A DNA stretch of 64,000 nucleotides from an uncultured Flavobacteriaceae bacterium (GTDB lineage: Bacteria > Bacteroidota > Bacteroidia > Flavobacteriales > Flavobacteriaceae), in assembly GCA_947497245.1 (NCBI GenBank), contig CANMFO010000001.1, forward strand, positions 1,302,001 to 1,366,000, read 5' to 3'. Numbering within the stretch: the stretch's first letter is position 1; every line of letters begins with the position of its first letter. A model generated the notes under the pieces. The model ran no database searches and had not been told where the DNA came from. It saw nothing but the letters and a program-made list of their open reading frames with translations. Below are positions 1 to 64,000 of the stretch, piece after piece. Both the position numbers and the translations under genes were made by a program.

Positions 1-159
1 TCCCATGACACTGATGATCGCCTTGGCAATCTTGTTGCGCTCCTTCTCATCTTCAATGGAGACCGCATGGTCCACCATTTTTTGAAAATGGCGGCCGTAT
101 TCCGGTATGATCAACTGGGGCCGCTCTGTATTGTATTCTAGATTTTCTACTAAGTTCAA
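1..159 (-). CDS. DUF4290 family protein, N-terminal part (cut by window edge)
   Basis: The minus strand reads an open frame of 53 codons running off position 1, with the segment YNTERPQLIIPEYGRHFQK followed by an acidic, Arg/Lys-rich helix and VMG. This matches the conserved N-terminus of DUF4290 proteins of Bacteroidetes, whose function is unknown. No ATG is available downstream of the in-frame stop, so I place the start at the TTG at 159-157; an ATT or ATA start slightly upstream is also possible. The remainder of the gene lies outside the window. Family assignment rests on the recognisable N-terminal motif only. Confidence 0.7.
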   Translation of the reverse strand, partial: MNLVENLEYNTERPQLIIPEYGRHFQKMVDHAVSIEDEKERNKIAKAIISVMG

Positions 160-247
160 ATTATAAGGTCTTTGCTTAAATATTGTATCGGAAAGTGTTA
201 TAGTAATAACGTCGGCAAATTAACAAAATTATGCCATAATACCTATT

Positions 248-535
248 TTACAGTGATATTACGCCTTTTATCCCTCCCACTTCCTTGTATTTTTGAATGA
301 CCGCATCCGGGTCCTTTAGGTTCACGGTTATGGAAATGCTGGTATATTTTCCGTTCTTGGACTTTTTCAGTTCGATCACGGCCCCAGTATTGTCAAAGAT
401 CTGGTGGACCTGGTTTATTTTTCCGGCTTCCGTGGGAACTATGAATTTGTAAAGGTAATTCGAGGGCCAGGAGGCGCTTTCCTGCAATTGCTCCTTCAAT
501 CTTCTATAAAATTCCTCCGTCTTTTCGGTATCCAT
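248..535 (-). CDS. DUF493 family protein (YbeD-like)
   Basis: About 95 residues, starting MDTEKTEEFYRRLKEQL, with a single ferredoxin-like alpha/beta domain typical of the DUF493/YbeD family (ACT-like fold, probably a small-ligand or regulatory domain; no enzymatic role known). A longer frame opens at 562, but the -7 type box TATCTTTG on the minus strand (556-549) lies inside that extension, so the ATG at 535 is the likely start. It is transcribed divergently from the ATPase gene that begins at 622, and its 3' end faces the DUF4290 gene. Function in Flavobacteria is unassigned. Confidence 0.8.
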   Translation of the reverse strand: MDTEKTEEFYRRLKEQLQESASWPSNYLYKFIVPTEAGKINQVHQIFDNTGAVIELKKSKNGKYTSISITVNLKDPDAVIQKYKEVGGIKGVISL

Positions 536-621
536 ACATTTGTTTTTGCAAAGATAGGCCAAAACACCAATTTTTTAGGCTTGGTCCTATTGATTACTTT
601 TGCATATACAATCCGACTCTA

Positions 622-1185
622 TTGAACCCAAAAAAAATTGTCATTACCGGAGGGCCGAGCACAGGAAAAACCTCCCTTATCGAGGGTTTGGAAAAAGCGG
701 GCCAACATTGTTTCCCAGAGGTCATACGGAATATGACCTTGGAGGCCAAAAACGATGGGGAGATCAGCAGTTTTTCCACCAACCCGATCGCCCTGGTCTC
801 CGACCCCCTGGATTTTAACCGAAAGATCCTGCGGGCCCGGATAAAACACTTTCAAGAGTCGCTCCTCTCTCAGGGCCCGGTGGTCTTTTTCGATAGGGGC
901 ATTCCCGATATAATGGCCTATATGGACTATTTTGATCAGGAGTACGGGGCCGAATTCATCAAGGCCACCGAGGACCACAGGTACGATGCGGTCTACCTAC
1001 TGCCCATGTGGAAGGGCATCTATATTACGGATGGGGAACGTTTTGAAAGCTATGGGGAAGCCCTGCAAATTCACGACCATTTAAGGGAGGCCTATACCAA
1101 TAGTGGTTATGATGTCATAGAGGTACCAAAGGATTCGGTTCCCAATAGGATCCGATTTATCTTGAAAAGTCTAAATCGAATCTAG
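622..1185 (+). CDS. P-loop ATPase/kinase-like protein (AAA_28, NadR/Ttd14-like)
   Basis: 187 residues. The N-terminus carries the Walker A loop GGPSTGKTS at about residues 10-18 and a later DRGIPD motif that fits a Walker B or LID-side acidic site; the overall pattern is that of the AAA_28 family, small nucleotide kinase-like ATPases related to the kinase domain of NadR. Substrate unknown. The start is TTG at 622; the conserved reading begins immediately with NPKKIVITGG and no ATG is in frame upstream. A -7 box TACTTTTG at 595-602 implies a very short leader. The stop codon TAG shares its G with the GTG of recQ (TAGTG), so the two are translationally coupled. Confidence 0.82.
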   Translation: MNPKKIVITGGPSTGKTSLIEGLEKAGQHCFPEVIRNMTLEAKNDGEISSFSTNPIALVSDPLDFNRKILRARIKHFQESLLSQGPVVFFDRGIPDIMAYMDYFDQEYGAEFIKATEDHRYDAVYLLPMWKGIYITDGERFESYGEALQIHDHLREAYTNSGYDVIEVPKDSVPNRIRFILKSLNRI

Positions 1186-3077
1186 TGGAGCATCCGAAGG
1201 ACATCCTGAAAAAGTTTTGGGGATTTGATGATTTCAAGGGGTCTCAGAAAGAAATAATAGCGGCACTCTTGGAGGATCGCGATGTCCTCGCGCTGATGCC
1301 CACCGGAGGCGGAAAATCGCTTTGCTTCCAGGTACCGGCCCTGGCCCGGGAAGGCATCTGCATCGTAGTATCCCCATTGATCTCCCTGATCCAAAACCAA
1401 GTCGACCGTTTAAGACAGTTGGGCATCAAAGCAATCGCCCTTACCGGGGGAATCCCTTTTGGGGAAGTGGTTCAGCTACTCGACAATTGTTGTTTCGGCA
1501 ACTACAAATTTCTGTACCTTTCCCCGGAACGGCTGGGCCAGGAAATGGTCAGGGAGCGTATACAGCGGATGAAAGTGAACCTCCTCGCCATTGACGAGGC
1601 GCACTGTATTTCGCAGTGGGGGCACGACTTCAGGCCGGCCTATCTGGAGTGTTCCAAGTTAAGGGAGCTGTCCCCGGAAACCCCGATCATCGCCCTTACT
1701 GCCACTGCTACCCGAGCGGTCGCCAATGACATAGTGGCCAATCTAAAGTGCAACGACCCTCTTGTGATCAAGGATTCCTTCGCCCGGGATAATATCGCTT
1801 TCAGCATTTCCCGTGCAGAGGATAAACCATATCGGTTGAAACAGTTGTGCGCCCAACTTGAAAAAAGTGCCATTGTATACGTAAGAACTAGGCGGTCATC
1901 GGAGGAGTTGGCGCGATACCTCAATGGCTCTGGATATGCCGCGGCCCATTTCCATGGGGGCATCCCCAAACGGGAAAAGCAGGAAAAGCTAGATCTTTGG
2001 CTCAAGGACCAGGTAAAGATCATGGTAGCGACCAATGCCTTTGGAATGGGAATAGACAAGCCCGATGTGGCGCTGGTGGTACATTATCAGATTCCGGACT
2101 GTATCGAAAATTATTTTCAGGAAGCGGGCCGGGCCGGTCGGAACGGGGAACCCGCAGAAGCGGTGCTGATCACCAACAAAACGGACGAGCAACAGCTCAA
2201 GAGCCAATTTTTGAGCGTTCTGCCCGACCGCGCTTTTCTCAAAAAAGTCTACAACAAGCTCAACAGTTATTTCCAAATCGCGTATGCCGAAGGGAAGGAC
2301 GAAACTTTTCAGTTCAATTTCAACGCATTCTGCGGGACCTATGGGTTCAATTCCATCCTGGCCTACAATGCGCTGCGCATCCTGGACCAGCACTCGGTAG
2401 TGGCTTTGACGGAATCCTTTGCCCAAAAGACCACGGTCCAGGTACTGGCGGGAAAGCAGCAGCTCTTCGATTATCTGGAAAAGTACCAAGATCTCGTTCC
2501 CGTGGTCCAGACCTTGCTCCGTACCTATGGAGGGGTGTTTGATTTTACCACCAAGATCAATCCTTTTTTAATCTCCAAAAAAGCGGCGGTCGAAGAAAGG
2601 ACGGTAGTACGGGCATTGGAACGTTTGGCCAAGGATGGGATCATCGCGTACCAAGCGAAGGAGCATGATCTTTCCATTACCTTTCTGGTGCCCAGGGAAG
2701 ACGACAGTACCATTAACCGCTTTGCAAAAGAGGTGGGAAAACGACATCAGTTAAAGATGGAACATGTGCAGAGCATGCTCGCCTATGTCCATAATAGTGC
2801 AATGTGCAGGAGCCGACAGCTTTTAGGGTATTTCGGTGAAAACAAGGAGGAAGACTGCGGAATTTGCGATGTATGTGAAGTACGGCACCAAGGTGACCGC
2901 GCCCCATTGGGTATTGCAAAGCAAATACTGAAGTCCTTGGCCCGGGAAAAACAGGGCTCCCGAGCATTGATCGCTTCTTTGGGCCACGGGGAAAAACCCA
3001 TTTTGAGAGCCATACGGGGCTTATTGGAAGATGGTAAAATCCGTGTTAACGATAGAAATGAATACGAAATACTATGA
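1185..3077 (+). CDS. recQ: ATP-dependent DNA helicase RecQ (no HRDC domain)
   Basis: 630 residues. Superfamily 2 helicase unwinding 3'-5' in recombination and fork repair. Visible elements are Walker A MPTGGGKS (38-45), the DEAH box (137-140) followed by CISQWGHDFR, the motif VI region EAGRAGRNGE, and the RecQ zinc site with Cys at 541, 558, 561 and 564. After the zinc site only about 66 residues remain, and they look like a short helical/winged segment rather than an HRDC domain. E. coli RecQ is 609 residues with HRDC, so here the middle (winged-helix) part is longer and HRDC is missing. The start is GTG overlapping the previous stop; its own stop overlaps the fmt ATG by 4 bases. Confidence 0.93.
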   Translation: MEHPKDILKKFWGFDDFKGSQKEIIAALLEDRDVLALMPTGGGKSLCFQVPALAREGICIVVSPLISLIQNQVDRLRQLGIKAIALTGGIPFGEVVQLLDNCCFGNYKFLYLSPERLGQEMVRERIQRMKVNLLAIDEAHCISQWGHDFRPAYLECSKLRELSPETPIIALTATATRAVANDIVANLKCNDPLVIKDSFARDNIAFSISRAEDKPYRLKQLCAQLEKSAIVYVRTRRSSEELARYLNGSGYAAAHFHGGIPKREKQEKLDLWLKDQVKIMVATNAFGMGIDKPDVALVVHYQIPDCIENYFQEAGRAGRNGEPAEAVLITNKTDEQQLKSQFLSVLPDRAFLKKVYNKLNSYFQIAYAEGKDETFQFNFNAFCGTYGFNSILAYNALRILDQHSVVALTESFAQKTTVQVLAGKQQLFDYLEKYQDLVPVVQTLLRTYGGVFDFTTKINPFLISKKAAVEERTVVRALERLAKDGIIAYQAKEHDLSITFLVPREDDSTINRFAKEVGKRHQLKMEHVQSMLAYVHNSAMCRSRQLLGYFGENKEEDCGICDVCEVRHQGDRAPLGIAKQILKSLAREKQGSRALIASLGHGEKPILRAIRGLLEDGKIRVNDRNEYEIL

Positions 3078-4021
3078 GGGATCTACGAATTGTTTTTATG
3101 GGCACGCCCGATTTTGCAGTGACCACTTTGACAGCCCTGGTGAAAGCCGGCCATCTTGTAGTGGGCGTGGTCACCGCTCCCGACCGTCCCGCTGGAAGGG
3201 GAAGAAAGCTACGGACCTCCGCGGTGAAGGACTTTGCCGTGACGCAAGGGCTGACCGTCCTGCAGCCCACCAATTTACGGGACAAGGAATTTTTAGGGGA
3301 ACTCCGATCGTTGGGCGCGAACCTTCAGGTGGTCGTCGCCTTCCGAATGCTGCCCAGGGTGGTATGGGCAATGCCAGAATACGGTACTTTTAACCTTCAT
3401 GCCTCCCTCCTGCCCGATTACCGAGGGGCGGCCCCCATAAACTGGGCCATCATGAACGGGGAGACCCGGACCGGCGCCACCACTTTTTTCATTGATGACA
3501 AAATCGATACCGGTGAGATCATCCTCCAGCGGGAAACGCATATCGCGGATGACGATACCGCAGGGAGCCTACACGATCGGCTGATGCATTTGGGAGCGGC
3601 CTTGGTCTTGGACACTTTGCGCCTGATCGCTGACAATGCCGCAACCCCTAGAAAGCAATCGGAGGCCAAAACGGCCAAAACGGCGCATAAACTGTTCCCG
3701 GAAACCTGTAAAATTGATTGGCACGATTCCCTGGACCGGATACACGACCATGTCCGTGGGCTATGCCCCTACCCCGTTGCCTGGACCAACATGGTGAACG
3801 GGGAACAGCGGCTTTTCCTAAAAATATTCAAAACCGCCAAAGAGGAGGAGGAACACCATCTTCCGATAGGCCAAGTGGTGGTCGGCAAAAGAGAAATGAA
3901 GGTCGCGGCAAAGGGGGGGTATGTCCACTTGCTTGAAATTCAGTTGCCGGGCAAAAGAAGGATGTCTGTGGGCGATGTGCTCAATGGGCTTACCTTGGAA
4001 AAATCGGCCCATATGGTGTAA
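3074..4021 (+). CDS. fmt: Methionyl-tRNA formyltransferase
   Basis: 315 residues, the normal length. Transfers the formyl group of 10-formyl-tetrahydrofolate to Met-tRNA(fMet) for translation initiation. The catalytic triad positions are Asn107 and His109 in FNLHASLLPDYRGAAP and Asp145 in DDKIDTGEI, equivalent to N106, H108 and D144 of E. coli. The C-terminal beta-barrel tRNA-binding domain follows from about residue 210. The ATG overlaps the recQ stop (ATGA), so ATPase, recQ and fmt form one tightly packed transcription unit. Pairing of recQ with fmt is a common Bacteroidetes order as far as I recall. Confidence 0.96.
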   Translation: MRDLRIVFMGTPDFAVTTLTALVKAGHLVVGVVTAPDRPAGRGRKLRTSAVKDFAVTQGLTVLQPTNLRDKEFLGELRSLGANLQVVVAFRMLPRVVWAMPEYGTFNLHASLLPDYRGAAPINWAIMNGETRTGATTFFIDDKIDTGEIILQRETHIADDDTAGSLHDRLMHLGAALVLDTLRLIADNAATPRKQSEAKTAKTAHKLFPETCKIDWHDSLDRIHDHVRGLCPYPVAWTNMVNGEQRLFLKIFKTAKEEEEHHLPIGQVVVGKREMKVAAKGGYVHLLEIQLPGKRRMSVGDVLNGLTLEKSAHMV

Positions 4022-4067
4022 ACGCCGACTATCATTGGGCTGCGGGAAACGTAAAAAAAGCCCTACT

Positions 4068-4098
4068 TTATCAACAAACCTCTCGAGTTATCAACAAA
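4068..4098 (+). repeat. Two TTATCAACAAA repeats, 20 bp apart (DnaA-box-like)
   Basis: The 11-mer TTATCAACAAA occurs at 4068-4078 and again at 4088-4098, exactly 20 bp apart, so both copies face the same side of the helix. Each differs by one base from the DnaA box consensus TTATCCACA. They lie between fmt and the HU promoter. Whether DnaA binds here is inference only. Confidence 0.5.
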
Positions 4099-4122
4099 AA
4101 CGCTGATTTCCCCTTGTTTTAC

Positions 4123-4152
4123 TTGCGTTCAACGCAAATCCGTATAAATTTG
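4123..4152 (+). promoter_or_regulatory. HU promoter with overlapping palindrome
   Basis: A perfect odd palindrome TTGCGTT-C-AACGCAA spans 4123-4137, and its TTG serves as a plausible -33 element. A Bacteroidetes -7 box TAAATTTG follows at 4145-4152. The HU start is 46 bases further on. A palindrome centred on the -33 region suggests a repressor or nucleoid-protein site; autoregulation by HU is possible but unproven. Confidence 0.6.
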
Positions 4153-4197
4153 TTCAACGATTAAAATTATTTTAACAACAATTAATTTAATTACATT

Positions 4198-4470
4198 ATG
4201 AACAAAACAGAGTTAATCGATGCAATGGCAGCAGACGCTGGCATTACAAAAGCCGCGGCTAAAAAATCATTGGAATCTTTCTTGGGAAATGTTGAGAGCT
4301 CCCTTAAAAAAGGAAACCGTGTATCATTGGTAGGTTTCGGATCTTGGTCCGTATCTAGAAGAAATGCAAGAGAAGGTAGAAATCCATCCACTGGAAAGAC
4401 TATCCAAATTGCAGCTAAAAATGTTGTTAAGTTTAAAGCAGGTGCAGATTTGGGCAACGCTGTAAACTAA
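4198..4470 (+). CDS. hup: HU family DNA-binding protein
   Basis: 90 residues, full length. Histone-like nucleoid protein that bends DNA as a dimer. The N-terminal helix pair opens MNKTELIDAMAADAGITK, and the DNA-clasping arm carries the signature GRNPSTGKTI near residues 60-70. The gene stands alone with its own promoter (4123-4152) and terminator (4493-4523). Codon choice is AT-richer than in its neighbours, as expected for a highly expressed gene in this group. Confidence 0.97.
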   Translation: MNKTELIDAMAADAGITKAAAKKSLESFLGNVESSLKKGNRVSLVGFGSWSVSRRNAREGRNPSTGKTIQIAAKNVVKFKAGADLGNAVN

Positions 4471-4492
4471 TTTCCATATTCAATACATATAG

Positions 4493-4523
4493 AAAAAGCA
4501 TCCGCAGGTCGGGTGCTTTTTTT
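4493..4523 (+). terminator. Rho-independent terminator of hup
   Basis: A 7-bp stem AGCATCC / GGGTGCT (one GU pair) around a GCAGGTC loop is preceded by A5 and followed by seven T at 4517-4523. It sits 22 bases after the hup stop codon. Confidence 0.85.
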
Positions 4524-4584
4524 ATGCACAGCTTTTTGGTTTTCATAGGAATTGTCTTATTTTAGAACAAAGAAGCGAACAGTC

Positions 4585-5145
4585 ATGGTCGGTCTAAAAC
4601 CAAAAAAAGGAAAGTTGCTGATTGCCGAGCCGACCCTTACGGGGGACGTTTCCTTTAACCGTTCCGTGGTACTCCTGGCCGAGCACAACGAGGAAGGCTC
4701 CGTGGGCTTTATCCTGAACAAGCCCTTGGAATACCGCATCAACGAGCTGGTTACCGAAATCGATATCCCTTTTCAGGTGTACAATGGCGGCCCCGTGGAA
4801 CAGGACAATCTATATTTCATCCACAAGGTCCCTCATTTGATTGAAAACAGTCTGGAAATATCGGACGGTATCTATTGGGGCGGGGATTTTGAAAAGACCA
4901 TCGCCCTGATCAACAAAAAATTGATATTGGCGGAAGATATCCGTTTCTTTTTGGGCTATTCGGGATGGTCCTCGCTTCAACTGGACCAAGAATTGTCCTC
5001 CAAATCCTGGATCGTGGTCAAGAACGTGTACGAAAGTGCCATCATCCAAAAGCCACCTGCCTCTTTTTGGAAGGAGAAAATGGTGGAACTGGGCGGAAAT
5101 TATCTGCTGTGGTCGAACGCTCCGGAAAACCCAAGCTTAAACTAG
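4585..5145 (+). CDS. YqgE/AlgH family protein
   Basis: 187 residues from the ATG at 4585; a TTG-started extension to 4552 is unlikely because the family begins at MVGLKPKKGKLLIAEP. Conserved landmarks are FNRSVVLLAEHNEEGSVGFILNKP, YNGGPV and the C-terminal GYSGWSSLQLDQEL. YqgE/AlgH proteins form a small beta-rich fold of uncertain function, linked in Pseudomonas to alginate regulation. It converges on the aminotransferase gene with only three bases between the two stop codons. Confidence 0.9.
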   Translation: MVGLKPKKGKLLIAEPTLTGDVSFNRSVVLLAEHNEEGSVGFILNKPLEYRINELVTEIDIPFQVYNGGPVEQDNLYFIHKVPHLIENSLEISDGIYWGGDFEKTIALINKKLILAEDIRFFLGYSGWSSLQLDQELSSKSWIVVKNVYESAIIQKPPASFWKEKMVELGGNYLLWSNAPENPSLN

Positions 5146-5148
5146 CCC

Positions 5149-6012
5149 CTATTTTGGTTCCAGGCGAACCACTGCATTCAACTTGCCCAGCAAATCCAGT
5201 GCCACGTGCCTTTCAAAGTCCTTTTTACGGTATTTTGTAATGGGCCGTATGCCCACGATCGTATTGGTAATAAATAGCTCATCGGCCTTTTGCAGTTCGA
5301 ATGGGGAAATGGGGTCTTCGACCAATTCGTACTTTTCGAGCTTATCGATGATCTCCATCAACTTTTTCCGAAGGATCCCATTGATACAACCTGTCCTTAA
5401 AGGTGGGGTCTTTATGATGTTCCCCTGGACCAAAAAAAGGTTGCCGTTCAGGGCCTCGACCACTTCCTTCCCCGTATTCATTAAGAGACAGTTTTCATAG
5501 CCGTTCTCCTGTGCGAAAATACTTCCCATCACATTGATGATCCGATTGTTGGTCTTGAGGGTCGACAACATATCGACATTCAGGTAAAAGTCCTTAAAAA
5601 GTTCCACTCCATAGGGGCCATCATCGATTTGATAGAACGGTGATGCCAAGGGCTCCGCTTCGATCACATAGGATATGTCCCTGCTGGCCGGCAAATAGCG
5701 CCCCCCGTCGTTTCGAAAGACGGTAAAGCGCAGTCGGGCTGCACGGTTTTCCAGATTATTGGAAGCCAGCACATTGGAAAGGGAAGCTTCCAGCCCCTCC
5801 ATGGTAAAGTGCATGGGAATCTCCATCCGTAGCAGGCGCATCGACGCCATGAGCCTCAAATAATGCGCCTCCCAAAAAAAAAGCGTTCCGTTTACCGCAC
5901 GTATGGTCTCAAAGAGGGCATCCCCGTACCGTAGCCCCCTATTGTTGTGGTTCAAAAAAGTACGGTCCACCGAAACCAATTCGCCATTAAAATCAACCAG
6001 AGGTGCATCCAT
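5149..6012 (-). CDS. Aminotransferase class IV (BCAT / aminodeoxychorismate lyase-like)
   Basis: 287 residues. PLP-dependent fold type IV enzyme. The N-terminus contains the RGLRYGDALFETIR signature, the presumed PLP lysine is in DMLSTLKTNNRI, and E in GKEVVEALNGNLF and the ITNTIVGIRPI segment fit the cofactor-binding half. Such proteins act as branched-chain aminotransferases, D-amino-acid aminotransferases or 4-amino-4-deoxychorismate lyases; the sequence alone does not decide. A lone copy beside YqgE and the START-like gene is a common flavobacterial context, where it is often annotated as PabC-like. Confidence 0.85.
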   Translation of the reverse strand: MDAPLVDFNGELVSVDRTFLNHNNRGLRYGDALFETIRAVNGTLFFWEAHYLRLMASMRLLRMEIPMHFTMEGLEASLSNVLASNNLENRAARLRFTVFRNDGGRYLPASRDISYVIEAEPLASPFYQIDDGPYGVELFKDFYLNVDMLSTLKTNNRIINVMGSIFAQENGYENCLLMNTGKEVVEALNGNLFLVQGNIIKTPPLRTGCINGILRKKLMEIIDKLEKYELVEDPISPFELQKADELFITNTIVGIRPITKYRKKDFERHVALDLLGKLNAVVRLEPK

Positions 6013-6066
6013 AAAAAAGGCCTTGATAAAATCAAGGCCAAATATAAGTTTTATAAAGGGAATTTC

Positions 6067-6450
6067 TTATTTGGAGCCCAAAACCTGTTTTAAGCTCGAC
6101 ACTTGGTTTTCCCATAACATCTTGGACTCCTCGAGCTCATCTTCCTCAGCAAAATCCGTTATGAACAGGGACACGTCCTGGGTAATCTCATCGACGATTA
6201 TTTTCATTTCAAAGAAAGAGTCGTCCTCGTTGTCCTCCCAGGAAAATTTGACAAACTCATCGCTTTTTCTTTTGATCAACTTGGCCTCTTCCTCCGAACC
6301 GTCCCAAATAAAACTGAACATTTCCCCACGGGAGTTCACATTATCGGCAAACCACTCGGAAAGCCCGGATGGAGTGGATAAATATTGGTACAACAACTGC
6401 GGCGAGGACTGAATCACAAATTCAAGTTCAAATTTTATTTTATCGTCCAT
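6067..6450 (-). CDS. START-like domain protein
   Basis: About 128 residues from the ATG giving MDDKIKFELEFVIQSSPQLL; the frame extends upstream to 6492 but that part is not family-like. The helix-grip pattern (SPQLLYQYLSTPSGLSEWFADNV followed by FIWDGSEEEAKL) is the START-like/SRPBCC fold characteristic of Bacteroidetes. These proteins bind hydrophobic ligands or act as chaperone-like modules; no substrate is known. It probably shares transcription with the downstream aminotransferase gene (54 bases apart). Confidence 0.85.
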   Translation of the reverse strand: MDDKIKFELEFVIQSSPQLLYQYLSTPSGLSEWFADNVNSRGEMFSFIWDGSEEEAKLIKRKSDEFVKFSWEDNEDDSFFEMKIIVDEITQDVSLFITDFAEEDELEESKMLWENQVSSLKQVLGSK

Positions 6451-6538
6451 TCGTACTGATCTATTTTCTATGGGCAATATATAGATTTCCAAATGATAAA
6501 AAAATAAAAGCGATAGAATATTTTTTTAGGATGGGAAT

Positions 6539-6570
6539 GTTGATGGGCATGAAATTAAACTTTATATTTG
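6539..6570 (+). promoter_or_regulatory. Promoter of tRNA-Met
   Basis: A TTG at 6540-6542 and the -7 box TATATTTG at 6563-6570 are separated by 20 bases, matching the Bacteroidetes sigma-A consensus TTG-N19-21-TAnnTTTG. The tRNA begins 20 bases downstream. Confidence 0.75.
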
Positions 6571-6590
6571 CAGCCGTTTTTAAAACCGAT

Positions 6591-6664
6591 GGCGAGGTAG
6601 CTCAGCTGGTTAGAGCGTCGGATTCATAACCCGGAGGCCGAGGGTTCAAGTCCCTCTCTCGCTA
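6591..6664 (+). tRNA. tRNA-Met (CAT)
   Basis: A 74-nt cloverleaf with acceptor GGCGAGG/TCTCGCT, D-arm GCTC-GAGC, anticodon loop TTCATAA (anticodon CAT), T-arm GAGGG-TTCAAGT-CCCTC and discriminator A. CCA is not encoded. The anticodon stem TCGGA/CCCGG has an A-C apposition next to the loop. The absence of a mismatch at 1-72 typical of initiators (here G-U) and the lack of three GC pairs in the anticodon stem argue for the elongator, although CAT could also serve tRNA-Ile after lysidine modification. Confidence 0.93.
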
Positions 6665-6669
6665 CAAAG

Positions 6670-6700
6670 AAAAACCCAAGATTTACGTCTTGGGTTTTTT
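6670..6700 (+). terminator. Terminator of tRNA-Met
   Basis: A perfect 11-bp stem AAAACCCAAGA / TCTTGGGTTTT with loop TTTACG ends in a run of T (to 6700). It starts seven bases after the tRNA. Confidence 0.93.
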
Positions 6701-6823
6701 GTTTCTGTACAACATCGTTTATTATAGGTAGCGCAGCGACCTAAGGGGAGTTATGATTTCATACGTTGCTGGGGGTATGTTATTCTCTTGTTTTATTTAT
6801 GGGTTTTAAAAATTTCCGAGTAG

Positions 6824-7195
6824 TTATCTCCAATTTACTGTCTTTCCTGTTTCCAAATAATATTTCAATCCAAAAAGGTGTTTTTTTTGACCTTTCCCCA
6901 ATTGTCCTTTCATCAAGTAAATCATAAAACCAGGAGAAGTTGAAACAATAGAAGTCATCTTTACTTCAGTCCCATCCGTTCCAACAGAAGATAATTCATA
7001 AATGGCGGACATATCCTTTTAAAAAGGGAAGATTATGTCTATAAGCCTCCACTTTGAAACTCTTATTCCCATCTACTTCAGTTATTGTTTCTTCCTTAAT
7101 TCATGCTTATTTTCAATAACTTTTTCCAAATCCTGTCTATATATCGAAAAACCACAGACTTTACCTAGCTCCATGAAATAAAGTACTTGATCCAT
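6824..7195 (-). pseudogene. Degenerate SRPBCC / polyketide-cyclase-like gene
   Basis: Three reading segments on the minus strand together spell one damaged protein. The first starts at the ATG at 7195 (MDQVLYFMELGKVCG) and hits stops after about 36 codons; the second reads ETITEVDGNKSFKVEAY and continues to RHL-stop; the third opens at 7012 and ends with FGLKYYLETGKTVNWR-stop at 6824. The segment GTEVKMT, the MIYLMKG helix and the terminal GLKYYLETG motif are typical of the C-terminal half of SRPBCC cyclase-like proteins. At least two frameshifts are needed to join the parts and the 5' half of the fold is missing. It follows the lipoprotein gene by 8 bases. Confidence 0.65.
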
Positions 7196-7203
7196 ACAAA
7201 AAT

Positions 7204-8877
7204 TCATAATCCGGGTTTTTGCTTTTTTAATATGAATTGATTTACCCCCTTGTGCAATAAAAGTGGAATTCCTTCCCTCAACTGCCGGTCCGAAAAAGTC
7301 CGCTCCCTTTCCTCCCTATAATCGATCAATTTATAATTCCCATCTTTTTTCGAAGTAAACCACTCGGGAAACTGGTTGATCCGGGGCCAATCGAAGGGCA
7401 TATGCATGATAGTTTGATGCCTGGGAGTATCAAATTTCAACACCCCGTCCCAATCTTTTTCTAGCGTAATACTCATAAGTAAATCATCATTTTCCATCAC
7501 AGCTCCTATCTGTAAATCAGATCGCCAGGGGTAGGCCGTCACTCCTTGGGTTTTCCAAAGACAATACATAATGGTCGTTCTGGCGAAATTCCCATCACCA
7601 TGCCATCCTTCAATAACACCGGATGAACGCCATTGTGACGCATTGGCCTGGTGGCTCGAGTCTTGCATAGACCACATCACCTGAGTTTCACTATCTATCC
7701 AAGTAGCGGTAGATGCAACTGGTTCTCTGGCATACAAATTCAAAGCTCCCTCAATGGCATCTGCATAACCGTCCGACGATCCTGACTCCCAATCAAAATT
7801 GCGATAACCATCATTTAAAGCGGCCAATCCTTTCAAAGTAGCTGCTCTATAGGCTTCCACAGAATCAATCTGATAAACTGAATAGAATCCGTTGAAAGTA
7901 TATCCAAAATTATCGGCAATACGATCTTTTGTTATGGCGCCTGTTTGTGGGTTCACGGCATCGTAAAAAAGTCCGTCTTCGTTTCTACCCACTTCTAGGA
8001 TGCGATCAAGCATTTCGTGGATATGGGGCTCGTATTCCTCTTTTTTTTGGCTTGCCGCAAAACTCGTAGTAACATAAAGCTCACAAAGTCCGGATACAAT
8101 CTCACATCCATGGTCACGCAACCTGAGTCCTGAAAAATCCCTAGTTGGATGATGGTTCCCCAATAAATAATAATCCCCTAAGCGTATGGCCCAATCAAGG
8201 TATTTTTGCTCTCCAGTCATCCAATAAACCCGCGAGAGCACTTGTAACATTTCACCATTCACTTCTATATTGGTGGAGACGATATTGCCATAATCGGTCT
8301 CCACCGGGGCATGTTTCCACATATCATCCAGGATACCAATCATTCTGGTGGACCACGGGCTCTCTCCCAACCATTCAGTCAGTGGTAATAGACCATCTTT
8401 GATGTACTCGGATGCGCCAAACATGATACTTTCCAAATCAGCTTTTGGACTATCAAAACCTTTTTTACCAAAAGAATAAGTATCGGGGAGCCTGTCGATA
8501 CGTGATGTAAGTCGGGTTTCGTTTTCCAACATTTCAATCATCCGTCCCTGAAAAAGTTCCTGATCGGTAATCGCCGTTGTTAAAACCATAAATGGATAGT
8601 TGTCGGCTGCGGCATCCTTGGCATTCCAGATATCAGTACTACTGTTCAAGTTTCTGGGGATAAGACCGGTTTTGGGATCTGAATGAGCCAACCAATCTTT
8701 AACAAAGTGCCTACACCTTTCAAATCCTTCGTTGACCAATATTCCATTGGCATGTGCCTGTTCAAAAGCTTTCTTTTGTTCGGTCGTGAGCTCAATCTGA
8801 TTTTTAGAAGGCCCTTTACAGGATAGTAGTAGACAGCTAACGAAAATAATCGTTATATACAGTTGAAGCTTATTCAT
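7204..8877 (-). CDS. Predicted lipoprotein with six-hairpin glycosidase-like fold
   Basis: 557 residues from the ATG at 8877 (MNKLQLYITIIFVSCLLLSC); a TTG 18 bases upstream is less likely. The signal peptide ends in a lipobox LLLSC, so it should be a lipoprotein, exported to the periplasm or surface. The body is rich in W/Y/H with repeated helical hairpins (WNAKDAAADNYPF, EVNGEMLQVLSRVYWMTGEQKYLDWAIRLGDYYL, DNFGYTFNGFYSVYQ), which resembles (alpha/alpha)6-barrel glycoside hydrolases or polysaccharide lyases. I cannot name a family or substrate. The neighbouring Gfo/Idh/MocA gene on the same strand supports a role in carbohydrate turnover. Confidence 0.6.
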   Translation of the reverse strand: MNKLQLYITIIFVSCLLLSCKGPSKNQIELTTEQKKAFEQAHANGILVNEGFERCRHFVKDWLAHSDPKTGLIPRNLNSSTDIWNAKDAAADNYPFMVLTTAITDQELFQGRMIEMLENETRLTSRIDRLPDTYSFGKKGFDSPKADLESIMFGASEYIKDGLLPLTEWLGESPWSTRMIGILDDMWKHAPVETDYGNIVSTNIEVNGEMLQVLSRVYWMTGEQKYLDWAIRLGDYYLLGNHHPTRDFSGLRLRDHGCEIVSGLCELYVTTSFAASQKKEEYEPHIHEMLDRILEVGRNEDGLFYDAVNPQTGAITKDRIADNFGYTFNGFYSVYQIDSVEAYRAATLKGLAALNDGYRNFDWESGSSDGYADAIEGALNLYAREPVASTATWIDSETQVMWSMQDSSHQANASQWRSSGVIEGWHGDGNFARTTIMYCLWKTQGVTAYPWRSDLQIGAVMENDDLLMSITLEKDWDGVLKFDTPRHQTIMHMPFDWPRINQFPEWFTSKKDGNYKLIDYREERERTFSDRQLREGIPLLLHKGVNQFILKKQKPGL

Positions 8878-9178
8878 TAGTTTGTTTGTTGGCAACTATG
8901 AAGGCTAACGTTGGGTACATAAAGCGTTATGGCGTTTAGTCACCATAATTTTATATACATTGTTGGCCTTACGTTTTTATGATTGTATTGATCATTGATT
9001 TAAATTAAATAAAAAACTTACAGAAAAGTGGTATTGTAAATTATGTCTTGTCGAATTGGGTGATTCACGTCTGGAGGGAATTACCTCCTTCGTTGCCGAG
9101 TACCCGCTCGAACATGTTGAGAATGGAAAACCAATCATTTTAATTGATTGCTTAAAGAATAATTATGAACACTGAATG
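8878..9178. other. 301-bp intergenic stretch between lipoprotein and oxidoreductase genes
   Basis: It holds the attC-like dyad at 8903-8968 and, on the plus strand from about 9040 to 9174, an open frame without a start that reads LVELGDSRLEGITSF and later LIDCLKNNYEH before a TGA. That frame looks like the worn 3' end of a lost gene, but I recognise no family. No promoter could be assigned with confidence. Confidence 0.4.
8903..8968 (+). repeat. attC-like imperfect dyad 1
   Basis: Outer arms GGCTAAC (8903-8909) and GTTGGCC (8962-8968) are near-complementary, and an inner perfect stem TTATGG/CCATAA (8927-8932 / 8943-8948) continues the hairpin, with GTACATAAA facing TTTATATAC in between. Size (66 bp) and the RYYYAAC/GTTRRRY-like ends recall integron attC sites. 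No integrase was found. Confidence 0.5.
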
Positions 9179-10498
9179 CTATTCCTGCCATAATTTCCAT
9201 GGTGACCGATAATCAGGTTTTAGGAAGGTATTGGCTTCAGGTTCATTTGATATTACACCATCCGAATCGTTCCATTCCAGCTTTTTTCCCGTTCGGTATG
9301 CGATATTGCCCAAATGGGCCACAAGAGCCGCATCTCTCCCCATTTCAATAGTACAATTGGGATCTTTCCGATTTTTAATACATTCTAGGAAATTTGAGGT
9401 ATGGGCGTCCAATCCGCTTGATCTACTTTTACGGGGCGGTAGTGCTTCCGTTAGATATCTACCATTATGCTGAAGTGGCAACACTTTCCAACTTGCCCTG
9501 TTCATAGCCAAAATACCATTTTCGCCTATAAAGGCTACGCCTGGCTCACCCGATTCTTCCAAATATGGTGATGTGCCCATGCCCATAAATTGTTCCCAAA
9601 TAAAGCTGAAATTTCCAAAATCATAGACCGTTGTCAGCGTGTCCGGAGTTTCCGAAGCATTATTGGGAAAAGCAATTTTCCCACCAATTGCTACAACAGA
9701 TTTAGGTGCAGTGGCTTTCATGCCATGTAAAACCATATCCAGCATATGCACTCCCCAGTCGGTCATGAGGCCACCCGCGTAATCCCAGAAATACCGAAAA
9801 GAACCATGAAAACGATTTTGATTAAAAGGCCTTTTGGGTGCCGGCCCCAACCATCTATCGTAATCCACGCCCATGGGAGGTTCAGATTCCTCTACTACAT
9901 CAAAACCGCGACCGTAATTCACATTTGCCCAAGCTTTCACTTGCCGTATGTTGCCCAATGCACCGGTATCCAAATATTCAAAGGCCGAATGCCAATGTGG
10001 GTCGCTCCTTTGCCACTGACCTACCTGTACTACACTATTGTATTTACGCGCTGCTTTCACCATCAAATCAGCTTCGAAAATACTATTGGCCACCGGTTTC
10101 TCCACATACACATCTTTTCCAGCGGCACAGGCATCAATCATTTGAATACAATGCCAATGGTCTGGAGTACCGATAAAAACAGCATCCAATTCTTTTACTT
10201 TTAAAAGTTTACGATGGTCGTTAAAAGTTTTAGGGCGATTCCCTGTTTTAGCTTCGACTTCTTCCGCACGTTTTTCCAGCAAAACACTATCTACATCGCA
10301 AAGAGCGATACATGTAGTTCCCTTGTTTTTAAGAAAAGAACTGAGGTCTGCCCATCCCATCCCTCGAACACCTATGAGTCCAACTTTCACTGTTTCTTTA
10401 GCTATAATGGAGTTTTTGGCTGAAACTTGTCCTATGGGAACTGCTGTGGCAAGGGAGGCTGCGCTTACATTTTTAATGAATTTTCTTCTACTGGTCAT
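9179..10498 (-). CDS. Gfo/Idh/MocA family oxidoreductase, Tat-exported
   Basis: 439 residues. The N-terminus has a twin-arginine signal (SRRKFIKNVSAASLATAVPIG), so the folded protein with bound NAD(P) should be exported by Tat. The Rossmann part reads VGLIGVRGMGWADLSSF, followed by the family motif EKPVANSIFEADLMV near residue 120, and the substrate domain has WDYAGGLMTDWGVHMLDM with the catalytic-like Asp/His. Members oxidise or epimerise sugars and glycosides, and secreted Bacteroidetes members often accompany polysaccharide-use genes. It lies upstream of the six-hairpin lipoprotein gene on the same strand, with 301 bases between. Substrate unknown. Confidence 0.88.
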   Translation of the reverse strand: MTSRRKFIKNVSAASLATAVPIGQVSAKNSIIAKETVKVGLIGVRGMGWADLSSFLKNKGTTCIALCDVDSVLLEKRAEEVEAKTGNRPKTFNDHRKLLKVKELDAVFIGTPDHWHCIQMIDACAAGKDVYVEKPVANSIFEADLMVKAARKYNSVVQVGQWQRSDPHWHSAFEYLDTGALGNIRQVKAWANVNYGRGFDVVEESEPPMGVDYDRWLGPAPKRPFNQNRFHGSFRYFWDYAGGLMTDWGVHMLDMVLHGMKATAPKSVVAIGGKIAFPNNASETPDTLTTVYDFGNFSFIWEQFMGMGTSPYLEESGEPGVAFIGENGILAMNRASWKVLPLQHNGRYLTEALPPRKSRSSGLDAHTSNFLECIKNRKDPNCTIEMGRDAALVAHLGNIAYRTGKKLEWNDSDGVISNEPEANTFLKPDYRSPWKLWQE

Positions 10499-10792
10499 TT
10501 GGATGGTTTTGATTTTTTAAAGTACGGTTTTTCGAGCAAATATCACGGAATTATGCTAAAAACCACTCCTCTAAAAGCAGCATTTTATAGTCGTCTTGAA
10601 AATCAGGAAAACTGTCCAAAACTTCATGTTTTGAAATCTGTCCGTTGAACCATTCCCTTACCATATTCCCAGCGTTTGGTCGGTCAGAGTTTTGTTTGTT
10701 CCCGTTCATTCAGAAATGTGGGGCAACGGTCCGGCTATGCGTAGTTGTGCGGTTTAGCACTTAAGCTGCCTGTCGGCAGGCGGGCTTTGTTT
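10499..10792. other. 294-bp intergenic stretch with gene remnant and partial attC-like half-site
   Basis: On the minus strand, just above the oxidoreductase, a short frame reads NMVREWFNGQISKHEVLDSF and ends ...LLLEEWFLA-stop near 10555; it may be the 3' end of a decayed gene. At 10711-10740 there is a half-dyad starting CAACGGTCCGGCTATGCG, a form seen at gene 3' ends elsewhere in Bacteroidetes, and a small stem CTGCCTGTCGGCAG follows before the SDR stop. Nothing else is supported. Confidence 0.4.
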
Positions 10793-11734
10793 TTATTGAT
10801 TCCCGAATTCAGTTAAAGATACTTTTGCAGGACTAAATGAAATTCCTAAATCTTTTTTTGCTTCATCATTTTTATAAACAATATTGGCACTTCCATTGGG
10901 TTTCTCGCTATTCAGCATTTTGGTAATATCAGAGATTTTCCAGCTTTCACTACTTAATAAATAGTTTTTCCCGTGCAACCCTTTTTTAGTACTGCAACTA
11001 TAAATTCCATTGGCAACATCTTTTACATCGACTATTGCGAATTCCGTATCAGTGTCAAATAGCATTTGTACAAATGGATTAGGTGCTATTTTGTTTTTGA
11101 ATAAGTATTGTAAACCGGAAGAAGTAGAGTCTTCTCTCCGTGATAGTGATTTTCCCATTACAGCAACAGGTGAAACGCTTGTTAGTTCAAAATCAGTATT
11201 TGGATGCTCTTTAATAAATTTCTCTACAGTTTGATTAGCAATAAATTTTGCCTGTGCATAAGGATGGCTTTCTTCACTCATAAAAGGCTTGTCATTTTCA
11301 TCAATTGTGTCATTGGCATCTTTTCCTTCCGGAAGCATCGGGAAATTGGTGTTATATGCTGCTACGGATGCAATAAAAACTACCTTTTCAATTCCTGGCG
11401 TTTCATTTATTACTTCAAGAAAGTTTTCGGTTCCTTTAATCGTTGGGTCAAATAATTCTGTTTTAGGATCTTGCACGTCCAACTGAAAAGGTGTTCCGCC
11501 GTGAACAACTATTTCACATCCCTTCGTGAATTCTTTTAATTGATTTTTGTTTTCAACTTTTAAAGGAAGAATTTCAAGGTTTTCTGCATTCGGTAGTTTT
11601 TTCAAATGGTCATATTTTTCCGTTTTGGTAATATCGGTAGCAGAAACTCTGACCTTAAAACCTTCTTGCAAAAACTTTTTTGTAGTATGACTTCCGATGA
11701 AGCCCGAGCCACCAATAATTCCAACTGTTTTCAT
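10793..11734 (-). CDS. NAD(P)-dependent epimerase/dehydratase (extended SDR)
   Basis: 313 residues. The N-terminal Rossmann motif is GGSGFIGSH (residues 8-16), typical of extended short-chain dehydrogenases. The active-site pair is YAQAK around residue 165, preceded by the Ser of VVFIASVAAY. The layout is close to dihydroflavonol-4-reductase-like or NAD-dependent epimerase members, cytoplasmic, substrate not deducible. Base composition is AT-richer than the flanking core genes. The 5' side borders an attC-like region (11773-11910) and the 3' side a half-site, consistent with a cassette-type acquisition. Confidence 0.87.
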   Translation of the reverse strand: MKTVGIIGGSGFIGSHTTKKFLQEGFKVRVSATDITKTEKYDHLKKLPNAENLEILPLKVENKNQLKEFTKGCEIVVHGGTPFQLDVQDPKTELFDPTIKGTENFLEVINETPGIEKVVFIASVAAYNTNFPMLPEGKDANDTIDENDKPFMSEESHPYAQAKFIANQTVEKFIKEHPNTDFELTSVSPVAVMGKSLSRREDSTSSGLQYLFKNKIAPNPFVQMLFDTDTEFAIVDVKDVANGIYSCSTKKGLHGKNYLLSSESWKISDITKMLNSEKPNGSANIVYKNDEAKKDLGISFSPAKVSLTEFGNQ

Positions 11735-11772
11735 ATTTTCTATTTTTAATTAGTTATGTTTTTCTAAATAAA

Positions 11773-11910
11773 GGCTAACGGTTAGGCTAAGGTTCGTTGC
11801 TGTGATTCGTCCGAACCCCGATAGCTATGGGGGCAGCTGAACCTAAAGATAGCATTTTGCTCGGATTTCCGTTTAGGAAATCCGCAAGCAATTAATTTTA
11901 GGCATTGTTT
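11773..11910 (-). repeat. attC-like intergenic element 2 with nested stems
   Basis: Reading on the minus strand, the element begins with ACAATGCC and ends CCTAACCGTTAGCC. Inside are a perfect 9-bp stem CGGATTTCC/GGAAATCCG (11862-11884) extended by TTGC/GCAA, a GGTTC/GAACC pair, and the near-palindrome CCCCGATAGCTATGGGGG at 11816-11833. It lies at the 3' side of the 57-codon frame at 11916-12089, the position expected of a cassette tail. Confidence 0.5.
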
Positions 11911-11915
11911 TTACT

Positions 11916-12089
11916 TCACAACACCTCTTGGAATGTCAAATCGATTACTTGGCGCGTTAGGAGATAAAAGTTTTCAGTCCGCCTAAGTCGAGTTAGAAAC
12001 TCTACAGGCCACTCGGTTAAACGTTCTTCTTTGACATGGATATATTTTCCCGTTTGAGATTCATTGATTTGTTCCTTTTGCAGAATCAT
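11916..12089 (-). CDS. Small hypothetical protein, 57 residues
   Basis: ATG at 12089 opens a frame reading MILQKEQINESQTGKYIHVK, then EERLTEWPVEFLTRLRRTEN and FYLLTRQVIDLTFQEVL. Composition is charged and protein-like, with no signal peptide or membrane segment; I recognise no family. It may be a short intact gene or a remnant, since the frame continues open for nine codons above the ATG. It is divergent from the hypothetical gene at 12146 and is followed directly by attC-like element 2. Confidence 0.4.
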   Translation of the reverse strand: MILQKEQINESQTGKYIHVKEERLTEWPVEFLTRLRRTENFYLLTRQVIDLTFQEVL

Positions 12090-12145
12090 TAACAATTTCC
12101 CCTCCTCCCGATATTTATTTTAAATTATTTTTACCTCCGGATACC

Positions 12146-12457
12146 ATGACAGTTGACAAACTATCTTCGTATAACTATGGCATTACTGGTTTAAGATCTT
12201 TTTTTGACAGTAACTTCAATAAACCGACCGGGCTACAAACAAAGATTAATCCTAACGAAGAGCATTTTTTCTATATCACTATGCTCATTCACTTGCCAGA
12301 TCAACAGGGCTCTAAAGGAGGGGGCTCTACACGAGCAGGAGTTGTCTTGGAAGAACAAAATCTTTTTTGTAAAGTTAGCGTAGATCCGATTGGCACTAAA
12401 TTAAGTCCCATCGAACAATTTGTTTTGAAAAAATCAAAACAGCAATACTCAAGTTAA
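12146..12457 (+). CDS. Hypothetical protein, 103 residues
   Basis: MTVDKLSSYNYGITGLRSFF begins an apparently soluble protein with a basic C-terminus (QFVLKKSKQQYSS). A glycine-rich loop QGSKGGGSTRAG lies near residues 53-64. There is no signal peptide, membrane helix or motif that I can tie to a family. The gene stands alone between the 57-residue frame and attC-like element 3, which starts 46 bases after its stop. This is the arrangement of a one-gene cassette. Function unknown. Confidence 0.55.
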   Translation: MTVDKLSSYNYGITGLRSFFDSNFNKPTGLQTKINPNEEHFFYITMLIHLPDQQGSKGGGSTRAGVVLEEQNLFCKVSVDPIGTKLSPIEQFVLKKSKQQYSS

Positions 12458-12502
12458 AAATCCTCAGAAATATGTTCTTAAGATTAGTTGGAAAGCCAGC
12501 GC

Positions 12503-12664
12503 ACAACACAACCTATAAACAATACGGGCTTTGGGCTTAACCGAAAAGTCTGTGTATATTTATAAAGTTCGCACCCCGATAGCTATCGGGATGGGATTTC
12601 GCTATGTGCTAGGCGGAAAGCAAATGCTAGTTTGCGCCCGTACTGTTCATAGCCCAACCGTTGT
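12503..12664 (+). repeat. attC-like element 3 with nested REP-like palindrome
   Basis: The left arm 12503-12529 and right arm 12636-12664 pair imperfectly: both ends are ACAAC/GTTGT, the inner part shares CTAT-n-AACA-n-TACGGGC with its complement. The loop region contains the perfect palindrome CCCGATAGCTATCGGG at 12575-12590. The element fills the gap between two short plus-strand genes. Confidence 0.6.
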
Positions 12665-12693
12665 AACCTATTAAATAAAAATTAAAACCTTAT

Positions 12694-13194
12694 ATGCTTA
12701 GATTTATTTTTGTTCTTTTTGTGTCATTACTCTTTTCTTGTCAACAAGAAAAAACACCAACCCCCAACGAGATTAAGGAAACTCTCAAATCAATTGTCGT
12801 CGGAGAAACTTATGCTTACATGGAGAAAGATTATCAGAAATGGGCATCTTATTGGGACCATAGCGCTGATGTGTTACGACTAGATGTATCAAAAGCAGGT
12901 TTTGCACAAACAAAAGGTTGGGATAAAAATGGTGAAAATTTGGAAACATTTTTTAAAGAAAATCCTGAGCCGATAACTTCTACTTTCGTAAACTCCAATT
13001 ATCTTATATTTTTTGACGTCAATTTGGCTTGGGTCGCATTTGACCAAGCTTGGACAGGTCAATCAGGAGAAAAAACTGTGGCAAAAGCAACAGTTACTTT
13101 AGTTAAAAATGCAAATGATTGGAAAATCATATCATATACCGCCATTCAATATGAAGCAGAAGATCGAAATGTCGATACGTTAGAAAGAGAGTAA
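12694..13194 (+). CDS. Lipoprotein with SnoaL/DUF4440-like (NTF2) domain
   Basis: 166 residues. The signal peptide MLRFIFVLFVSLLFSCQQEK ends in a lipobox (LLFSC, Cys16). The mature part has the NTF2-like pattern of DUF4440/SnoaL proteins: a helix with ETYAYMEKDYQKWASYWD, then strands ending VTLVKNANDWKIISYTAIQYE. Members are small ligand-binding or enzyme-like pockets; here it is probably membrane-anchored in the periplasm. The specific role is unknown. It is a single-gene unit bounded by attC-like elements 3 and 4. Confidence 0.75.
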   Translation: MLRFIFVLFVSLLFSCQQEKTPTPNEIKETLKSIVVGETYAYMEKDYQKWASYWDHSADVLRLDVSKAGFAQTKGWDKNGENLETFFKENPEPITSTFVNSNYLIFFDVNLAWVAFDQAWTGQSGEKTVAKATVTLVKNANDWKIISYTAIQYEAEDRNVDTLERE

Positions 13195-13207
13195 TAAAGT
13201 AAAACTG

Positions 13208-13354
13208 GCTACAACAACGGCCATAATTCAGCTTGGCCGATTCCATAAACTGAAAAATATTAACTTTAAACCAGCTTGGTTTCTAGCCCGAAAATCCTAA
13301 CGGATTTCCACACAACGGAACCATACACGTACACGTTGCGCTTCATTTTGTAGC
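13208..13354 (+). repeat. attC-like element 4
   Basis: Perfect 7-bp outer arms GCTACAA (13208-13214) and TTGTAGC (13348-13354), with CAACG/CGTTG inside them. The left side carries the motif ACAACGGCCATAATTC, seen in related form after the genes ending at 24417 and 42991. It begins 13 bases after the lipoprotein stop. Confidence 0.5.
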
Positions 13355-13404
13355 GCGCCGTATATAAAGATTTAAAACCCGAACAAATAGAAACACAGCG
13401 ACCC

Positions 13405-14910
13405 ATGTGGTTTAATAAACTGAAGTATCTATCCATATGTATTGCGCTTACTTGTTTAAGCAACCATGGTTTTTGCCAGGTAGCCGACACTGTTTCTTCT
13501 CGATACAATGTCACCTTAAAAGAAGCCCATATCGGAAGTTTGGAAATAGATACCATGCTACTCAATAGCTATAGGACGGTTCCGGAAAACATTAAACAAT
13601 TCTATCTTGATGCCAGAGGGGTATTTGAGAAAAAAAAGGTCGATTTCACGAACAAGCATATTGTAGAGGCCGCGGTAAACAATGACATGGGTTTAATGGG
13701 TGGACCCATGCTGGGGGATATAACAGAGCATGGGGTAAGCATTTGGTTCAGGCCATTGAATGAAATGCCAATTCGTATAAAAGTAATTGCTTCGGGCAGT
13801 GGTGAAGAGAAAAATTACACCTTAAGACCTGTTGCCGCAGGAAAGGAACAACGAATACTTTTAAATGATCTATCCCCTTCAACGAAGTATAAATATGTAG
13901 TTACATCACAAGATATCAGACTATCGGAAGGCGCTTTTCAAACCACGCCAAAAATTGGCGAAAAGAACCAGGTTAGGATAGTATTTGGATCAGGTTTTCA
14001 TAAAATAGGCATTCATAATCCAAACCTGATCAACACAATACTGGAAAGAAATCCACACGCAATGTTACTATTAGGGGACATTGCGGTTGATGACAGAGAG
14101 AACAATTTTAGCATGCACAGGTGCGATTATTTACTTCGGGATATCTCGGAACCATGGAAGAAACTCTCGGCCAATGTTGCCCTATATGCAAGTTGGGATG
14201 ATCATGATTATCTAAACAACGACCTTAGCGGTGTGCCAGAACGGTTTTCTGAAGATGACAGGAAAGAACTCCGCTCATTATGGCTTCAAAACTGGAATAA
14301 TCCCCAACATGATGTAGAAGGAATTTACTTCAATACCCGGATAGGTCAGGTTGAATTGATAATGCTCGACACAAGGTCTTGTCGTAAGATAGGGGAAAGA
14401 GGTAGATATGGTTCCTATTTGGGTACGGAACAGCAAGAATGGTTAAAAAGTATTTTGGAAAATTCCACAGCGCCTTTTAAGGTTATTTCCAGCGGAACAA
14501 TGTGGAGTGATTATATTACAAATGGTAAAGATTCATGGGGTACATGGGATACTTTGGCAAGGGAAGAAATTTTTGATCTTATAGAAACAGAAAACATACC
14601 CGGTGTTTTGTTGATTAGTGGAGACCGACATGGAGCAAGAGGGTTTACAATTCCAAGAGCATCTGGATTTAAATTATATGAATTTGAGGCCGCATCACTG
14701 GGAGGTGTGCCTGGACCGCCAGCAATGGCCAATGATAAATCAAACCAAATTTTTGGGTATCATGGCAAAGGATTAAAAGCTTTTGGTGAATTTACTTTTA
14801 AGTCGGAAGGAAACGATCCTCAGGTTACATTTAGGTTAATTGATGAAGTTGGGAATATCATGGAAGAACATACATTATCGTATAATATGCTGTCGGCACA
14901 AAAACAATAG
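13405..14910 (+). CDS. PhoD-like alkaline phosphatase family protein, exported
   Basis: 501 residues. A signal peptide (KLKYLSICIALTCLSNHGFCQ) suggests export. The N-terminal Fn3-like domain (about 95-185) precedes a metallophosphatase domain with LLLGDIAVDDREN, ASWDDHDYLNND, MLDTRSCRK and LLISGDRHGARGF, which are the metal-binding blocks of the PhoD family. PhoD enzymes are Ca/Fe-dependent phosphomono- and diesterases in phosphate scavenging. Here the signal peptide is not clearly of the Tat type, unlike classic PhoD, so the identity as alkaline phosphatase is by family only. It is a stand-alone gene followed by attC-like element 5. Confidence 0.85.
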   Translation: MWFNKLKYLSICIALTCLSNHGFCQVADTVSSRYNVTLKEAHIGSLEIDTMLLNSYRTVPENIKQFYLDARGVFEKKKVDFTNKHIVEAAVNNDMGLMGGPMLGDITEHGVSIWFRPLNEMPIRIKVIASGSGEEKNYTLRPVAAGKEQRILLNDLSPSTKYKYVVTSQDIRLSEGAFQTTPKIGEKNQVRIVFGSGFHKIGIHNPNLINTILERNPHAMLLLGDIAVDDRENNFSMHRCDYLLRDISEPWKKLSANVALYASWDDHDYLNNDLSGVPERFSEDDRKELRSLWLQNWNNPQHDVEGIYFNTRIGQVELIMLDTRSCRKIGERGRYGSYLGTEQQEWLKSILENSTAPFKVISSGTMWSDYITNGKDSWGTWDTLAREEIFDLIETENIPGVLLISGDRHGARGFTIPRASGFKLYEFEAASLGGVPGPPAMANDKSNQIFGYHGKGLKAFGEFTFKSEGNDPQVTFRLIDEVGNIMEEHTLSYNMLSAQKQ

Positions 14911-14942
14911 GATAGATTATATTTAAAGTAAAAAAAACGAAA

Positions 14943-15076
14943 GCACAACATTTTGTATGGGCAATGGCAGGGAAAGTTCGAAATTAAAAGCTTGTAGCCC
15001 ACCTAAACCCCATAGCAATTTGACAGAATAGTGCCGCACATTCTGCCGCTGCCCATGCAATCTACCGTTAGCTGGC
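14943..15076 (+). repeat. attC-like element 5 (strongest stem)
   Basis: Left arm TTGTATGGGCAATGGCAG (14953-14970) and right arm CTGCCGCTGCCCATGCAA (15043-15060) pair over 18 positions with 15 Watson-Crick pairs, two GU pairs and one mismatch. Outside the arms are GCACAAC and CCGTTAGC, resembling the R-box ends of attC. It starts about 33 bases after the phosphatase stop. Confidence 0.65.
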
Positions 15077-15183
15077 ATTAAAAAAACGTGCTAGCGATAA
15101 ACAAAAAAATAAATAGAAAGCAGTTGGGTTTATTGGCTAAGTCCAACCATTGGCCGGAAGCAAAGAATGACAGTATAAAAAAG

Positions 15184-15861
15184 ATGCGAATGGAAATTAT
15201 AGAAGATGAAAACTTTGACCATAAAAAAGTTGTGATAGATGGATATGACAGATGTTCAACGGACTATTCCAAAGTACGAAACAAGGAAAATGAACCTTCT
15301 TTGAAATTATTAACTGATAAGTTAACCAATAAAGATGCGAAAGTATTGGATCTAGGGTGCGGGAATGGCATTCCTGTTTCCAAAATGCTTTCTAGATATG
15401 TATTAACGGGTATTGATATTTCTGAAAAACAAATTGAACAGGCGAAAGAAAATGTTCCCAATGCTGAATTTATTTGCAAGGATATTTCGGAATTCGAATT
15501 TGAAAATAACCATTGGGATGCCATTGTCAGTTATTATGCGATTTTTCATTTGAAAAAAGAAGAGCAATTGATACTATTTGATAAAATTTCAAAGGGGTTA
15601 GTGCCAAATGGTCACTTTCTTTTAACCCTGACATTACACAATGAACCAGGTTATACAGAAGATGATTTTTTTGGGGTCAAGATGTTTTGGGAAAACTATT
15701 CGCTAAAAGAATATGAAAAGATTTTTACGGACAAAGGAATGAAGATTTTATATTCAGGAATGTTGGAGCACGGATATAACAGGGAATACGATGGAGGGGA
15801 TGAAATACACCCTGTCTTGTTCGGTTTTAAGCCGGGGGCTAACACTGAACAAAAACAATAG
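15184..15861 (+). CDS. Class I SAM-dependent methyltransferase
   Basis: About 225 residues from the ATG at 15184 (MRMEIIEDENFDHKKVVIDG); the frame is open back to a GTG at 15088, but that part abuts the attC-like repeat and looks unlike the family. Motif I is VLDLGCGNGIPVSK, followed by GIDISEKQIEQAKENVPNAEF and IVSYYAIFHL, the usual SAM-binding layout of methyltransferase family 11/25. Substrate not predictable; cytoplasmic. Its C-terminus runs into GGCTAACACTG, similar to attC ends, so the gene may have captured part of a recombination site in its last codons. Confidence 0.85.
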   Translation: MRMEIIEDENFDHKKVVIDGYDRCSTDYSKVRNKENEPSLKLLTDKLTNKDAKVLDLGCGNGIPVSKMLSRYVLTGIDISEKQIEQAKENVPNAEFICKDISEFEFENNHWDAIVSYYAIFHLKKEEQLILFDKISKGLVPNGHFLLTLTLHNEPGYTEDDFFGVKMFWENYSLKEYEKIFTDKGMKILYSGMLEHGYNREYDGGDEIHPVLFGFKPGANTEQKQ

Positions 15862-16346
15862 CCGGAATAGTGGTGAAACAAAGGCCTTCCGAAAGGTTTT
15901 TATGTATTTTCAAAGTCCGCCAATTGGGCAATTAAAAAAAGAAAAATAATTGTAAAACCTACCTCCCACCGCTGCCGCAAGATTGTATCTTGTGGCAAAA
16001 CAATCACCATCGCGAATACGCACCAAAGACCATTTCCAAGCTGTTTCAGATTATACATTGGGCATGTCGTAAATATATAGAATGTTTGATCTTCAAATAA
16101 AAAACCACAGCTTTTTGACTGTGGTTCTTCCATTCTGTTTCTCGCTCTTAAGGCCACTGGTTGCAAACTGGCGGCAGCAAGGGGTGAACTTTGCCTGCGG
16201 CCAGATAAGATCCATTGCCGCGGATTTTCCACACGAAAAACCTCTTGTAACTGCCATTGCCTTGGCCACTGACCAGGAAACGTCTTTTGTACACTTTCCG
16301 CCACCGTTCACCCCTCAAAAATTACAGCGCATTTAGGAAAATAATA
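15862..16346. other. About 485 bp without a convincing gene
   Basis: Frames on both strands here lack family character. A hairpin AACCACAG/CTGTGGTT (16103-16126) followed on the minus strand by a T-run looks like a terminator for a minus-strand transcript that no longer has an obvious gene. A 9-bp inverted repeat GGGGTGAAC (16181-16189) and GTTCACCCC (16306-16314) bounds a 134-bp segment, and GGCCACTG occurs directly at 16152 and 16264. It could be a decayed small element. Confidence 0.4.
16096..16126 (-). terminator. Terminator-like hairpin on the minus strand
   Basis: On the minus strand the stem AACCACAG / CTGTGGTT with an 8-base loop is followed by TTTTTT. No intact minus-strand gene reads into it. 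Confidence 0.55.
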
Positions 16347-16388
16347 CTCTACGTTTGTAGAGTTGATATTTTATTCTACATTTGTAGA
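16347..16388 (+). promoter_or_regulatory. Two BlaI/MecI-type operators overlapping -7 boxes
   Basis: Operator 1 is CTCTACGTTTGTAGAG (16347-16362), a 16-bp dyad; operator 2 is TCTACATTTGTAGA (16375-16388), containing the exact BlaI/MecI core TACA-TT-TGTA. Each includes a TAnnTTTG -7 box (TACGTTTG and TACATTTG), so a bound repressor would block initiation. The centres are 27 bp apart and the serine hydrolase starts 73 bases after operator 2. Confidence 0.75.
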
Positions 16389-16461
16389 GCACATGGAAAT
16401 GGACATCCCATTGGTGTCTTTTCATTTCTTATTCAAAACAAACCTTAATTCCAATTAGAAA

Positions 16462-17574
16462 ATGAAAAGAATTTTATCCCTTACCCTTGCCTTGGTACTG
16501 TTCAATTGTAAAGAACCAATAACAGGGGACGCGAAACAAACCCAAAACGACATAATAGAAAAATTCACCGATTTGGTGAACAGTGACCTTAAGGACGATA
16601 ATATTGGGGGAAGTTTTTCTCTTGCCATCATTCATAAAGATTCAATTTTAGTATCAAAGTCTTACGGAAAAGCAGATTTGAACACCATTTTTCGCATCGG
16701 TTCCATTTCAAAATCATTTACTGGGTTTTTGATGATGCAACTTCTACAGGACGGGATGCTCGATTTAAATGACCCCGTAGAAAAATATTTGCCAGAAATT
16801 AAATCATTGGTCGATTATGGTGCATATCCACCTATTACTTTAAAGCAATTGGCCACCCATACTTCCGGACTGGAAAGGGAATCGAGAAGTCGAGATGAAA
16901 AGGTACGATTTGGAAATATCAATGAGTGGGAAAACAATCTTGTCAAAGCAATTTCGGAAACCTCATTTCGTTCAAAACCTGGCGAAAGATTTGGGTATTC
17001 GAACATTGGATTTGCCATTTTGGGCCTGACACTTTCCAAGGTGGCCGGAAAGCCTTATATCGAATTGGTCCAAGAAAATATTTTCAAACCTTTGGCAATG
17101 AACAATACGTATTTTAAGGTTCCGGAAAACCAAAGGGAAAATCTAGCAAAAGGAATGGCGGGCGGACCAACGGCCGAACTTGATTATGAGAGACCCAAAC
17201 GGGAACAGCATGAAGTTGGATACAGAATACCCAATGGTGGAATTTACTCTACCCCAGGCGATATGGCCAAGTTTATGAAAGCTTGTATGGGATATTCCGA
17301 TATTTTGAATGAAAGTGGCATTGAAAAACTACAAACAACACAAACCCCCACAACGCGATTACGGTCAAATTACAGTTTTGGTTTTGATCTGTACTCCGAC
17401 CAAGGCATAAATACGGTTGGACACGCAGGTTCCAATGCTGGGTATGCCGCTCATTTTGAATATGAAAAAGATAGTGAATACGGTGTCATACTGATGAGAA
17501 ATTACAATTTTGGCAATACGAATCTGGATTTAAGGTCAAATTCATTGCTCCGGAAATTGAGCGTTACGGAATAA
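16462..17574 (+). CDS. Serine hydrolase lipoprotein (class C beta-lactamase / PBP4-like)
   Basis: 370 residues. The signal peptide ends in the lipobox LFNC (Cys16). Motifs of the class C beta-lactamase/DD-peptidase family are present: SISK (Ser81-x-x-Lys84), YSN in RFGYSNIGFAILG, and HAG in VGHAGSNAGY in place of KTG. Such proteins may be D-aminopeptidases, esterases, DD-carboxypeptidases or beta-lactamases; the HxG form is common in esterase/peptidase-like members. Two BlaI-type operators lie at 16347-16388, which fits induction by beta-lactams or cell-wall stress, though no BlaI gene is in the window. Confidence 0.85.
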   Translation: MKRILSLTLALVLFNCKEPITGDAKQTQNDIIEKFTDLVNSDLKDDNIGGSFSLAIIHKDSILVSKSYGKADLNTIFRIGSISKSFTGFLMMQLLQDGMLDLNDPVEKYLPEIKSLVDYGAYPPITLKQLATHTSGLERESRSRDEKVRFGNINEWENNLVKAISETSFRSKPGERFGYSNIGFAILGLTLSKVAGKPYIELVQENIFKPLAMNNTYFKVPENQRENLAKGMAGGPTAELDYERPKREQHEVGYRIPNGGIYSTPGDMAKFMKACMGYSDILNESGIEKLQTTQTPTTRLRSNYSFGFDLYSDQGINTVGHAGSNAGYAAHFEYEKDSEYGVILMRNYNFGNTNLDLRSNSLLRKLSVTE

Positions 17575-17583
17575 AAACGCGCT

Positions 17584-17651
17584 ACAACGCCGTATGTAAA
17601 ACGTTGTTTTTAAACACTAAGCATGAATTGCATGGCATATACAAAGTGTTG
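17584..17651 (+). repeat. Weak attC-like element 6
   Basis: Begins CTACAACGCCGTATGT ten bases after the hydrolase stop and ends GCATATACAAAGTGTTG; the CAAC/GTTG ends and the GTATGT/GCATAT segments are complementary but interrupted. Weaker than elements 3 and 5. Confidence 0.35.
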
Positions 17652-17691
17652 AATATCCCTATTTAATATTTAAGCGAATTGTAGTGCGAAA

Positions 17692-17750
17692 ACTGTTTCT
17701 TAAACAGTGATTATTATCATATTTGTTCCTGCTTCCCGTCAATAATTTTG
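17692..17750 (+). promoter_or_regulatory. Palindrome and promoter upstream of ompW-like gene
   Basis: A perfect inverted repeat ACTGTTT-CTT-AAACAGT (17692-17708) lies above a TTTG at 17722-17725 and a -7 box TAATTTTG at 17743-17750. The -33/-7 spacing is 17 bases, a little short. The palindrome is a candidate activator or repressor site. Confidence 0.5.
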
Positions 17751-17775
17751 TGATATAATCTTAAAATCATATCAC

Positions 17776-18426
17776 ATGAAAAAAGTAGCAAGTTTGTTAG
17801 TAATGGCCCTAAGTGCATTTAACTTCTCGTATGCGCAGCAAGATCCTGGCGCTGATAATGATCATAAAAAGTGGCAATTTAGATTAAGGGGAATCGCGGT
17901 AAACCCCAATGAAAGTGCCTCTATACAGACAATTGGTGGCGATGTCGATATTTCTACGGCAATAGTCCCGGAATTGGATATCACCTATTTTTTTACTGAA
18001 AATTGGTCGGTCGAACTCATCTTGGCAACGACAAAACACGATGTAAAAGCTGTGGGCACCGCTGCAGGGGATATTGATTTGGGCCATGTTTGGCTGTTGC
18101 CCCCAACATTGTTGGGGCAATATCATTTCACAGGGGGCAAACTGGTGCCCTATCTAGGTGCCGGTATTAATTTAACGCTCTTTTATGGCGTGGATGAAGG
18201 ACCCGTTGCAAATGATTTGGATTACGACACATCCGTTGGAGTGGCATTTCAAGGAGGTTTTGATTATATGTTGGATGATAAGTGGTTCATAAATTTAGAT
18301 GTAAAAAAAGTATTTATAAACACAGACGCCACGGTTAATGCCACTTCGGCTTTAGGGGCAACGGTAGGTGCGGATGTGGATATCGATCCATGGGTTTTTG
18401 GAGTTGGGGTTGGAATCAAGTTATAA
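17776..18426 (+). CDS. OmpW family outer-membrane protein
   Basis: 216 residues. A signal peptide ending FNFSYAQ precedes an 8-stranded barrel pattern with alternating aromatic residues: WQFRLRGIAVNPNES, VPELDITYFFTENWSVELI, PPTLLGQYHF, and a C-terminal strand GVGVGIKL. This is the OmpW family, small barrels with a hydrophobic lateral channel. It is a monocistronic gene with its own promoter region and terminator. Length matches the family (about 200-230 residues). Confidence 0.92.
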   Translation: MKKVASLLVMALSAFNFSYAQQDPGADNDHKKWQFRLRGIAVNPNESASIQTIGGDVDISTAIVPELDITYFFTENWSVELILATTKHDVKAVGTAAGDIDLGHVWLLPPTLLGQYHFTGGKLVPYLGAGINLTLFYGVDEGPVANDLDYDTSVGVAFQGGFDYMLDDKWFINLDVKKVFINTDATVNATSALGATVGADVDIDPWVFGVGVGIKL

Positions 18427-18445
18427 CCAAATAATACGATGTGCC

Positions 18446-18478
18446 AAAGCCGTTTGGGATGGTTCCAAACGGCTTTTT
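18446..18478 (+). terminator. Terminator of ompW-like gene
   Basis: A perfect 12-bp stem AAAGCCGTTTGG / CCAAACGGCTTT with loop GATGGTT followed by T5. It lies 20 bases past the stop. Confidence 0.93.
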
Positions 18479-18523
18479 AATGCCATAAAGTTTAGTGTAA
18501 ATCAGCAACTGATTTAAAAAAAC

Positions 18524-18569
18524 TTGCGTAACCGAATGATTACGGTTATATTTGTAACCAATTAGTTAC
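18524..18569 (+). promoter_or_regulatory. Promoter and operator of the ArsR operon
   Basis: TTG at 18524-18526 and TATATTTG at 18547-18554 are 20 bases apart. A near-perfect palindrome GTAACCAATTAGTTAC (18554-18569) covers the start of transcription, and AACCG...CGGTT lies between the two boxes. These fit an autorepressing ArsR operator. Confidence 0.75.
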
Positions 18570-18575
18570 TTAATT

Positions 18576-18899
18576 ATGCGAAGAGATGTTTTTCAGGCAA
18601 TTGCCGACCCAATACGAAGAGATATTATCGAACTATTAGCGGAGGAAGCACTTACCGTAAACTCGATAGCTGAAAAATTTGATATCAGCAGACCTGCGAT
18701 CTCCAAACATTTAAAAATATTAAATGAATGTGGAATAATCGATTATAACCAAATAGGTAGAGAGCGTTTGTGTCTGATCCAACCACAAAAATTGATTCCG
18801 GCTTTTCTATGGATAAAACAATACAATAAACTTTGGGAGGATAGAATAGACTCTTTTGAAAATTACATCAATGAATTCCAAGAAAAAAATAAAAAATGA
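18576..18899 (+). CDS. ArsR family transcriptional regulator
   Basis: 107 residues, a single winged helix-turn-helix domain: DVFQAIADPIRRDIIELLAEE, then the recognition region FDISRPAISKHLKILNECGII. The Cys metal-binding motif of ArsR/SmtB (ELCVCDL) is absent, so it belongs to the non-metal subgroup that often precedes AHSA1/SRPBCC genes. It overlaps the downstream SRPBCC gene by four bases (ATGA). The palindromic operator at 18554-18569 suggests autorepression. Confidence 0.92.
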   Translation: MRRDVFQAIADPIRRDIIELLAEEALTVNSIAEKFDISRPAISKHLKILNECGIIDYNQIGRERLCLIQPQKLIPAFLWIKQYNKLWEDRIDSFENYINEFQEKNKK

Positions 18900-19348
18900 A
18901 TGATATAAAAAACAGAACATTAACAATTGAAAAAAACTTTAATGCGTCTTTGCAGTTCGTTTGGGACGCTTGGACAAAATCTGAACATATTGTGAAATGG
19001 TGGGCACCAAAAGGAATCGACATTAAGGTTATCGAACACGATTTTAAAATTGGTGGAAAATGGAAGTATTCTGCCCAAATGCCAGATGGAAACGAATATG
19101 TAACTGAGGGAACTTATACCGAGATTGTTAAACTAAAGAAAATCGTCACGTCTGCGGATTTCAAACCAATGACTGAAAATGTAAAAATACAAGTATGTTT
19201 TGAAGCAGATGGAGAAAAAACAAAATTCACATTCAGTGTAATCCACGCTACACAAGAATACTGTAAGCAACAAGAAGAATTGGGATTCTATAATGGTTGG
19301 GGTTCTGTATTGAACAGATTAGATGAATTTTTAAACCATAACAAATAA
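18896..19348 (+). CDS. SRPBCC (AHSA1-like) domain protein
   Basis: 150 residues: a signature N-terminal strand RTLTIEKNFNASLQFVWDAW, then TKSEHIVKWWAPKG, which is the AHSA1/Aha1-C-like hallmark. The fold binds hydrophobic ligands; ligand unknown. Second gene of an ArsR-SRPBCC-DUF1059 operon: start codon overlaps the ArsR stop, and the third gene follows after 15 bases. This pairing of ArsR with AHSA1 proteins is very common. Confidence 0.92.
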   Translation: MNDIKNRTLTIEKNFNASLQFVWDAWTKSEHIVKWWAPKGIDIKVIEHDFKIGGKWKYSAQMPDGNEYVTEGTYTEIVKLKKIVTSADFKPMTENVKIQVCFEADGEKTKFTFSVIHATQEYCKQQEELGFYNGWGSVLNRLDEFLNHNK

Positions 19349-19363
19349 ATAAAACATTCGATT

Positions 19364-19603
19364 ATGAAAACAATGACTTGCAACCAATTAGGAGGAGCGT
19401 GTGAAAAAGAATTTACCGCGAATACTTTTGAAGAAATAGCAGAAATGAGTAAAAAACACGGTATGGAAATGTTTCAGAAAAATGACAAACCTCATCTAGA
19501 AGCAATGAACAAGATGAAAGAATTAATGAAATCTCCAAATGCTATGAAGGAATTTCACGAAAGCAAAATAAGGGAATTTAACAACCTTCCCGCTGATCAA
19601 TAA
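19364..19603 (+). CDS. DUF1059 family small protein
   Basis: 79 residues starting MKTMTCNQLGGACEKEF. The CxxxGG-C pattern and the EEIAEMSKKHGMEMF helix match DUF1059, small proteins of unknown function with two conserved Cys. Usually the family is about 55-60 residues; here a C-terminal helical extension (MNKMKELMKSPNAMKEF) adds about 20. It is the last gene of the ArsR operon. Confidence 0.82.
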   Translation: MKTMTCNQLGGACEKEFTANTFEEIAEMSKKHGMEMFQKNDKPHLEAMNKMKELMKSPNAMKEFHESKIREFNNLPADQ

Positions 19604-19613
19604 TAGAAAAGAA

Positions 19614-19673
19614 TTGTTGCCAACAAGGTATAAAAGCAATAGCGGTTTGGGGGTTGCTCAAATCGCTTTTTCT
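19614..19673 (+). terminator. Palindromic tail and terminator after the ArsR operon
   Basis: TTGTTGCCAACAA (a perfect odd palindrome, 19614-19626) begins ten bases after the stop. It is followed by a stem AGCGGTTTG / CAAATCGCT (19641-19667) and a T-rich tail. The motif TTGCCAACAA recurs at 20216 and 47656 just behind other genes. Confidence 0.7.
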
Positions 19674-19696
19674 TAAATACTTATCTTGCAGTTTGA

Positions 19697-19729
19697 AACA
19701 GTAGTGCATTTTTATCCGCTACTGTTTTT
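19697..19729 (+). terminator. Second hairpin before the cupin gene
   Basis: Stem AACAGTAGTG / CGCTACTGTT (one GU pair) with a 10-base loop, followed by TTTTTG. It makes a tandem terminator with the preceding one. Confidence 0.7.
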
Positions 19730-19768
19730 GTATTGAACATTGGCAACGATATAAACACAACCAAACAA

Positions 19769-20203
19769 ATGGAACCAAAAATTGTAAAAAATGATGCAGG
19801 TCACAAGTTAAATGTCCTTGGGGACAATCAGGTCATCAAACTCTCCGCTAAAGACACCAATGGGCAATTCTCATTGATTGAGCAAAATAACGATCCCGGA
19901 ATGGGAATACCGCCCCATGTACATGAGAATGAAGACGAAGTGTTTCACGTATTGAATGGAAAAGTGGAAATGATCGTCGGAGAGGAATCGACAACCCTAT
20001 CTGCCGGCGACATGATTTTTTGCCCTAAGGGAATTCCGCATTCCTGGCGCGTAGTTGGAGAAGAAAAAGCTAGAGCGATGTTGAGCATTTTTCCAGCTGG
20101 ATTGGAAGAAATGTTTGAAGAGTTATCAAAATTGCCGGCCGGACCGCCCGATATGGAAAAGATTGGTGAAATTTGTGGAAAATACAAGTTGCGGTTTGTT
20201 TAA
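19769..20203 (+). CDS. Cupin domain protein
   Basis: 144 residues from the ATG at 19769 (MEPKIVKNDAGHKLNVLG); a TTG start at 19733 falls in the hairpin region. Cupin motif 1 reads GIPPHVHENEDEVFHVLNG and motif 2 reads GDMIFCPKGIPHSWRV, retaining His/His/Glu/His for a divalent metal. A quercetinase-like or mannose-isomerase-like small cupin is possible; the substrate is unknown. Monocistronic. Confidence 0.9.
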   Translation: MEPKIVKNDAGHKLNVLGDNQVIKLSAKDTNGQFSLIEQNNDPGMGIPPHVHENEDEVFHVLNGKVEMIVGEESTTLSAGDMIFCPKGIPHSWRVVGEEKARAMLSIFPAGLEEMFEELSKLPAGPPDMEKIGEICGKYKLRFV

Positions 20204-20215
20204 ATAAAAATACGA

Positions 20216-20280
20216 TTGCCAACAATACCTCTAGCAAATAGGGCATAAAGCGCTAAATTTGAGGATTTGGCCCTATTAGC
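20216..20280 (+). repeat. attC-like element 7 behind the cupin gene
   Basis: Starts with TTGCCAACAA 13 bases after the stop, with a perfect 8-bp stem AATAGGGC (20237-20244) / GCCCTATT (20270-20277). The remainder of the gap up to 20480 shows small GC-rich repeats around CCTGCAGGCAGG but no gene. Confidence 0.45.
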
Positions 20281-20480
20281 CAATTCCGCCATCCGGATGC
20301 CTCAGGGGATTGGGCTTGGTAATTAAAAAAATGAAAACGTTCACAAAACCTGCAGGCAGGTAAAAAGCCCTGGCTACGTTTGCGGACCACGCCCAAAAGC
20401 GTAGCGGTCTGAAACAAAAAGCCTCCCTGCCCGCCTTACTTGCCAAATACTAAGCGGGGTACCCCATTAAAAAAGGAAAA

Positions 20481-21308
20481 ATGACAAACAAACAGGAAGA
20501 AATATTTACATTAAACAATGAAGTGAAGATGCCATCCATTGGTCTTGGCGTTCTTTTTGCCGAAAATAACGGTGAAGTAGAAAATGCTGTTCTTTCAGCT
20601 TTACAAAATGGATATCGAAAAATAGATACTGCTTCTGCGTATGGTAATGAAGAAGGGGTAGGAAAGGGAATAAAAGAAAGCGACATCGAAAGAAATGAAA
20701 TCTTTTTGACCACTAAGGTTTGGAATACCGAACAGGGATATGATAAAACGTTGTCTTCATTTGAACAAAGTTTGGAGCGCCTTCAAACGGATTATGTTGA
20801 CCTCTATTTGGTACATTGGCCTGTTAAGAGTAAATATAAGGAAACCTATACCGCATTGGAAAGATTATATTCCGAGGGAAGGGCAAAGGCTATCGGGGTT
20901 TGTAATTTTAGCATTCAACAGTTAGAAGATTTGATGGAGCACACCCAAATCATACCCGCACTCAATCAAGTAGAGATGCATCCCCATTTGAGTCAGAATG
21001 AATTGCTTGAATTTTCCAAAAAACATCATATTCAACTGGAAGCATGGCGACCCATTATGATGGGTGAGGTATTAAAAATCCCTGAATTGGTCGAAATAGG
21101 GAAATCCCATTCAAAATCTGCTGCCCAAATCGCATTGCGGTGGTTAATTCAGCGAGGAGTCGCTGCAATTCCAAAATCTGTAAATCCAAAAAGAATTGCT
21201 GAAAATTTTGGCGTATATGATTTTGAACTAAGGGCAAGTCAAATGGAAACCATTGAAACACTAAATCAAAATAGAACATTGGGTGAAGACCTATCCCATA
21301 TAGAATAA
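20481..21308 (+). CDS. Aldo/keto reductase
   Basis: 275 residues, a (beta/alpha)8 NADPH-dependent oxidoreductase. The catalytic tetrad is Asp49 and Tyr54 in DTASAYGNEEGVG, Lys79 in LTTKVW and His112 in YLVHWP. The C-terminal IPKSVNPKRIAEN binds the NADPH 2'-phosphate. The sequence is closest in style to the AKR5 group (2,5-diketo-gluconate reductase and methylglyoxal reductase). It is monocistronic; substrate range is usually broad. Confidence 0.94.
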   Translation: MTNKQEEIFTLNNEVKMPSIGLGVLFAENNGEVENAVLSALQNGYRKIDTASAYGNEEGVGKGIKESDIERNEIFLTTKVWNTEQGYDKTLSSFEQSLERLQTDYVDLYLVHWPVKSKYKETYTALERLYSEGRAKAIGVCNFSIQQLEDLMEHTQIIPALNQVEMHPHLSQNELLEFSKKHHIQLEAWRPIMMGEVLKIPELVEIGKSHSKSAAQIALRWLIQRGVAAIPKSVNPKRIAENFGVYDFELRASQMETIETLNQNRTLGEDLSHIE

Positions 21309-21487
21309 GAAAAGACGGAGGACAACAATATAGTGCCCATTGTGACCTAAAACTCGTAACGCCGCATATGTGAGACCGTTAAGTGCAATTTGACCAAAGA
21401 ACGAACCATCGGCTATTGTCAAAGTCCACCTTTATATGATCCGTTTTTTGCAGTGGTTAAAAACCAGACCTCGTTGACCTCTGGAGA

Positions 21488-21847
21488 TCACACACCAGCT
21501 CTTTTAATAATTTCTTTGCGGTGGGCAAGCCCCCAATCGGCAAGATTACTGATCACGGGAACAAGTTTTTCACAATACTCGGTCAATTCATACTTTACCG
21601 TGATGGGTCTGGTATCCATGATCGTTCTACTTACCAGCAAGTTGGTTTCCATTTCCTTCAGTTCCCTGCTCAGCATCTTACCGGAAATCCCTTCAACATC
21701 CTCCAGCAGATCGGAATAGCGTTTGCTACCAAAGTAGAGTGCGACCAAGATATGTAGTTTCCATTTTCCGCCCAAGACATACATGGTGTCCGACATGGCA
21801 CGAATCTTATGTTTACAGGCCCTTACCTTTTCTTTGTCCTTTCCCAT
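21488..21847 (-). CDS. HxlR family transcriptional regulator (first copy)
   Basis: 119 residues with the HxlR winged helix: a Cys11 in RACKHKI, then LGGKWKLHILVALYFGSKRYSDLLEDVEGISGKMLSRELKEME. HxlR members sense electrophiles or oxidants, often through the N-terminal Cys. It is divergent from the nitroreductase/DoxX operon at 21956, which it probably controls. Four GTTAC repeats lie in the shared intergenic region. Confidence 0.92.
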   Translation of the reverse strand: MGKDKEKVRACKHKIRAMSDTMYVLGGKWKLHILVALYFGSKRYSDLLEDVEGISGKMLSRELKEMETNLLVSRTIMDTRPITVKYELTEYCEKLVPVISNLADWGLAHRKEIIKRAGV

Positions 21848-21851
21848 AGTA

Positions 21852-21917
21852 TGTTACTTTGTTACCTTTATGTTACAGTTACTTTTTGTCACTAGATGAC
21901 AAATATACCTATATTTG
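21852..21917 (+). promoter_or_regulatory. Divergent control region with GTTAC repeats and promoter
   Basis: GTTAC occurs four times between 21853 and 21882, followed by TGTCACTAGATGACA, an inverted repeat. The plus-strand promoter TTTG (21885-21888) and TATATTTG (21910-21917) have 21 bases between. The repeats are candidate HxlR sites. Confidence 0.65.
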
Positions 21918-21955
21918 ACAAAAATTCACAATAATAACATCAAACCTCTTACAAA

Positions 21956-22588
21956 ATGAATTTAATGGATGCATTGAATTGGCGGTATGCCGTAAAAAAA
22001 TATACCCAACAAAAAGTATCGAATGAAAATGTAGATCAAATATTGAGGGCGATCGCCCTGTCCGCATCCTCTGCGGGCATTCAACCCTATCGTGTTTTCG
22101 TGATCAACAATGATCGCATACGGCAAAAACTGGCAAAAGATTCTTTCAATGCACAGATAACGGAAGCTTCCCATCTTATTGCATTTGCAGCTTTCGACGC
22201 CATTTCCAAAGAACATATCACCGATTTTATTCGGTTCATGGCTAGTGAAAGGGAGCTTCCAGAAGCCGCCTTGGCGGAATACAAAAACGCACTGGAACAG
22301 CACCTTTTGACGAGAACGGACGAAGAAAACTTTATCTGGTCATCACAACAGGCCTATATCGCCCTAGGCACCGGGTTGATCGCCGCTGCCGAGGCCAAAA
22401 TAGACGCCACTCCCATGGAAGGTTTCAATTCAGGGGCACTGGATGAATTGTTGAACCTGAAGGAAAAAGGGTTAAAAAGCGTATTGCTATTGGCTTTGGG
22501 CTATCGGGATGCCCAAGAGGATTTTTTGGCAAATCAAAAGAAAGTTAGATTGCCATTAAGTGAACTGGTGACCGAAATCACCGAATAA
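21956..22588 (+). CDS. NAD(P)H-dependent nitroreductase family oxidoreductase
   Basis: 210 residues, the NfsB/YdgI-like flavoenzyme fold. Conserved parts are NWRYAVKKYTQQKV near the N-terminus, RAIALSASSAGIQPYRVFVI (FMN phosphate binding), and QQAYIALGTGLIAAAEAKIDATPMEGF plus the C-terminal LALGYRD. It reduces nitro or quinone compounds with FMN. First gene of a two-gene unit with the DoxX-like gene (20 bases apart), divergent from the HxlR regulator. Confidence 0.94.
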   Translation: MNLMDALNWRYAVKKYTQQKVSNENVDQILRAIALSASSAGIQPYRVFVINNDRIRQKLAKDSFNAQITEASHLIAFAAFDAISKEHITDFIRFMASERELPEAALAEYKNALEQHLLTRTDEENFIWSSQQAYIALGTGLIAAAEAKIDATPMEGFNSGALDELLNLKEKGLKSVLLLALGYRDAQEDFLANQKKVRLPLSELVTEITE

Positions 22589-22608
22589 CCGCTAAAAGCA
22601 ACTAGGAC

Positions 22609-22986
22609 ATGGAAAAAAAGAACAAAATAATCTACTGGATCTTTACAGGATTATTGACGGCCGCGATGCTCACATCGGTCACCAGGTATTTAATGGACCT
22701 TGAAGGGTTTCGCAATCATTTTGTGAATTTTGGATACAACGGACGCCTGGTAATTCCCCTTGCCCTTGCCAAAATATTGGGCGTAGGAGCCATTGTCAGC
22801 AACAAGAGCCGATTTCTTAAAGAATGGGCGTACGCAGGATTCTTTTTTAACTTTTTATTGGCCTTGGAAGCACATATCGCTGTAAATGACAACCACTATT
22901 TTGGGCCGATCATCGCACTTGTTTTGTTGGCCGGTTCCTATATTTTCTATCGAAAAGTATATGTGGCCGATCAATCGGTCAATTGA
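22609..22986 (+). CDS. DoxX-like membrane protein (first copy)
   Basis: 125 residues with four predicted membrane helices: IYWIFTGLLTAAMLTSVTRYL, LVIPLALAKILGVGAIV, WAYAGFFFNFLLALEAH and GPIIALVLLAGSYIFYRK. This is the DoxX_2 family, small inner-membrane proteins, often next to redox regulators. It follows the nitroreductase gene and is presumably co-regulated by the HxlR protein. Confidence 0.88.
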   Translation: MEKKNKIIYWIFTGLLTAAMLTSVTRYLMDLEGFRNHFVNFGYNGRLVIPLALAKILGVGAIVSNKSRFLKEWAYAGFFFNFLLALEAHIAVNDNHYFGPIIALVLLAGSYIFYRKVYVADQSVN

Positions 22987-23242
22987 CCCCCATATGCGGA
23001 TTTTACAATCACTGGAATTTATCCTTCCTATCAGCCTTTCAAATTCACATCTTTAAAATTTTGAAAATCAGCATATTATAAATCATCAAGTATGGCGATT
23101 TGAATACCAAGAGGCCGCCGGACGGGAAATCCTCGCTATTCCCTAACTTTACACTGCGTGGGCAGCCGTACCAGGTGAAGAACGCTCCAGTATATGAATT
23201 CATTTATTCCTGGGGGCCATTAAATGACCGATCAAAATAAAG

Positions 23243-23785
23243 ATGGAATTGGAATCCGAACGATTAAAACTACAAGAAGTCCGTTGGGACGATCTAGCGG
23301 ATATCCATAGACTGCATTCCAATCCAGAAGTAGATGAGTACAATACGCTTGGTATTCCAAAAAACATGGAAGAAACCCGAGAAGTTGTTCGTCCAATGAT
23401 CGATGATCAAAAATCGGAAAAACGAAAAACATATTTTTGGAAAATCACAACTAGGGAAACCGAGGAATTTATTGGTATAGCCGGTATGAACCTATCATTG
23501 AACAGGTTTAAACTTGGGGAAATTTACTACAAATTATTGCCCTCTTATTGGGGAAATGGATATGCGACCGAAGTGTCAAAGACCTTGATAAGGTTCGGAT
23601 TCGATAATCTTAAGCTCCATAAAATAGAGGCCGGCGTTGCTACGGGGAACATTGCTTCCATGCGGGTTCTTGAAAAATCGGGAATGACAAGGGAAGGTTT
23701 GAGAAGGAAAATACTTCCGATCCGGGGGGAATGGAAGGATAATTATCATTATGCAATTGTTGAAGATGATCCGATGGATTATTAG
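23243..23785 (+). CDS. GNAT family N-acetyltransferase (RimJ/RimL type)
   Basis: 180 residues: N-terminal ESERLKLQEVRWDDLADIHRLHSNPEV, central GEIYYKLLPSYWGNGYATEV for acetyl-CoA pyrophosphate binding, and HKIEAGVATGNIASMRVLEKSGM. This is the Acetyltransf_3 pattern seen in ribosomal-protein and spermidine-like acetyltransferases. Monocistronic, with 256 bases upstream in which I see no gene or clear promoter. Substrate unknown. Confidence 0.93.
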   Translation: MELESERLKLQEVRWDDLADIHRLHSNPEVDEYNTLGIPKNMEETREVVRPMIDDQKSEKRKTYFWKITTRETEEFIGIAGMNLSLNRFKLGEIYYKLLPSYWGNGYATEVSKTLIRFGFDNLKLHKIEAGVATGNIASMRVLEKSGMTREGLRRKILPIRGEWKDNYHYAIVEDDPMDY

Positions 23786-23961
23786 AAAATGAAAGTATGG
23801 ACAGGGTGTAATGCATACCCTCCGGGATATGCCCCATACACAAAACGCTATGGCAATTTCAGGTAAGGATATAAAGCGTTCAACAGGGATTACTTAAATT
23901 CGATATCACATTTGCCCTGGAATTGGCCGGGCGCCATAATCAATGAATAAATGCTCTAAAA

Positions 23962-24417
23962 ATGAAAGAGCCCGATAGCAAAACCGTTTGGCAGTTCGAG
24001 CATTCGGTGGAATGCCATTCCAACAAATCCTTTGCGTGGTCTTTTTGGACAGATGTATCCAATTGGGAACGCCTAGAGGGAAAGGCGGTAGAATGGATTA
24101 AACTCGATGGAACCTTTGCCGTGGGCAGCTCGGGTGCCACAAAAACACCGGGACAAGATCCCCATTATTGGGAAATAACACAACTTGATCCCGAATGCTC
24201 CGCTACCATCGAGATGCCCTTGGAGGGTGCCGTGTTTCACAATGTGATCAGAATGGAATCCCTTGGTCCTGATCGGACACGGATTACCCAACTTTTGGGC
24301 TTGACCGGCACAAAAGCCCTTGATTTTACCGAGGGCATGCAAATGTTCGAGACAAGCGCTCCCCAGGGCCTTGCCAACTTGGCAAAAGCTATCGGCTCGG
24401 CTTATAAGGGAAGTTAG
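23962..24417 (+). CDS. SRPBCC family protein
   Basis: 151 residues. The N-terminal strand WQFEHSVECHSNKSFAWSFW with TDVSNWERLEGKAVEW matches polyketide-cyclase/SRPBCC proteins, and the long C-terminal helix ends LANLAKAIGSAYKGS. A hydrophobic ligand-binding pocket is expected; ligand unknown. Followed after 24 bases by the degenerate tail ACCGCCCATAATTCGGCC (24441-24458), related to the tails at 13211 and 43001. Confidence 0.82.
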   Translation: MKEPDSKTVWQFEHSVECHSNKSFAWSFWTDVSNWERLEGKAVEWIKLDGTFAVGSSGATKTPGQDPHYWEITQLDPECSATIEMPLEGAVFHNVIRMESLGPDRTRITQLLGLTGTKALDFTEGMQMFETSAPQGLANLAKAIGSAYKGS

Positions 24418-24648
24418 CCCAACACTCCCTGGACAAAAGAACCGCCCATAATTCGGCCCTGGCCGTAGCACGCTACTAAAAATTTCCTACATTAGATCAT
24501 TGTCCCCAATAAAATAGTTCGATTTCGCCAAATCGGTCTCAACCAAAGCCAAATCGTTACCTTCAATGACCTGAAAAACGGAAAGGATAAAATTATATGG
24601 ACAGATTGAACAATTTTGAAAACAGGATCGGTCCCTGAAGAGCAGTCT

Positions 24649-25080
24649 ATGGGAGCGCGTATTGAAATAAAATCAGCTGGAATAGAAGACTTGGATGCTA
24701 TTTACGAATTGGCCGGCCAATTGGGCGACGCTGTCCATATCGATAGGGACATACTGGAAAAGAGTTATTTGAATTTTTTAAATGACCGGGGCCATTGCCT
24801 TTTGATCGCTAAAAAAAGAGAATCCACCATTGGCTATCTATCCGGTTATTTTCACAATACCATATATGCAAACGGCAAAACGGCCTATGTGGATGAAGTA
24901 GTGGTGTCCGAAAAAGAAAGGGAAAATGGGGTCGGAAAAAAATTGATGCGGGAATTCGAAAAAAAATCCAAATTGAACAAATGTGTACTGGTTTCCCTGG
25001 CCACCGCTGGGGCTAAGGGTTTTTATGAAAAATTAGGCTATGTTTCCGAAGCCCTGTATTACAAGAAATACCTGAACTGA
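24649..25080 (+). CDS. GNAT family N-acetyltransferase
   Basis: 143 residues from the ATG at 24649 (MGARIEIKSAGIEDLDAIYE); a TTG-started extension to 24616 is less likely. The acetyl-CoA loop is EKERENGVGKKLM and the C-terminal part reads ATAGAKGFYEKLGYVSEALYYKKYL. The layout is that of Acetyltransf_1 proteins. Acceptor unknown. No operon partner: 114 bases separate it from the downstream sulfatase gene. Confidence 0.9.
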   Translation: MGARIEIKSAGIEDLDAIYELAGQLGDAVHIDRDILEKSYLNFLNDRGHCLLIAKKRESTIGYLSGYFHNTIYANGKTAYVDEVVVSEKERENGVGKKLMREFEKKSKLNKCVLVSLATAGAKGFYEKLGYVSEALYYKKYLN

Positions 25081-25193
25081 AAAAAATTGGGAAAGATGTG
25101 GACGGGTCGAGGTCCCACCGGATGGTCCTCCAGGCCCCTGGCATCCCAAATCGGACGGATTGCACCGAGCCTTGGTCTTTAAAAAATAGTAAT

Positions 25194-26543
25194 ATGATGT
25201 TCTCCATGAAAATTAAACTGCCCTACACCCTGTCTTTTATATTGGTACTGATGTCCTGCCATCCGTACAATAAGTCCAAGAGTATGGACCAACCTCCAAA
25301 TGTTATCGTGATCATGGCCGATGACCTGGGGTATGAGACCATTGGCAAAAATGGTGGTAGTTCGTATCAGACTCCTGAAATTGATCGTATGGCGTCCAAT
25401 GGAATGCTGTTCGAACATTGCTATGCGCAACCCCTCTGTACCCCTAGTCGCGTAAAACTGATGACCGGTATTTATAACGTGCGAAATTATGTCCGTTTTG
25501 GGGTATTGGATACTGACCAGACTACTTTTGGCCATTTATTTAGAAATGCTGGCTATGCTACCTGTATTATTGGCAAATGGCAGTTGGGCAAAGATCCAGC
25601 GGGTCCGCAATATGCGGGATTTGACAGACATTGTTTATGGCAGGTCCGGGAAGGAAGGGTCGATTCCACGGGGCGCGATACCCGTTTTTCAAAACCGGTC
25701 CTGGAGACCGATGGGGCGCTAAAAACGTATGCCGATACCGATTATGGACCTGAAATAGTGAGTGAATATGGGATGGATTTCATTGAGGAAAGCCATCAAG
25801 AAGGGAAACCCTTTTTGCTGTACTACCCGATGATACTCACTCACTGCCCCTTTAGTCCGACACCGGACTCGCCCGAGTGGATCAAGGACGACTCTACGAT
25901 CATGACCTATAAGGGGAAGGCCCATTATTTTGACGATATGGTCGCCGAAATGGACAAAATAGTGGGAAGAATAAACCATAAACTGGAAGAACTGGGCATT
26001 CAAGACAATACCCTGGTCATATTTACCGGGGACAATGGAACGGATAAACCCATAGTTTCTTTGATGAACGGTCGGGAAGTTGCCGGGGCCAAAGGGCAAT
26101 CCACCGATGCTGGAACCCGGGTTCCCCTGATCGTGAAATGGCCCGATGTCGTTGAGGCCAATTCGGTGAACAGCAATTTAATTGACTTTAGTGATTTTTT
26201 ACCGACAATTTGCGAAGCCGCTAACATTGAAGTATCCGATACTTTGGATATCGATGGCCGGAGCTTTCTTCCGCAACTGCGCGGTGAAAAAGGAGATGCA
26301 CGGGAATGGATCTATAGCTGGTATTCCAGAAGCGGTGAAGTTGACGAGGCAAAGGTATTTGCGCGAAATCATCGGTACAAGTTATATGAATCCGGCGAGT
26401 TGTACGAAATTCCGAAGGATTATGAAGAGTTGAACCCGCTCGATTTGGAAACACTTGATCCCGACGCGAAGGACGCCTATCGGAGCCTTGGCGAAGTATT
26501 GGAACAGTATGGAAAAAGAAGGTTGGACAAGATTTCAAATTAA
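25194..26543 (+). CDS. Formylglycine-dependent sulfatase, lipoprotein
   Basis: About 449 residues; the start could also be the ATG at 25206 (MKIKLPYTLSFILVLMSC). The signal ends in a lipobox LMSC, so it is anchored after export. The metal site opens with MADDLGYE, and the formylglycine motif is Cys82-Thr-Pro-Ser-Arg in PLCTPSRVKLMTG. GKWQLGK and FTGDNGTDKP complete the arylsulfatase core. The Cys needs conversion by a formylglycine-generating enzyme not in this window. Substrate is likely a sulfated polysaccharide or small ester, as for marine Flavobacteria. It stands alone without SusC/D genes. Confidence 0.93.
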   Translation: MMFSMKIKLPYTLSFILVLMSCHPYNKSKSMDQPPNVIVIMADDLGYETIGKNGGSSYQTPEIDRMASNGMLFEHCYAQPLCTPSRVKLMTGIYNVRNYVRFGVLDTDQTTFGHLFRNAGYATCIIGKWQLGKDPAGPQYAGFDRHCLWQVREGRVDSTGRDTRFSKPVLETDGALKTYADTDYGPEIVSEYGMDFIEESHQEGKPFLLYYPMILTHCPFSPTPDSPEWIKDDSTIMTYKGKAHYFDDMVAEMDKIVGRINHKLEELGIQDNTLVIFTGDNGTDKPIVSLMNGREVAGAKGQSTDAGTRVPLIVKWPDVVEANSVNSNLIDFSDFLPTICEAANIEVSDTLDIDGRSFLPQLRGEKGDAREWIYSWYSRSGEVDEAKVFARNHRYKLYESGELYEIPKDYEELNPLDLETLDPDAKDAYRSLGEVLEQYGKRRLDKISN

Positions 26544-26686
26544 TCGTAGACGGGATTGACCAAAAAAACAAATTCACGCTGATATAAAAAGATCTTATGA
26601 GATCATTTAATACTGTTGTTGCCCTCTTGCCGCGCTTGGTCGCTCCGTGCAAAATGAAAATACCCATAGTGTTGGTACCTAGATCA

Positions 26687-27082
26687 TTAGCATTTATCCC
26701 AGGGCTGCCCTTCGATATTGAAGATCTTTTTTCTATGCCCTACTCCCCAACGATAAAGTTCACTAAGAACAGATCGACATGTTTTACCATAATCTGTAAT
26801 GCTGTATGATACGGTTACCGGACGCGTGTTTTCCACCTTTCTAGTTATCAACAAGTTCGTTTCAAGGAACTTTAGTTCCTTGGATAACATTTTTGGTGTG
26901 ATTCCCTCTACGATCCTTTCCAACTCCTTAAAACCACAGGTTTCATAAAAACTGAGCGCTGTAATAATAGGTATTTTCCACTTGCCGCTAAAAATTTCAA
27001 GTGCATCCCGAACGGGTACCATATAATTGCCAAAGTGCTCCTTCATGGGAACTTTTATATCCACCTTTTCCTCGTTTTCCAT
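26687..27082 (-). CDS. HxlR family transcriptional regulator (second copy)
   Basis: 131 residues from the ATG at 27082; the frame continues to 27130 but that part covers repeats that look like operators. The winged helix reads EIFSGKWKIPIITALSFYETCGFKELERIV, with GITPKMLSKELKFLE as the recognition region and DYGKTCRSVLSELYRWGVGHRKKIF at the end. It lacks the N-terminal Cys of the first copy; Cys residues occur in ETCGF and KTCRS. Divergent from a DoxX-like gene, repeating the arrangement at 21.5-23 kb. Confidence 0.9.
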   Translation of the reverse strand: MENEEKVDIKVPMKEHFGNYMVPVRDALEIFSGKWKIPIITALSFYETCGFKELERIVEGITPKMLSKELKFLETNLLITRKVENTRPVTVSYSITDYGKTCRSVLSELYRWGVGHRKKIFNIEGQPWDKC

Positions 27083-27154
27083 ACTACTATACTTTTGTAT
27101 ACTGCTATATTTTATATAGTCGCTTTCCAAAGTAAACCAATCGAACTATGTTTG
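27081..27154 (+). promoter_or_regulatory. Divergent control region of HxlR/DoxX module 2
   Basis: The 11-mer ATACTACTATA (27081-27091) recurs as ATACTGCTATA (27099-27109), 18 bp on. A -7 box TATGTTTG at 27147-27154 points to the DoxX-like gene; it overlaps the first possible ATG (27148), which supports translation from 27184. The repeats are candidate HxlR operators. Confidence 0.55.
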
Positions 27155-27183
27155 CCAAACAAAATCACAAATACATTTTTAAG

Positions 27184-27561
27184 ATGAAAAAAAGAGATGT
27201 AATAATCTATCGGGTGGTAACCGGTTTGTTCAGTTTGTTTATTCTAATGGGAGTCACCATGTATTTTGCCCAACATGGGATGGTAAGCGACATGTTCGCT
27301 AGCCTGGGCGTTCCGACCGAGATAATCTATCCCTTGGCAATTGCGAAACTATTGGGTATCATTGCGATATGGTTCATTAAAAATCCGCTACTTAAAAAAT
27401 TGGCCTATTTAGAGTTTGCCATTGATTTGGTTCTGGCCATAATCGCCCATATGAATGCCGGGGATGGAGGAGCTTTCGGACCTGCGGTTCCACTTGTTTT
27501 ATTGGTCATATCCTATATCTATTTTAGAAAGACAAACAATACTGGGAAGGCACTTGGTTAG
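27184..27561 (+). CDS. DoxX-like membrane protein (second copy)
   Basis: 125 residues from the ATG at 27184 (MKKRDVIIYRVVTGLFSLF). Four membrane helices as in the copy at 22609, with the shared pattern IIYPLAIAKLLGIIAIW, then LEFAIDLVLAIIAHMNAGDGGAFGP and a final LVISYIYFRK. The length is identical to the first copy (125 residues), so these are paralogues. Expected in the inner membrane; function unknown, probably redox- or electrophile-linked. Confidence 0.86.
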   Translation: MKKRDVIIYRVVTGLFSLFILMGVTMYFAQHGMVSDMFASLGVPTEIIYPLAIAKLLGIIAIWFIKNPLLKKLAYLEFAIDLVLAIIAHMNAGDGGAFGPAVPLVLLVISYIYFRKTNNTGKALG

Positions 27562-27625
27562 GACTTTGTTCCAAGCCGTCGTTCAACCACCAAGAAAGAA
27601 AGCAGGCTTTCTTCAAGGGGAAGCT

Positions 27626-27820
27626 TTACTGAACAAAGAAGTGCATAACAAGCCATCCCTTAGTCTGTAACCAAGTTCGGCCCACTTTTAGTTGAAGACT
27701 TAAAGGGTACGGAATTTCTCCAATTATAGGGTATTCAATGGCTATACGTGGCTCATTAATGCTACTAAGTTCGTTGATGAACCAAATACAAGCGGTAAAT
27801 GGCAGTGAATATGGGAACAT
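27626..27820 (-). CDS. Short hypothetical ORF, possibly a gene remnant
   Basis: 64 residues, MFPYSLPFTACIWFINELSS at the start and VGRTWLQTKGWLVMHFFVQ at the end. The frame stays open upstream across the 3' end of the Lrp gene (reading GPLVIHWIWRVYGKA), which looks protein-like and membrane-associated. I recognise no family. It could be a real small gene or the 3' end of a decayed one. Confidence 0.3.
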   Translation of the reverse strand: MFPYSLPFTACIWFINELSSINEPRIAIEYPIIGEIPYPLSLQLKVGRTWLQTKGWLVMHFFVQ

Positions 27821-27855
27821 TATAGCTTTCCCATAAACACGCCAAATCCAATGGA

Positions 27856-28317
27856 TTACAAGGGGACCGAGTAAGAATGCTTGATAACCCCCATCACAAA
27901 CGTACTATGTGCGCTCCCTATATTTTTTATGGAACCTAGATCATTGATGACAAAATCCTGATAGTGTTTCATATCGTTTACCATAATCTTCAACATAAAA
28001 TCATAATCTCCGGAAATGTTATAACATTCCGTTACCTGTTTTAATGATTTGATCTCTTTTACAAATTGATTTCCAATCGCTTTGGTGTGTTCCTTCAAGG
28101 TAATATGGCAAAAAACGGTAAGCGACTTTCCCACCTTTTCAGCTTCCACTATGGCTATGTACTTCTTGAGTATGCCCTCCCTTTCCAAACGTTTGATCCT
28201 TTCGTACACCGGTGTAGCGGACAAATGCACCTTTTTAGCTATTTCCTTTGTGGTAAGCTTTGCGTTTGTCTGAAGTATTTCCAACAATCTCAAATCAACT
28301 GGATCTAAACTATGCAT
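27856..28317 (-). CDS. Lrp/AsnC family transcriptional regulator
   Basis: 153 residues. N-terminal helix-turn-helix: DLRLLEILQTNAKLTTKEIAKKVHLSATPVYERIKRLEREGIL; C-terminal RAM domain: TVFCHITLKE...ECYNISGDYDFMLKIMV. It is transcribed divergently from metE, with AT-rich palindromes between them, so it probably senses an amino acid (methionine is the obvious candidate) and controls metE and itself. Ligand identity is inference from context. Confidence 0.94.
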   Translation of the reverse strand: MHSLDPVDLRLLEILQTNAKLTTKEIAKKVHLSATPVYERIKRLEREGILKKYIAIVEAEKVGKSLTVFCHITLKEHTKAIGNQFVKEIKSLKQVTECYNISGDYDFMLKIMVNDMKHYQDFVINDLGSIKNIGSAHSTFVMGVIKHSYSVPL

Positions 28318-28357
28318 GGATAAATTTTCTTTTTGATGACCTAAAAAACATTTTCAA

Positions 28358-28422
28358 AGATATAAAATCTATAATATCTTAAATATAAGTTATTATATCT
28401 GATTTTGATTCATAAATCAGAT
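28358..28422 (+). promoter_or_regulatory. Lrp-type palindromes between lrp-like gene and metE
   Basis: Perfect inverted repeat ATCTGATTT (28397-28405) / AAATCAGAT (28414-28422) with an 8-base spacer, and AGATAT (28358-28363) / ATATCT (28374-28379). The AT-rich spaced dyads fit Lrp octamer binding. A -7 box TAGTTTTG is present at 28440-28447 but without a good -33. Confidence 0.6.
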
Positions 28423-28470
28423 AATACAATTGACGTTTGTAGTTTTGGCGAAAATAATATCTCATCGACC

Positions 28471-30771
28471 ATGAAAACAAATATATTAGGATATCCTAGA
28501 ATAGGGGAAAAAAGAGAGTTAAAAAAGGCCATTGAAGAATTTTGGAAAAATAGCATTGCGGAAGATGAGCTATTTCGTGTTTCCAAAGAATTAAGGGAGA
28601 AAAACTGGAATGCACAAAGGCAGAACGGTATAGATATCATTTCTTCAAATGACTTTTCGCTTTACGATCAAGTGTTGGACATGTGCATTACTTTAGGGAG
28701 CGTTCCCGAACGGTTTAGCATGCTAACCGGACTTGAACAATATTTTGCCATGGCAAGGGGTCTTCAAAAAGAAGCGATAGATGTAACTGCAATGGAAATG
28801 ACCAAGTGGTTTGACACCAACTACCATTACATAGTTCCCGAGTTTGTGAAAAATCAATCCTTTTCCCTAAATCCAGAAAAGATCATTAACGAATTTAAAG
28901 AAGCACAAGAACTAGGTGTTAAAACGAAACCAGTTATAATTGGTCCAATTACATTCCTATTACTTGGCAAAGAAAAAGAAGAAGGTTTTGACCGCTTGGA
29001 GCTATTGGATAAACTTTTGCCCATTTACGAAAACCTCATCAAAAGAATTGATGCATTGGGTGCTGAATATTTACAAATAGACGAACCGATATTGGCAACG
29101 GAACTTACTGCAAGCCAACAATTGGCCCTCTCAAATTCGTACCACAGGTTGGGCAATTTAAAAACCAATGTAAAGCTCATGCTCGCAAACTATTTTGATT
29201 GCTATGGGGACAACCTGGACCTTGTGCTGAAACTGCCCGTAAACGGTATTCACTTAGATCTTGTGCGTTGTTCGCTCCAATTGGACGATATTTTAAACCA
29301 CGAATCGTTTGACCCGAACAAAATACTTTCACTGGGCGTTGTAGATGGAAGAAATATATGGAAAAACGATTTTGAAGCTTCCCTGGGCTTTGTTCAAAAA
29401 GCGCGGAAGAAGCTATCCCAAGAAAATATCTGGATAAGCACATCATGTTCGTTGCTCCACAGCCCTTATGATCTAAACCTCGAAGGTGTGGAAGTGGGTC
29501 AAAACATCAAGCAATGGCTTGCTTTTGCCAGGCAAAAACTGGAAGAAATAAATACGTTGAAAGCCTTAAGCTCAAACACCAAAGACCCTCATATCCTACG
29601 AAATTTTGAAGAAAACAAGCAGGCCAATCGCAACAAGCGAACATCTAGCTTGATCCACGATCAAGAAGTAAAAAGGCGTATAGAAAACCTTTCCGCATCC
29701 GATAGCGAAAGAAAATCCCGATTTTCCAAACGGCAACAATTGCAACGTAATGCGTTAAAACTTCCATTGTTCCCGACTACGACAATTGGTTCGTTTCCAC
29801 AAACCAAAGAGGTAAGGCAAACTAGGGCGAAATTCAAAAAAGGAGCGCTTTCACAAAAAGCGTACGATACATTTATTGAAAATGAAATCAAAGAAAGCAT
29901 CGCCTTTCAAGAAGAAATAGGATTGGACGTTCTGGTCCACGGAGAGTTTGAACGCAATGATATGGTAGAATATTTTGGGGAACAACTGGAGGGGTTTGCC
30001 TTTACAAAATTCGGATGGGTCCAAAGCTACGGCACCCGATGTGTAAAGCCCCCTATTATTTTTGGTGATGTGTCCAGGCCCAATGCCATGACCGTTAAAT
30101 GGTCTTCCTTCGCGCAGTCGACCACAGCTAAACCGGTAAAGGGCATGCTAACGGGTCCCGTGACCATACTGCAATGGTCTTTTGTAAGAAACGATCAACC
30201 CAGATCAGCGACCTGCAATCAAATTGCCCTCGCCATTCGCGATGAGGTGCGCGATTTGGAAAAAGCCGGACTGAAGATCATTCAAATTGATGAACCCGCC
30301 ATCAGAGAGGGCCTTCCGCTTAGGAGAGCCGATTGGAAAACCTATTTGGATTGGGCCATTAGGGCATTTAGAATATCTGCAAGTGGTGTAAAGGACCGTA
30401 CCCAGATACATACGCACATGTGTTATTCCGAATTCAATGACATTATTGAGAATATTGCCGATATGGATGCCGATGTCATTACCATAGAGACCTCACGTTC
30501 TGAAATGGAACTCCTTAGGGCATTTGTAGATTTTAAATATCCAAATGAAATTGGCCCCGGTGTCTACGATATTCATTCCCCCAGAGTGCCGACACAAGAA
30601 GAAATGGAAACCTTGCTCGAAAAAGCATCTGATCTTTTGCCCCCTCAACATATATGGGTCAATCCAGATTGTGGTCTAAAAACAAGGGATTGGCCGGAAA
30701 CCAGATCGGCATTGGAAAACCTCGTGAATTCTGCCAAAAAAATGAGAACAAAACAACTTCAATCCGTGTAA
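28471..30771 (+). CDS. metE: Cobalamin-independent methionine synthase
   Basis: 766 residues from the ATG at 28471 (MKTNILGYPRIGEKRELKKA), matching the conserved N-terminus; E. coli MetE has 753. It transfers methyl from 5-methyltetrahydrofolate (tri-glutamate) to homocysteine. Zinc ligands are His649 and Cys651 in THMCYSEFND, Glu673 in ETSRSEME and Cys734 in VNPDCGLKTR, all eight residues on from the E. coli positions. Divergent from the Lrp-like regulator; a hairpin follows at 30819-30853. Confidence 0.97.
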   Translation: MKTNILGYPRIGEKRELKKAIEEFWKNSIAEDELFRVSKELREKNWNAQRQNGIDIISSNDFSLYDQVLDMCITLGSVPERFSMLTGLEQYFAMARGLQKEAIDVTAMEMTKWFDTNYHYIVPEFVKNQSFSLNPEKIINEFKEAQELGVKTKPVIIGPITFLLLGKEKEEGFDRLELLDKLLPIYENLIKRIDALGAEYLQIDEPILATELTASQQLALSNSYHRLGNLKTNVKLMLANYFDCYGDNLDLVLKLPVNGIHLDLVRCSLQLDDILNHESFDPNKILSLGVVDGRNIWKNDFEASLGFVQKARKKLSQENIWISTSCSLLHSPYDLNLEGVEVGQNIKQWLAFARQKLEEINTLKALSSNTKDPHILRNFEENKQANRNKRTSSLIHDQEVKRRIENLSASDSERKSRFSKRQQLQRNALKLPLFPTTTIGSFPQTKEVRQTRAKFKKGALSQKAYDTFIENEIKESIAFQEEIGLDVLVHGEFERNDMVEYFGEQLEGFAFTKFGWVQSYGTRCVKPPIIFGDVSRPNAMTVKWSSFAQSTTAKPVKGMLTGPVTILQWSFVRNDQPRSATCNQIALAIRDEVRDLEKAGLKIIQIDEPAIREGLPLRRADWKTYLDWAIRAFRISASGVKDRTQIHTHMCYSEFNDIIENIADMDADVITIETSRSEMELLRAFVDFKYPNEIGPGVYDIHSPRVPTQEEMETLLEKASDLLPPQHIWVNPDCGLKTRDWPETRSALENLVNSAKKMRTKQLQSV

Positions 30772-30818
30772 AAGCATCCACCAGCCTATACAATCCATAG
30801 CGGTTGGATACGTATTGA

Positions 30819-30853
30819 GGGCATTCCCGCCTGCGGGTCGGGCGGGAATGCCC
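30819..30853. terminator. Thirteen-bp perfect hairpin between convergent genes
   Basis: GGGCATTCCCGCC (30819-30831) and GGCGGGAATGCCC (30841-30853) pair without mismatch around a 9-base loop. It lies between the convergent metE and serine hydrolase genes. There is no clear T-run on either side, so it may act as a bidirectional, factor-assisted terminator or mRNA-stabilising stem. Confidence 0.6.
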
Positions 30854-30863
30854 TTCTACATGG

Positions 30864-31895
30864 TTACGGTTTTTTTTGCCTTTTCAGTATTTTGACAATT
30901 CTATTGTTTATGATTTCCGACAAGTTCCAGTTGTACAGTTTAGGATCGGTTGTGCTGTAGAACGCAATAACAACTGCATCAAGGTCTTTGTGATATTTTG
31001 CAAAACTTTGGTATCCCGGAACCCACCCTCCATGCTCGTACTTATAAATGGAAGCATATATTTCCTGTTCCCCCGGTTCAAACAATGATCCATCGTTCAG
31101 TGCCCTGAGAAAAGTACCCACATCTTCCGCTGTGGCCAACATGCCATGTTCGTCTGCCTTTAGATCAAAGGGATGTCCCACATGATAGCCACTCATCACA
31201 TCCGCCATATCCACTTCATTGAGCGAACGGAAGGTATGCTTGAGATTTAGCGGCTTTAGAATTTCTTCCTGAATGAATTGAAAGTTATCATAGCCTAGTA
31301 TATCATCCATGATCTTATTGATCAAAAGATAATTCGTATTGCAATATTCATAGTCTTCACCGGGTTCAAAGTTGGCCGGTTTGTCGAGAATCAAGGCAAG
31401 GCTTTCTTCATAGGTCTCCGTCGGAGCTGCCCAAAAATTTGGAGCGTCCGTAAAGTTGGGAATGCCACTTCTATGCTGCATCATCACCCTCAAAGTGATT
31501 TTGTCCGAGTTCTCGATTCTTCCCACAAGTTCCGGTAAATAATCAGCGATTGTTTTATCCAAGGAGAGCCGTCCATCATTTACCAATTTAGTGACAGCCA
31601 CAGCATCATACAGCTTGCTAATGCTGGCAAGCTTGAACAGCGCGTGGGGTTTGGCGGGTATCTTGGATTCTCGATCATGCCAACCGGAAGCAAAATATCG
31701 GGGGGGTCGATCAGCTTGGTCTATATAAACAATCATTCCGTCAAATTCATGATCAATGGCTTCATCGACCTGATCCTGGACCGTATCCGGTAGGGGCAAT
31801 ATCCAGGCCCATACCAACATCCATGGAACGAAGAACATAGCGGTTACGGTTCCAACAAGCAACACTATTCTAAATATTTGTTTGTTTGATTTCAT
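30864..31895 (-). CDS. Serine hydrolase, beta-lactamase superfamily, membrane-anchored
   Basis: 343 residues. One N-terminal membrane helix (about 8-33) anchors a periplasmic class C beta-lactamase/DD-peptidase-like domain. The catalytic SxxK is Ser91-Ile-Ser-Lys94 (LASISKLYDA), YCN lies in YEYCNTNYLL, and the third motif is HGG in YKYEHGGWVPGY. Family members include esterases and D-aminopeptidases. It follows the acyltransferase gene by 71 bases and may share transcription with it. Confidence 0.88.
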   Translation of the reverse strand: MKSNKQIFRIVLLVGTVTAMFFVPWMLVWAWILPLPDTVQDQVDEAIDHEFDGMIVYIDQADRPPRYFASGWHDRESKIPAKPHALFKLASISKLYDAVAVTKLVNDGRLSLDKTIADYLPELVGRIENSDKITLRVMMQHRSGIPNFTDAPNFWAAPTETYEESLALILDKPANFEPGEDYEYCNTNYLLINKIMDDILGYDNFQFIQEEILKPLNLKHTFRSLNEVDMADVMSGYHVGHPFDLKADEHGMLATAEDVGTFLRALNDGSLFEPGEQEIYASIYKYEHGGWVPGYQSFAKYHKDLDAVVIAFYSTTDPKLYNWNLSEIINNRIVKILKRQKKP

Positions 31896-31966
31896 TTTTT
31901 ACGGATTGTCATTGACAAATAAACACTGTAACTCTTAATTTCCACCGCAAAGGGAGCTCGAACTTG

Positions 31967-33067
31967 CTAAACTTTCGATTCAGGGGTGGCGTTGAGCTTT
32001 GACCTTTCCCATTTATCGTACGTCCATTTCAGTCCAAACAAAGGCCTCAGGAAAACAACCCTCCTGAGAACGAATTCATATATAAGATAGCACACAATGC
32101 CCGTAAATGCCGTGATTCCCACGAATTTTAGTGCTACGGGCATCGCCAAAGGCAAAATTAGCATGGCCCCGGCGTACAGAACAAACATGTGGATGATGTA
32201 CACGGGATACGCAGCCTTGCTTAAATAGCTAAGGATATTACTTGGCTTGTTCAAGTATCGGTACCCGAAGCCAAAAATCGCAAAAATCCAGCAATTCGAT
32301 TCAATGGCCGTTAGATAACCCGGGGCCTCCGTTGCAAAAACAAGGTATCGGACAGCATACAGAACGGCGGCCATACCGAGGTATACAAACCGCCATTTTA
32401 AAACGGTCTGCCAGAACGGTTTGCCGCTGTATACAAAAAGAAAGCCGAATAAAAAGGCAAGAAGCCCAAGGAAAAAGCCATGCCAAGTCTGTGCGTAAAC
32501 GGCGTAGAGTTGGGGCTCAACGACCAATGCCTCTATGACAAAAAACACCGACAGCAATAAAGGTCCACCGGGATGGCGCATCAGGGAAGACAGCACTTTC
32601 CTAAATTTACCATCCCCTTTCTTTTTCAGATAGGAGAACAGCGGCAATAGCAAGAGTACATACACAAATATATTTCCCAAGAACCATAGGTGTCCCGCAT
32701 GCGGATAATAACCAAGGGGCAAGTTGTAATATTTCTGAAAAATAAATATGTGCAGCGGGGCAATGGCCACAAAGCCGAAGAGGAAGGGCAAAAGGATCCG
32801 CTTTGTCCGCTCCATAAGCAGTTGCTTCCAATTCCGCTTGCGCATGGCAAAATAGAGTCCCATCCCGGAAACATAGAATAAGAGGGGAATTCTCCAGATG
32901 TTGAGCAGGGTCATGGGCTTCCAGAGGCCTTCAAGGAGTTCATCGCTCTTGATGAAGCCAATGAACATGGCCCAGGGTTGAAATAGTATGGCGATGTGAT
33001 AGATGAGCAGCAGGCCAATGGCGATTACCCGCAACCAATCGATATCGTGTCTTCTTTCTGTTGTCAT
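31967..33067 (-). CDS. Acyltransferase family integral membrane protein
   Basis: 366 residues, about ten membrane helices. The N-terminal RRHDIDWLRVIAIGLLLIYH with its conserved His and the second-helix pattern identify the acyltransferase 3 (OpgC/OafB-like) family, which transfers acetyl or succinyl groups to exported glycans. Acceptor unknown. It lies 22 bases downstream of the ankyrin lipoprotein gene and upstream of a serine hydrolase, likely one operon. Confidence 0.9.
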   Translation of the reverse strand: MTTERRHDIDWLRVIAIGLLLIYHIAILFQPWAMFIGFIKSDELLEGLWKPMTLLNIWRIPLLFYVSGMGLYFAMRKRNWKQLLMERTKRILLPFLFGFVAIAPLHIFIFQKYYNLPLGYYPHAGHLWFLGNIFVYVLLLLPLFSYLKKKGDGKFRKVLSSLMRHPGGPLLLSVFFVIEALVVEPQLYAVYAQTWHGFFLGLLAFLFGFLFVYSGKPFWQTVLKWRFVYLGMAAVLYAVRYLVFATEAPGYLTAIESNCWIFAIFGFGYRYLNKPSNILSYLSKAAYPVYIIHMFVLYAGAMLILPLAMPVALKFVGITAFTGIVCYLIYEFVLRRVVFLRPLFGLKWTYDKWERSKLNATPESKV

Positions 33068-33089
33068 GGGAATATGGGTTTTGGGTGGA

Positions 33090-33689
33090 TTACTGCAGCA
33101 TCATGGCGATGACCGGCCGTGTTTTTTCTATTTCGTTCAAATCAAGTTGCATGCCCAAAGGTCCCAATTGTTGCTGCATCATTTCATAGATGGGCTTGAT
33201 CTCCGCAAACGGCCCCATCACGGATTCCCTGGCGGTTGCCCCAAAATTATTTCGTATGGATTTATCCACCTTGGCATCTATAAGCATCTGTACAATCTCA
33301 ACTCTACAGAAGAATGCCGCTGAGTGCAGGGCCGTGGATCCATCATTGTTTTTAAGAGTAAGATCCGCACCGGCATCGATAAGTGCTTGGGCAATCTCAT
33401 TTTTTCCAAAACTCGCAGCGGTGATCAATGGAGTGGATCCGCCCATAGCTTCTTTCTTGTTGATATCCGTACCGGCTTCAATGTGCTGTTGGACGGCTTC
33501 CATATTATCCGACAATATGGCCGCATGAATATCGATTTCCGGTGCCTTGACTACCGACTTGGTTTCGGTACCGTGGTTTGCCCCTGCTTTTGGTTTATTG
33601 CCGGATTGACCGCAGGCAGAGGTGAGTAAAATAAGAACGAGTGAGCCGTTGAGTAGGCTTTTCATAGAATTGATTTTAAGTGTTTTCAT
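33090..33689 (-). CDS. Ankyrin-repeat lipoprotein
   Basis: About 199 residues from the ATG at 33689 (MKTLKINSMKSLLNGSLVLILL); an upstream extension to 33806 is non-conserved in character. A lipobox LTSAC precedes three to four ankyrin repeats: NKKEAMGGSTPLITAASFGK, LKNNDGSTALHSAAFFCRVEIVQMLIDA and RNNFGATARE. An exported, protein-binding lipoprotein is expected. It heads a minus-strand group with the acyltransferase and serine hydrolase, divergent from the AraC-TPR regulator at 33897. Confidence 0.88.
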   Translation of the reverse strand: MKTLKINSMKSLLNGSLVLILLTSACGQSGNKPKAGANHGTETKSVVKAPEIDIHAAILSDNMEAVQQHIEAGTDINKKEAMGGSTPLITAASFGKNEIAQALIDAGADLTLKNNDGSTALHSAAFFCRVEIVQMLIDAKVDKSIRNNFGATARESVMGPFAEIKPIYEMMQQQLGPLGMQLDLNEIEKTRPVIAMMLQ

Positions 33690-33896
33690 GATTTCTGTTT
33701 TTGTTGGTACAAAGGTCGTATGGGAGCCGACGCAGGACGAATAAGGCATGCGGCCAATGGTATCAAGTTTCGGGAGGGCATAAAAACTATGGCGCAGGAA
33801 TATCAACTATGATGCAAGCCGTACCTTTTTCCACTACCTATACAGCAGGCGGAAGTAGCGCATATTTGTTTACATTTATCTAATTTAGGGGCAGCA

Positions 33897-35966
33897 ATGC
33901 ACAACATGTCAAATCAGCCCTTTAAGCAGATACCTTTTATTGAACAGGCAGAGGCCATCATTCGGGAGAATATGGCCGAGGAACAATTTGGGGTATCGGA
34001 GCTGGCCGATGCCACGAACATGAGTCGGTCCAACCTGCTCCGGAAAATCAAGAAGCAGACCCAGCTTTCCGCAAGCCAGTATATTCGTCAGGTCCGGCTT
34101 CAAGAGGCGATGAAACTGCTCAAACAAACCTCTTTAACGGTTTCCGAGGTTTCGTATCAAGTGGGTTTCGGAAGTGCGTCCTACTTTATCAAATGTTTTC
34201 GGGAAGAATATGGGTATCCGCCAGGAGAGGTGGGAAAAAAACCCTTGGAAGCAGCGGAAAAAAATGGTGTGCAGCGCAATTTTTTGAAGCGGTACCGACT
34301 CCCCATCCTGGTGACGACCCTCTTGGCCATGGTTACCGTTGGATTTTTCCTTTACAGCAAGAGGGACACCGTTCCCAAGGTGGAGATCGAGAAGTCCATC
34401 GCCGTGTTGCCGTTCAAAAATGAGAGCAGCGATTCTACCAACCTCTATTTTGTAAACGGACTTATGGAATCGGCCCTGAACAACCTTCAAAAGGTCGAAG
34501 ATCTGCGCGTGGTCAGTAGAACCTCCGTAGAGCGGTACAGGGAAACGAAAAGTAGTATCCCGGAGATCGCCCGAGAACTCAATGTAAACTATCTGGTAGA
34601 AGGAAGCGGCCAACGCGTTGGAGATCAGGTGTTGCTCAATATCCAATTGATCGAAGCATCGACCGACGCCCCTATTTGGGTAGGGCAATACAAGCAGGAA
34701 GTGGTGGATATATTCGCCTTGCAAAATGAAGTGGCGAAGAAGATCACCGATGCCATTGAGGCCGTGGTGACGCCCGCCGAACTCGAGCAAATTGAAAAAA
34801 AACCGACCGATAATCTGCTGGCGTACGATTATTACCTCCAGGCACTCGACCCGTATTATTCAAGGACCAAGGAAGGCCTGGAAGAGGCCATTCCTTTATT
34901 TGAAAAGGCAATAGAACAGGATCCACAATTTGCCATGGCCTATGCAAATATTGCCATATCGTATTACTTCCTCGACATATTCCAGAAGGAAAAACAATAC
35001 ACCGAGCGTATCAACAACCATGCGGACAAGGCGCTGCTATACGATTCCAAGTCGGATGTAAGCCTTATAGCCAAGGCGCTGTACTATATGCATGTCCAGG
35101 AATACCGATTGGCATTGCCCCATCTGGAAAAAGCACTGGAGTACAACCCCAATTCATCGGCGGTGGTCCAGATTCTGGCGGATCTATATGCCCGGGTCAT
35201 TCCCAATACCAGTAAATATCTGGAGTACGCCCTGAAAGGCGTGCAACTCGATATAGCGGCCAATGATTCCATCACCAAAAGCTATATCTATCTGCACCTC
35301 AGCAATGCACTCGTCCAAACCGGTTTTGTGGAGGAGGCGGTTACCTATATCAACAAGTCGCTCGACTATAATCCCGAGAATTTTTATTCGCCCTTGGTGA
35401 AAGTGTTTGTTATGCACGCCAGGGACGGTGATATGGAGCAGACCCAAAAACTATTGCTTCAGGAATGGAAAAAGGATACTACCCGATTGGACATTTTACA
35501 GGAGGTGGCGAAATTCCATTATTACCAGGAAGAATATGACAGTGCCTTTTATTATTATGAAAAATTTGTCAATGCGAGGGAAAAAGGCGGTCTGGACATT
35601 TATCCCCAGGAGGATATCAAGATTGGCTTGGTCTACCAAAAAAAAGGGTTGGATGCACAGGCGGCGAAATTTTTCGATGCCTATGCAGACTATTGCGAAA
35701 ACGACGAATCCATCTACAAGAGCGCCAGCACGGCGGTTAAGTACGCGAATGAAGGGGAAAACGACAAGGCGATAGAGCAGCTCAAGGTTTTTGCGTCCCA
35801 AGATAATTTTCAGTACTGGATCTTGTTGTTCCTGGAAATTGACCCGCTCCTAAAACCCCTGAAAAGCCATCCGGAGTATGAGGAGACCATTCAAAAGATC
35901 AAAGACCGGTTTTGGAAAAATCAAGGGAAGCTCAGAACGTCCCTAGAGGAAAAGGGACTTATTTAA
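33897..35966 (+). CDS. Membrane-spanning AraC-type regulator with TolB-like and TPR domains
   Basis: 689 residues. Residues about 15-115 are an AraC-type double helix-turn-helix (VSELADATNMSRSNLLRKIK; VSEVSYQVGFGSASYFIKCF). A single membrane helix (135-153) follows, then a TolB/FlgO-like N-terminal domain (EKSIAVLPFKNESSD, about 165-260), then TPR repeats (roughly 300-660). The DNA-binding domain would be cytoplasmic and the TolB-TPR part periplasmic, a ToxR/CadC-like one-component design. It is divergent from the ankyrin/acyltransferase/hydrolase genes, its likely targets. Signal unknown. Confidence 0.9.
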   Translation: MHNMSNQPFKQIPFIEQAEAIIRENMAEEQFGVSELADATNMSRSNLLRKIKKQTQLSASQYIRQVRLQEAMKLLKQTSLTVSEVSYQVGFGSASYFIKCFREEYGYPPGEVGKKPLEAAEKNGVQRNFLKRYRLPILVTTLLAMVTVGFFLYSKRDTVPKVEIEKSIAVLPFKNESSDSTNLYFVNGLMESALNNLQKVEDLRVVSRTSVERYRETKSSIPEIARELNVNYLVEGSGQRVGDQVLLNIQLIEASTDAPIWVGQYKQEVVDIFALQNEVAKKITDAIEAVVTPAELEQIEKKPTDNLLAYDYYLQALDPYYSRTKEGLEEAIPLFEKAIEQDPQFAMAYANIAISYYFLDIFQKEKQYTERINNHADKALLYDSKSDVSLIAKALYYMHVQEYRLALPHLEKALEYNPNSSAVVQILADLYARVIPNTSKYLEYALKGVQLDIAANDSITKSYIYLHLSNALVQTGFVEEAVTYINKSLDYNPENFYSPLVKVFVMHARDGDMEQTQKLLLQEWKKDTTRLDILQEVAKFHYYQEEYDSAFYYYEKFVNAREKGGLDIYPQEDIKIGLVYQKKGLDAQAAKFFDAYADYCENDESIYKSASTAVKYANEGENDKAIEQLKVFASQDNFQYWILLFLEIDPLLKPLKSHPEYEETIQKIKDRFWKNQGKLRTSLEEKGLI

Positions 35967-36122
35967 TGGCATTGGGGTATATCCATACCATTGGCATATG
36001 CAATTCCCTATACAAACAAGCCCATTGATTCCTTCGATCTACGAGCTGCGTTTAATTCAGGAAAAATTATGCTAAATTTAGGACCTGGTCAGAGAATAAG
36101 AGCGACCAAAATACATATGGGA

Positions 36123-36578
36123 ATGAAAAAACTGCTATTACTATGCTTGATATTCGGTCTCTCGCAAGTAGAAATCAAAGCACAAGAACTCACTATGTTT
36201 TCCGGATTTTTAAATTATCAATACTATCAAGATGATAAAAAAATAAGCAGAAAAAAGTTTGTTTCCCTTTTGGAAAAGGACATCGTAGCATTTGATCATT
36301 GGAAAAAATCCAAAACGTTCAACACATTGTCGCTGGTCGCTCTTGCCTCGGAAGCCGGATTCGCCGCATGGGAAATAACCGATAACAACGATCCCTCAAA
36401 CGATACTGTGACAAAAATAGGGGTCTATGGTTCCTTTGCTGCCGTAATTGCATTCGGAATACTATCACATTCACAGAAAAAGAAAGCGATCTTAAAATAC
36501 AATCAGGGTTTGGACAATTCAAATGCATTTTCCATCAAACCCTCAAAAAATGGGTTGGGGATCCTAATGCAATTCTAA
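36123..36578 (+). CDS. Exported hypothetical protein with two hydrophobic segments
   Basis: 151 residues from the ATG at 36123; ATG at 36117 is equally possible, whereas the start at 35991 is unlikely. A signal peptide MKKLLLLCLIFGLSQVEIKAQ is followed by a mature part with one or two hydrophobic stretches (FNTLSLVALASEAGFAAW, IGVYGSFAAVIAFGILSH). No family recognised. It follows the AraC-TPR regulator by about 150 bases. Confidence 0.6.
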   Translation: MKKLLLLCLIFGLSQVEIKAQELTMFSGFLNYQYYQDDKKISRKKFVSLLEKDIVAFDHWKKSKTFNTLSLVALASEAGFAAWEITDNNDPSNDTVTKIGVYGSFAAVIAFGILSHSQKKKAILKYNQGLDNSNAFSIKPSKNGLGILMQF

Positions 36579-36705
36579 ACAATAAAAAACAGTATATAGC
36601 AAGATCCATGACCTATCCGCCGGCAAGCCCAAAGTGAAGTGTTTTTGAAATACCGCACCAGGAATAGGCAATACCGTTTTGCATCACCTGAAAAAACCAC
36701 GCTCA

Positions 36706-37521
36706 ATGAATTATCAAACATTTCAGCCGCATCCCGACCTAGAATCGATGATCAGTTGCTATTGGACCTTGGAAGTGCCCGCAACAAATGACGCCCAAAG
36801 GCAACGGATAATTCCGGATGGCACCATCGAAATGGCTTTTATACTCGGGGATGATATAAAACGATACACCTCGGATGATGATTTTATCATACAACCCCGT
36901 GCGATGGCCCTCGGACAGACCATGGAACCTTTTTACATAGAGCCGACAGGATATGTGAACACATTTGCCATTCGTTTTTACCCGTATGGATTTGCCAATT
37001 TGGTAACCGTGCCCATTAAGAATCTAGCAAACAAGGAGACGCCTTTGGAATCGCTCTTTGGGGAAAAAACGGCCAGAAAACTGGAACAGAAAATAATTGA
37101 GGCGGAGAATGTGGAACAAAGAATCGATGTGATCGAAAATTTTCTGTTCGACAAATTAAGTGAAAAATCAACGGTCGACACTATTGTCAAAACAACGATA
37201 GATACCCTGTTATCGACCAAGGGAAGTGCTTCCATTCATACCATTCTCAAAGAAGATACATCCAAACGAAGACAGCTTGAAAGAAAGTTTGTAAAACAGA
37301 TCGGTATCAGCCCAAAACAATTGAGCAAAGTAATCCGCCTGCAATCTGCCCTGAAAATGTTGCTGAACGAAGAGGGTGAAAACCTGACCCAGATCGCCCA
37401 TGAGAGCGCCTACTATGACCAATCGCATTTTATCAAAGATTTCAAGGAATTTACCGGGGTCAATCCAAAAAAGTTTTTGGGAAATGAAAATATGGCGCTC
37501 TCCTCTCTTTTCTACAAATAG
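36706..37521 (+). CDS. AraC family transcriptional regulator (DUF6597 type)
   Basis: 271 residues from the ATG at 36706 (MNYQTFQPHPDLESMISCYW); the TTG-started form at 36679 adds nine doubtful residues. The N-terminal sensor (YWTLEVP...RIIPDGTIEMAFILGD) is of the DUF6597 type, and the C-terminal AraC domain reads GISPKQLSKVIRLQSALKML and AHESAYYDQSHFIKDFKEFTG. Downstream by 76 bases is a VOC protein, which may be under its control. Confidence 0.9.
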   Translation: MNYQTFQPHPDLESMISCYWTLEVPATNDAQRQRIIPDGTIEMAFILGDDIKRYTSDDDFIIQPRAMALGQTMEPFYIEPTGYVNTFAIRFYPYGFANLVTVPIKNLANKETPLESLFGEKTARKLEQKIIEAENVEQRIDVIENFLFDKLSEKSTVDTIVKTTIDTLLSTKGSASIHTILKEDTSKRRQLERKFVKQIGISPKQLSKVIRLQSALKMLLNEEGENLTQIAHESAYYDQSHFIKDFKEFTGVNPKKFLGNENMALSSLFYK

Positions 37522-37597
37522 ACCAGGGTGTCGCACTTTTACAATTTTGTCTTCCTTTCGGGATATACCTTTGTACCAACCATGCAACTCAACAATC

Positions 37598-38092
37598 ATG
37601 AAAAGAACAGTGGGCATTTCCGCGGTAATATTGGTCCTGGGCCTTGTAGCCTGGAACTCAGGTAACAACCCTGGATCGGAAAGGCAAGAGGTTGCTTCAT
37701 CAGTACATCCAAATACAAAAGACATGAACAGTTTTGTTTCCATTTTCGAAATTCCCGCAACAGATATTTCACGTGCGATCAATTTTTATCAGGCAATTTT
37801 GGGGATTAAAATCGAGAAAATGGATTTTCCGGGGATGGAAATGGGCATTTTCCCCTATGAAGGACAGATGGTTACCGGACTTATTATGAAAGGGGAAGGA
37901 TACCGTCCTTCGGCGGACGGGGTAACCCTTTATTTAAACGGAGGGGAAAACCTTCAACGCATCCTGGATCAAGTTGAAAAAAATGGAGGGGAAATTTTGG
38001 TCCACAAAACCCCTCATGCCGACGAGAGTGGATATTTCGCAATTTTCATGGATTCAGAAGGAAATAAGATGGGCCTGCATTCCCCAAACTAG
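37598..38092 (+). CDS. VOC (glyoxalase-like) family protein with N-terminal anchor
   Basis: 164 residues from the ATG at 37598; the frame opened earlier at 37400 overlaps the AraC gene and is not real coding. A hydrophobic N-terminus (RTVGISAVILVLGLVAWNS) acts as signal or anchor. The rest is a single VOC unit: FVSIFEIPATDISRAINFYQAILGIKIEK and ESGYFAIFMDSEGNKMGLHS. VOC domains bind metals and act as lyases, dioxygenases or resistance proteins; an exported VOC protein is less common. Function unknown. Confidence 0.85.
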   Translation: MKRTVGISAVILVLGLVAWNSGNNPGSERQEVASSVHPNTKDMNSFVSIFEIPATDISRAINFYQAILGIKIEKMDFPGMEMGIFPYEGQMVTGLIMKGEGYRPSADGVTLYLNGGENLQRILDQVEKNGGEILVHKTPHADESGYFAIFMDSEGNKMGLHSPN

Positions 38093-38117
38093 GGGCAGAA
38101 AAAGCGATGGCAATCCG

Positions 38118-39038
38118 CTAATTCCCACTGCGTTTTAATCTGTCGGTGACCGCAATGGGTGTTCCGTTTTCAATATCATAGATATAGATTTCCTTGGCCT
38201 TTCTATCCACTATCGTTACATATTGGCAATCATAGCTCCAGCTGGGATGCCCTGGGTTCTTGGCCTTCACATCAAATTTGGTCATTTCCCCGGTTTCCAG
38301 ATCCATCCAATACGTTCCAAATCCGTTTGGAGATCCACTCCCGGCAGTAAAAAAAGCCAGTTTCCCATCAGGGGCATAAATAAACGGGTCTATCCCACCT
38401 CCGGTATTGGAATATGTTATCCGCTCAATTTTTGAAGTGGGCAAATTATAGGAATAGATATCCGGTTTGCTGGCATTATTGGAACCTGCATTGGATTGAT
38501 AGAATATTCTCTTGCCGTCGACTGAAAATACCGGGATAATATTTGACTTTTTATTATGGGTCAACTGCTTCTTGTTTTTTCCATCAACATCAATGATAAA
38601 AAGTTCAAAGACACCTCTTCCTCCCAATTTGGAAGAATAAGCGATCTGTTTTCCGTCGGGCGACCATGCGGGACCCCAATCGGAAGTTTCAGAAGTGGTC
38701 AGTCGTCTTTGCGTATGGTTGACTAGATCGTAAATAAATAATTGATATCTATTGCCTCTAAGCGATGAATATGCAATTTGCTTTCCGTCAGGTGACCAGG
38801 AAGCGGTCCGATCTTCATAATCCAAACTAGTGAGTCTTCTTAAATTTTCACCGGAACAATCTATTGTATAGATGGACTTTTTCCCTTCCATATCTGAATC
38901 GAAAAGAAGCAGATCTTCTATCGGAGACCATCGTGCGTGGGAATGTTTATAGTTGGGATTGGTAATCCTGATAGCGCCGTCCTGTCCCTGGACATTGACC
39001 AATGACAAAGCGATTAAAACAAAAATTATTATTTTCAC
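38118..39038 (-). CDS. Exported TolB-like beta-propeller protein
   Basis: 306 residues. A signal peptide (KIIIFVLIALSLVNVQGQ) precedes at least five PD40/TolB repeats with the pattern WSPDGKQIAYSS (for example near residues 75, 125 and 170). TolB-like propellers bind proteins or act as secreted carbohydrate-binding modules. It converges with the VOC gene with 25 bases between and is divergent from the secreted protein at 39303. Confidence 0.88.
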   Translation of the reverse strand: MKIIIFVLIALSLVNVQGQDGAIRITNPNYKHSHARWSPIEDLLLFDSDMEGKKSIYTIDCSGENLRRLTSLDYEDRTASWSPDGKQIAYSSLRGNRYQLFIYDLVNHTQRRLTTSETSDWGPAWSPDGKQIAYSSKLGGRGVFELFIIDVDGKNKKQLTHNKKSNIIPVFSVDGKRIFYQSNAGSNNASKPDIYSYNLPTSKIERITYSNTGGGIDPFIYAPDGKLAFFTAGSGSPNGFGTYWMDLETGEMTKFDVKAKNPGHPSWSYDCQYVTIVDRKAKEIYIYDIENGTPIAVTDRLKRSGN

Positions 39039-39302
39039 ATTTGAAATTTAAGCAGGATTTCACGGGAGCTTAGTTAAGTTCCTGCAAACATTTTGTTAAA
39101 ACACCCTCCCCTGCTTCACGGAATTGTCCACACTATATTTGATTTAACTGACCCGTGCGCATCAACCTGTATAAAAATTGCATAGTTTAGTACTTGACCA
39201 AAGTGGGTCGCCATTTTGATATGCCCGATTTTTCCAAAGGAAAACCCTCGCACAAAACCGCAACTGTCCATGTACCAACACACTGGCGATAAAGAAACGA
39301 AA

Positions 39303-40205
39303 ATGCGTTCCAGAAGGATCCTTGCCATTATTCCGATAGCATTAACGCTTATCGTATCACTACCCGCATGGGCGCATCCAACGGGAAATATGATAACGGT
39401 CGGGGAAAAGGTCCTTTGGTCGTACATAAACCCTGTTGACGATTCCAACCACCGCGCCTGTATAATGATTTGGGGCAAAGGTTCAGAACCTAAAGTATTC
39501 ATCCAATCCGAATTCCCGGCAAGTGATTACATGCTGTATACCAAGCAGAATGAGATTTATATCATTGAGAGAAGGCATTTACAAGCTACCCAAAGCTTTG
39601 AGGTAAGGATTTTGAAAACAACGCTGGAATCAAAGCCAAAAGTAATCTGGGATTGGTTCAAGGACGAATGGCGAATTGGGGAGGGTGGCTTTTTTATGAT
39701 CTCCGACGATCAAATTGTTTTTGGAAGGTACCCAGAGGTCTATAGCCTGAAAAAAGGCGGAAAACCAAGCATGTATTTTGAATTTGACCAAGCTGTAAAT
39801 AGAATAAGGGCCATTGAAGACCATCAAATTCTCCTACTGGGAAACAATAGCTGTTATCTGGTCCGACACGATGGGACCATCTTAAAACAATGGGACAACT
39901 TGTTAGATCGTGAAATAAAGGATCCCCCATTGAACCGAAATCAAATATTCGATGTGGATTATGACAATGGAAAATTGCTTATGGCCTATTGGGGCAAAAG
40001 ATCTTTTGTGTTTGTTGCCAAAAGCGGAAAACGCCAAACCATACTGCAGCACACAGAACCGCTCGTTCCACATTGGGTAGCTTTTTTTGGCAAGGAAAAG
40101 TTATTGTTTTCCTCCCGTCTGGTTTTTGACGGAAGTACCCCCAAGCCCCATTTGGTCTTGTTCAAAGAAAAAAACCAGAATGGAATCATATGGAATATAC
40201 AGTGA
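39303..40205 (+). CDS. Exported protein, probable beta-propeller, function unknown
   Basis: 300 residues from the ATG at 39303 (MRSRRILAIIPIALTLIVSL followed by PAWA), a clear signal peptide. The mature part is built of repeated beta strands with W and D/N turns (KVIWDWFKDEWRIGEGGFFM, GKLLMAYWGKRSFVFVAK, KEKLLFSSRLVFDG), compatible with a propeller. I cannot name a family. It lies 41 bases upstream of the second sulfatase and probably shares its transcript, suggesting a role with sulfated substrates. Confidence 0.65.
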   Translation: MRSRRILAIIPIALTLIVSLPAWAHPTGNMITVGEKVLWSYINPVDDSNHRACIMIWGKGSEPKVFIQSEFPASDYMLYTKQNEIYIIERRHLQATQSFEVRILKTTLESKPKVIWDWFKDEWRIGEGGFFMISDDQIVFGRYPEVYSLKKGGKPSMYFEFDQAVNRIRAIEDHQILLLGNNSCYLVRHDGTILKQWDNLLDREIKDPPLNRNQIFDVDYDNGKLLMAYWGKRSFVFVAKSGKRQTILQHTEPLVPHWVAFFGKEKLLFSSRLVFDGSTPKPHLVLFKEKNQNGIIWNIQ

Positions 40206-40246
40206 GAGGAATATTCAATACCCCATTTATCTAAGATAAAAAAAAC

Positions 40247-41686
40247 ATGGTTTTAAAGAACGTTTTTGGTGCATTGCTAGTGGCTGGGGCAGTTTCTTCA
40301 TGCAAAGAGAAAATAAATGAAGGGGGCATCCAAAAACCAAATATCATTCTGATCATGTCCGATGACCACGGGTGGTACGATACCGGGTTTAACGGCAACG
40401 AAGACGTGCGGACGCCCTATATGGATTTGTTGGCATCAAAAGGTATAATTTTTGACAGGTTCTATTCCGCCTCCGCAGTTTGCTCACCGACAAGGGCCAG
40501 CGTAATTACCGGCAGAAACCCACTTCGGACAAATATCCCCTATGCCAATAGCGGGCACATGAAAACCGAAGAAATCACGATTCCTGAAATCCTTAAGGAT
40601 AATGGATATGCCACGGGTCATTTTGGCAAATGGCATCTGGGAACATTGACAAAGACGGTTTTGGATGCGAACAGGGGGGGAAGGCAAAAGTTCAATGAAG
40701 AATATACAATACCGACCCGGCATGGGTATGACCAATATTTTTGCACAGAATCAAAAGTTCCAACTTACGACCCCATGGTATATCCAACCACTTTTATCGA
40801 AGGCGAGAACAAGCGTTTTGGTTGGAGGGCCACAAAAAAGAACGACGCTTCGGAAAATTACGGTACGGCATACTGGACCGGTGAAAATCAAAAGGAAACC
40901 CGTAACCTATCCGGGGATGACTCCCGGATTATTATGGACCGCGTGGTCCCGTTCATTGAAAACGCCCGTGCAGAAAAAAATCCATTCTTTACCACCATTT
41001 GGTTCCATACACCACACTTGCCCGTGGTCAGCGATAGTATCCATAGAAGCCATTATGAAGGCATGGACTTGCGAAAGCAAATTTATTACGGCGCAATAAC
41101 GGCCATGGACGAACAGATCGGCAGGCTGTGGAAAAAATTGGAAGCATTGGGAATTGCGGAAAATACCATTGTTTTTTATTGTAGTGACAATGGTCCGGAG
41201 ATGAAAACACCAGGATCGGCCGGTATTTTCAGGGATCGCAAACGAAGTTTGTATGAAGGTGGGGTACGTGTACCTGCATTTGTTGTTTGGAAGAACCGAT
41301 TTGGTAAGGGCAAGAGAATCGATATTCCTTCGGTAACAAGCGACTATATGCCAACTATACTCGACATCTTGGGAATTGAATATCCGGATGGACGACCGAT
41401 CGACGGTACCAGTCTGTTGGGTGCGCTCACCGGAATGCAAAAGGAAAGGGAAATGCCCATTGGATTCATTTGCAGACCGAAGATTTCATGGGTAACGGAC
41501 CAATATAAGCTAATTGGGGATATGGACGGTAAGAATTATGAGCTCTATGACGTATTGAACGATCCGTCTGAGAAAGAAAATATCGCAGTGAAATATCCCG
41601 GATTGGCGGAAAAGATGGAAGTGGATCTATTGCACTGGCTGAATTCCGTTGAAAACAGCTCGAATGGAGCAGATTATACGAATTGA
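40247..41686 (+). CDS. Formylglycine-dependent sulfatase, lipoprotein (second copy)
   Basis: 479 residues. The signal peptide ends in SSC (Cys19), making it a lipoprotein. The metal site is LIMSDDHGWYD and the formylglycine motif Cys79-Ser-Pro-Thr-Arg lies in ASAVCSPTRASVITGR. GHFGKWHLGT and FYCSDNGPEM complete the arylsulfatase core. Its best candidates are polysaccharide or ester sulfates. Likely co-transcribed with the secreted protein upstream and the membrane protein downstream, whose possible TTG start overlaps this stop codon. Confidence 0.95.
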   Translation: MVLKNVFGALLVAGAVSSCKEKINEGGIQKPNIILIMSDDHGWYDTGFNGNEDVRTPYMDLLASKGIIFDRFYSASAVCSPTRASVITGRNPLRTNIPYANSGHMKTEEITIPEILKDNGYATGHFGKWHLGTLTKTVLDANRGGRQKFNEEYTIPTRHGYDQYFCTESKVPTYDPMVYPTTFIEGENKRFGWRATKKNDASENYGTAYWTGENQKETRNLSGDDSRIIMDRVVPFIENARAEKNPFFTTIWFHTPHLPVVSDSIHRSHYEGMDLRKQIYYGAITAMDEQIGRLWKKLEALGIAENTIVFYCSDNGPEMKTPGSAGIFRDRKRSLYEGGVRVPAFVVWKNRFGKGKRIDIPSVTSDYMPTILDILGIEYPDGRPIDGTSLLGALTGMQKEREMPIGFICRPKISWVTDQYKLIGDMDGKNYELYDVLNDPSEKENIAVKYPGLAEKMEVDLLHWLNSVENSSNGADYTN

Positions 41687-41709
41687 AAAAAGAGTGGAAA
41701 ACCAAAATT

Positions 41710-42291
41710 ATGACCAAAACAAAGACCCTATGTGCCATCGGATTGATTTTTTTCGTTGTGAGCTACGTATTTTTTTCCCAAGGTGCCTTGGGCACCCAAA
41801 AACATATCGATTTTGCCCATTGGTTTAATTTAATTGGAGCGGTATTGCTGTTTTCCTTTAACAGCGAATTCCCTAAAAATAGGCTCGGTTCCGTAGCGGC
41901 CGTTTTAACGACATTGGGAGTGGTTGCCCATATCGGGCTTTGTACCATTGACTTTATTATGTGGAGTTATGGAAATAATGACATCGGTAGAAATGAACTG
42001 AGCGAGCAAATAAGCAATACCCCATCCATTTTATATCCTTTTGTTATTGTTGGGCCATCACTGCTCTTTGTGGGCCTAGGGGTTCACGCTTTGAATTTTA
42101 TCAAAACAAATCCGATCGGTTCGCTAATGGTAGTACTGGGCGGGCCATTTGTGGGACTTTCCTATTTTATCTGGAACAACGGCGTTTTAATGTTGAGCAG
42201 TTGTATTGTTTTTGCTGTTGGACTGGCACTACTCTTATTCAGAAAAGACGTAGGGACTTTGGAAATGGAAAACGACGGTCGTCCGATTTAA
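41710..42291 (+). CDS. Six-helix membrane protein (DUF998-like), function unknown
   Basis: 193 residues from the ATG at 41710; a TTG at 41683 overlapping the sulfatase stop is possible. Predicted helices include TLCAIGLIFFVVSYVFF, WFNLIGAVLLFSFN, VAAVLTTLGVVAHIGLC, YPFVIVGPSLLFVGLGVHAL, GSLMVVLGGPFVGLSYFIW and LSSCIVFAVGLALLLF. The layout resembles DUF998-type membrane proteins, but I am not certain. Possibly the third gene of the sulfatase unit. Confidence 0.6.
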   Translation: MTKTKTLCAIGLIFFVVSYVFFSQGALGTQKHIDFAHWFNLIGAVLLFSFNSEFPKNRLGSVAAVLTTLGVVAHIGLCTIDFIMWSYGNNDIGRNELSEQISNTPSILYPFVIVGPSLLFVGLGVHALNFIKTNPIGSLMVVLGGPFVGLSYFIWNNGVLMLSSCIVFAVGLALLLFRKDVGTLEMENDGRPI

Positions 42292-42472
42292 AAAGCAATT
42301 GCGGACGGACCTCCAACTCGGACGGAACAGCGGATCGTGAGAAAAAAGCCTTGCACCCCATCGTATAAAACCCATGTTCCGGGAATTCCTAAATTGCAGC
42401 TACGTATCCATCCCATACCAACCATTGGGTACTGTAATTAAAGTTAAGCAAGATATAAACCAAGTTTTCAAA

Positions 42473-42991
42473 ATGAAGAAAAGACTAATTGTTGATATGG
42501 ACGGTGTACTGTCCGATATTTATGCCCAATATTTAAGTTATGAGTTTAAGGATCTAAAAATTAAGCAAGATCTCAACGCATTAAATGGAATACCAGAAAA
42601 CGAGGCCTTTGTCAATCATAGCGCATATATCAACTCTGAAGGGTTTTTTCTAACGGCACGTCCAATCGAGGGAAGTGTAGCGGTACTGGAAAAGTTAAAT
42701 CGGAACTACGAGGTCTTTGTCGTTTCATCGGCAACGGAGTTTCTCCTTAGTTTAGGGGAAAAAATGAAATGGTTAGATCAACATTTTCCCTATATCCATT
42801 GGAAACAAATCGTTTTATGCGGATCAAAAGAGCTTATTAGCGGCGATATTATGATTGACGATCATCTAAGAAATTTGGACACGTTCAATGGAAAAACCAT
42901 CCTGTTTACACAACCCCATAATGCCAATATTTTAAAAACAGTCCATTCCAGGGTGGACAATTGGATGGAAATAGAAAAATTATTGTTATGA
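42473..42991 (+). CDS. 5'(3')-deoxyribonucleotidase-like HAD protein
   Basis: 172 residues from the ATG at 42473 (MKKRLIVDMDGVLSDIYAQY), which places the HAD nucleophile Asp8 in DMDGVLSD. Motif II Ser lies in VVSSATEF, and the acid pair IDDHLRNLDTFNGKTILF is motif IV. This matches the NT5C/YorS deoxynucleotidase group, which dephosphorylates dUMP/dTMP. Monocistronic. Its 3' end is followed within ten bases by the tail GGCAACGGGCATAATTCC (43001-43018). Confidence 0.88.
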   Translation: MKKRLIVDMDGVLSDIYAQYLSYEFKDLKIKQDLNALNGIPENEAFVNHSAYINSEGFFLTARPIEGSVAVLEKLNRNYEVFVVSSATEFLLSLGEKMKWLDQHFPYIHWKQIVLCGSKELISGDIMIDDHLRNLDTFNGKTILFTQPHNANILKTVHSRVDNWMEIEKLLL

Positions 42992-43140
42992 ACCGGGGCC
43001 GGCAACGGGCATAATTCCACCCTTCTCCTCTCATCGCCATTAATTTGCTATTTTTAATACGCTCGATTTCTTAGCCCGGATTTACTTCAGTAAATTCCAG
43101 ATTGAAATCGAGACCGTTGTCTACGCACCAAAAGAAAAAA

Positions 43141-43593
43141 ATGAAGCCCATAAAAGAGATCAAGGAATCTATTGACAAGAGTGTGCTGTGCTGGCTTGCG
43201 ACCGTATCGAACGAAAACATACCGAATGTTTCGCCAAAGGAAATATTTGCGTACTACGGAACGGATGCCCTTATTATTGCAAACATTGCCTCACCACGGA
43301 CCGTGGGAAATATTGAACAGAACGAAAATGTTTGCGTAAGCTTTATCGATATTTTGGTCCAAAAAGGATTTCAAATTAAGGGAAAGGCCAAAATAATCGG
43401 GAAGACGGATCCGGAATTCTCTGAAATGGAACCAATACTGACCGAAATGACAGAAGGAAAATTTCCGTTCCGGACCATTACAAAGGTTACCATTGAACAA
43501 GTCAGGCCAATAATAGCGCCCAAATACGTTCTATACCCCGAAACAACGGAAAAGGAACAGATTGAAAGCGCAAAAAAAGCCTACGGATTTTAA
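43141..43593 (+). CDS. Pyridoxamine 5'-phosphate oxidase family protein
   Basis: 150 residues from the ATG at 43141 (MKPIKEIKESIDKSVLCWLA). The split-barrel flavin-binding pattern is visible: LATVSNENIPNVSPKEIF, DALIIANIASPRTVGNIEQNENVCVSFIDI and GFQIKGKAKII. Such proteins bind FMN or F420/heme and often act as small-molecule reductases; a true PNPOx role is doubtful because of length. Monocistronic, upstream of the LuxR-type gene by 60 bases. Confidence 0.88.
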   Translation: MKPIKEIKESIDKSVLCWLATVSNENIPNVSPKEIFAYYGTDALIIANIASPRTVGNIEQNENVCVSFIDILVQKGFQIKGKAKIIGKTDPEFSEMEPILTEMTEGKFPFRTITKVTIEQVRPIIAPKYVLYPETTEKEQIESAKKAYGF

Positions 43594-43653
43594 TATCGAA
43601 AAAAAGGCCTGTGCCCCACCCTGGCCATTATCCATCGGAAATGAGAAGTTGAA

Positions 43654-44517
43654 ATGAAACTAGTTGAGTTGACATTGCTAATAATCGCCTATTCCACCAT
43701 TATCATAACCATCTTCGTTAGTTTGATCTGTTATAAAAGAAATATGGAGAAATGGGAGACCATTGCCTTCTCCACTTCCCTGTTACTGCTTATTTTGTCC
43801 ATGACGGTCACCGCTTTGGACGGGAAAACCGATCCTGGGGGAACCACGGGTGTTTTTACCTTGCTCTCCATGATCTTGGTGGCCGTTACAACCCCCTTGG
43901 GGATCATGGTAGAAAGACGGCATAATATCGCCCCCTCATGGAAAAAGTTGCTTTACGCTATTGCCACCGTTCTTTTTGTGTCTACCTGCGGCGCTTATTT
44001 CATGGAGCAACTGAATTACCTTGAATATGTCGTTGCCGTCTTCTTAGGGGTTTCAGTGGTCTTGTCCATGCTATTGGTCCGGACAACAAAACCCAAAAAG
44101 AGCATGGCCCATCTGGAAAAAACAAATCGAATCTTTGCCATTGTCTTTTTGGTACTGGTGCCCGTCTCACTATGGGTAAGCTACGCCATGTCGAATACAG
44201 GGTACCATCTGAAAGTTGGCCTTACCCTACCGCTGGTGTTTACCCTCCTGTCGGCCAACAAGCTTTTTGACGATTTACAAAGATTGTCCCTGGTCAACCC
44301 TAAGATCGAGCCCATTGAACAGCATTATAAAAACTATGCCCTGTCCGAAAGGGAAAAGGAGATTGCCTCATTGCTGACCAAGGGAAGGACCTATAAGAAA
44401 ATCTCGGAAGAGCTTTACATTTCAATCCCTACCGTAAAGACCCATGCAAGCAGTGTTTACAAAAAATGCGGCGTAAAGAACAGATCCGAACTGACGGCCC
44501 TGCTGATCCACCAATAA
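43654..44517 (+). CDS. Membrane-embedded LuxR-type regulator
   Basis: 287 residues. Six or seven predicted membrane helices (first at LVELTLLIIAYSTIIITIFV, last at LKVGLTLPLVFTLLSAN) precede a C-terminal GerE/LuxR helix-turn-helix, LSEREKEIASLLTKGRTYKKISEELYISIPTVKTHASSVYKKCGVKNRSE (about 232-280). DNA binding directly from a polytopic membrane protein is a recurring Bacteroidetes design. It probably regulates the outer-membrane barrel gene 122 bases downstream; a palindrome CATAC-TTTG-GTATG lies between (44535-44548). Confidence 0.88.
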   Translation: MKLVELTLLIIAYSTIIITIFVSLICYKRNMEKWETIAFSTSLLLLILSMTVTALDGKTDPGGTTGVFTLLSMILVAVTTPLGIMVERRHNIAPSWKKLLYAIATVLFVSTCGAYFMEQLNYLEYVVAVFLGVSVVLSMLLVRTTKPKKSMAHLEKTNRIFAIVFLVLVPVSLWVSYAMSNTGYHLKVGLTLPLVFTLLSANKLFDDLQRLSLVNPKIEPIEQHYKNYALSEREKEIASLLTKGRTYKKISEELYISIPTVKTHASSVYKKCGVKNRSELTALLIHQ

Positions 44518-44534
44518 GGATTCGGTTTGGCAAT

Positions 44535-44579
44535 CATACTTTGGTATGAGTTTAATGTGTTTGCCCAATTTCATACTTT
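44535..44579 (+). promoter_or_regulatory. CATACTTTGGTATG palindrome and repeat
   Basis: Perfect palindrome CATAC-TTTG-GTATG at 44535-44548, with a further half-site CATACTTT at 44572-44579. It sits between the LuxR-type regulator and the outer-membrane protein gene, a likely operator. Confidence 0.5.
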
Positions 44580-44639
44580 TTCCCGATTGTTTCCACCACT
44601 CCCATAAATCATCTTTGCCGAAACAATTTTCCGCATAAG

Positions 44640-45968
44640 ATGATACGATACCCTATATTGACCGTGCTATTGCTTTGTACCTTTGGGACATCCGCTCAGA
44701 GTGATACCCTTCCCAGGATCAAAAAAGAAAGGCTCGATTTTGCCAAAAATTATTTTGAGCTCGGGGGAACCTACGTTCCCCCGTTCAAGGGAACGCGGCT
44801 TTTGGACAATGAAATAGGTACTTTTGACCATTCCGCATCCTTGAACACAACACTATATTGGGGAGCGTTTCATTTTTGGGGACATGCCGACTTCTATGTG
44901 TCCTTCCCGCTGGGGCGGTTGAACTTCTCATCGAACGATCAAACTGATATTGCATTCGACCATTTTACCATTACCGGTGCCCGTTATTATCCCTGGGCGG
45001 TTCAAGATAGAAAACTAAGGCCCTATGTCGGTATTAGTTGGTCCGCATTGGATTTTGAACAGGTCATAAAATCAAAAGATCGCCAACCGAAACTGCAAAA
45101 AAACTTTACTTGGGTAACCGATATCGGCATATTGTATCAATACAAGGATTTTGCTGCCCGGTTGGGCGTACACTATTTTCCAGATAACCGATGGAACTAT
45201 CCCATATCAAAAACGCAATTTGAAAGAATGGAAACTCCAAATTTTGGGGTACAGCTGGGAATATTGTACACCATGGATTTAACCAAAAACAACGGCGATC
45301 CCAGCATAAACGAAAGATGGAACAGTTATCCCGAAGTTTCCAGTTTGGGTCTGAACGCAACCAGTTTTGGCGAGTTCTTTATAGCCGCTGGCCCTTCCAT
45401 TTCCTTCTCCCTCAGCGAGTCGGATTATAACAATGGTAATTTTCCCTATTTAAATAAAAAACATGCCTCTGAAACTTATTTTGACCTGGCCATCGGTTAC
45501 CAATTCAACAAATTGAGCGGATTTGCCGCTTTATCATTCAGGAATCCAGTGTTTGAACAAGAAGCTTACGGAACCAAGCAGACCATAAAAAAAACCTCCA
45601 TAACATTGGAGGCGGCCAAGTTCCTAACCGATTATTCCGGCTTTGCCCCTTTTGTCGGTCTAAATATTGCTTATGATAATATCAAATACACGGAGAACAT
45701 CGATTTTAGCAGTAAAGACCTGAGCTTCGATAAAATTGAAACTGGTATTACGTTCGGTTGGGACATAGTGCCCGGGAAATCTGAAGAGTTTTTGGTTCTA
45801 AGGACGAACTTACGTTGGTATCCCTTTTCTACATTTCAGGTTGAAGGAAAAAAGTTTAATTTCAACCAATTGGAATACAACCTCATCCAGGCCGTTTTTT
45901 ATCCAGAACGATTTCTAAGGTCCAGAAAAAAAAGGCAACGACGATCCGAACCCCACTCGGCCTGGTGA
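44640..45968 (+). CDS. Predicted outer-membrane beta-barrel protein
   Basis: 442 residues. A signal peptide (YPILTVLLLCTFGTSAQ) precedes amphipathic strands with aromatic girdles (WGAFHFWGHADFYVSFPLGRL, ARYYPWAVQDRKLRPYVGISW, FAARLGVHYFPDNRWNYP, ETYFDLAIGYQFNKLSGFAALSF). A tail of basic residues (RSRKKRQRRSEPHSAW) is unusual for a barrel, which normally ends in F/Y/W; it does end in Trp. No exact family recognised. Probably controlled by the LuxR-type protein upstream. Confidence 0.7.
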   Translation: MIRYPILTVLLLCTFGTSAQSDTLPRIKKERLDFAKNYFELGGTYVPPFKGTRLLDNEIGTFDHSASLNTTLYWGAFHFWGHADFYVSFPLGRLNFSSNDQTDIAFDHFTITGARYYPWAVQDRKLRPYVGISWSALDFEQVIKSKDRQPKLQKNFTWVTDIGILYQYKDFAARLGVHYFPDNRWNYPISKTQFERMETPNFGVQLGILYTMDLTKNNGDPSINERWNSYPEVSSLGLNATSFGEFFIAAGPSISFSLSESDYNNGNFPYLNKKHASETYFDLAIGYQFNKLSGFAALSFRNPVFEQEAYGTKQTIKKTSITLEAAKFLTDYSGFAPFVGLNIAYDNIKYTENIDFSSKDLSFDKIETGITFGWDIVPGKSEEFLVLRTNLRWYPFSTFQVEGKKFNFNQLEYNLIQAVFYPERFLRSRKKRQRRSEPHSAW

Positions 45969-46015
45969 TGTAATTTGTTACGCGGAAAGTGGATATAATG
46001 TGATAAAATAAAAAA

Positions 46016-46564
46016 ATGGTCTCCCAAAAATTTGGTCAAGGTTGTCTTTTTGAGACGGATCGGCTTGCTGTTCTAAATTGGGACTTTATTGCATCAAAAA
46101 AAACTCCTATCGAGAGTGTATTGAAAATCATGACGCCCAATGTCACCAAATCGCTTCCCGATGGTTGGCAAAACATAGATACACTTGGCAAAGCCGGGAA
46201 CTGGATCAACGAGCGAAAAGCGGATCGAAATTTCTTTGCGGTTTCATTGACCGAAACCAATGAAATAATTGGCTTTTTATTCCTCCACCATGGTGAAGAG
46301 AAAAAAGAATCGGGTGCATTGAGACTGGGTTATCTACTTGCTGAACGATTTTGGGGAAAAGGAATTGGTAGTGAATTGATAAGCGGCCTTGTGAAGTGGT
46401 GTTGGGAATCAGGAATAATTACCTCCATCTCGGGCGGAGTTGAAAAAGACAATATGGCCTCGATAAAAGTACTTGAGAAAAATGGGTTCCACAAATCGGA
46501 CGAAGGACTACCAGGAGATATGCTGTTATACAAAATCGATTTGAACGCAAAGCGCACCAAATAA
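46016..46564 (+). CDS. GNAT family N-acetyltransferase
   Basis: 182 residues: N-terminal CLFETDRLAVLNWDF, acetyl-CoA loop RLGYLLAERFWGKGIGSELI and VEKDNMASIKVLEKNGFHK. This is an Acetyltransf_3 pattern of the RimJ/RimL type. Monocistronic, 47 bases after the barrel gene. Substrate unknown. Confidence 0.92.
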   Translation: MVSQKFGQGCLFETDRLAVLNWDFIASKKTPIESVLKIMTPNVTKSLPDGWQNIDTLGKAGNWINERKADRNFFAVSLTETNEIIGFLFLHHGEEKKESGALRLGYLLAERFWGKGIGSELISGLVKWCWESGIITSISGGVEKDNMASIKVLEKNGFHKSDEGLPGDMLLYKIDLNAKRTK

Positions 46565-46691
46565 AAAAACAGTGATTTGCAGACAACTTTAATAGTGAAA
46601 ATCACAGCAGCCTATAAAACTATTTGTAACTTGAAAACAGGGCCTTCCAAAGTTCGGAACACGGCCCGTTCAAAAATAGTAGTGCATATTT

Positions 46692-47246
46692 ATGATGACA
46701 ACTGGGGCATCAAAAGTAATCGTACACATGGTGGCGAGTCTTGACGGGTTCATAGCCAAAAAAGATGGAAGTATTTCATGGATGAAATCTCAAGACACCT
46801 ATGCCCAAGGTGTTGAACTTACAGAAGAATATATCGCGGAGTTTCTTCGATCCATCGATTGTTATGTGATGGGCTCACAAACCTATGAACACGCACTGGA
46901 GCTTGGCTGGCCCTATGGAGAGGTACCTGTTTTCGTGTTGACCGCTAGAAACTTGGCCCCGGACAGGGAAAATGTCGAATTTTGCTCCGGCGACTTGGAA
47001 AAACTCGTAAACGGTCGACTAAAACCAAATTATAAAAACATATGGATGGTCGGGGGCGCCGCACTTACGAAAGATTTCATTCGTTTGAATCTGGCGGACG
47101 AAATAGTAATTTCGATAATGCCAATTGTTCTTGGTGATGGAAAATTGTTCTTTGACCAAATAGGCCAAGAACGGCCATTGCACCTGAAAGAGGTAACGGC
47201 CTATAAGGACGGAATGGTGGAATTGACATATGAAATAAGAAAATAA
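46692..47246 (+). CDS. Dihydrofolate reductase-like (RibD C-terminal) protein
   Basis: 184 residues; the start is one of two tandem ATGs. The pattern VHMVASLDGFIAKKDGSISWM, then CYVMGSQTYEHALELGWPYG and WMVGGAALTKDFIRLNLADEIVISIMPIVLGDG is that of the RibD C-terminal/DHFR-like superfamily, common as orphan reductases in soil and marine bacteria. It binds NADPH; substrate unknown. Followed after 4 bases by a VOC protein gene, so an operon. Confidence 0.92.
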   Translation: MMTTGASKVIVHMVASLDGFIAKKDGSISWMKSQDTYAQGVELTEEYIAEFLRSIDCYVMGSQTYEHALELGWPYGEVPVFVLTARNLAPDRENVEFCSGDLEKLVNGRLKPNYKNIWMVGGAALTKDFIRLNLADEIVISIMPIVLGDGKLFFDQIGQERPLHLKEVTAYKDGMVELTYEIRK

Positions 47247-47250
47247 AAAG

Positions 47251-47649
47251 ATGGATAGAGTGGGAATACAGTGGATTGTGGAAAATGTAGCCCGTTCTGT
47301 GGAGTTTTATTCTACGAAACTTGGATTTAAAATTGACTGGATTGGAGAAGGGCCATTTTTTGCGATAATTAGCCGAGGGAATTTTACCATAATGCTTCGT
47401 GAGCTAAAACAAGGAAAACTTTCCAGACCAAATAGAGTTCCGTTCATACAATCTGGATGGCACAGCGATGGAAAGGAAGCCTGGGACAGCTATGTTTGGG
47501 TTGAAAACGCAGATGATCTATATAATGAGTTCAAAAAAAATGGAGTCTCCATAATAAAGGATATCCAAAATACTGAATACGGCAATAGGGACTTTGAAAT
47601 TGAAGATTTGGACGGATACATAATATGTTTCGGACATTCTCTAAAATGA
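47251..47649 (+). CDS. VOC family protein (bleomycin-resistance-like)
   Basis: 132 residues: VENVARSVEFYSTKLGFKIDWIGEGPFFAIISR, MLRELKQGK and a C-terminal DIQNTEYGNRDFEIEDLDGYIICFG. This is a single-chain glyoxalase/bleomycin-resistance domain that would work as a homodimer. The second gene of the unit with the DHFR-like protein. Its stop is followed within seven bases by the tail TTTGCCAACAAGGTGTA (47655-47671), like those after the DUF1059 and cupin genes. Confidence 0.92.
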   Translation: MDRVGIQWIVENVARSVEFYSTKLGFKIDWIGEGPFFAIISRGNFTIMLRELKQGKLSRPNRVPFIQSGWHSDGKEAWDSYVWVENADDLYNEFKKNGVSIIKDIQNTEYGNRDFEIEDLDGYIICFGHSLK

Positions 47650-47956
47650 AAACGTTTGCCAACAAGGTGTACAATCGATCGCCTGGGTCCGGGTTACTCG
47701 GAAAAGACAAGTGGACGATTCGCGGAAAATCGTATTTGAATCTGTTCAGAACAATTAGTATCCCGTAGTACGGTCTATGATCAGAAAACAAATGGATTCA
47801 CCCAAAAAAATAGAGAGAATTGGTTGCACTATTTCGAGATGATGAATATCCGGCCTGTCATGGGCGTGACGCCGGCGCCAACAGGGCATACAAAACGGTA
47901 TGAGCAAGCCAGTGGACGAATCCGAGCGGATGGTCAAAAAGGAACAAAGGACGGCG
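47650..47956. other. 307-bp intergenic stretch between convergent genes
   Basis: It holds the tail motif TTTGCCAACAAGGTGTA at 47655-47671 and a second GGCGCCAACAGGGC near 47873. No coding frame is convincing. Inverted GC-rich stretches around GGCGTGACGCCGGCGCC could form a small stem. Confidence 0.4.
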
Positions 47957-50572
47957 CTATTCCTCCCGCAAGGTGTCCACAGGGTTCCTGTTCGCCGCTT
48001 TGACCGTTTGTGTACTTACCGTTAAAAAAGCGATGCCCAGGGCCAAGAGTCCCATCGTTGCGAATATCCACCAGTCCAAATGGATGCGGTACGCAAAATC
48101 CTGGAGCCATCTGCCCATTCCCAGTGCGGCGATGGGAACGGCAATGATAGCGGACACCAGTACGAGCCTTAAAAAGCCTTTGGAGATGAGGCCCACAATA
48201 TTGGGTATGGAGGCCCCCAGTACCTTGCGGATACCAATTTCCTTGGTGCGGAGCACTATGTTATGGGCTACCAAACCGAACAGGCCCATGCAGGCAATAA
48301 ACAGGGCAATGCCCGTAAAAATGGTAAAAACCTCCCCAAACTTTTTTTCAAATTGGTACATTTGGTTATAGGATTCATCCATAAATCGATGTTCAATGGG
48401 AATCTGGGGCATAAAAGCCTTTAAGGTCTTTTGAATATGCGCTAGGGAATTGTCCCAATCTTTCATACTGGTTTTGATCACAATATTGCCGTAGCTACTT
48501 CGACGCTTGGTACCCAGGGCAAGAAACATGGGTTCTATGGCCAAATCGAAGGTTTGAAAATGAAAATCCTTAACGACGCCTATTACCTGTTTATCATCAA
48601 AGGTTTTACCAATCGCTGACTCCCAACCCAGTGCCTTGACCGCGGATTCGTTTAAAATGATACTGGCGGTCGAATCGGTAGGGTATTCCGGGGAATAATT
48701 CCGGCCTTCTACCAAGGACATCTCAAAAAGATCGATAAAATCATAATCGATATAATTGCGATAGATCCAAAGCTCTTCTTTGCCCCCATTTCCCTCCCAG
48801 GAATCCACAGTGCCTTGAGATCCCGTATTTAATGGCAAGCTACTGGCAAACGAAATTTTTTCAATTTCGGGATGTTTCGTCAACTCGGCACGCATCGCAT
48901 CCCTCCGTTCATAAAAATCTACCTGCCTGTAAGGAACATACACCAGATGATCCCTGTTGTACCCCAACTTTTTGTTTTGGATATAATCCAATTGCTTGTA
49001 GATGACAACACTTGCTATGGCCAACACTATGGCGGTCGTAAATTGCCCGACCACCAGTACGTTCCGTAAAAAAACGCCTTCTTTGCCCTTTTTGAACCAT
49101 CCGCCCTTTAAGGCCTTTATCGGCGTTGCGGCCGATGACAGTACGGCGGGGTACAATCCGGAAAGTCCGCCCAACAAAAGAGCGATGAACAACATGCCCC
49201 CGAACACGGCGCGACTGCCCTGGAAGCCTAGGGAAATCTCCTGATCGATCAATTGATTGAAAACCGGCAACAAAAGATAGACAAACCCCATGGCCAGCCC
49301 AAAACTGAAAAAGGCGATCAAAATGGACTCCATCATGAATTGATTCACCAACTGTCCCCTTTTGGCCCCCAATACCTTGCGCATGCCCACTTCTTTTGAG
49401 CGTCCCGCCGATCGGGCGGAGGCCAAATTCATATAATTGATGGAGGCCAATAGCAAAATGACAATCGCAATGGCCGCAGCAAGATAAATATAGCGGATAT
49501 CGCTATTGGGGGTCATTTCAAAATTGATTTGGGAACGGAGATGGATATCCTTCAAGGGTTGAAGAAAGAACTCGGGCTGAAATGAATACTGCTTGTAGGC
49601 CGATGCCGCATGGGCGTCGAGCGTCTCGAATTTTGCTTCCAGTTCTTTGTAGTCATAACCCGCCGGTAGAACAATATAGGCCCTGTAATTATTACTGTTC
49701 CAGCGGCCGATATCCGCTTGGTACCACAGTAGGTTTTGAAAGGAGGTGATGTAGTCAAAATGAAAGTGCTGGTTTTTTGGGGCGTCCGCTGCCACTCCCC
49801 TTACGGTGAGTGTCCGGTCGTTTTCAAAATGAAGGGTCTTTCCAATTGGGGAGGCTTCCCCAAAGTATTTTTTTGCCAAGGATTCGGTGAGAATAATAGC
49901 ATCTGGATCCTTAAGGGCCTCCTTTCCGATTCCCTCCTTGATGGGATAGGTAAAAACCTCGAATAAGTGCTCGTCCGCGAAAAGGCCCCGCTCATAAAAG
50001 CTTTGCTCCCCAAGGGAGAACAAGGCCTCATAGGTCTCTAGGGTCGTGGCTGTCCGTACTTCGGGGAAAAGTTCCTTCAAAGCAGGCACCAGGGGCATTG
50101 GCGCCAATGCAAAACGATTGCTACCCCTAAAGTCATTGCCCTTTTGGATCTGGGATACCCGATAGATCCGATCCGCTTTTTCGTGATGTCCCTCATAGCT
50201 CAATTCGTATTGAACGTACAGTGCGATCAGAATAAAGCAGATCATCCCGAGGGTCATCCCCCCGATATTGATAAGGGTAAAGCTGCGGTGTTTCAATAGG
50301 TTTCTCCAACCAATTCTAAAATGGTTCTGGAGCATGGCGCGATCAAAAATGTGCAGTGTCGCGGGAAACGACCGGATCAATGCGGGCCGGAAAAGTCTGA
50401 GGACATCCAGGATGAACAGCCATTTGGCGCGATGTACCCCCCGTTCCCCGGTCTGCCTCGCGAACCTTTCCCTAAGATCCCCTTCCAGGTCCTCCACATA
50501 ATCCGAACGGCAGTACCAGCGGAAAAAGGAAAGTATCCATTTTGGAGGGCGGTTGTTGTCTTTATTGGGCAT
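47957..50572 (-). CDS. Orphan FtsX/MacB-type ABC permease with PadR-linked prefix domain
   Basis: 871 residues from the ATG at 50572 (MPNKDNNRPPKWILSFFRWY). The cytoplasmic prefix (YVEDLEGDLRERFARQTGE) is the permease prefix domain found with PadR regulators. Then come two MacB-periplasmic-core plus FtsX units, with pairs of KEVGMRKVLGAKRGQLV and KEIGIRKVLGASIPNIV, and about eight membrane helices. No ATP-binding gene is adjacent, so it is an orphan or duplicated permease that must borrow an ATPase. Likely in peptide or lipoprotein-related export. The start overlaps the PadR stop by 11 bases. Confidence 0.93.
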   Translation of the reverse strand: MPNKDNNRPPKWILSFFRWYCRSDYVEDLEGDLRERFARQTGERGVHRAKWLFILDVLRLFRPALIRSFPATLHIFDRAMLQNHFRIGWRNLLKHRSFTLINIGGMTLGMICFILIALYVQYELSYEGHHEKADRIYRVSQIQKGNDFRGSNRFALAPMPLVPALKELFPEVRTATTLETYEALFSLGEQSFYERGLFADEHLFEVFTYPIKEGIGKEALKDPDAIILTESLAKKYFGEASPIGKTLHFENDRTLTVRGVAADAPKNQHFHFDYITSFQNLLWYQADIGRWNSNNYRAYIVLPAGYDYKELEAKFETLDAHAASAYKQYSFQPEFFLQPLKDIHLRSQINFEMTPNSDIRYIYLAAAIAIVILLLASINYMNLASARSAGRSKEVGMRKVLGAKRGQLVNQFMMESILIAFFSFGLAMGFVYLLLPVFNQLIDQEISLGFQGSRAVFGGMLFIALLLGGLSGLYPAVLSSAATPIKALKGGWFKKGKEGVFLRNVLVVGQFTTAIVLAIASVVIYKQLDYIQNKKLGYNRDHLVYVPYRQVDFYERRDAMRAELTKHPEIEKISFASSLPLNTGSQGTVDSWEGNGGKEELWIYRNYIDYDFIDLFEMSLVEGRNYSPEYPTDSTASIILNESAVKALGWESAIGKTFDDKQVIGVVKDFHFQTFDLAIEPMFLALGTKRRSSYGNIVIKTSMKDWDNSLAHIQKTLKAFMPQIPIEHRFMDESYNQMYQFEKKFGEVFTIFTGIALFIACMGLFGLVAHNIVLRTKEIGIRKVLGASIPNIVGLISKGFLRLVLVSAIIAVPIAALGMGRWLQDFAYRIHLDWWIFATMGLLALGIAFLTVSTQTVKAANRNPVDTLREE

Positions 50573-50909
50573 ATCCGTTCTTAAAATCCAGGTCTGGAAT
50601 GGCATTCCATAGGCCCAAGCGTTGCTCCTTGGTGGTCTCCAGTATTTTCCTTCCATAGGTGGTCAGGGTAAAATAACGTTTGCGCTTCCCCCCTCTCTTA
50701 TGGGTCGCCTCACCAAATCTGGAAGAGAGGTGCCCCTTTTTTTCCAATCGCCTCAAAACGGTCTGCAAGGCACCGATGCTCACTTTTCGGTCCAACCGTC
50801 TTTCCATTTCGTCGATAATGGCAATACCATAGGCCTCATCGTGCAATATGGCCACCGTTAGCATGACTATTTCTTCGAACTCCCCCAGGTGATGTTTGCT
50901 CATGATCAT
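50562..50909 (-). CDS. PadR family transcriptional regulator
   Basis: 115 residues: N-terminal winged helix LGEFEEIVMLTVAILHDEAYGIAIIDEMERRLDRKVSIGALQTVLRRLEKKGHL, with the wing GGKRKRYFTLTTYGRKIL. PadR proteins repress transporters. The ATGCCCAATAA overlap couples translation to the orphan permease gene. Candidate operators are the dyad TTGACT-N7-AGTCAA and the AAATGTAGT repeats upstream (50914-50970). Confidence 0.95.
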   Translation of the reverse strand: MIMSKHHLGEFEEIVMLTVAILHDEAYGIAIIDEMERRLDRKVSIGALQTVLRRLEKKGHLSSRFGEATHKRGGKRKRYFTLTTYGRKILETTKEQRLGLWNAIPDLDFKNGYAQ

Positions 50910-50913
50910 ATAT

Positions 50914-50970
50914 TTGACTCAAATGTAGTCAATATGATATTACAAACCTAATTTTAGTCTTAAATGTAGT
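50914..50970 (-). promoter_or_regulatory. PadR promoter and operator candidates
   Basis: A perfect dyad TTGACT (50914-50919) / AGTCAA (50927-50932) covers the minus-strand -7 box TACATTTG (50927-50920). AAATGTAGT occurs at 50921-50929 and again at 50962-50970. The layout fits an autorepressed PadR operator. Confidence 0.55.
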
Positions 50971-51080
50971 TTTTACTAGATTAGACTATACCAAAGCGCA
51001 GTGGGCCATCTACAATTGACAACAAGCAATCAAAAACGGACGGTCAGCGTTTGGTGGGAATACCGCTGCCCGTGTTGCTT

Positions 51081-51446
51081 TTAGACCTCCCCTTCCCCAT
51101 TTTCCAACAACTCCAGATGCTCCAACCATCTTTCCCGCCTGGGATCCAGGATGAATTTCTTGATTTTTTGACAAAGGTTTTTGTGTAGTTTCCGAAATGA
51201 ATTTTCATCGATTACCAGATAACCGTCCGGCTCAAAAGCATCATCGACGAGGTTCGGTGTCTTTTTTCCCTTGGCATATTCCCTTACATCAAAATCGTAG
51301 CAATCGGACTCCAATAACGCTTCCAAAGATTGCCCGTACAACGCCAAAGCCTCCTGGCTACCGTAAATGATATAAGTGGTTTCTTCAAGAAGGGTAAATT
51401 TTTTCAATGTCTGGGAAAGTTTGATGGTTTTTGATGGCTGTTTCAT
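51081..51446 (-). CDS. Hypothetical protein, 121 residues
   Basis: From the ATG at 51446: MKQPSKTIKLSQTLKKFTLL, then EETTYIIYGSQEALALYGQS, a mixed alpha/beta acidic protein with a C-terminal DPRRERWLEHLELLENGEGEV. An upstream extension to 51476 is unlikely. No signal peptide, membrane helix or family recognised. It is monocistronic, between the PadR unit and the DUF1801 gene. Confidence 0.55.
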   Translation of the reverse strand: MKQPSKTIKLSQTLKKFTLLEETTYIIYGSQEALALYGQSLEALLESDCYDFDVREYAKGKKTPNLVDDAFEPDGYLVIDENSFRKLHKNLCQKIKKFILDPRRERWLEHLELLENGEGEV

Positions 51447-51752
51447 TAAATGTAGGTTTTTACACATAATTTTCAAATATTTAACTTATTCATTATGTAA
51501 TTAAATATAATCGCCAAATTGCAAAAACTATTGGTTGTGAGGTGTTTGTACCGATAGGTAGGTACTTTTAAAAATATTCCCCGGCGACAATAACCATGGA
51601 CCCCAGCACTTTTTTTTGGATATCAAGACCTTTTTGCGACACCTACGATCCCAAATCGATCATCCGTTTTCAACTCCATCCGCTCCAAGGGTTCGGATTT
51701 CATGGAAAATCGCTATTTTTCATATTCGGAACCATGATAGACCGCAGCATAA

Positions 51753-52181
51753 ATGAAAAATTTACAAATACAGACCCATCCCGAAGTTGAATCGGTTTTC
51801 GATACGTATCCGAATCCGGTTCGAGAGAAAATGGCAAACCTACGGAAGCTGGTACTTGAGGCAGCAGCTGGTATAACGGACATTACGCATGTAGAGGAGA
51901 CCCTCAAATGGGGCGAACCCAGCTATCTCGTCAAAAAAGGGAGCACACTGCGAATTGACTGGAAGAAAAAGAAACCCGATCAATACGCCCTCTATTTCAA
52001 ATGCACCAGCAAGCTGGTACCGACCTTTAAAGAGGTGTACGGCGATACCTTTAGGTTCGAAGGGAATCGGGCCATCATTTTTCAAATGAAGGATAAAATT
52101 CCGGAAGCTGCCCTAAAAAAATGTATTGTGGCCTGTTTCACCTACCATCGGGTGAAGCAATTGCCCCTACTGGGGCTGTGA
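51753..52181 (+). CDS. DUF1801 family protein
   Basis: 142 residues. The pattern HPEVESVFDTYPNPVREKMANLRKLVLEAA, EETLKWGEPSYLVKKGSTLRIDWKKKKPDQYALYFKC and FEGNRAIIFQMKDKIPEAAL matches DUF1801 (YdhG-like), a small domain of unknown function related to iron-chaperone-like proteins. Monocistronic. Confidence 0.9.
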   Translation: MKNLQIQTHPEVESVFDTYPNPVREKMANLRKLVLEAAAGITDITHVEETLKWGEPSYLVKKGSTLRIDWKKKKPDQYALYFKCTSKLVPTFKEVYGDTFRFEGNRAIIFQMKDKIPEAALKKCIVACFTYHRVKQLPLLGL

Positions 52182-52253
52182 TGGAATAATTTTTGTAACA
52201 AACAGGCGGTGGATTCGTCATAGGGTTGTTGCAAAAAGAAAACCACCGACATT

Positions 52254-52961
52254 ATGGCCTTCTCCAGAACCAAAACTTCAAGATTAGCAGGATGTATCTA
52301 TTTACTATTGATACTGTTTGGGGTAGCGAGCATCCTGTATATCCCATCCGAACTTATTGACTGGGACAGCGCTTCAACGACCGTAAGCAACATTCGGGAA
52401 AATAGAGCGCTGTTTCAGTTGGGCATTGTCCTGGGGATTTTTTGCTACTTGAGCTATTTATTCCTGGCTTTGGTGTTGTTCCAGTTGCTTAAGGCAGTGG
52501 ATAAAACCCAGGCTTGGCTGATGTTGATCTTGGTACTGGTCAGTGTCCCCATAGCACTCATCAGTGTGATCGCCAAAATAGATGTCCTCTCCCTGTTGCA
52601 GGAAACGGATTATGTAACCACCCTCGACCCCAATCTACTGAACGCCAAGATCATGCTGTCCTTGGATTCGTTCAATAACGGGATCATCGTCGCCCAGGTA
52701 TTCTGGGGCCTATGGCTCCTTCCTTTTGGGTACCTGGTCTTCAGGTCCAATTTTCTGCCCAAATTCTTGGGCATAATGCTCATGATAGGGTGCTTTTATT
52801 ACTTTATGGACTCCATGGCCCAAATTGGCTTTCCCGCCTATCGGGGCACGCTTATGGACCAGATTCTCTCGGTTAGCGCAATGATCGGGGAATTTGGGAT
52901 TTGCCTATGGCTGTTGGTTTTGGGGGATAGACGCAGCTTAAAACGCGGGTCCCCGGCGTAG
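52254..52961 (+). CDS. DUF4386 family membrane protein
   Basis: 235 residues with six predicted membrane helices (LAGCIYLLLILFGVASILYIP, LFQLGIVLGIFCYLSYLFLALVLFQLL, and later ones). The N-terminal TSRLAGCIYLLLILFG and the GLWLLPFGYLVFRSNFLPKFLGIML block are DUF4386 hallmarks. Function unknown; inner membrane. Independent gene 72 bases after DUF1801. Confidence 0.92.
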   Translation: MAFSRTKTSRLAGCIYLLLILFGVASILYIPSELIDWDSASTTVSNIRENRALFQLGIVLGIFCYLSYLFLALVLFQLLKAVDKTQAWLMLILVLVSVPIALISVIAKIDVLSLLQETDYVTTLDPNLLNAKIMLSLDSFNNGIIVAQVFWGLWLLPFGYLVFRSNFLPKFLGIMLMIGCFYYFMDSMAQIGFPAYRGTLMDQILSVSAMIGEFGICLWLLVLGDRRSLKRGSPA

Positions 52962-53057
52962 ATGGAAAAAACGGCAGTACACCCTTTCCATTATGTGCCA
53001 CAGGGCCACCTAAACACAAGTGATTTCTTGATTTTCATGGGCCGGGCCCGATACCAC

Positions 53058-54011
53058 TCAAGCCCCCATTAGATAATCCAAGACATTCCGTTCTATCCGC
53101 TCCTGGATATTGGAGACATCGGCCTTCACAAAAGGTTCGCCCGTGATATTTTCGAAGAGTTCAATATAGCGGTTCGAGACGGTGTCGATGTAATCGTCCG
53201 TCATTTCCGGGACCGTCTGCCCCTCAAGCCCCTGAAAGCCGTTCTGGATCAGCCATTGCCGGACAAACTCTTTCGACAACTGCTTTTGGGCCTCTCCCCT
53301 GTCCTGTCGTTCCCGATAGCCATCCGCATAAAAATACCGGGAAGAGTCGGGCGTATGGATTTCATCGATAAGAACGATCTTCCCGCCCCGGGTCTTCCCG
53401 AATTCATACTTGGTATCCACCAAAATGAGTCCACGTTCCGCGGCGATTTCCGTCCCCCTCTGGAACAAGGCCCGGGTGTACTTTTCCAGTAGCGCATAGT
53501 CTTCTTCCGTTACGATCCCGCGTTTTAGGATATCGGTCTTGGAAATATCCTCGTCATGATCTCCTTTTTCAGCCTTTGTGGCAGGTGTGATGATGGGCTC
53601 TGGAAACGGATCGTTTTCCTTCATTCCCCCAGGCATGGGCACCCCGCAAAGCGTCCGTTTCCCCGTCTTGTATTCCCGGGCCGCATGGCCGGACATGTAC
53701 CCACGGATGACCATCTCTACCTTAAAGGGGGCACAGGCATGGCCCACGGCCACATTGGGATCCGGGGTTGCCAACAGCCAGTTGGGGACCAGATCTTTGG
53801 TGGCCTCCATCATTTTCGTGGCGATCTGGTTCAATATCTGGCCCTTATAGGGGATTCCCTTGGGCATCACCACATCAAAGGCCGAAAGTCGGTCGGTGGC
53901 CACCATGACCAGCAAATCGTTCTCGAACGCGTACACTTCGCGTACCTTGCCCTTGTACACGCTTTTTTGTCCTGGAAAATTAAAATTGGTATCGGTAATG
54001 GTATTCCCCAT
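53058..54011 (-). CDS. purC: SAICAR synthase (phosphoribosylaminoimidazole-succinocarboxamide synthase)
   Basis: 317 residues, the longer eukaryote-like/Bacteroidetes form. Condenses CAIR with aspartate in purine biosynthesis, using ATP. Motifs are KGKVREVY and [11 protein letters not shown] near the N-terminus, then [11 protein letters not shown] and [13 protein letters not shown] in the C-terminal half. It begins 9 bases after the stop of the PhoH-family gene, so the two are co-transcribed. Confidence 0.97.
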
Positions 54012-54020
54012 GGTTGTTGG

Positions 54021-54974
54021 TCAGTTCTGATGTTCAATATTCTTATAGGCATCGATGACCTTTTTCACCAGTCTGTGGCGAATGACATCCTTGTCGTCCA
54101 GATAGATCATCTCGATGCCCTCCACATTCTTCAATACCAAAAGGGCCTCCTTCAATCCGGAAATGACCCTTCTGGGCAGGTCGATCTGTCCGGGGTCTCC
54201 GGTGACAATGAACTTGGCACTTTTCCCCATTCGCGTCAGGAACATTTTCATCTGGGCGTGGGTGGTGTTCTGCGCCTCGTCCAATATGACAAAGGCGTGG
54301 TCCAGGGTGCGCCCCCGCATAAAGGCCAGGGGTGCTATTTGGATGGTACCGTTCTCTATGAAATGGCTCAACTTTTCCCCGGGGATCATATCGCGCAGGG
54401 CATCGTACAAGGGCTGCATATAGGGATCGAGCTTTTCCTTTAGATCTCCCGGCAGGAATCCCAGGTTTTCGCCCGCCTCCACCGCCGGTCGGGTCAGGAT
54501 AATGCGCTTCACCTGTTTTTCCTTCAGTGCCTTGACCGCAAGGGCCACCCCGGTATAGGTTTTCCCTGTTCCCGCAGGACCAATAGCGAAGACCATGTCG
54601 TTTTTCTTGGCGGCATCGACCAGTTTCCGCTGGTTTACCGTCTGTGCTTTGATCAACTTGCCGTTTACACCGTGTACCAGGGTTTCCCCACTGTTTTCGG
54701 GTGCCTCATAGTCCGTTGCCGTGTTGCTGGTCAGGACCCTTTCAATAACGTTCTCATCCAACTTGTTGTATTTGGCGTAATGGGTGGTGATCATATCAAA
54801 GCGCCTCTCGAATTCCTCGAGGAGTTCTTCATCGCCATATACTTTGATCTTGCTACCACGGGCCACGATCTTGAGCTTGGGAAAGTACTTTTTGAGCAGA
54901 TCGATGTTCTCGTTTCGCTGTCCAAAAAAATCTCTTGGACTAATGTCTGTGAGCTCTAGTATCAGTTCGTTCAA
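54021..54974 (-). CDS. PhoH family ATPase (PhoH-like)
   Basis: 317 residues. N-terminal KH-like part, then a P-loop ATPase/helicase domain: AIGPAGTGKTYTGVALAV (Walker A), VILDEAQNTTHAQMKMFLTRMG (Walker B and sensor), VTGDPGQIDLP. The family is implicated in RNA metabolism (PhoH and YbeZ). The start is TTG at 54974, with the family-like MNELILELTD directly following. It lies upstream of purC, same transcript. Divergent from the SAM hydroxide adenosyltransferase gene. Confidence 0.95.
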   Translation of the reverse strand: MNELILELTDISPRDFFGQRNENIDLLKKYFPKLKIVARGSKIKVYGDEELLEEFERRFDMITTHYAKYNKLDENVIERVLTSNTATDYEAPENSGETLVHGVNGKLIKAQTVNQRKLVDAAKKNDMVFAIGPAGTGKTYTGVALAVKALKEKQVKRIILTRPAVEAGENLGFLPGDLKEKLDPYMQPLYDALRDMIPGEKLSHFIENGTIQIAPLAFMRGRTLDHAFVILDEAQNTTHAQMKMFLTRMGKSAKFIVTGDPGQIDLPRRVISGLKEALLVLKNVEGIEMIYLDDKDVIRHRLVKKVIDAYKNIEHQN

Positions 54975-55104
54975 AGATTAACGGGGCTTTTAGGGTTAGG
55001 GCCGGAAATATAAATTTCGCGAGGCTGTTTTTTTGTTTAATTTTGTTGGACAAACTTAAGTAAAAAATCAGTTTGCCTAGTCAAAAACATATCAACATTG
55101 CTGC

Positions 55105-55935
55105 ATGGCAATCATCACATTAACTACAGATTTTGGACTTAAAGACCATTTCGTAGGTGCTTTAAAAGGTACTATTTACAAGGAGTTGGCCGATGCCAAA
55201 ATTGTTGATATTTCACACGCCATAAGTCCGTTCAACATTCATGAATGCGCTTACATCCTTAAAAACAGCTACAAAAGTTTCCCTGAGGGCACCATCCATA
55301 TCGTGGGCCTGGATGCCGAACCCACACCGGAGAACCAACACGTTGCCATCTTGGTGGACGGCCATTATTTTATTACGGCCAATACCGGGGTCATCGGTCT
55401 GATCACTTCGGAGATCAATCCAGAGAAGGTGATCAAAATCGACATTCCCAATCCGGAACACGGTTCTTTTCCGGTTATGGATGTTTTCGTCAAAGTGGCC
55501 TGTCACCTGGCCCGGGGCGGTACGCTGGAGGTGGTCGGTAAGGCATTCCAAGGTCTAAAGGAGCTAAAGGAATACGCGCCCAGTGTCACCGACAATGGCA
55601 AAAAAATAGTGGGAAGCGTGGTCTATATAGACAATTACGGCAACGTGGTCACGAACATCCACAAAAATTTCTTTGATGCTTATAGAAAGGGCAGGGACTT
55701 TGAACTGAACGCCAGGACCACCAAAATAAAGCACATCCATCATCGGTATAGCGATATCATCAATTTTGATCTCGAAAAAAACAACCGGCGCGGTGCAGGG
55801 GACCTGTTGGCGCTTTTCAACTCATCGAACTACATAGAACTGGCCATTTACAAGAGCGACCTGAATACGGTAGGAGGCGCATCCACTCTGCTGGGCTTGG
55901 ATTACAGGGATACCATCACCATTAATTTTGTTTAA
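55105..55935 (+). CDS. SAM hydroxide adenosyltransferase (DUF62 / duf-62)
   Basis: 276 residues. The N-terminal IITLTTDFGLKDHFVGALKG with its Asp, the GLDAEPTPENQHVAI segment and the C-terminal GVAYGDL-like NRRGAGDLLALFNSSNYIELAI match S-adenosyl-L-methionine hydrolase (adenosine-forming). It uses an activated water to convert SAM to adenosine and methionine; related enzymes are the chlorinase and fluorinase. It would adjust SAM pools, perhaps with metE, but these are far apart here. Confidence 0.93.
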   Translation: MAIITLTTDFGLKDHFVGALKGTIYKELADAKIVDISHAISPFNIHECAYILKNSYKSFPEGTIHIVGLDAEPTPENQHVAILVDGHYFITANTGVIGLITSEINPEKVIKIDIPNPEHGSFPVMDVFVKVACHLARGGTLEVVGKAFQGLKELKEYAPSVTDNGKKIVGSVVYIDNYGNVVTNIHKNFFDAYRKGRDFELNARTTKIKHIHHRYSDIINFDLEKNNRRGAGDLLALFNSSNYIELAIYKSDLNTVGGASTLLGLDYRDTITINFV

Positions 55936-56013
55936 TTGCACCCATAGATCGCAAATATTGAACTTGAAGAAACATATTATTGTTAGTTTTGGTCCAACTT
56001 TATAAAAAAGGGA

Positions 56014-56748
56014 ATGTTAGCCATATTTAAGCGTGAGATCCAGTCGTTCTTTGCCGCACCCGTCGGGTACTTGGTGGTAGGGCTTTTCCTGGTCCTGAAC
56101 GGTCTGTTTCTCTGGGTGTTCAAGGGCCCTTTCAACATTCTGGACGCCGGTTTCGCCGATTTGGCAAATTTCTTCCTTCTGGCACCTTGGGTGTTTTTGT
56201 TCCTGATTCCGGCCATTACCATGAAGAGCTTTTCCGAGGAAAGGAAACTGGGTACCTTGGAACTCCTGTACATTAAACCCATTTCCATTGGACAAATGGT
56301 CCTGGGAAAATTTCTGGGTACCCTGGTCCTGGCCCTGATCGCCCTTGCCCCCACCCTGTTGTATGTCTACAGCGTATCGCAGTTGGGCACCACCGTGGGC
56401 AACCTTGATACGGGCCTCGTTATGGGTTCCTATTTTGGAACCCTCTTTCTGATCAGCTGTTATACGGCCATTGGGCTGTTCGCTTCCACCTTATCGGAAA
56501 ATCAGATTGTCGCCTTCATCCTGGGGATACTGCTGTGCTTTGGCATGTATTATGGTTTCGAGGGAACGTCCACCCTGTTCGCGGAAGGGGAAGCGGTAGT
56601 TTTTGTTCAGGGTCTCGGAATGAAATCACACTTTGAAAGTATTGCCCGGGGAGTGATGGATACCCGTGATTTGGTTTATTTTACGACCTTATCAGCTTTC
56701 TTTCTGTTTGCCACGGTAGTGCAACTCAAAAACCCGAACGGTAGATGA
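56014..56748 (+). CDS. gldF: Gliding motility ABC transporter permease GldF
   Basis: 244 residues with six membrane helices. ABC-2 type permease opening MLAIFKREIQSFFAAPVGYL; internal FLIPAITMKSFSEERKLGTLELLYIKP is the conserved core. Part of the GldA-GldF-GldG transporter required for gliding in some Flavobacteria. The stop overlaps the gldG start by four bases (ATGA). GldA is not in the window. It follows the SAM hydroxide adenosyltransferase gene by 78 bases. Confidence 0.95.
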   Translation: MLAIFKREIQSFFAAPVGYLVVGLFLVLNGLFLWVFKGPFNILDAGFADLANFFLLAPWVFLFLIPAITMKSFSEERKLGTLELLYIKPISIGQMVLGKFLGTLVLALIALAPTLLYVYSVSQLGTTVGNLDTGLVMGSYFGTLFLISCYTAIGLFASTLSENQIVAFILGILLCFGMYYGFEGTSTLFAEGEAVVFVQGLGMKSHFESIARGVMDTRDLVYFTTLSAFFLFATVVQLKNPNGR

Positions 56749-58409
56749 AGAAAAAACTCGTTTCCATGGCAAAGGCCTTGGTATTTGTGATATTGGCCAA
56801 CCTGTTGGCCCATTTTCTTTACGCTAGGTTCGATCTTACCGAGGATAAGCGCTATACACTGGCCCAGCCGGCGATTGCGGCGGTTTCCCGATTCGAAAAT
56901 CCGGTCATCGTGGATGTTTTGCTGGAGGGCAACCTGCCTCCCGAATTTGTGAAGTTAAAAACGGAGACCCGCCTGCTTTTGGAAGCTTTTGCGGCACAAA
57001 ACGAAAATATAAAGTTCACTTTTGTGGACCCCTTGGAAGGTGTGGAACAGATCGATGGTACGATTACCGAACTACAGTCCCTAGGCTTGACCCCGACCCG
57101 GGTAACCGTCAGCGACAACAGCAAGGTCTCACAGGAGATCATCTTTCCATGGGCCATGGTCAATTACGAAAACACCACGGTAAGGGTGCCCCTCCTAAAA
57201 AACAAACAGGGCACCACCACGGAAGATCGGGTCAACAATTCGGTGCAGCATTTGGAGTACGCATTTGCCGATGCCTTTGCAAAAATTGCACTCAAGGAAA
57301 AGAAGCGTATTGCCGTGATCAAGGGCAATGGGGAACTGGGGGACCTGTACCTCGCCGATTTCTTGACCACCATTAGGGATTACTACAACATCGGGGCCAT
57401 TACCTTGGATTCGGTCGAAAGGAACCCCCAAAAGGTATTGGACCAGTTAAAGGGATACGACCTTGCCCTGATAGCCAAACCCACCGAGGCCTTTTCCGAT
57501 GGGGAAAAATACGTCATGGACCAGTATATTATGAACGGCGGAAAATCCATTTGGTTGATAGATCAAGTGAGTGTGGAGCTCGACAGCCTCTTTAATGAAA
57601 GTGGAAGCACCATAGCCGTTCCCAGGGATTTGAATTTGAACGATCTCTTTTTCAAATATGGGGTACGCCTCAATCCCGACCTGGTCAACGACATGTACTT
57701 CACCCAAATTGTGCTTGCCTCGGGGGAGGGAAATGCTTCGCAGTACGAACCGGTCCCCTGGCGCTACCACCCCATGGTATTCTCGAAGAACGACCATCCT
57801 ATCAACAACAATCTGGAAGCCATCCGGTTTCAGTTTGCCAATTCGATCGATACACTCGGGAACGCCAATAAAAAAACGATCTTGTTCCAAAGTTCCCCTT
57901 TATCGAAAACGGATGGCACTCCCAAATCAATTCGTTTGGACCTTATCAATACACCCCCAAAAAAAGAGCGCTTCAATGACGGTGGCAAGCCCATGGCCGT
58001 GCTGATCGAAGGGGATTTTAATTCTGCCTTCACCAATAGGATCAAACCGATAAAGCTCGCCAATGACCTGGAAAAAGGAACCGCCAACAAAATGCTCGTG
58101 GTGGCCGACGGGGACGTAATCAAAAACCAGCTTAGAAATGGGCGTCCCTTGGAATTGGGATATGATAAGTGGACCAGTAATTATTACGGCAACAAGGAAT
58201 TTCTTGTAAATGCCATGAATTATCTTTTGGACGACAACGGACTTATAAACATTCGTACCAAAAAAGTGGCCATTCCCTTTTTGGATGAAACGAAGATTTC
58301 GGGTCAAAGAACCAAATGGCAACTCATAAATATCGGGCTTCCCGTAGCCCTGACCATAATTTTTGGACTGTTGTTCAACCATTTCAGAAAGCGCAAATAC
58401 GGTCGATAG
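56745..58409 (+). CDS. gldG: Gliding motility protein GldG
   Basis: 554 residues. One N-terminal membrane helix (MAKALVFVILANLLAHFLY) and one near the C-terminus (LINIGLPVALTIIFGLLFN) flank a large periplasmic domain of the ABC-type_uncharacterised (GldG) family, with FTEDKRYTLAQPAI-like RFDLTEDKRYTLAQPAIAAV as the diagnostic start. Works with GldF in the gliding ABC transporter. ATG overlaps the gldF stop. Confidence 0.95.
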   Translation: MKKKLVSMAKALVFVILANLLAHFLYARFDLTEDKRYTLAQPAIAAVSRFENPVIVDVLLEGNLPPEFVKLKTETRLLLEAFAAQNENIKFTFVDPLEGVEQIDGTITELQSLGLTPTRVTVSDNSKVSQEIIFPWAMVNYENTTVRVPLLKNKQGTTTEDRVNNSVQHLEYAFADAFAKIALKEKKRIAVIKGNGELGDLYLADFLTTIRDYYNIGAITLDSVERNPQKVLDQLKGYDLALIAKPTEAFSDGEKYVMDQYIMNGGKSIWLIDQVSVELDSLFNESGSTIAVPRDLNLNDLFFKYGVRLNPDLVNDMYFTQIVLASGEGNASQYEPVPWRYHPMVFSKNDHPINNNLEAIRFQFANSIDTLGNANKKTILFQSSPLSKTDGTPKSIRLDLINTPPKKERFNDGGKPMAVLIEGDFNSAFTNRIKPIKLANDLEKGTANKMLVVADGDVIKNQLRNGRPLELGYDKWTSNYYGNKEFLVNAMNYLLDDNGLINIRTKKVAIPFLDETKISGQRTKWQLINIGLPVALTIIFGLLFNHFRKRKYGR

Positions 58410-58544
58410 CTGTTAATAAGTTTGTTTCGGTAGAAAGGACAATTAAAATATATTTGTTTGTCTTGCGTTTTTGGCGATTTGGGCCCTTTTCGGGAGCATT
58501 GTTTAAGACGTTTTTGACCGCAACTTGAACTAAAATACCTTCAG

Positions 58545-59663
58545 ATGAAATTTATAGTATCCAGCACCTATCTTTTAAAGCAGCTTCAGGTTTTGGGGGG
58601 TGTCATCAACAATAGCAACACCTTGCCCATTTTGGATAATTTTTTATTCGATCTAAAGAATAACAAGCTTACCGTGTCAGCTTCCGACCTGGAGACCACT
58701 ATGAGTTCGGTCTTAAAAGTTGATTCGGACAATGAGGGCGTCATTGCCGTCCCCGCCAGATTGTTGTTGGAGACGCTCAAGACCTTCCCCGAACAGCCGC
58801 TTACCTTCGTGGTCGAGGACAACAATACGGTTGAGATAAGCTCCAATCATGGCAAGTATGCCTTGGCCTATGCCGATGGGGCGGAGTTCCCGAAAGCCGT
58901 CGAACTGGCGAATCCAAGTTCCACGACCATTTTGGGCGATATTTTGGCCACGGCCATCAACAAGACCATTTTTGCCGCGGGAAACGATGATCTAAGACCC
59001 GTTATGAGCGGGGTTTTCTTTCAATTTTCCCCTGAAAACCTGACGTTTGTCGCCACCGATGCCCATAAACTGGTGAAGTACCAAAGAGCGGACGTAAGCG
59101 CCTCCCAAGTGGCCGAATTTATAATGCCCAAAAAACCACTGACACTGCTCAAGGGTATCTTGGCCGGAAGCGAATCGGACATCACTATAGAATACAACGA
59201 CAGCAACGCCAAATTCAGTTTTGAGGACACCGAGTTGATCTGTAGGTTGATCGATGGGAAATATCCCAACTATGAGGCCGTGATCCCAAAGGAAAACCCC
59301 AATAAGCTCTCGATTTCCAGAAACCAATTTTTGAGCTCGGTTCGAAGGGTATCCATATTTTCCAACAAGACCACGCACCAAATACGTTTGAAGATCGCCG
59401 GGGCCGAACTCAACATTTCCGCAGAGGATATCGACTATAGCAATAAGGCCGAAGAACGCTTGACCTGCTCCTACCAGGGCGACGATATGCAGATCGGTTT
59501 CAATTCACGGTTCCTGACCGAAATGTTGAACAACCTGGGGTCCGATGAGGTTTCCCTTGAAATGAGCCTCCCCAACCGGGCGGGCATCCTAACTCCAATT
59601 GACGGCCTGGACGAAGGGGAAAAGGTTACCATGCTCGTTATGCCCGTGATGCTCAATAATTGA
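58545..59663 (+). CDS. dnaN: DNA polymerase III beta subunit (sliding clamp)
   Basis: 372 residues, full length. Three clamp subdomains; start MKFIVSSTYLLKQLQVLGGV, central FVATDAHKLVKYQRADV and the C-terminal GFNSRFLTEMLNNLGSDEV and PIDGLDEGEKVTMLVMPVML. Encircles DNA to tether replicative polymerases. A -7 type box TATATTTG is seen at 58449-58456, about 90 bases above the start. No DnaA gene or DnaA-box cluster accompanies it, so this is not an origin locus. Confidence 0.97.
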   Translation: MKFIVSSTYLLKQLQVLGGVINNSNTLPILDNFLFDLKNNKLTVSASDLETTMSSVLKVDSDNEGVIAVPARLLLETLKTFPEQPLTFVVEDNNTVEISSNHGKYALAYADGAEFPKAVELANPSSTTILGDILATAINKTIFAAGNDDLRPVMSGVFFQFSPENLTFVATDAHKLVKYQRADVSASQVAEFIMPKKPLTLLKGILAGSESDITIEYNDSNAKFSFEDTELICRLIDGKYPNYEAVIPKENPNKLSISRNQFLSSVRRVSIFSNKTTHQIRLKIAGAELNISAEDIDYSNKAEERLTCSYQGDDMQIGFNSRFLTEMLNNLGSDEVSLEMSLPNRAGILTPIDGLDEGEKVTMLVMPVMLNN

Positions 59664-59682
59664 TGTGGGCGCACTACCCATG

Positions 59683-59717
59683 AAAAAAGCCAATGATCGG
59701 ATCAGGGCGTTTTTTTG
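59683..59717. terminator. Likely bidirectional terminator between dnaN and DUF4870
   Basis: An A6-GCC ... GGGC-G-T7 arrangement with an internal TGAT-CGG-ATCA stem lies between the convergent genes. The A-run and T-run would each serve one strand. The stem has bulges. Confidence 0.55.
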
Positions 59718-59733
59718 TATTGGTGCCCCAGGC

Positions 59734-60096
59734 TCAAATAAACCGAAGCGTCATAAAATAACTTGGAGGTTCTCCGTTGCTCGCTTTTACGGCGTTTACG
59801 ATGGGCAATATAAATCCGAATATCCCAACGGCGATCAGACCCAGGATTCCCAGCCCGAAAATCAAGATTGCAGGAACACTAATGACGAACCATAGGATCA
59901 AGCTCAACTGCAAGTTGATGATGGCCTTACCATGTTCGTCCATTCCAATTACCGTATCTTTTGAGATAAGCCATATCACCAAGGGAACAACAAGTCCCCC
60001 AAAGCCGGTCACATAATTGAGCAACTGCGAAAGATGCGCGATGAACAGCAGTTGATCGTTGCGCTGTAATGTTTTTTTCTGATTGACGATTTCCAT
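59734..60096 (-). CDS. DUF4870 (Tic20-like) membrane protein
   Basis: 120 residues with four membrane helices; conserved RNDQLLFIAHLSQLLNYVTGFGGLVVPLVIWL and MDEHGKAIINLQLSLILWFVI identify DUF4870/Tic20-like small membrane proteins. Function unknown in bacteria. Converges on dnaN with a terminator between. Confidence 0.92.
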   Translation of the reverse strand: MEIVNQKKTLQRNDQLLFIAHLSQLLNYVTGFGGLVVPLVIWLISKDTVIGMDEHGKAIINLQLSLILWFVISVPAILIFGLGILGLIAVGIFGFILPIVNAVKASNGEPPSYFMTLRFI

Positions 60097-60168
60097 TTTT
60101 TGATTGTTTTAAGCGTATATCCATAGGACGCGATTCAAACCAAAACGTTACATGTCTGGAAATCATCC

Positions 60169-60615
60169 TCATTGCTTTCGCTCCAACTTGGCCAATTTTT
60201 CCTTGTCCCTGGCCCTATTTATTTTCAACCGATCAATTTTTTGATCGAGCTGTGCCTCGTCGACCGCTGATAATCGGCCCTCACTTTTCTCCTTGTGCAG
60301 TTTGCGCTGCAATTTTTCGATCTTCGAATCGGCTTTTCGAATGGATTTTCGTTTTGTATTGATCGCCCCGTCCAGCTTTTCGCTTTTTCTAGCCTCCTTG
60401 CCGGCCTTTTTTTCAGCTTTCGCCTCTTTCTTGCGTTCCCTTTCCGATCTATCGATAGCCTTTCGCGCCTTCTTGGTCTCCTTGTACTCCTTTTGCAGTG
60501 CTTTTCGCTCTTGCTTGGCCAGGTCGACCACATCGGCCTGCCCACTGTCCTGTGCATGGGAAGCTAGATGGAGTGCCAACATTGCCAACAAGGTCGGTAT
60601 GTATCTTTTCATCAT
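60169..60615 (-). CDS. Exported Lys/Arg/Glu-rich coiled-coil protein
   Basis: 148 residues; start at one of two tandem ATGs. Signal peptide MKRYIPTLLAMLALHLASHAQ, then about 120 residues of almost continuous charged coiled coil (KKAGKEARKSEKLDGA, RKADSKIEKLQRKLHKE). Highly basic mature protein. It could be periplasmic and interact with nucleic acids, envelope polymers or other proteins; no family recognised with certainty. Separated from the phosphopantetheinyl transferase gene by about 100 bases. Confidence 0.6.
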   Translation of the reverse strand: MMKRYIPTLLAMLALHLASHAQDSGQADVVDLAKQERKALQKEYKETKKARKAIDRSERERKKEAKAEKKAGKEARKSEKLDGAINTKRKSIRKADSKIEKLQRKLHKEKSEGRLSAVDEAQLDQKIDRLKINRARDKEKLAKLERKQ

Positions 60616-60718
60616 TTAAAAATTTGATCAGGTCCTAAGATCTTTCACGATCCCAGTACCGGATTTGTTGTTTTCGAAGGGCAGAAAGATATCAATTTTG
60701 CATGAAAACACCTAGATA

Positions 60719-61444
60719 TCAAAGGTTTGGGTAGTCGTCCAAATTCATGTAGGATATGTTATCGATCCGATTTCTTATGGCGACGGCGCCGATGTAGCCT
60801 TCGGAAGGCACAAAGGAGAACATTTTCCATCGGTGTCTTTCCGAAGCGTCCCATAAGGTTTCCAGCAAATTGACCTGCAGGTCATCATCCATGGAGACCG
60901 AAAAGGAATCCAAGGGGAAGGAAAGCCCACTGCCAACGGCTTTGATAAATGATTCTTTTCGGGTCCAGCACCGGAAAAAGGCTTTGGCCATTTCGGCCCC
61001 GGGGTTCTTCGCAAGCAATTCGACCTCCAAGGGTGAAAAAAACTTTGAAGCGAGCTCCAGTACATCAAAATCATCTTTGATCTTTTCCACGTCCACGCCC
61101 ACCTCCGAATCCCTTACAAAACCGAATACCGCTCGATCTCCGGAATGCGATACGTTGAAATGCAGTGTACCGTGTTCCGGCAGTTGCGGTTTTCCATAGG
61201 ACGTATAGTTGAACCGGATGTTCCGCGGGTCTTTCTTTAGGTACCGCCCCAACAACGTCCTCAACAAGCCTCTTGAAATGATATGGCGTTCACGATCGAT
61301 TCTGAACTTGAACTTTTCTGCCTTCAATAGCTCATCGTCCGAAAGTACGGATCGATAGTTCGGAATATGGGTTTCGTTGGAACCAAAACTACAATACCAA
61401 AGATGAATGGTTTCCCCTGGAAGATCAAAGAGCGTTTGGACCAT
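60719..61444 (-). CDS. 4'-phosphopantetheinyl transferase, Sfp type
   Basis: 241 residues. Motifs of Sfp enzymes are clear: HFNVSHSGDRAVFGFVRDSEVGVDVEKI (His/Asp and Mg site), then FFSPLEVELLAKN and CWTRKESFIKAVGSGLSFPLDSFSV. It moves the phosphopantetheine arm from CoA to the carrier-domain Ser of the adjacent NRPS proteins (for example Ser499 of the C-PCP-TE protein). It is 20 bases after that gene, so part of the same cluster. Confidence 0.95.
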   Translation of the reverse strand: MVQTLFDLPGETIHLWYCSFGSNETHIPNYRSVLSDDELLKAEKFKFRIDRERHIISRGLLRTLLGRYLKKDPRNIRFNYTSYGKPQLPEHGTLHFNVSHSGDRAVFGFVRDSEVGVDVEKIKDDFDVLELASKFFSPLEVELLAKNPGAEMAKAFFRCWTRKESFIKAVGSGLSFPLDSFSVSMDDDLQVNLLETLWDASERHRWKMFSFVPSEGYIGAVAIRNRIDNISYMNLDDYPNL

Positions 61445-61464
61445 ATGTATGACTCATTACTGTT

Positions 61465-63864
61465 CTATTGCAAATAGCTGTCCAAGGTTTTGGCGACAAA
61501 TTTCACATCGGGTTCTTCAAAGAGCGTCCTATGATCTCCTCCGGTATGCAAAACGGTGACCTTTGTGCTTATTTTCTCCCAAGAACTTAAAAGTTCCTTG
61601 TTAAAAAGTGCGGTAGCCTTTTTTGTAAGCACCAGGGTTACTTCCACCTCATACGGTTTCCATTGATATTTATTGTAGATCTTGACCAAATGTTGGACCG
61701 TATTGGAGGTATTCCTTTCCGCCCGGGTACCGGTCAAATCGACCCATAGCGGTTTCAAATGCCTATCGACCCTGTCCTCGACCGCTATGCGGATCACCTT
61801 GAACGGGTTTCCAACAAAACGCTTCGCAAACCCGAGGATCCGCATGGCGAATCGATCCCTTGTCAGTTGTTCTTGTTGTGCCATGGTATCCATGACGATA
61901 AGGTTCACCTCCTGGTCCATCTCTTTTAGTAGATTGGCCATTTCAAATCCGACCGCTGTGCTAAAACAGTACACCAAGAGGTTGTAGGGCCCGCTGGGAT
62001 GGCTTTGTCTTATCTCCTTCACGTAATCCCGGGCCATCTCCTCAATGGTTCCATGCATTTCCTCGTTTTCGTACAATCCGGAGGGGCGAACCGCATATAT
62101 TGGTCGTATCGCCTTCATATATCTGGCCAGTGGATTATAGAAAAAAACATGTCCTCCCCCAGCATGCAAACAAAATAGTGGTGCCCTCTGTCCCTTGGGT
62201 TGGATCTTTACGAGGTTTTTGAAATTATCCGCTGTGCCGACCTGGGTTCCGGTACTTCCAATAGTAGCAGCAATGGCCTTGATGGTAGGGTGCTGAAGCA
62301 AGGTAGTTGGCGGTAACTTGGTGTCCAACTCCTTATTAATAGTGGAAAACATCTTAACCGCCAAGAGTGATTTGCCCCCTATCGCAAAAAAATCGTCGTC
62401 GATTCCAATGGCATCGATTCCAAAAAGGTTTTCCCAAATTTCCACCAAGCTCTGCTCTACGGTGTTGGTCGGAGCGTTATATGGGGCCTGGCCGGCTAAT
62501 TTTGGAGGGCTTTTGGCAAGCGCATCATCGGTCCCTTCAAAAACGGGGACCAACGCTCTTAAGTCACTGAAGGTCTGTATCTTTTCAGATGCCAAAAGCT
62601 GCAAGATTTCGATCAGTCGTTCCAAAATCCATGAAGCGGCCTTTTTGGAAATCGTTTCTGGCAGTACCGACAGTACAAATTCCATTTCCTGTCCGGGAAC
62701 CACCGCAATGGTAATCGGAAATGTGGAAGTGAGCCCGCTTTCAAATCCGGAAACTTTTAGCACTCCGTCGGCGGTATCCGTTTTCGGGTAATTTTCGAAA
62801 ATCAAAAGACTGTCAAAAAGTGGGCGGGCTGAGGGCCAGTCGATAAAGGAGGTGATTTGGTCCAAACTCATGTGCTCGTATCTTCGCGCCCTTTGTTGCC
62901 GCTCTTGGATACCATTGAACCAATCGGAAAAAAGGAGTCCATCAACAGCCACATTTCTAATGGGCTGTATATTTGTGAACATCCCCGTCAACAGGTGCAT
63001 ATTCGGAAAATCCCCTGAACGCCCGGACACGGTCGCCCCATAGGTGATGTCTTCCCTGCCAAAATACCTGCTGAGAACAAGCGACCAAGCCCCCTGGACC
63101 ATGGTATTGACGGTTACTTGATAAGCCTTCGCCACTGCCGAGAGCAAATTCGTGTCCTCAGCGGACAGACCCATGCCCTTGATTGTGGGTTTGGAAACAT
63201 CGGTGATTCCCATGCCCCCTTCAAACAGGGCAACCCTCTCCAGACCTTTGAAGTAATCCGACCAAAAGCCACTGGCCTCCCCAAGTGGAATCTTATTGAT
63301 CCAATTTAAGTAGGCCCTGTGGGACGGCAGGGTATCGAGAACGGGGTTCTCATTTCGATAAAGTGCGTCGTAAAAAGTAAGTAGGTCCTTTAGAATTAGA
63401 CTTGAAGACCATCCATCGACCAGAAGATGGTGGCTTGGCCAGAGGAGGCGATATGTATTTTTTTTAAAGGTCACCAAGGTCATCCGGGACAGTGCACCCT
63501 CCCCAAACTGCGGACCCAAATCGCGGTACTTCACTTTCAAACGGTCCCAATTTTCTTCTTTTTTTTCATTTGAAAAATCGGTCCAATCCAGAAAATCGAT
63601 GTCCAATGTCTTTTCCTGATGGACAATTTGCAAGGGTTTCTCCAATTTGTCCCAAAGAACCGATGTCCGTAATATGGCATGCCTCTGGGCAAGAAATTGA
63701 CAGGACGCTTCAAAAATTGATGGATCCAAATCTCCGGTAAGGGTACATTCTACATTTAGAAAGCCCTGATCCCATGGACTTGATAGATGATGGAAGAGCA
63801 ACCCCTGTTGCATATAGCTCAGGGGAAATATGTCCTCTATCCTTGGCTTTTTGATCGTCTCCAT
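61465..63864 (-). CDS. NRPS termination protein: C-PCP-TE, no adenylation domain, Cys thioesterase
   Basis: 799 residues. Condensation domain 1-440 with the active HHLLVDG at 145-151; the N-terminal FPLSYMQQGLLFHHLSSP is of the type that follows epimerising modules. Carrier domain 465-540 with the attachment Ser499 in FAIGGKSLL. Type I thioesterase 555-799: the nucleophile position, eight residues before Glu641 of FEMA, is Cys633 (VYCFS) instead of the usual GxSxG Ser; Asp659 (VMDT) and His778 (GGDHR) complete a triad. Ser635 is a nearby alternative. There is no A domain, so the last amino acid must be loaded in trans or the PCP accepts a preformed chain. Confidence 0.92.
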   Translation of the reverse strand: METIKKPRIEDIFPLSYMQQGLLFHHLSSPWDQGFLNVECTLTGDLDPSIFEASCQFLAQRHAILRTSVLWDKLEKPLQIVHQEKTLDIDFLDWTDFSNEKKEENWDRLKVKYRDLGPQFGEGALSRMTLVTFKKNTYRLLWPSHHLLVDGWSSSLILKDLLTFYDALYRNENPVLDTLPSHRAYLNWINKIPLGEASGFWSDYFKGLERVALFEGGMGITDVSKPTIKGMGLSAEDTNLLSAVAKAYQVTVNTMVQGAWSLVLSRYFGREDITYGATVSGRSGDFPNMHLLTGMFTNIQPIRNVAVDGLLFSDWFNGIQERQQRARRYEHMSLDQITSFIDWPSARPLFDSLLIFENYPKTDTADGVLKVSGFESGLTSTFPITIAVVPGQEMEFVLSVLPETISKKAASWILERLIEILQLLASEKIQTFSDLRALVPVFEGTDDALAKSPPKLAGQAPYNAPTNTVEQSLVEIWENLFGIDAIGIDDDFFAIGGKSLLAVKMFSTINKELDTKLPPTTLLQHPTIKAIAATIGSTGTQVGTADNFKNLVKIQPKGQRAPLFCLHAGGGHVFFYNPLARYMKAIRPIYAVRPSGLYENEEMHGTIEEMARDYVKEIRQSHPSGPYNLLVYCFSTAVGFEMANLLKEMDQEVNLIVMDTMAQQEQLTRDRFAMRILGFAKRFVGNPFKVIRIAVEDRVDRHLKPLWVDLTGTRAERNTSNTVQHLVKIYNKYQWKPYEVEVTLVLTKKATALFNKELLSSWEKISTKVTVLHTGGDHRTLFEEPDVKFVAKTLDSYLQ

Positions 63865-63871
63865 ACCGGAA

Positions 63872-64000
63872 CTACAATAGGTTCATTAAATCGTCCAGTT
63901 CGTCCTGGCTCAGTCCAGCTTCCGGAAAATCTGAAGGCGTATAATTCCCTACGCCCTCGGAGGTGCAATGCGCAATAAGCTTTTCCAAGTTAACAAGGTA
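63872..64000 (-). CDS. C-terminal tail of an upstream NRPS (cut by window edge)
   Basis: 42 residues reading YLVNLEKLIAHCTSEGVGNY and then TPSDFPEAGLSQDELDD before a TAG at 63872. The TPSDF-xxAGLSQxELD pattern is typical of the end of NRPS proteins after an epimerisation or C-like domain. The stop is seven bases before the next NRPS gene, so the two are co-transcribed. The bulk of the synthetase lies outside the window. Confidence 0.85.
   Translation of the reverse strand, partial: YLVNLEKLIAHCTSEGVGNYTPSDFPEAGLSQDELDDLMNLL

Follow-up and report, generated by a model that had tools for sequence, protein, structure and literature searches.

Probable decayed remains of a chromosomal integron in a Flavobacteriaceae genome, and the Xer-like integrase without an IntI insert that accompanies its relatives

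Canonical integrons exchange cassettes at G^TT, have extrahelical bases in the attC stem and use sites folded from the bottom strand; the consensus of their R boxes is RYYYAAC/GTTRRRY. Clusters of attC sites without an integrase are known as CALIN. The I2 helix of IntI is stated, in the available text of one study (eLife 2020, PMC7790495), to be necessary for cassette capture and to be found in no other protein. The 'Integron-like' subgroup of simple tyrosine recombinases includes insertion-less members, for which the accessible part of the source reports no cassette arrays or sites (PMC8138268). The IntegronFinder 2.0 paper gives, in the portion available, one complete Bacteroidetes integron, in Salinibacter (PMC9024848).

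The window is the whole 64-kb stretch of DNA analysed here, from a genome placed by inference in the Flavobacteriaceae. It very probably represents what decay has left of a chromosomal integron; the class to which this integron belongs is common in this family and also present in other Bacteroidota. An earlier note on the stretch had proposed an integrase-less, fossil cassette array with an unlinked integrase; this proposal is borne out by homologous arrays in sister species, the signature at cassette junctions, the synteny of the locus and a truncated integrase on another contig (C5) of the same genome. Like the CALIN, which are decayed integrase-less clusters, the window has six sites at E<=0.05, all within 10.7-20.5 kb (Table 1), and no detected integrase remnant.

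The arrays of the sister species are intact and mostly have one gene per site, with some two-gene cassettes. For example, an 18-kb contig (C16 of G007) contains at least 18 model matches on a single strand, between small genes. These arrays resemble the sedentary chromosomal integrons of the IntI type (TIGR02249, attI, attC) in their one-strand order, their mostly single-gene cassettes each with a hairpin site, the attI-like place beside the integrase, the cassette-specific bases at a boundary that falls at G^TT, and the bias towards the bottom strand. They differ from the IntI integrons in the boxes, stem and length of the sites, in the lack of the IntI insert, and in that the integrase usually reads toward the array; in G002 it is divergent from it. 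A PADLOC search with 10 array proteins gave zero matches.

The hairpin sites span roughly 75-210 bases, an upper length unlike that of IntI integrons. AAC and GTT are constant in them, yet both were part of the criteria by which sites were picked; the full boxes RYYYAAC/GTTRRRY, which the earlier note had named for integron cassettes in general, occur in 2/40 and 3/40 sites. A stem of 15 pairs aligns without gaps across 32 sites, and the L stem of these sites contains no extrahelical bases. Two stem positions have A opposite C on the top strand (in 32/32 and 31/32 sites), which gives G.T on the bottom strand. The stem covaries, with 93 double-change cells against 24 in shuffled alignments and a score of 0.491 against 0.105 (0/500 shuffles as high); the shuffles were not exceeded in how many pairs have double changes (8 against 6.9) or in how many pair types occur. 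Folding of both strands, a check that the earlier note had named, showed the bottom strand to be more stable in 33/40 and 32/34 sites (control 30/60), and in 40/40 and 25/26 sites when the arms alone were folded. These sets were 40 of the 56 sites of the first junction test and 34 sites of eight loci, 26 of which served for the arms. The two fixed A.C positions go with the better-folding bottom strand.

These properties bear on the strongest alternative, that the Xer-like integrase carries out classical tyrosine recombination on double-stranded sites, between core sites in inverted orientation, and that a folded single strand plays no part. The enzyme resembles XerA/XerC/XerD and has no I2 insert, which the literature ties to single-strand recombination, and both points would suit such a mechanism. 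However, double-strand recombination would need neither the covariation of the long stem nor the greater stability of the bottom strand; this reading is therefore considered unlikely, although it keeps some weight.

The integrase gene has 345-390 codons in most genomes and is longer in some. The Xer recombinases (XerA/XerC/XerD; NF040815) provide the closest sequence model, to which the protein aligns in one stretch; whereas the TIGR02249 matches are split in two pieces that omit profile positions ~180-243. The IntI-specific insert (I2) is absent from 23/23 aligned Bacteroidota integrases. In the phylogenetic tree, which included 17 named Bacteroidota integrases (those of loci L152, L158, L160, L162 and L183 come from loci without a site match at E<=0.05), eight IntI controls formed a separate clade with support 100/99; four of these controls were confirmed by TIGR02249 and four were labelled from the insert itself. 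The cut-off of NCBIfam NF040815, entitled 'site-specific tyrosine recombinase/integron integrase', was reached by 3/8 full-length proteins scanned. The best PDB matches of an AlphaFold model were IntI (2a3v) and XerA (5hxy). Unlike Xer, the integrase has an N-terminal extra part of ~100 residues, without a Pfam match and poorly modelled alone (pLDDT 55), and is associated with attI-like places and cassette arrays. The same genomes also hold further Xer-like genes of ~300 codons.

An attI-like place, with 9-10 of 10 bases complementary to the first detected R'', was found 47-354 bases past the integrase stop in 8/8 loci. It was the best-ranked place in seven of the eight and the third best in L157. 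Such a place is also present in G001 (10/10) and G002, and was seen by eye on contig C5 of the window's own genome. Among 80 integrase loci there were 36 model matches at E<=0.05, of which 35 lie downstream of the integrase and on its strand.

In a sample of 149 genomes of the family, at least 126 have sites and at least 101 the integrase family; up to 16 candidates were scored per genome with strict filters, so the site counts are lower bounds. Among the matches listed, 96 genomes had both, 30 sites only, five the integrase only and 18 neither (Fisher p 1e-6). A match to the integrase model at E<=1e-50 was present in 115 genomes; 14 with only E 1e-50 to 1e-57, the level of Xer genes, were left uncounted. 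One of these 14, G049, may have a true partial copy of the integrase. In the 30/149 site-bearing genomes without a recognised integrase, the enzyme may have been lost, may be too diverged, or may be another one. The canonical integron integrase (TIGR02249, NCBI cut-off) was found in 0/149 genomes, a survey that includes the window's own genome and, of the sister genomes, G003 only. An IntI-type recombinase, for which the earlier note had suggested a search of the rest of the genome, is not seen above the cut-off, and the integrase associated with the sites is of a non-IntI kind. A canonical IntI integron, with its integrase elsewhere or missed and the Xer-like gene as a bystander, would follow the same array logic, and a complete one exists in the Bacteroidetes Salinibacter ruber, as given in part of PMC9024848. 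It is nevertheless very improbable here, considering the TIGR02249 result, the deviating boxes of the sites, and the non-IntI gene, which co-occurs with the sites and in the examined loci adjoins the attI-like place.

The cassette junctions provide evidence of movement. The seven opening bases of a site matched the end of the previous site at six or more positions in 27/41 junctions, against 2/41 for its own end, and 0/20000 permutations were as high. The mean match was 5.34/7 to the previous end, 2.39/7 to the own end and 2.50/7 at random. This test used 56 sites, which gave 41 junctions; sites with a stem score <16 were unused, and a site with no upstream neighbour within 2.6 kb gave no junction. 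Some mis-set 5' ends were retained, which lowers the score, and two contig-start sites with impossible lengths contributed no junction. In seven non-training loci from other genera and taxa (33 sites, of which three had E 0.28-0.99; the remaining matches of the integrase loci were left out), 20/26 junctions reached at least 6/7 with the previous site and 0/26 with the own end. A match between the opening bases and the end of the previous site is what cassettes leave behind when they move as circles that are cut at G^TT. Moreover, the same two-gene cassette stands behind unrelated sites in L085 (G007) and L095 (G008), where 10/40 bases are equal before the GTT and 250/293 aligned bases after it. 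Two further related genes, L086:6901-7695 and L093:1093-1878, were rejected as evidence of mobility, since the L086 copy has no directly bounding site.

Passive MITE-like repeats, spread by a transposase and resembling an array through secondary insertion behind genes, might also leave related sites that are single or paired, as occurs elsewhere in the own genome. However, a self-copying repeat keeps both ends together, whereas here the two ends belong to different cassettes, and 35/36 sites follow the integrase on its strand. The MITE explanation needs the junction signature to be an artefact, which the non-training loci and the shared cassette oppose, and it is judged extremely unlikely.

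Table 1. Sites, genes and tRNA in the window (positions in the 64-kb stretch; R1, covariance model trained on 32 array sites from sister species).
Feature	Position	Strand	Evidence
tRNA-Met (CAT), marking the integron locus by synteny	6591..6665	+	ARAGORN; synteny of flank and tRNA
Weak candidate recombination site, GGCTAAC/GTTGGCC dyad (8903-8968 in the earlier note)	8899..8972	-	R1 11.7 bits, E 0.08
Partial recombination site	10717..10893	-	R1 17.4 bits, E 0.012
NAD-dependent epimerase-like gene, probable cassette gene	10793..11734	-	Pfam PF01370; between two minus-strand sites
Recombination site	11769..11917	-	R1 40.3 bits, E 3.9e-8
Small cassette gene, no Pfam match	12146..12457	+	best site comes next
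Recombination site	12497..12670	+	R1 114.5 bits, E 6.6e-26; R'' at AAC 12505, R' at GTT 12660
166-aa cassette gene, no Pfam match	12694..13194	+	junction 5/7 with preceding site
Diverged recombination site (13208-13354 in the earlier note)	13205..13345	+	R1 8.5 bits only; junction 5/7
PhoD-like phosphatase gene, cassette gene	13405..14910	+	Pfam PF09423
Recombination site	14939..15077	+	R1 23.7 bits, E 1.1e-4 (filters off); junction with preceding site 5/7
SAM methyltransferase gene, cassette gene	15088..15861	+	Pfam PF13649
Decayed recombination site, overlapping the end of the preceding gene	15845..16053	+	R1 34.0 bits, E 1.3e-6
Recombination site, R' mutated (ATTGGCAACG for GTTGGCAAC)	19614..19749	+	R1 24.3 bits, E 2.7e-4; fold z -4.99
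Cupin gene, cassette gene	19733..20203	+	Pfam PF07883; junction 5/7 with preceding site
Recombination site	20213..20466	+	R1 32.0 bits, E 3.9e-6; 24.7 bits filters off
Aldo/keto reductase gene, possible cassette gene	20481..21308	+	Pfam PF00248
Doubtful site remnant	21316..21388	+	R1 13.6 bits, E 0.1 (window), 0.029 (filters off)

Within the window, a run of R1 with the filters off (8-26 kb) added one site, at 14939-15077, to the six; whereas 400 kb of the same contig gave no match at E<=0.05 and a single one at E<=5 (13.2 bits, E 0.78). When scanned for the AAC...GTT motif only, the window had 13 dyads against 22 in the reversed-sequence control, so the dyads as first described are not distinctive by themselves, and this generic scan was dropped as evidence. 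Most of the gene tails described as attC-like at 10.7-20.5 kb are integron-type sites; those after 17574 and 24417 have no R1 support (nearest match 24471-24566, 9.9 bits, E 0.21). Of the elements regarded as clearest, 12503-12664, which has the top R1 score among the 14 sites of the genome, and 14943-15076 hold; whereas 13208-13354 and 8903-8968 score low. Position 11916 is not the end of a gene: the element listed there is on the minus strand, as is the gene 10793-11734, upstream of which it lies.

Most sites in the window are weak (8.5-40 bits). Three plus-strand junctions keep 5/7 signature bases and one minus-strand junction 2/7, the latter being the best found for gene 10793-11734, where the junction signature is not seen. 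The match at 10717-10893 has a clear 3' half (GCATAGCCGGACCGTTGCCCCACATTT) and an unclear 5' half, and extends into the end of this gene. The site at 11769-11917 has copies at 80-84% in G001, G008 and G009, and that at 20213-20466 matches a site on contig C5 at 75% over 110 nt. On contig C5, the site that comes first behind the integrase remnant matches the first 100 nt of 13208-13354 at 86%. The element at 8903-8968 matches a stretch of G003:C5 at 78% over 83 nt, this stretch not being an established site. No convincing copies of the window elements were found in 400 kb of their own contig, and in Rfam the tRNA alone reached the gathering score. The best whole-genome BLAST match of one window element was set aside, as by eye it seems to be within a coding gene. 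Some single elements fold no better than shuffles (14940-15082, z 0.26; 20214-20321, z -1.03). Ordinary terminators, or palindromic repeats that are scattered and lie behind genes by chance, would agree with these folds and with the motif-only scan. As an explanation of the tails they are hardly credible, however, as the sites stand in arrays next to a single integrase family, terminators would not produce a cross-junction signature, and 400 kb of the same contig had no match at E<=0.05.

The expected pattern of one gene per tail is seen at 12.1-15.9 kb. It fails at 18576-19603, a three-gene block, and beyond 21.4 kb; neither this block nor the region 21.4-25 kb looks like cassettes. The genes of the block recur in sister genomes, where the surrounding 2-3.5 kb contain no model match. 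Homologues of the window genes, in 15 loci of ~2-3.5 kb, had no flanking site below E 0.9, so the present window genes are not seen as cassettes elsewhere.

The left flank of the window with an identical tRNA-Met is followed, after ~0.6 kb, by the integrase gene in G001, G006 and G007 (3/9 sister species), and leads into sites in G009; no integrase was seen at this flank in 5/9 sister genomes. In G002, G003, G004 and G008 the integrase is at other places. By synteny the window locus is an integron locus. The window gave no integrase or Zn-ribbon remnant (best E 0.08); elsewhere in the genome, on contig C5, a truncated integrase is followed by three cassettes.

The system appears integron-like in its working, yet it fails the membership test for IntI, and on these genomic data it might be regarded as a variant of integrons. 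In its intact form it has an Xer-like recombinase gene, usually followed within a few hundred bases by an attI-like site; behind this come the cassettes in a row, most of them with a single gene and each closing with a hairpin site. The bottom strand of the site would fold and be cut by the integrase at G^TT, and the gene with its own site would leave as a circle and re-enter at attI or at another site. After such an exit and re-entry, the bases behind the GTT would be part of the next cassette, with whose own R'' they would pair. Strand choice may be aided by the two fixed A.C positions, which are G.T on the bottom strand and would stand in for the extrahelical bases that IntI reads with its I2 helix. 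We infer both that recombination occurs at these sites and that this integrase performs it. In the present genome the tRNA-Met locus would have lost its integrase, and the cassettes left behind would be decaying.

A wider reading, which we favour with some reserve, is that these are members of a second integron lineage, which would be widespread in Flavobacteriaceae and occur in other Bacteroidota as well. Its Xer-like integrase, which has no I2 helix, would capture cassettes at sites folded from the bottom strand, the strand being marked by two G.T pairs rather than by extrahelical bases. As the integrase lies outside the IntI clade, single-strand capture would then have evolved without I2 or before it. 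No earlier report of such a system was found in the full-text literature, a scope outside which preprints and most subscription journals fall. The genomic traces of cassette exchange, together with the associated I2-less integrase, make the origin of single-strand recombination directly testable. They also suggest that integrons are common in what is probably the family Flavobacteriaceae, in contrast to the single complete Bacteroidetes case in the available part of PMC9024848, and that the integrons of this family may hold a large unstudied reservoir of mobile genes.

In the sister genome G007, contig C16 (18 kb, locus L085) is lined with small genes, almost all in the same orientation; between them stand 18 or more inverted-repeat elements of the kind seen in the window. 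Further arrays were found in G001:C5, G007:C10, G008:C40, G008:C45-C47 and the single-contig genome G002. Many of them lie on short contigs, as would be expected if the repeated sites break assemblies. The sites have conserved 3' ends (..CATAGCCGAACC|GTT, which was also the search motif used to find array sites); the bases after GTT differ between cassettes. A Pfam match was absent in six of the ten array cassette proteins tested.

If these are integron cassettes, they would move in circular form, with the cut at G^TT. The post-GTT bases of one site would then be part of the following cassette, and would pair with the R'' (the 5' end, at AAC) of that cassette's own site. The seven bases before AAC were compared in 41 junctions, with the 5' site ends picked by the inner stem and independent of these bases. 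With the bases that follow GTT in the previous site, read as reverse complement, they agreed at a mean of 5.34/7, and 27 junctions reached 6 or 7; against the site's own end the mean was 2.39 (2/41), and random pairs gave 2.50. None of 20000 permutations gave as high a sum. Seven non-training loci from other genera or unnamed taxa gave 5.81 for the previous end vs 3.04 for the own end (20/26 vs 0/26; 0/20000 permutations). This signature is the recombination logic of integrons, and it is hard to get by other routes. Moreover, a two-gene cassette is common to L085 and L095 (G008), with protein identities of 80 and 90%; its flanking sites are unrelated up to GTT (10/40 bases equal), whereas the sequences agree at 250 of 293 aligned positions starting with GTT. 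L085 and L100 also have a gene in common (71%), and in both the same bases, GTTGCCAGTAATTT, follow the GTT of sites that differ in type, but in this pair the sites are alike too.

The inner stem of 15 positions is gap-free in 32 aligned sites. Double changes affect eight stem pairs and amount to 93 cells vs 24 in shuffles (0/500), and the covariation score was 0.491 vs 0.105 when shuffled (0/500) and at most 0.130 in slid versions. By two coarser measures, the number of double-changing pairs (8 vs 6.9) and that of pair types, the sites were not above the shuffles. At two stem positions A stands opposite C (32/32 and 31/32 sites), with G.T on the other strand. The bottom strand is the better fold in 33/40 genus sites and 32/34 sites of other loci, vs 30/60 in a random control; for the arms alone it is better in 40/40 and 25/26. 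Canonical integron sites differ in having the RYYYAAC/GTTRRRY consensus and extrahelical bases. Boxes of this consensus, which an earlier note had given for integron cassettes, are rare here (RYYYAAC in 2/40 and GTTRRRY in 3/40 sites), and no extrahelical bases were found in the sites. Most sites of Rufibacter (L161:12089-16619) have only ~75 bases, close to the size of classical attC sites, whereas flavobacterial sites have up to ~210.

A single family of Xer-like recombinases (the integrases) accompanies the sites. In G001, for example, GTTGTAGCAC stands after the integrase gene; next come the first cassette and then a site that opens with GTGCTACAAC (10/10 complementary). All 8 named loci tested have, at a distance of 47-354 bases past the integrase stop, a place that is complementary to the first detected R'' at 9-10/10 bases. 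This attI-like place is the best-matching one in seven of them; L157 has two later places matching equally or better, which are probably cassettes missed by the site model, a covariance model trained on array sites of sister species. Applied to 80 integrase loci taken from named records, the model gave 36 matches (E<=0.05) in 13 loci, 35 of these matches downstream of the integrase and on its strand. The 44 loci among the 80 titled as phyla other than Bacteroidota, with taxa counted by hand from titles, had no site at E<=0.05 (best E 0.21). G002 is an exception, in which integrase and array are divergent with the attI-like place between them. The N-terminal ~100 residues of the integrases are predicted to be beta-rich and have no Pfam match, and the open frames in L188 and L183 are far longer (683 and 675 codons). 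A small gene divergently adjoins the integrase in the genome of the window, in G001 and G007, and in Winogradskyella, Seonamhaeicola, L154 and Rufibacter loci; the Rufibacter copy has 32-35% identity. A weak DUF2116 match below the cut-off points to a probable treble-clef protein, possibly a regulator or recombination partner.

Coordinates of features in the window and in other loci
Feature	Locus	Coordinates	Strand	Remark
tRNA-Met	window	6591-6665		within the conserved left flank (1-6672)
Palindrome of CCCCGATAGCTATCGGG type	window	11816-11833		inside a site
Palindrome of CCCCGATAGCTATCGGG type	window	12574-12590		inside a site
Small gene beside integrase	L104	396-773	-	
Small gene beside integrase	L083	18470-18868	+	
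Small gene beside integrase	L134	8239-8619	-	
Integrase N-terminal part	L131	14281-14580	+	and homologues
Array cassette genes	L085	2895-3254, 5882-6331, 6541-7392, 10026-10580		Imm33-like, DMP19-like, DUF4238, DUF6985 proteins

The profile of canonical integron integrases (IntI), TIGR02249, matches the integrases in two pieces, skipping profile positions ~180-243. Two full-length integrases scored 206 and 185 bits and six more 191-217, against a cut-off of 265 bits; four true IntI scored 443-488 bits in one piece. Three of eight full-length integrases reach the cut-off of NCBIfam NF040815 (XerA_Arch). Residues 208-241 of the solved Vibrio integron integrase 2a3v are unmatched by the integrases, whereas the structures of XerA, an XerC-like protein and XerD align without such a break. 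An AlphaFold model of the integrase (pLDDT 85) had 2a3v and XerA 5hxy as its best PDB matches. In an alignment of 43 proteins the I2 insert is missing from 23/23 Bacteroidota integrases. In the midpoint-rooted tree of these proteins, where branching among the non-IntI groups is without support, the eight IntI group in a separate clade with support of 100/99; four of the eight had been labelled by the presence of the insert. The Bacteroidota integrases fall outside this clade, and therefore do not look like IntI with the insert lost. By the membership test, the system is not an IntI integron.

The inverted-repeat tails that the earlier note saw behind accessory genes at 8.9-24.5 kb of the window did not stand out as bare dyads: a scan for AAC...GTT dyads alone gave 13 in the window vs 22 in the reversed control. 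Folding of the elements gave mixed results, and no convincing copies were found within 400 kb of their own contig. On these results the pattern could have been chance. In a DNA search of ten same-genus genomes, parts of the elements at 12.5, 11.8, 13.2 and 20.2 kb recur elsewhere, many times within short stretches of other genomes, which shows that the tail pattern is not chance. The site model found six sites (E<=0.05) in the window, all within 10.7-20.5 kb, and 14 in the whole genome, five of them in the window; the 10.7-kb site was under threshold in the latter search. A 400-kb part of this contig gave it no site at E<=0.05. Signature bases are kept at 5/7 in each of three plus-strand window junctions and at only 2/7 in the minus-strand junction. 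The sites at 10.7 and 11.8 kb are on the minus strand and those from 12.5 kb on are on the plus strand, an arrangement that suggests an inversion. The CCCCGATAGCTATCGGG-type palindromes also occur elsewhere on this contig (L022); they might be mobile or terminator-like palindromes inserted in site loops.

The left flank of the window with its tRNA-Met is kept, whole or partly, in nine sister genomes. The integrase starts ~0.6 kb after the identical tRNA-Met in G001, G006 and G007, and sites follow it in G009. No integrase was seen at this flank in the other five; G002, G003, G004 and G008 have it at other places. In the Winogradskyella and Seonamhaeicola loci a tRNA-Met lies ~3 kb upstream of the integrase, and the genes preceding it are conserved. 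Given this synteny, the most fitting reading of the window is that of an integron locus which has lost its integrase. On contig C5 of the same genome, an integrase truncated to 176 codons is accompanied by an attI-like place and three cassettes. tRNA-Gly and tRNA-Leu genes, not tRNA-Met, adjoin the integrase in G008 and G004 (L133:11220-11699, L135:12466-12720), and a tmRNA gene does so in L154. The integron platform may prefer tRNA-like loci.

In the part of the IntegronFinder 2.0 paper concerned with Bacteroidetes, only In0 elements are given as known earlier, and one complete integron is now added, from Salinibacter ruber (PMC9024848). The relevant passages of three other papers name Bacteroidota or the Bacteroidetes/Chlorobi group as integron-bearing, without details (PMC9668308, PMC8618304, PMC2426708). 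Titles and abstract starts in the full-text literature, a scope outside which bioRxiv and most subscription journals lie, gave no report of cassette arrays in Flavobacteriaceae or of I2-less integrons; an earlier description may exist elsewhere.

Across 149 genomes of the family from 148 genera, sites (E<=1e-5) occur in 126 and the integrase family (E<=1e-60) in 101; at 1e-50 the latter are 115, 14 of them with matches no stronger than those of Xer genes. None of the 149 has a canonical IntI above the cut-off. Both components are present in 96 genomes, sites only in 30, the integrase only in five and neither in 18 (Fisher p 1e-6, ignoring genome size and kinship). The sampled family is probably the Flavobacteriaceae, as the nearest named integrase comes from an uncultured Maribacter MAG. 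The system very probably functions like an integron, and its Xer-like integrase is likely the enzyme for cassette recombination, acting on folded strands.
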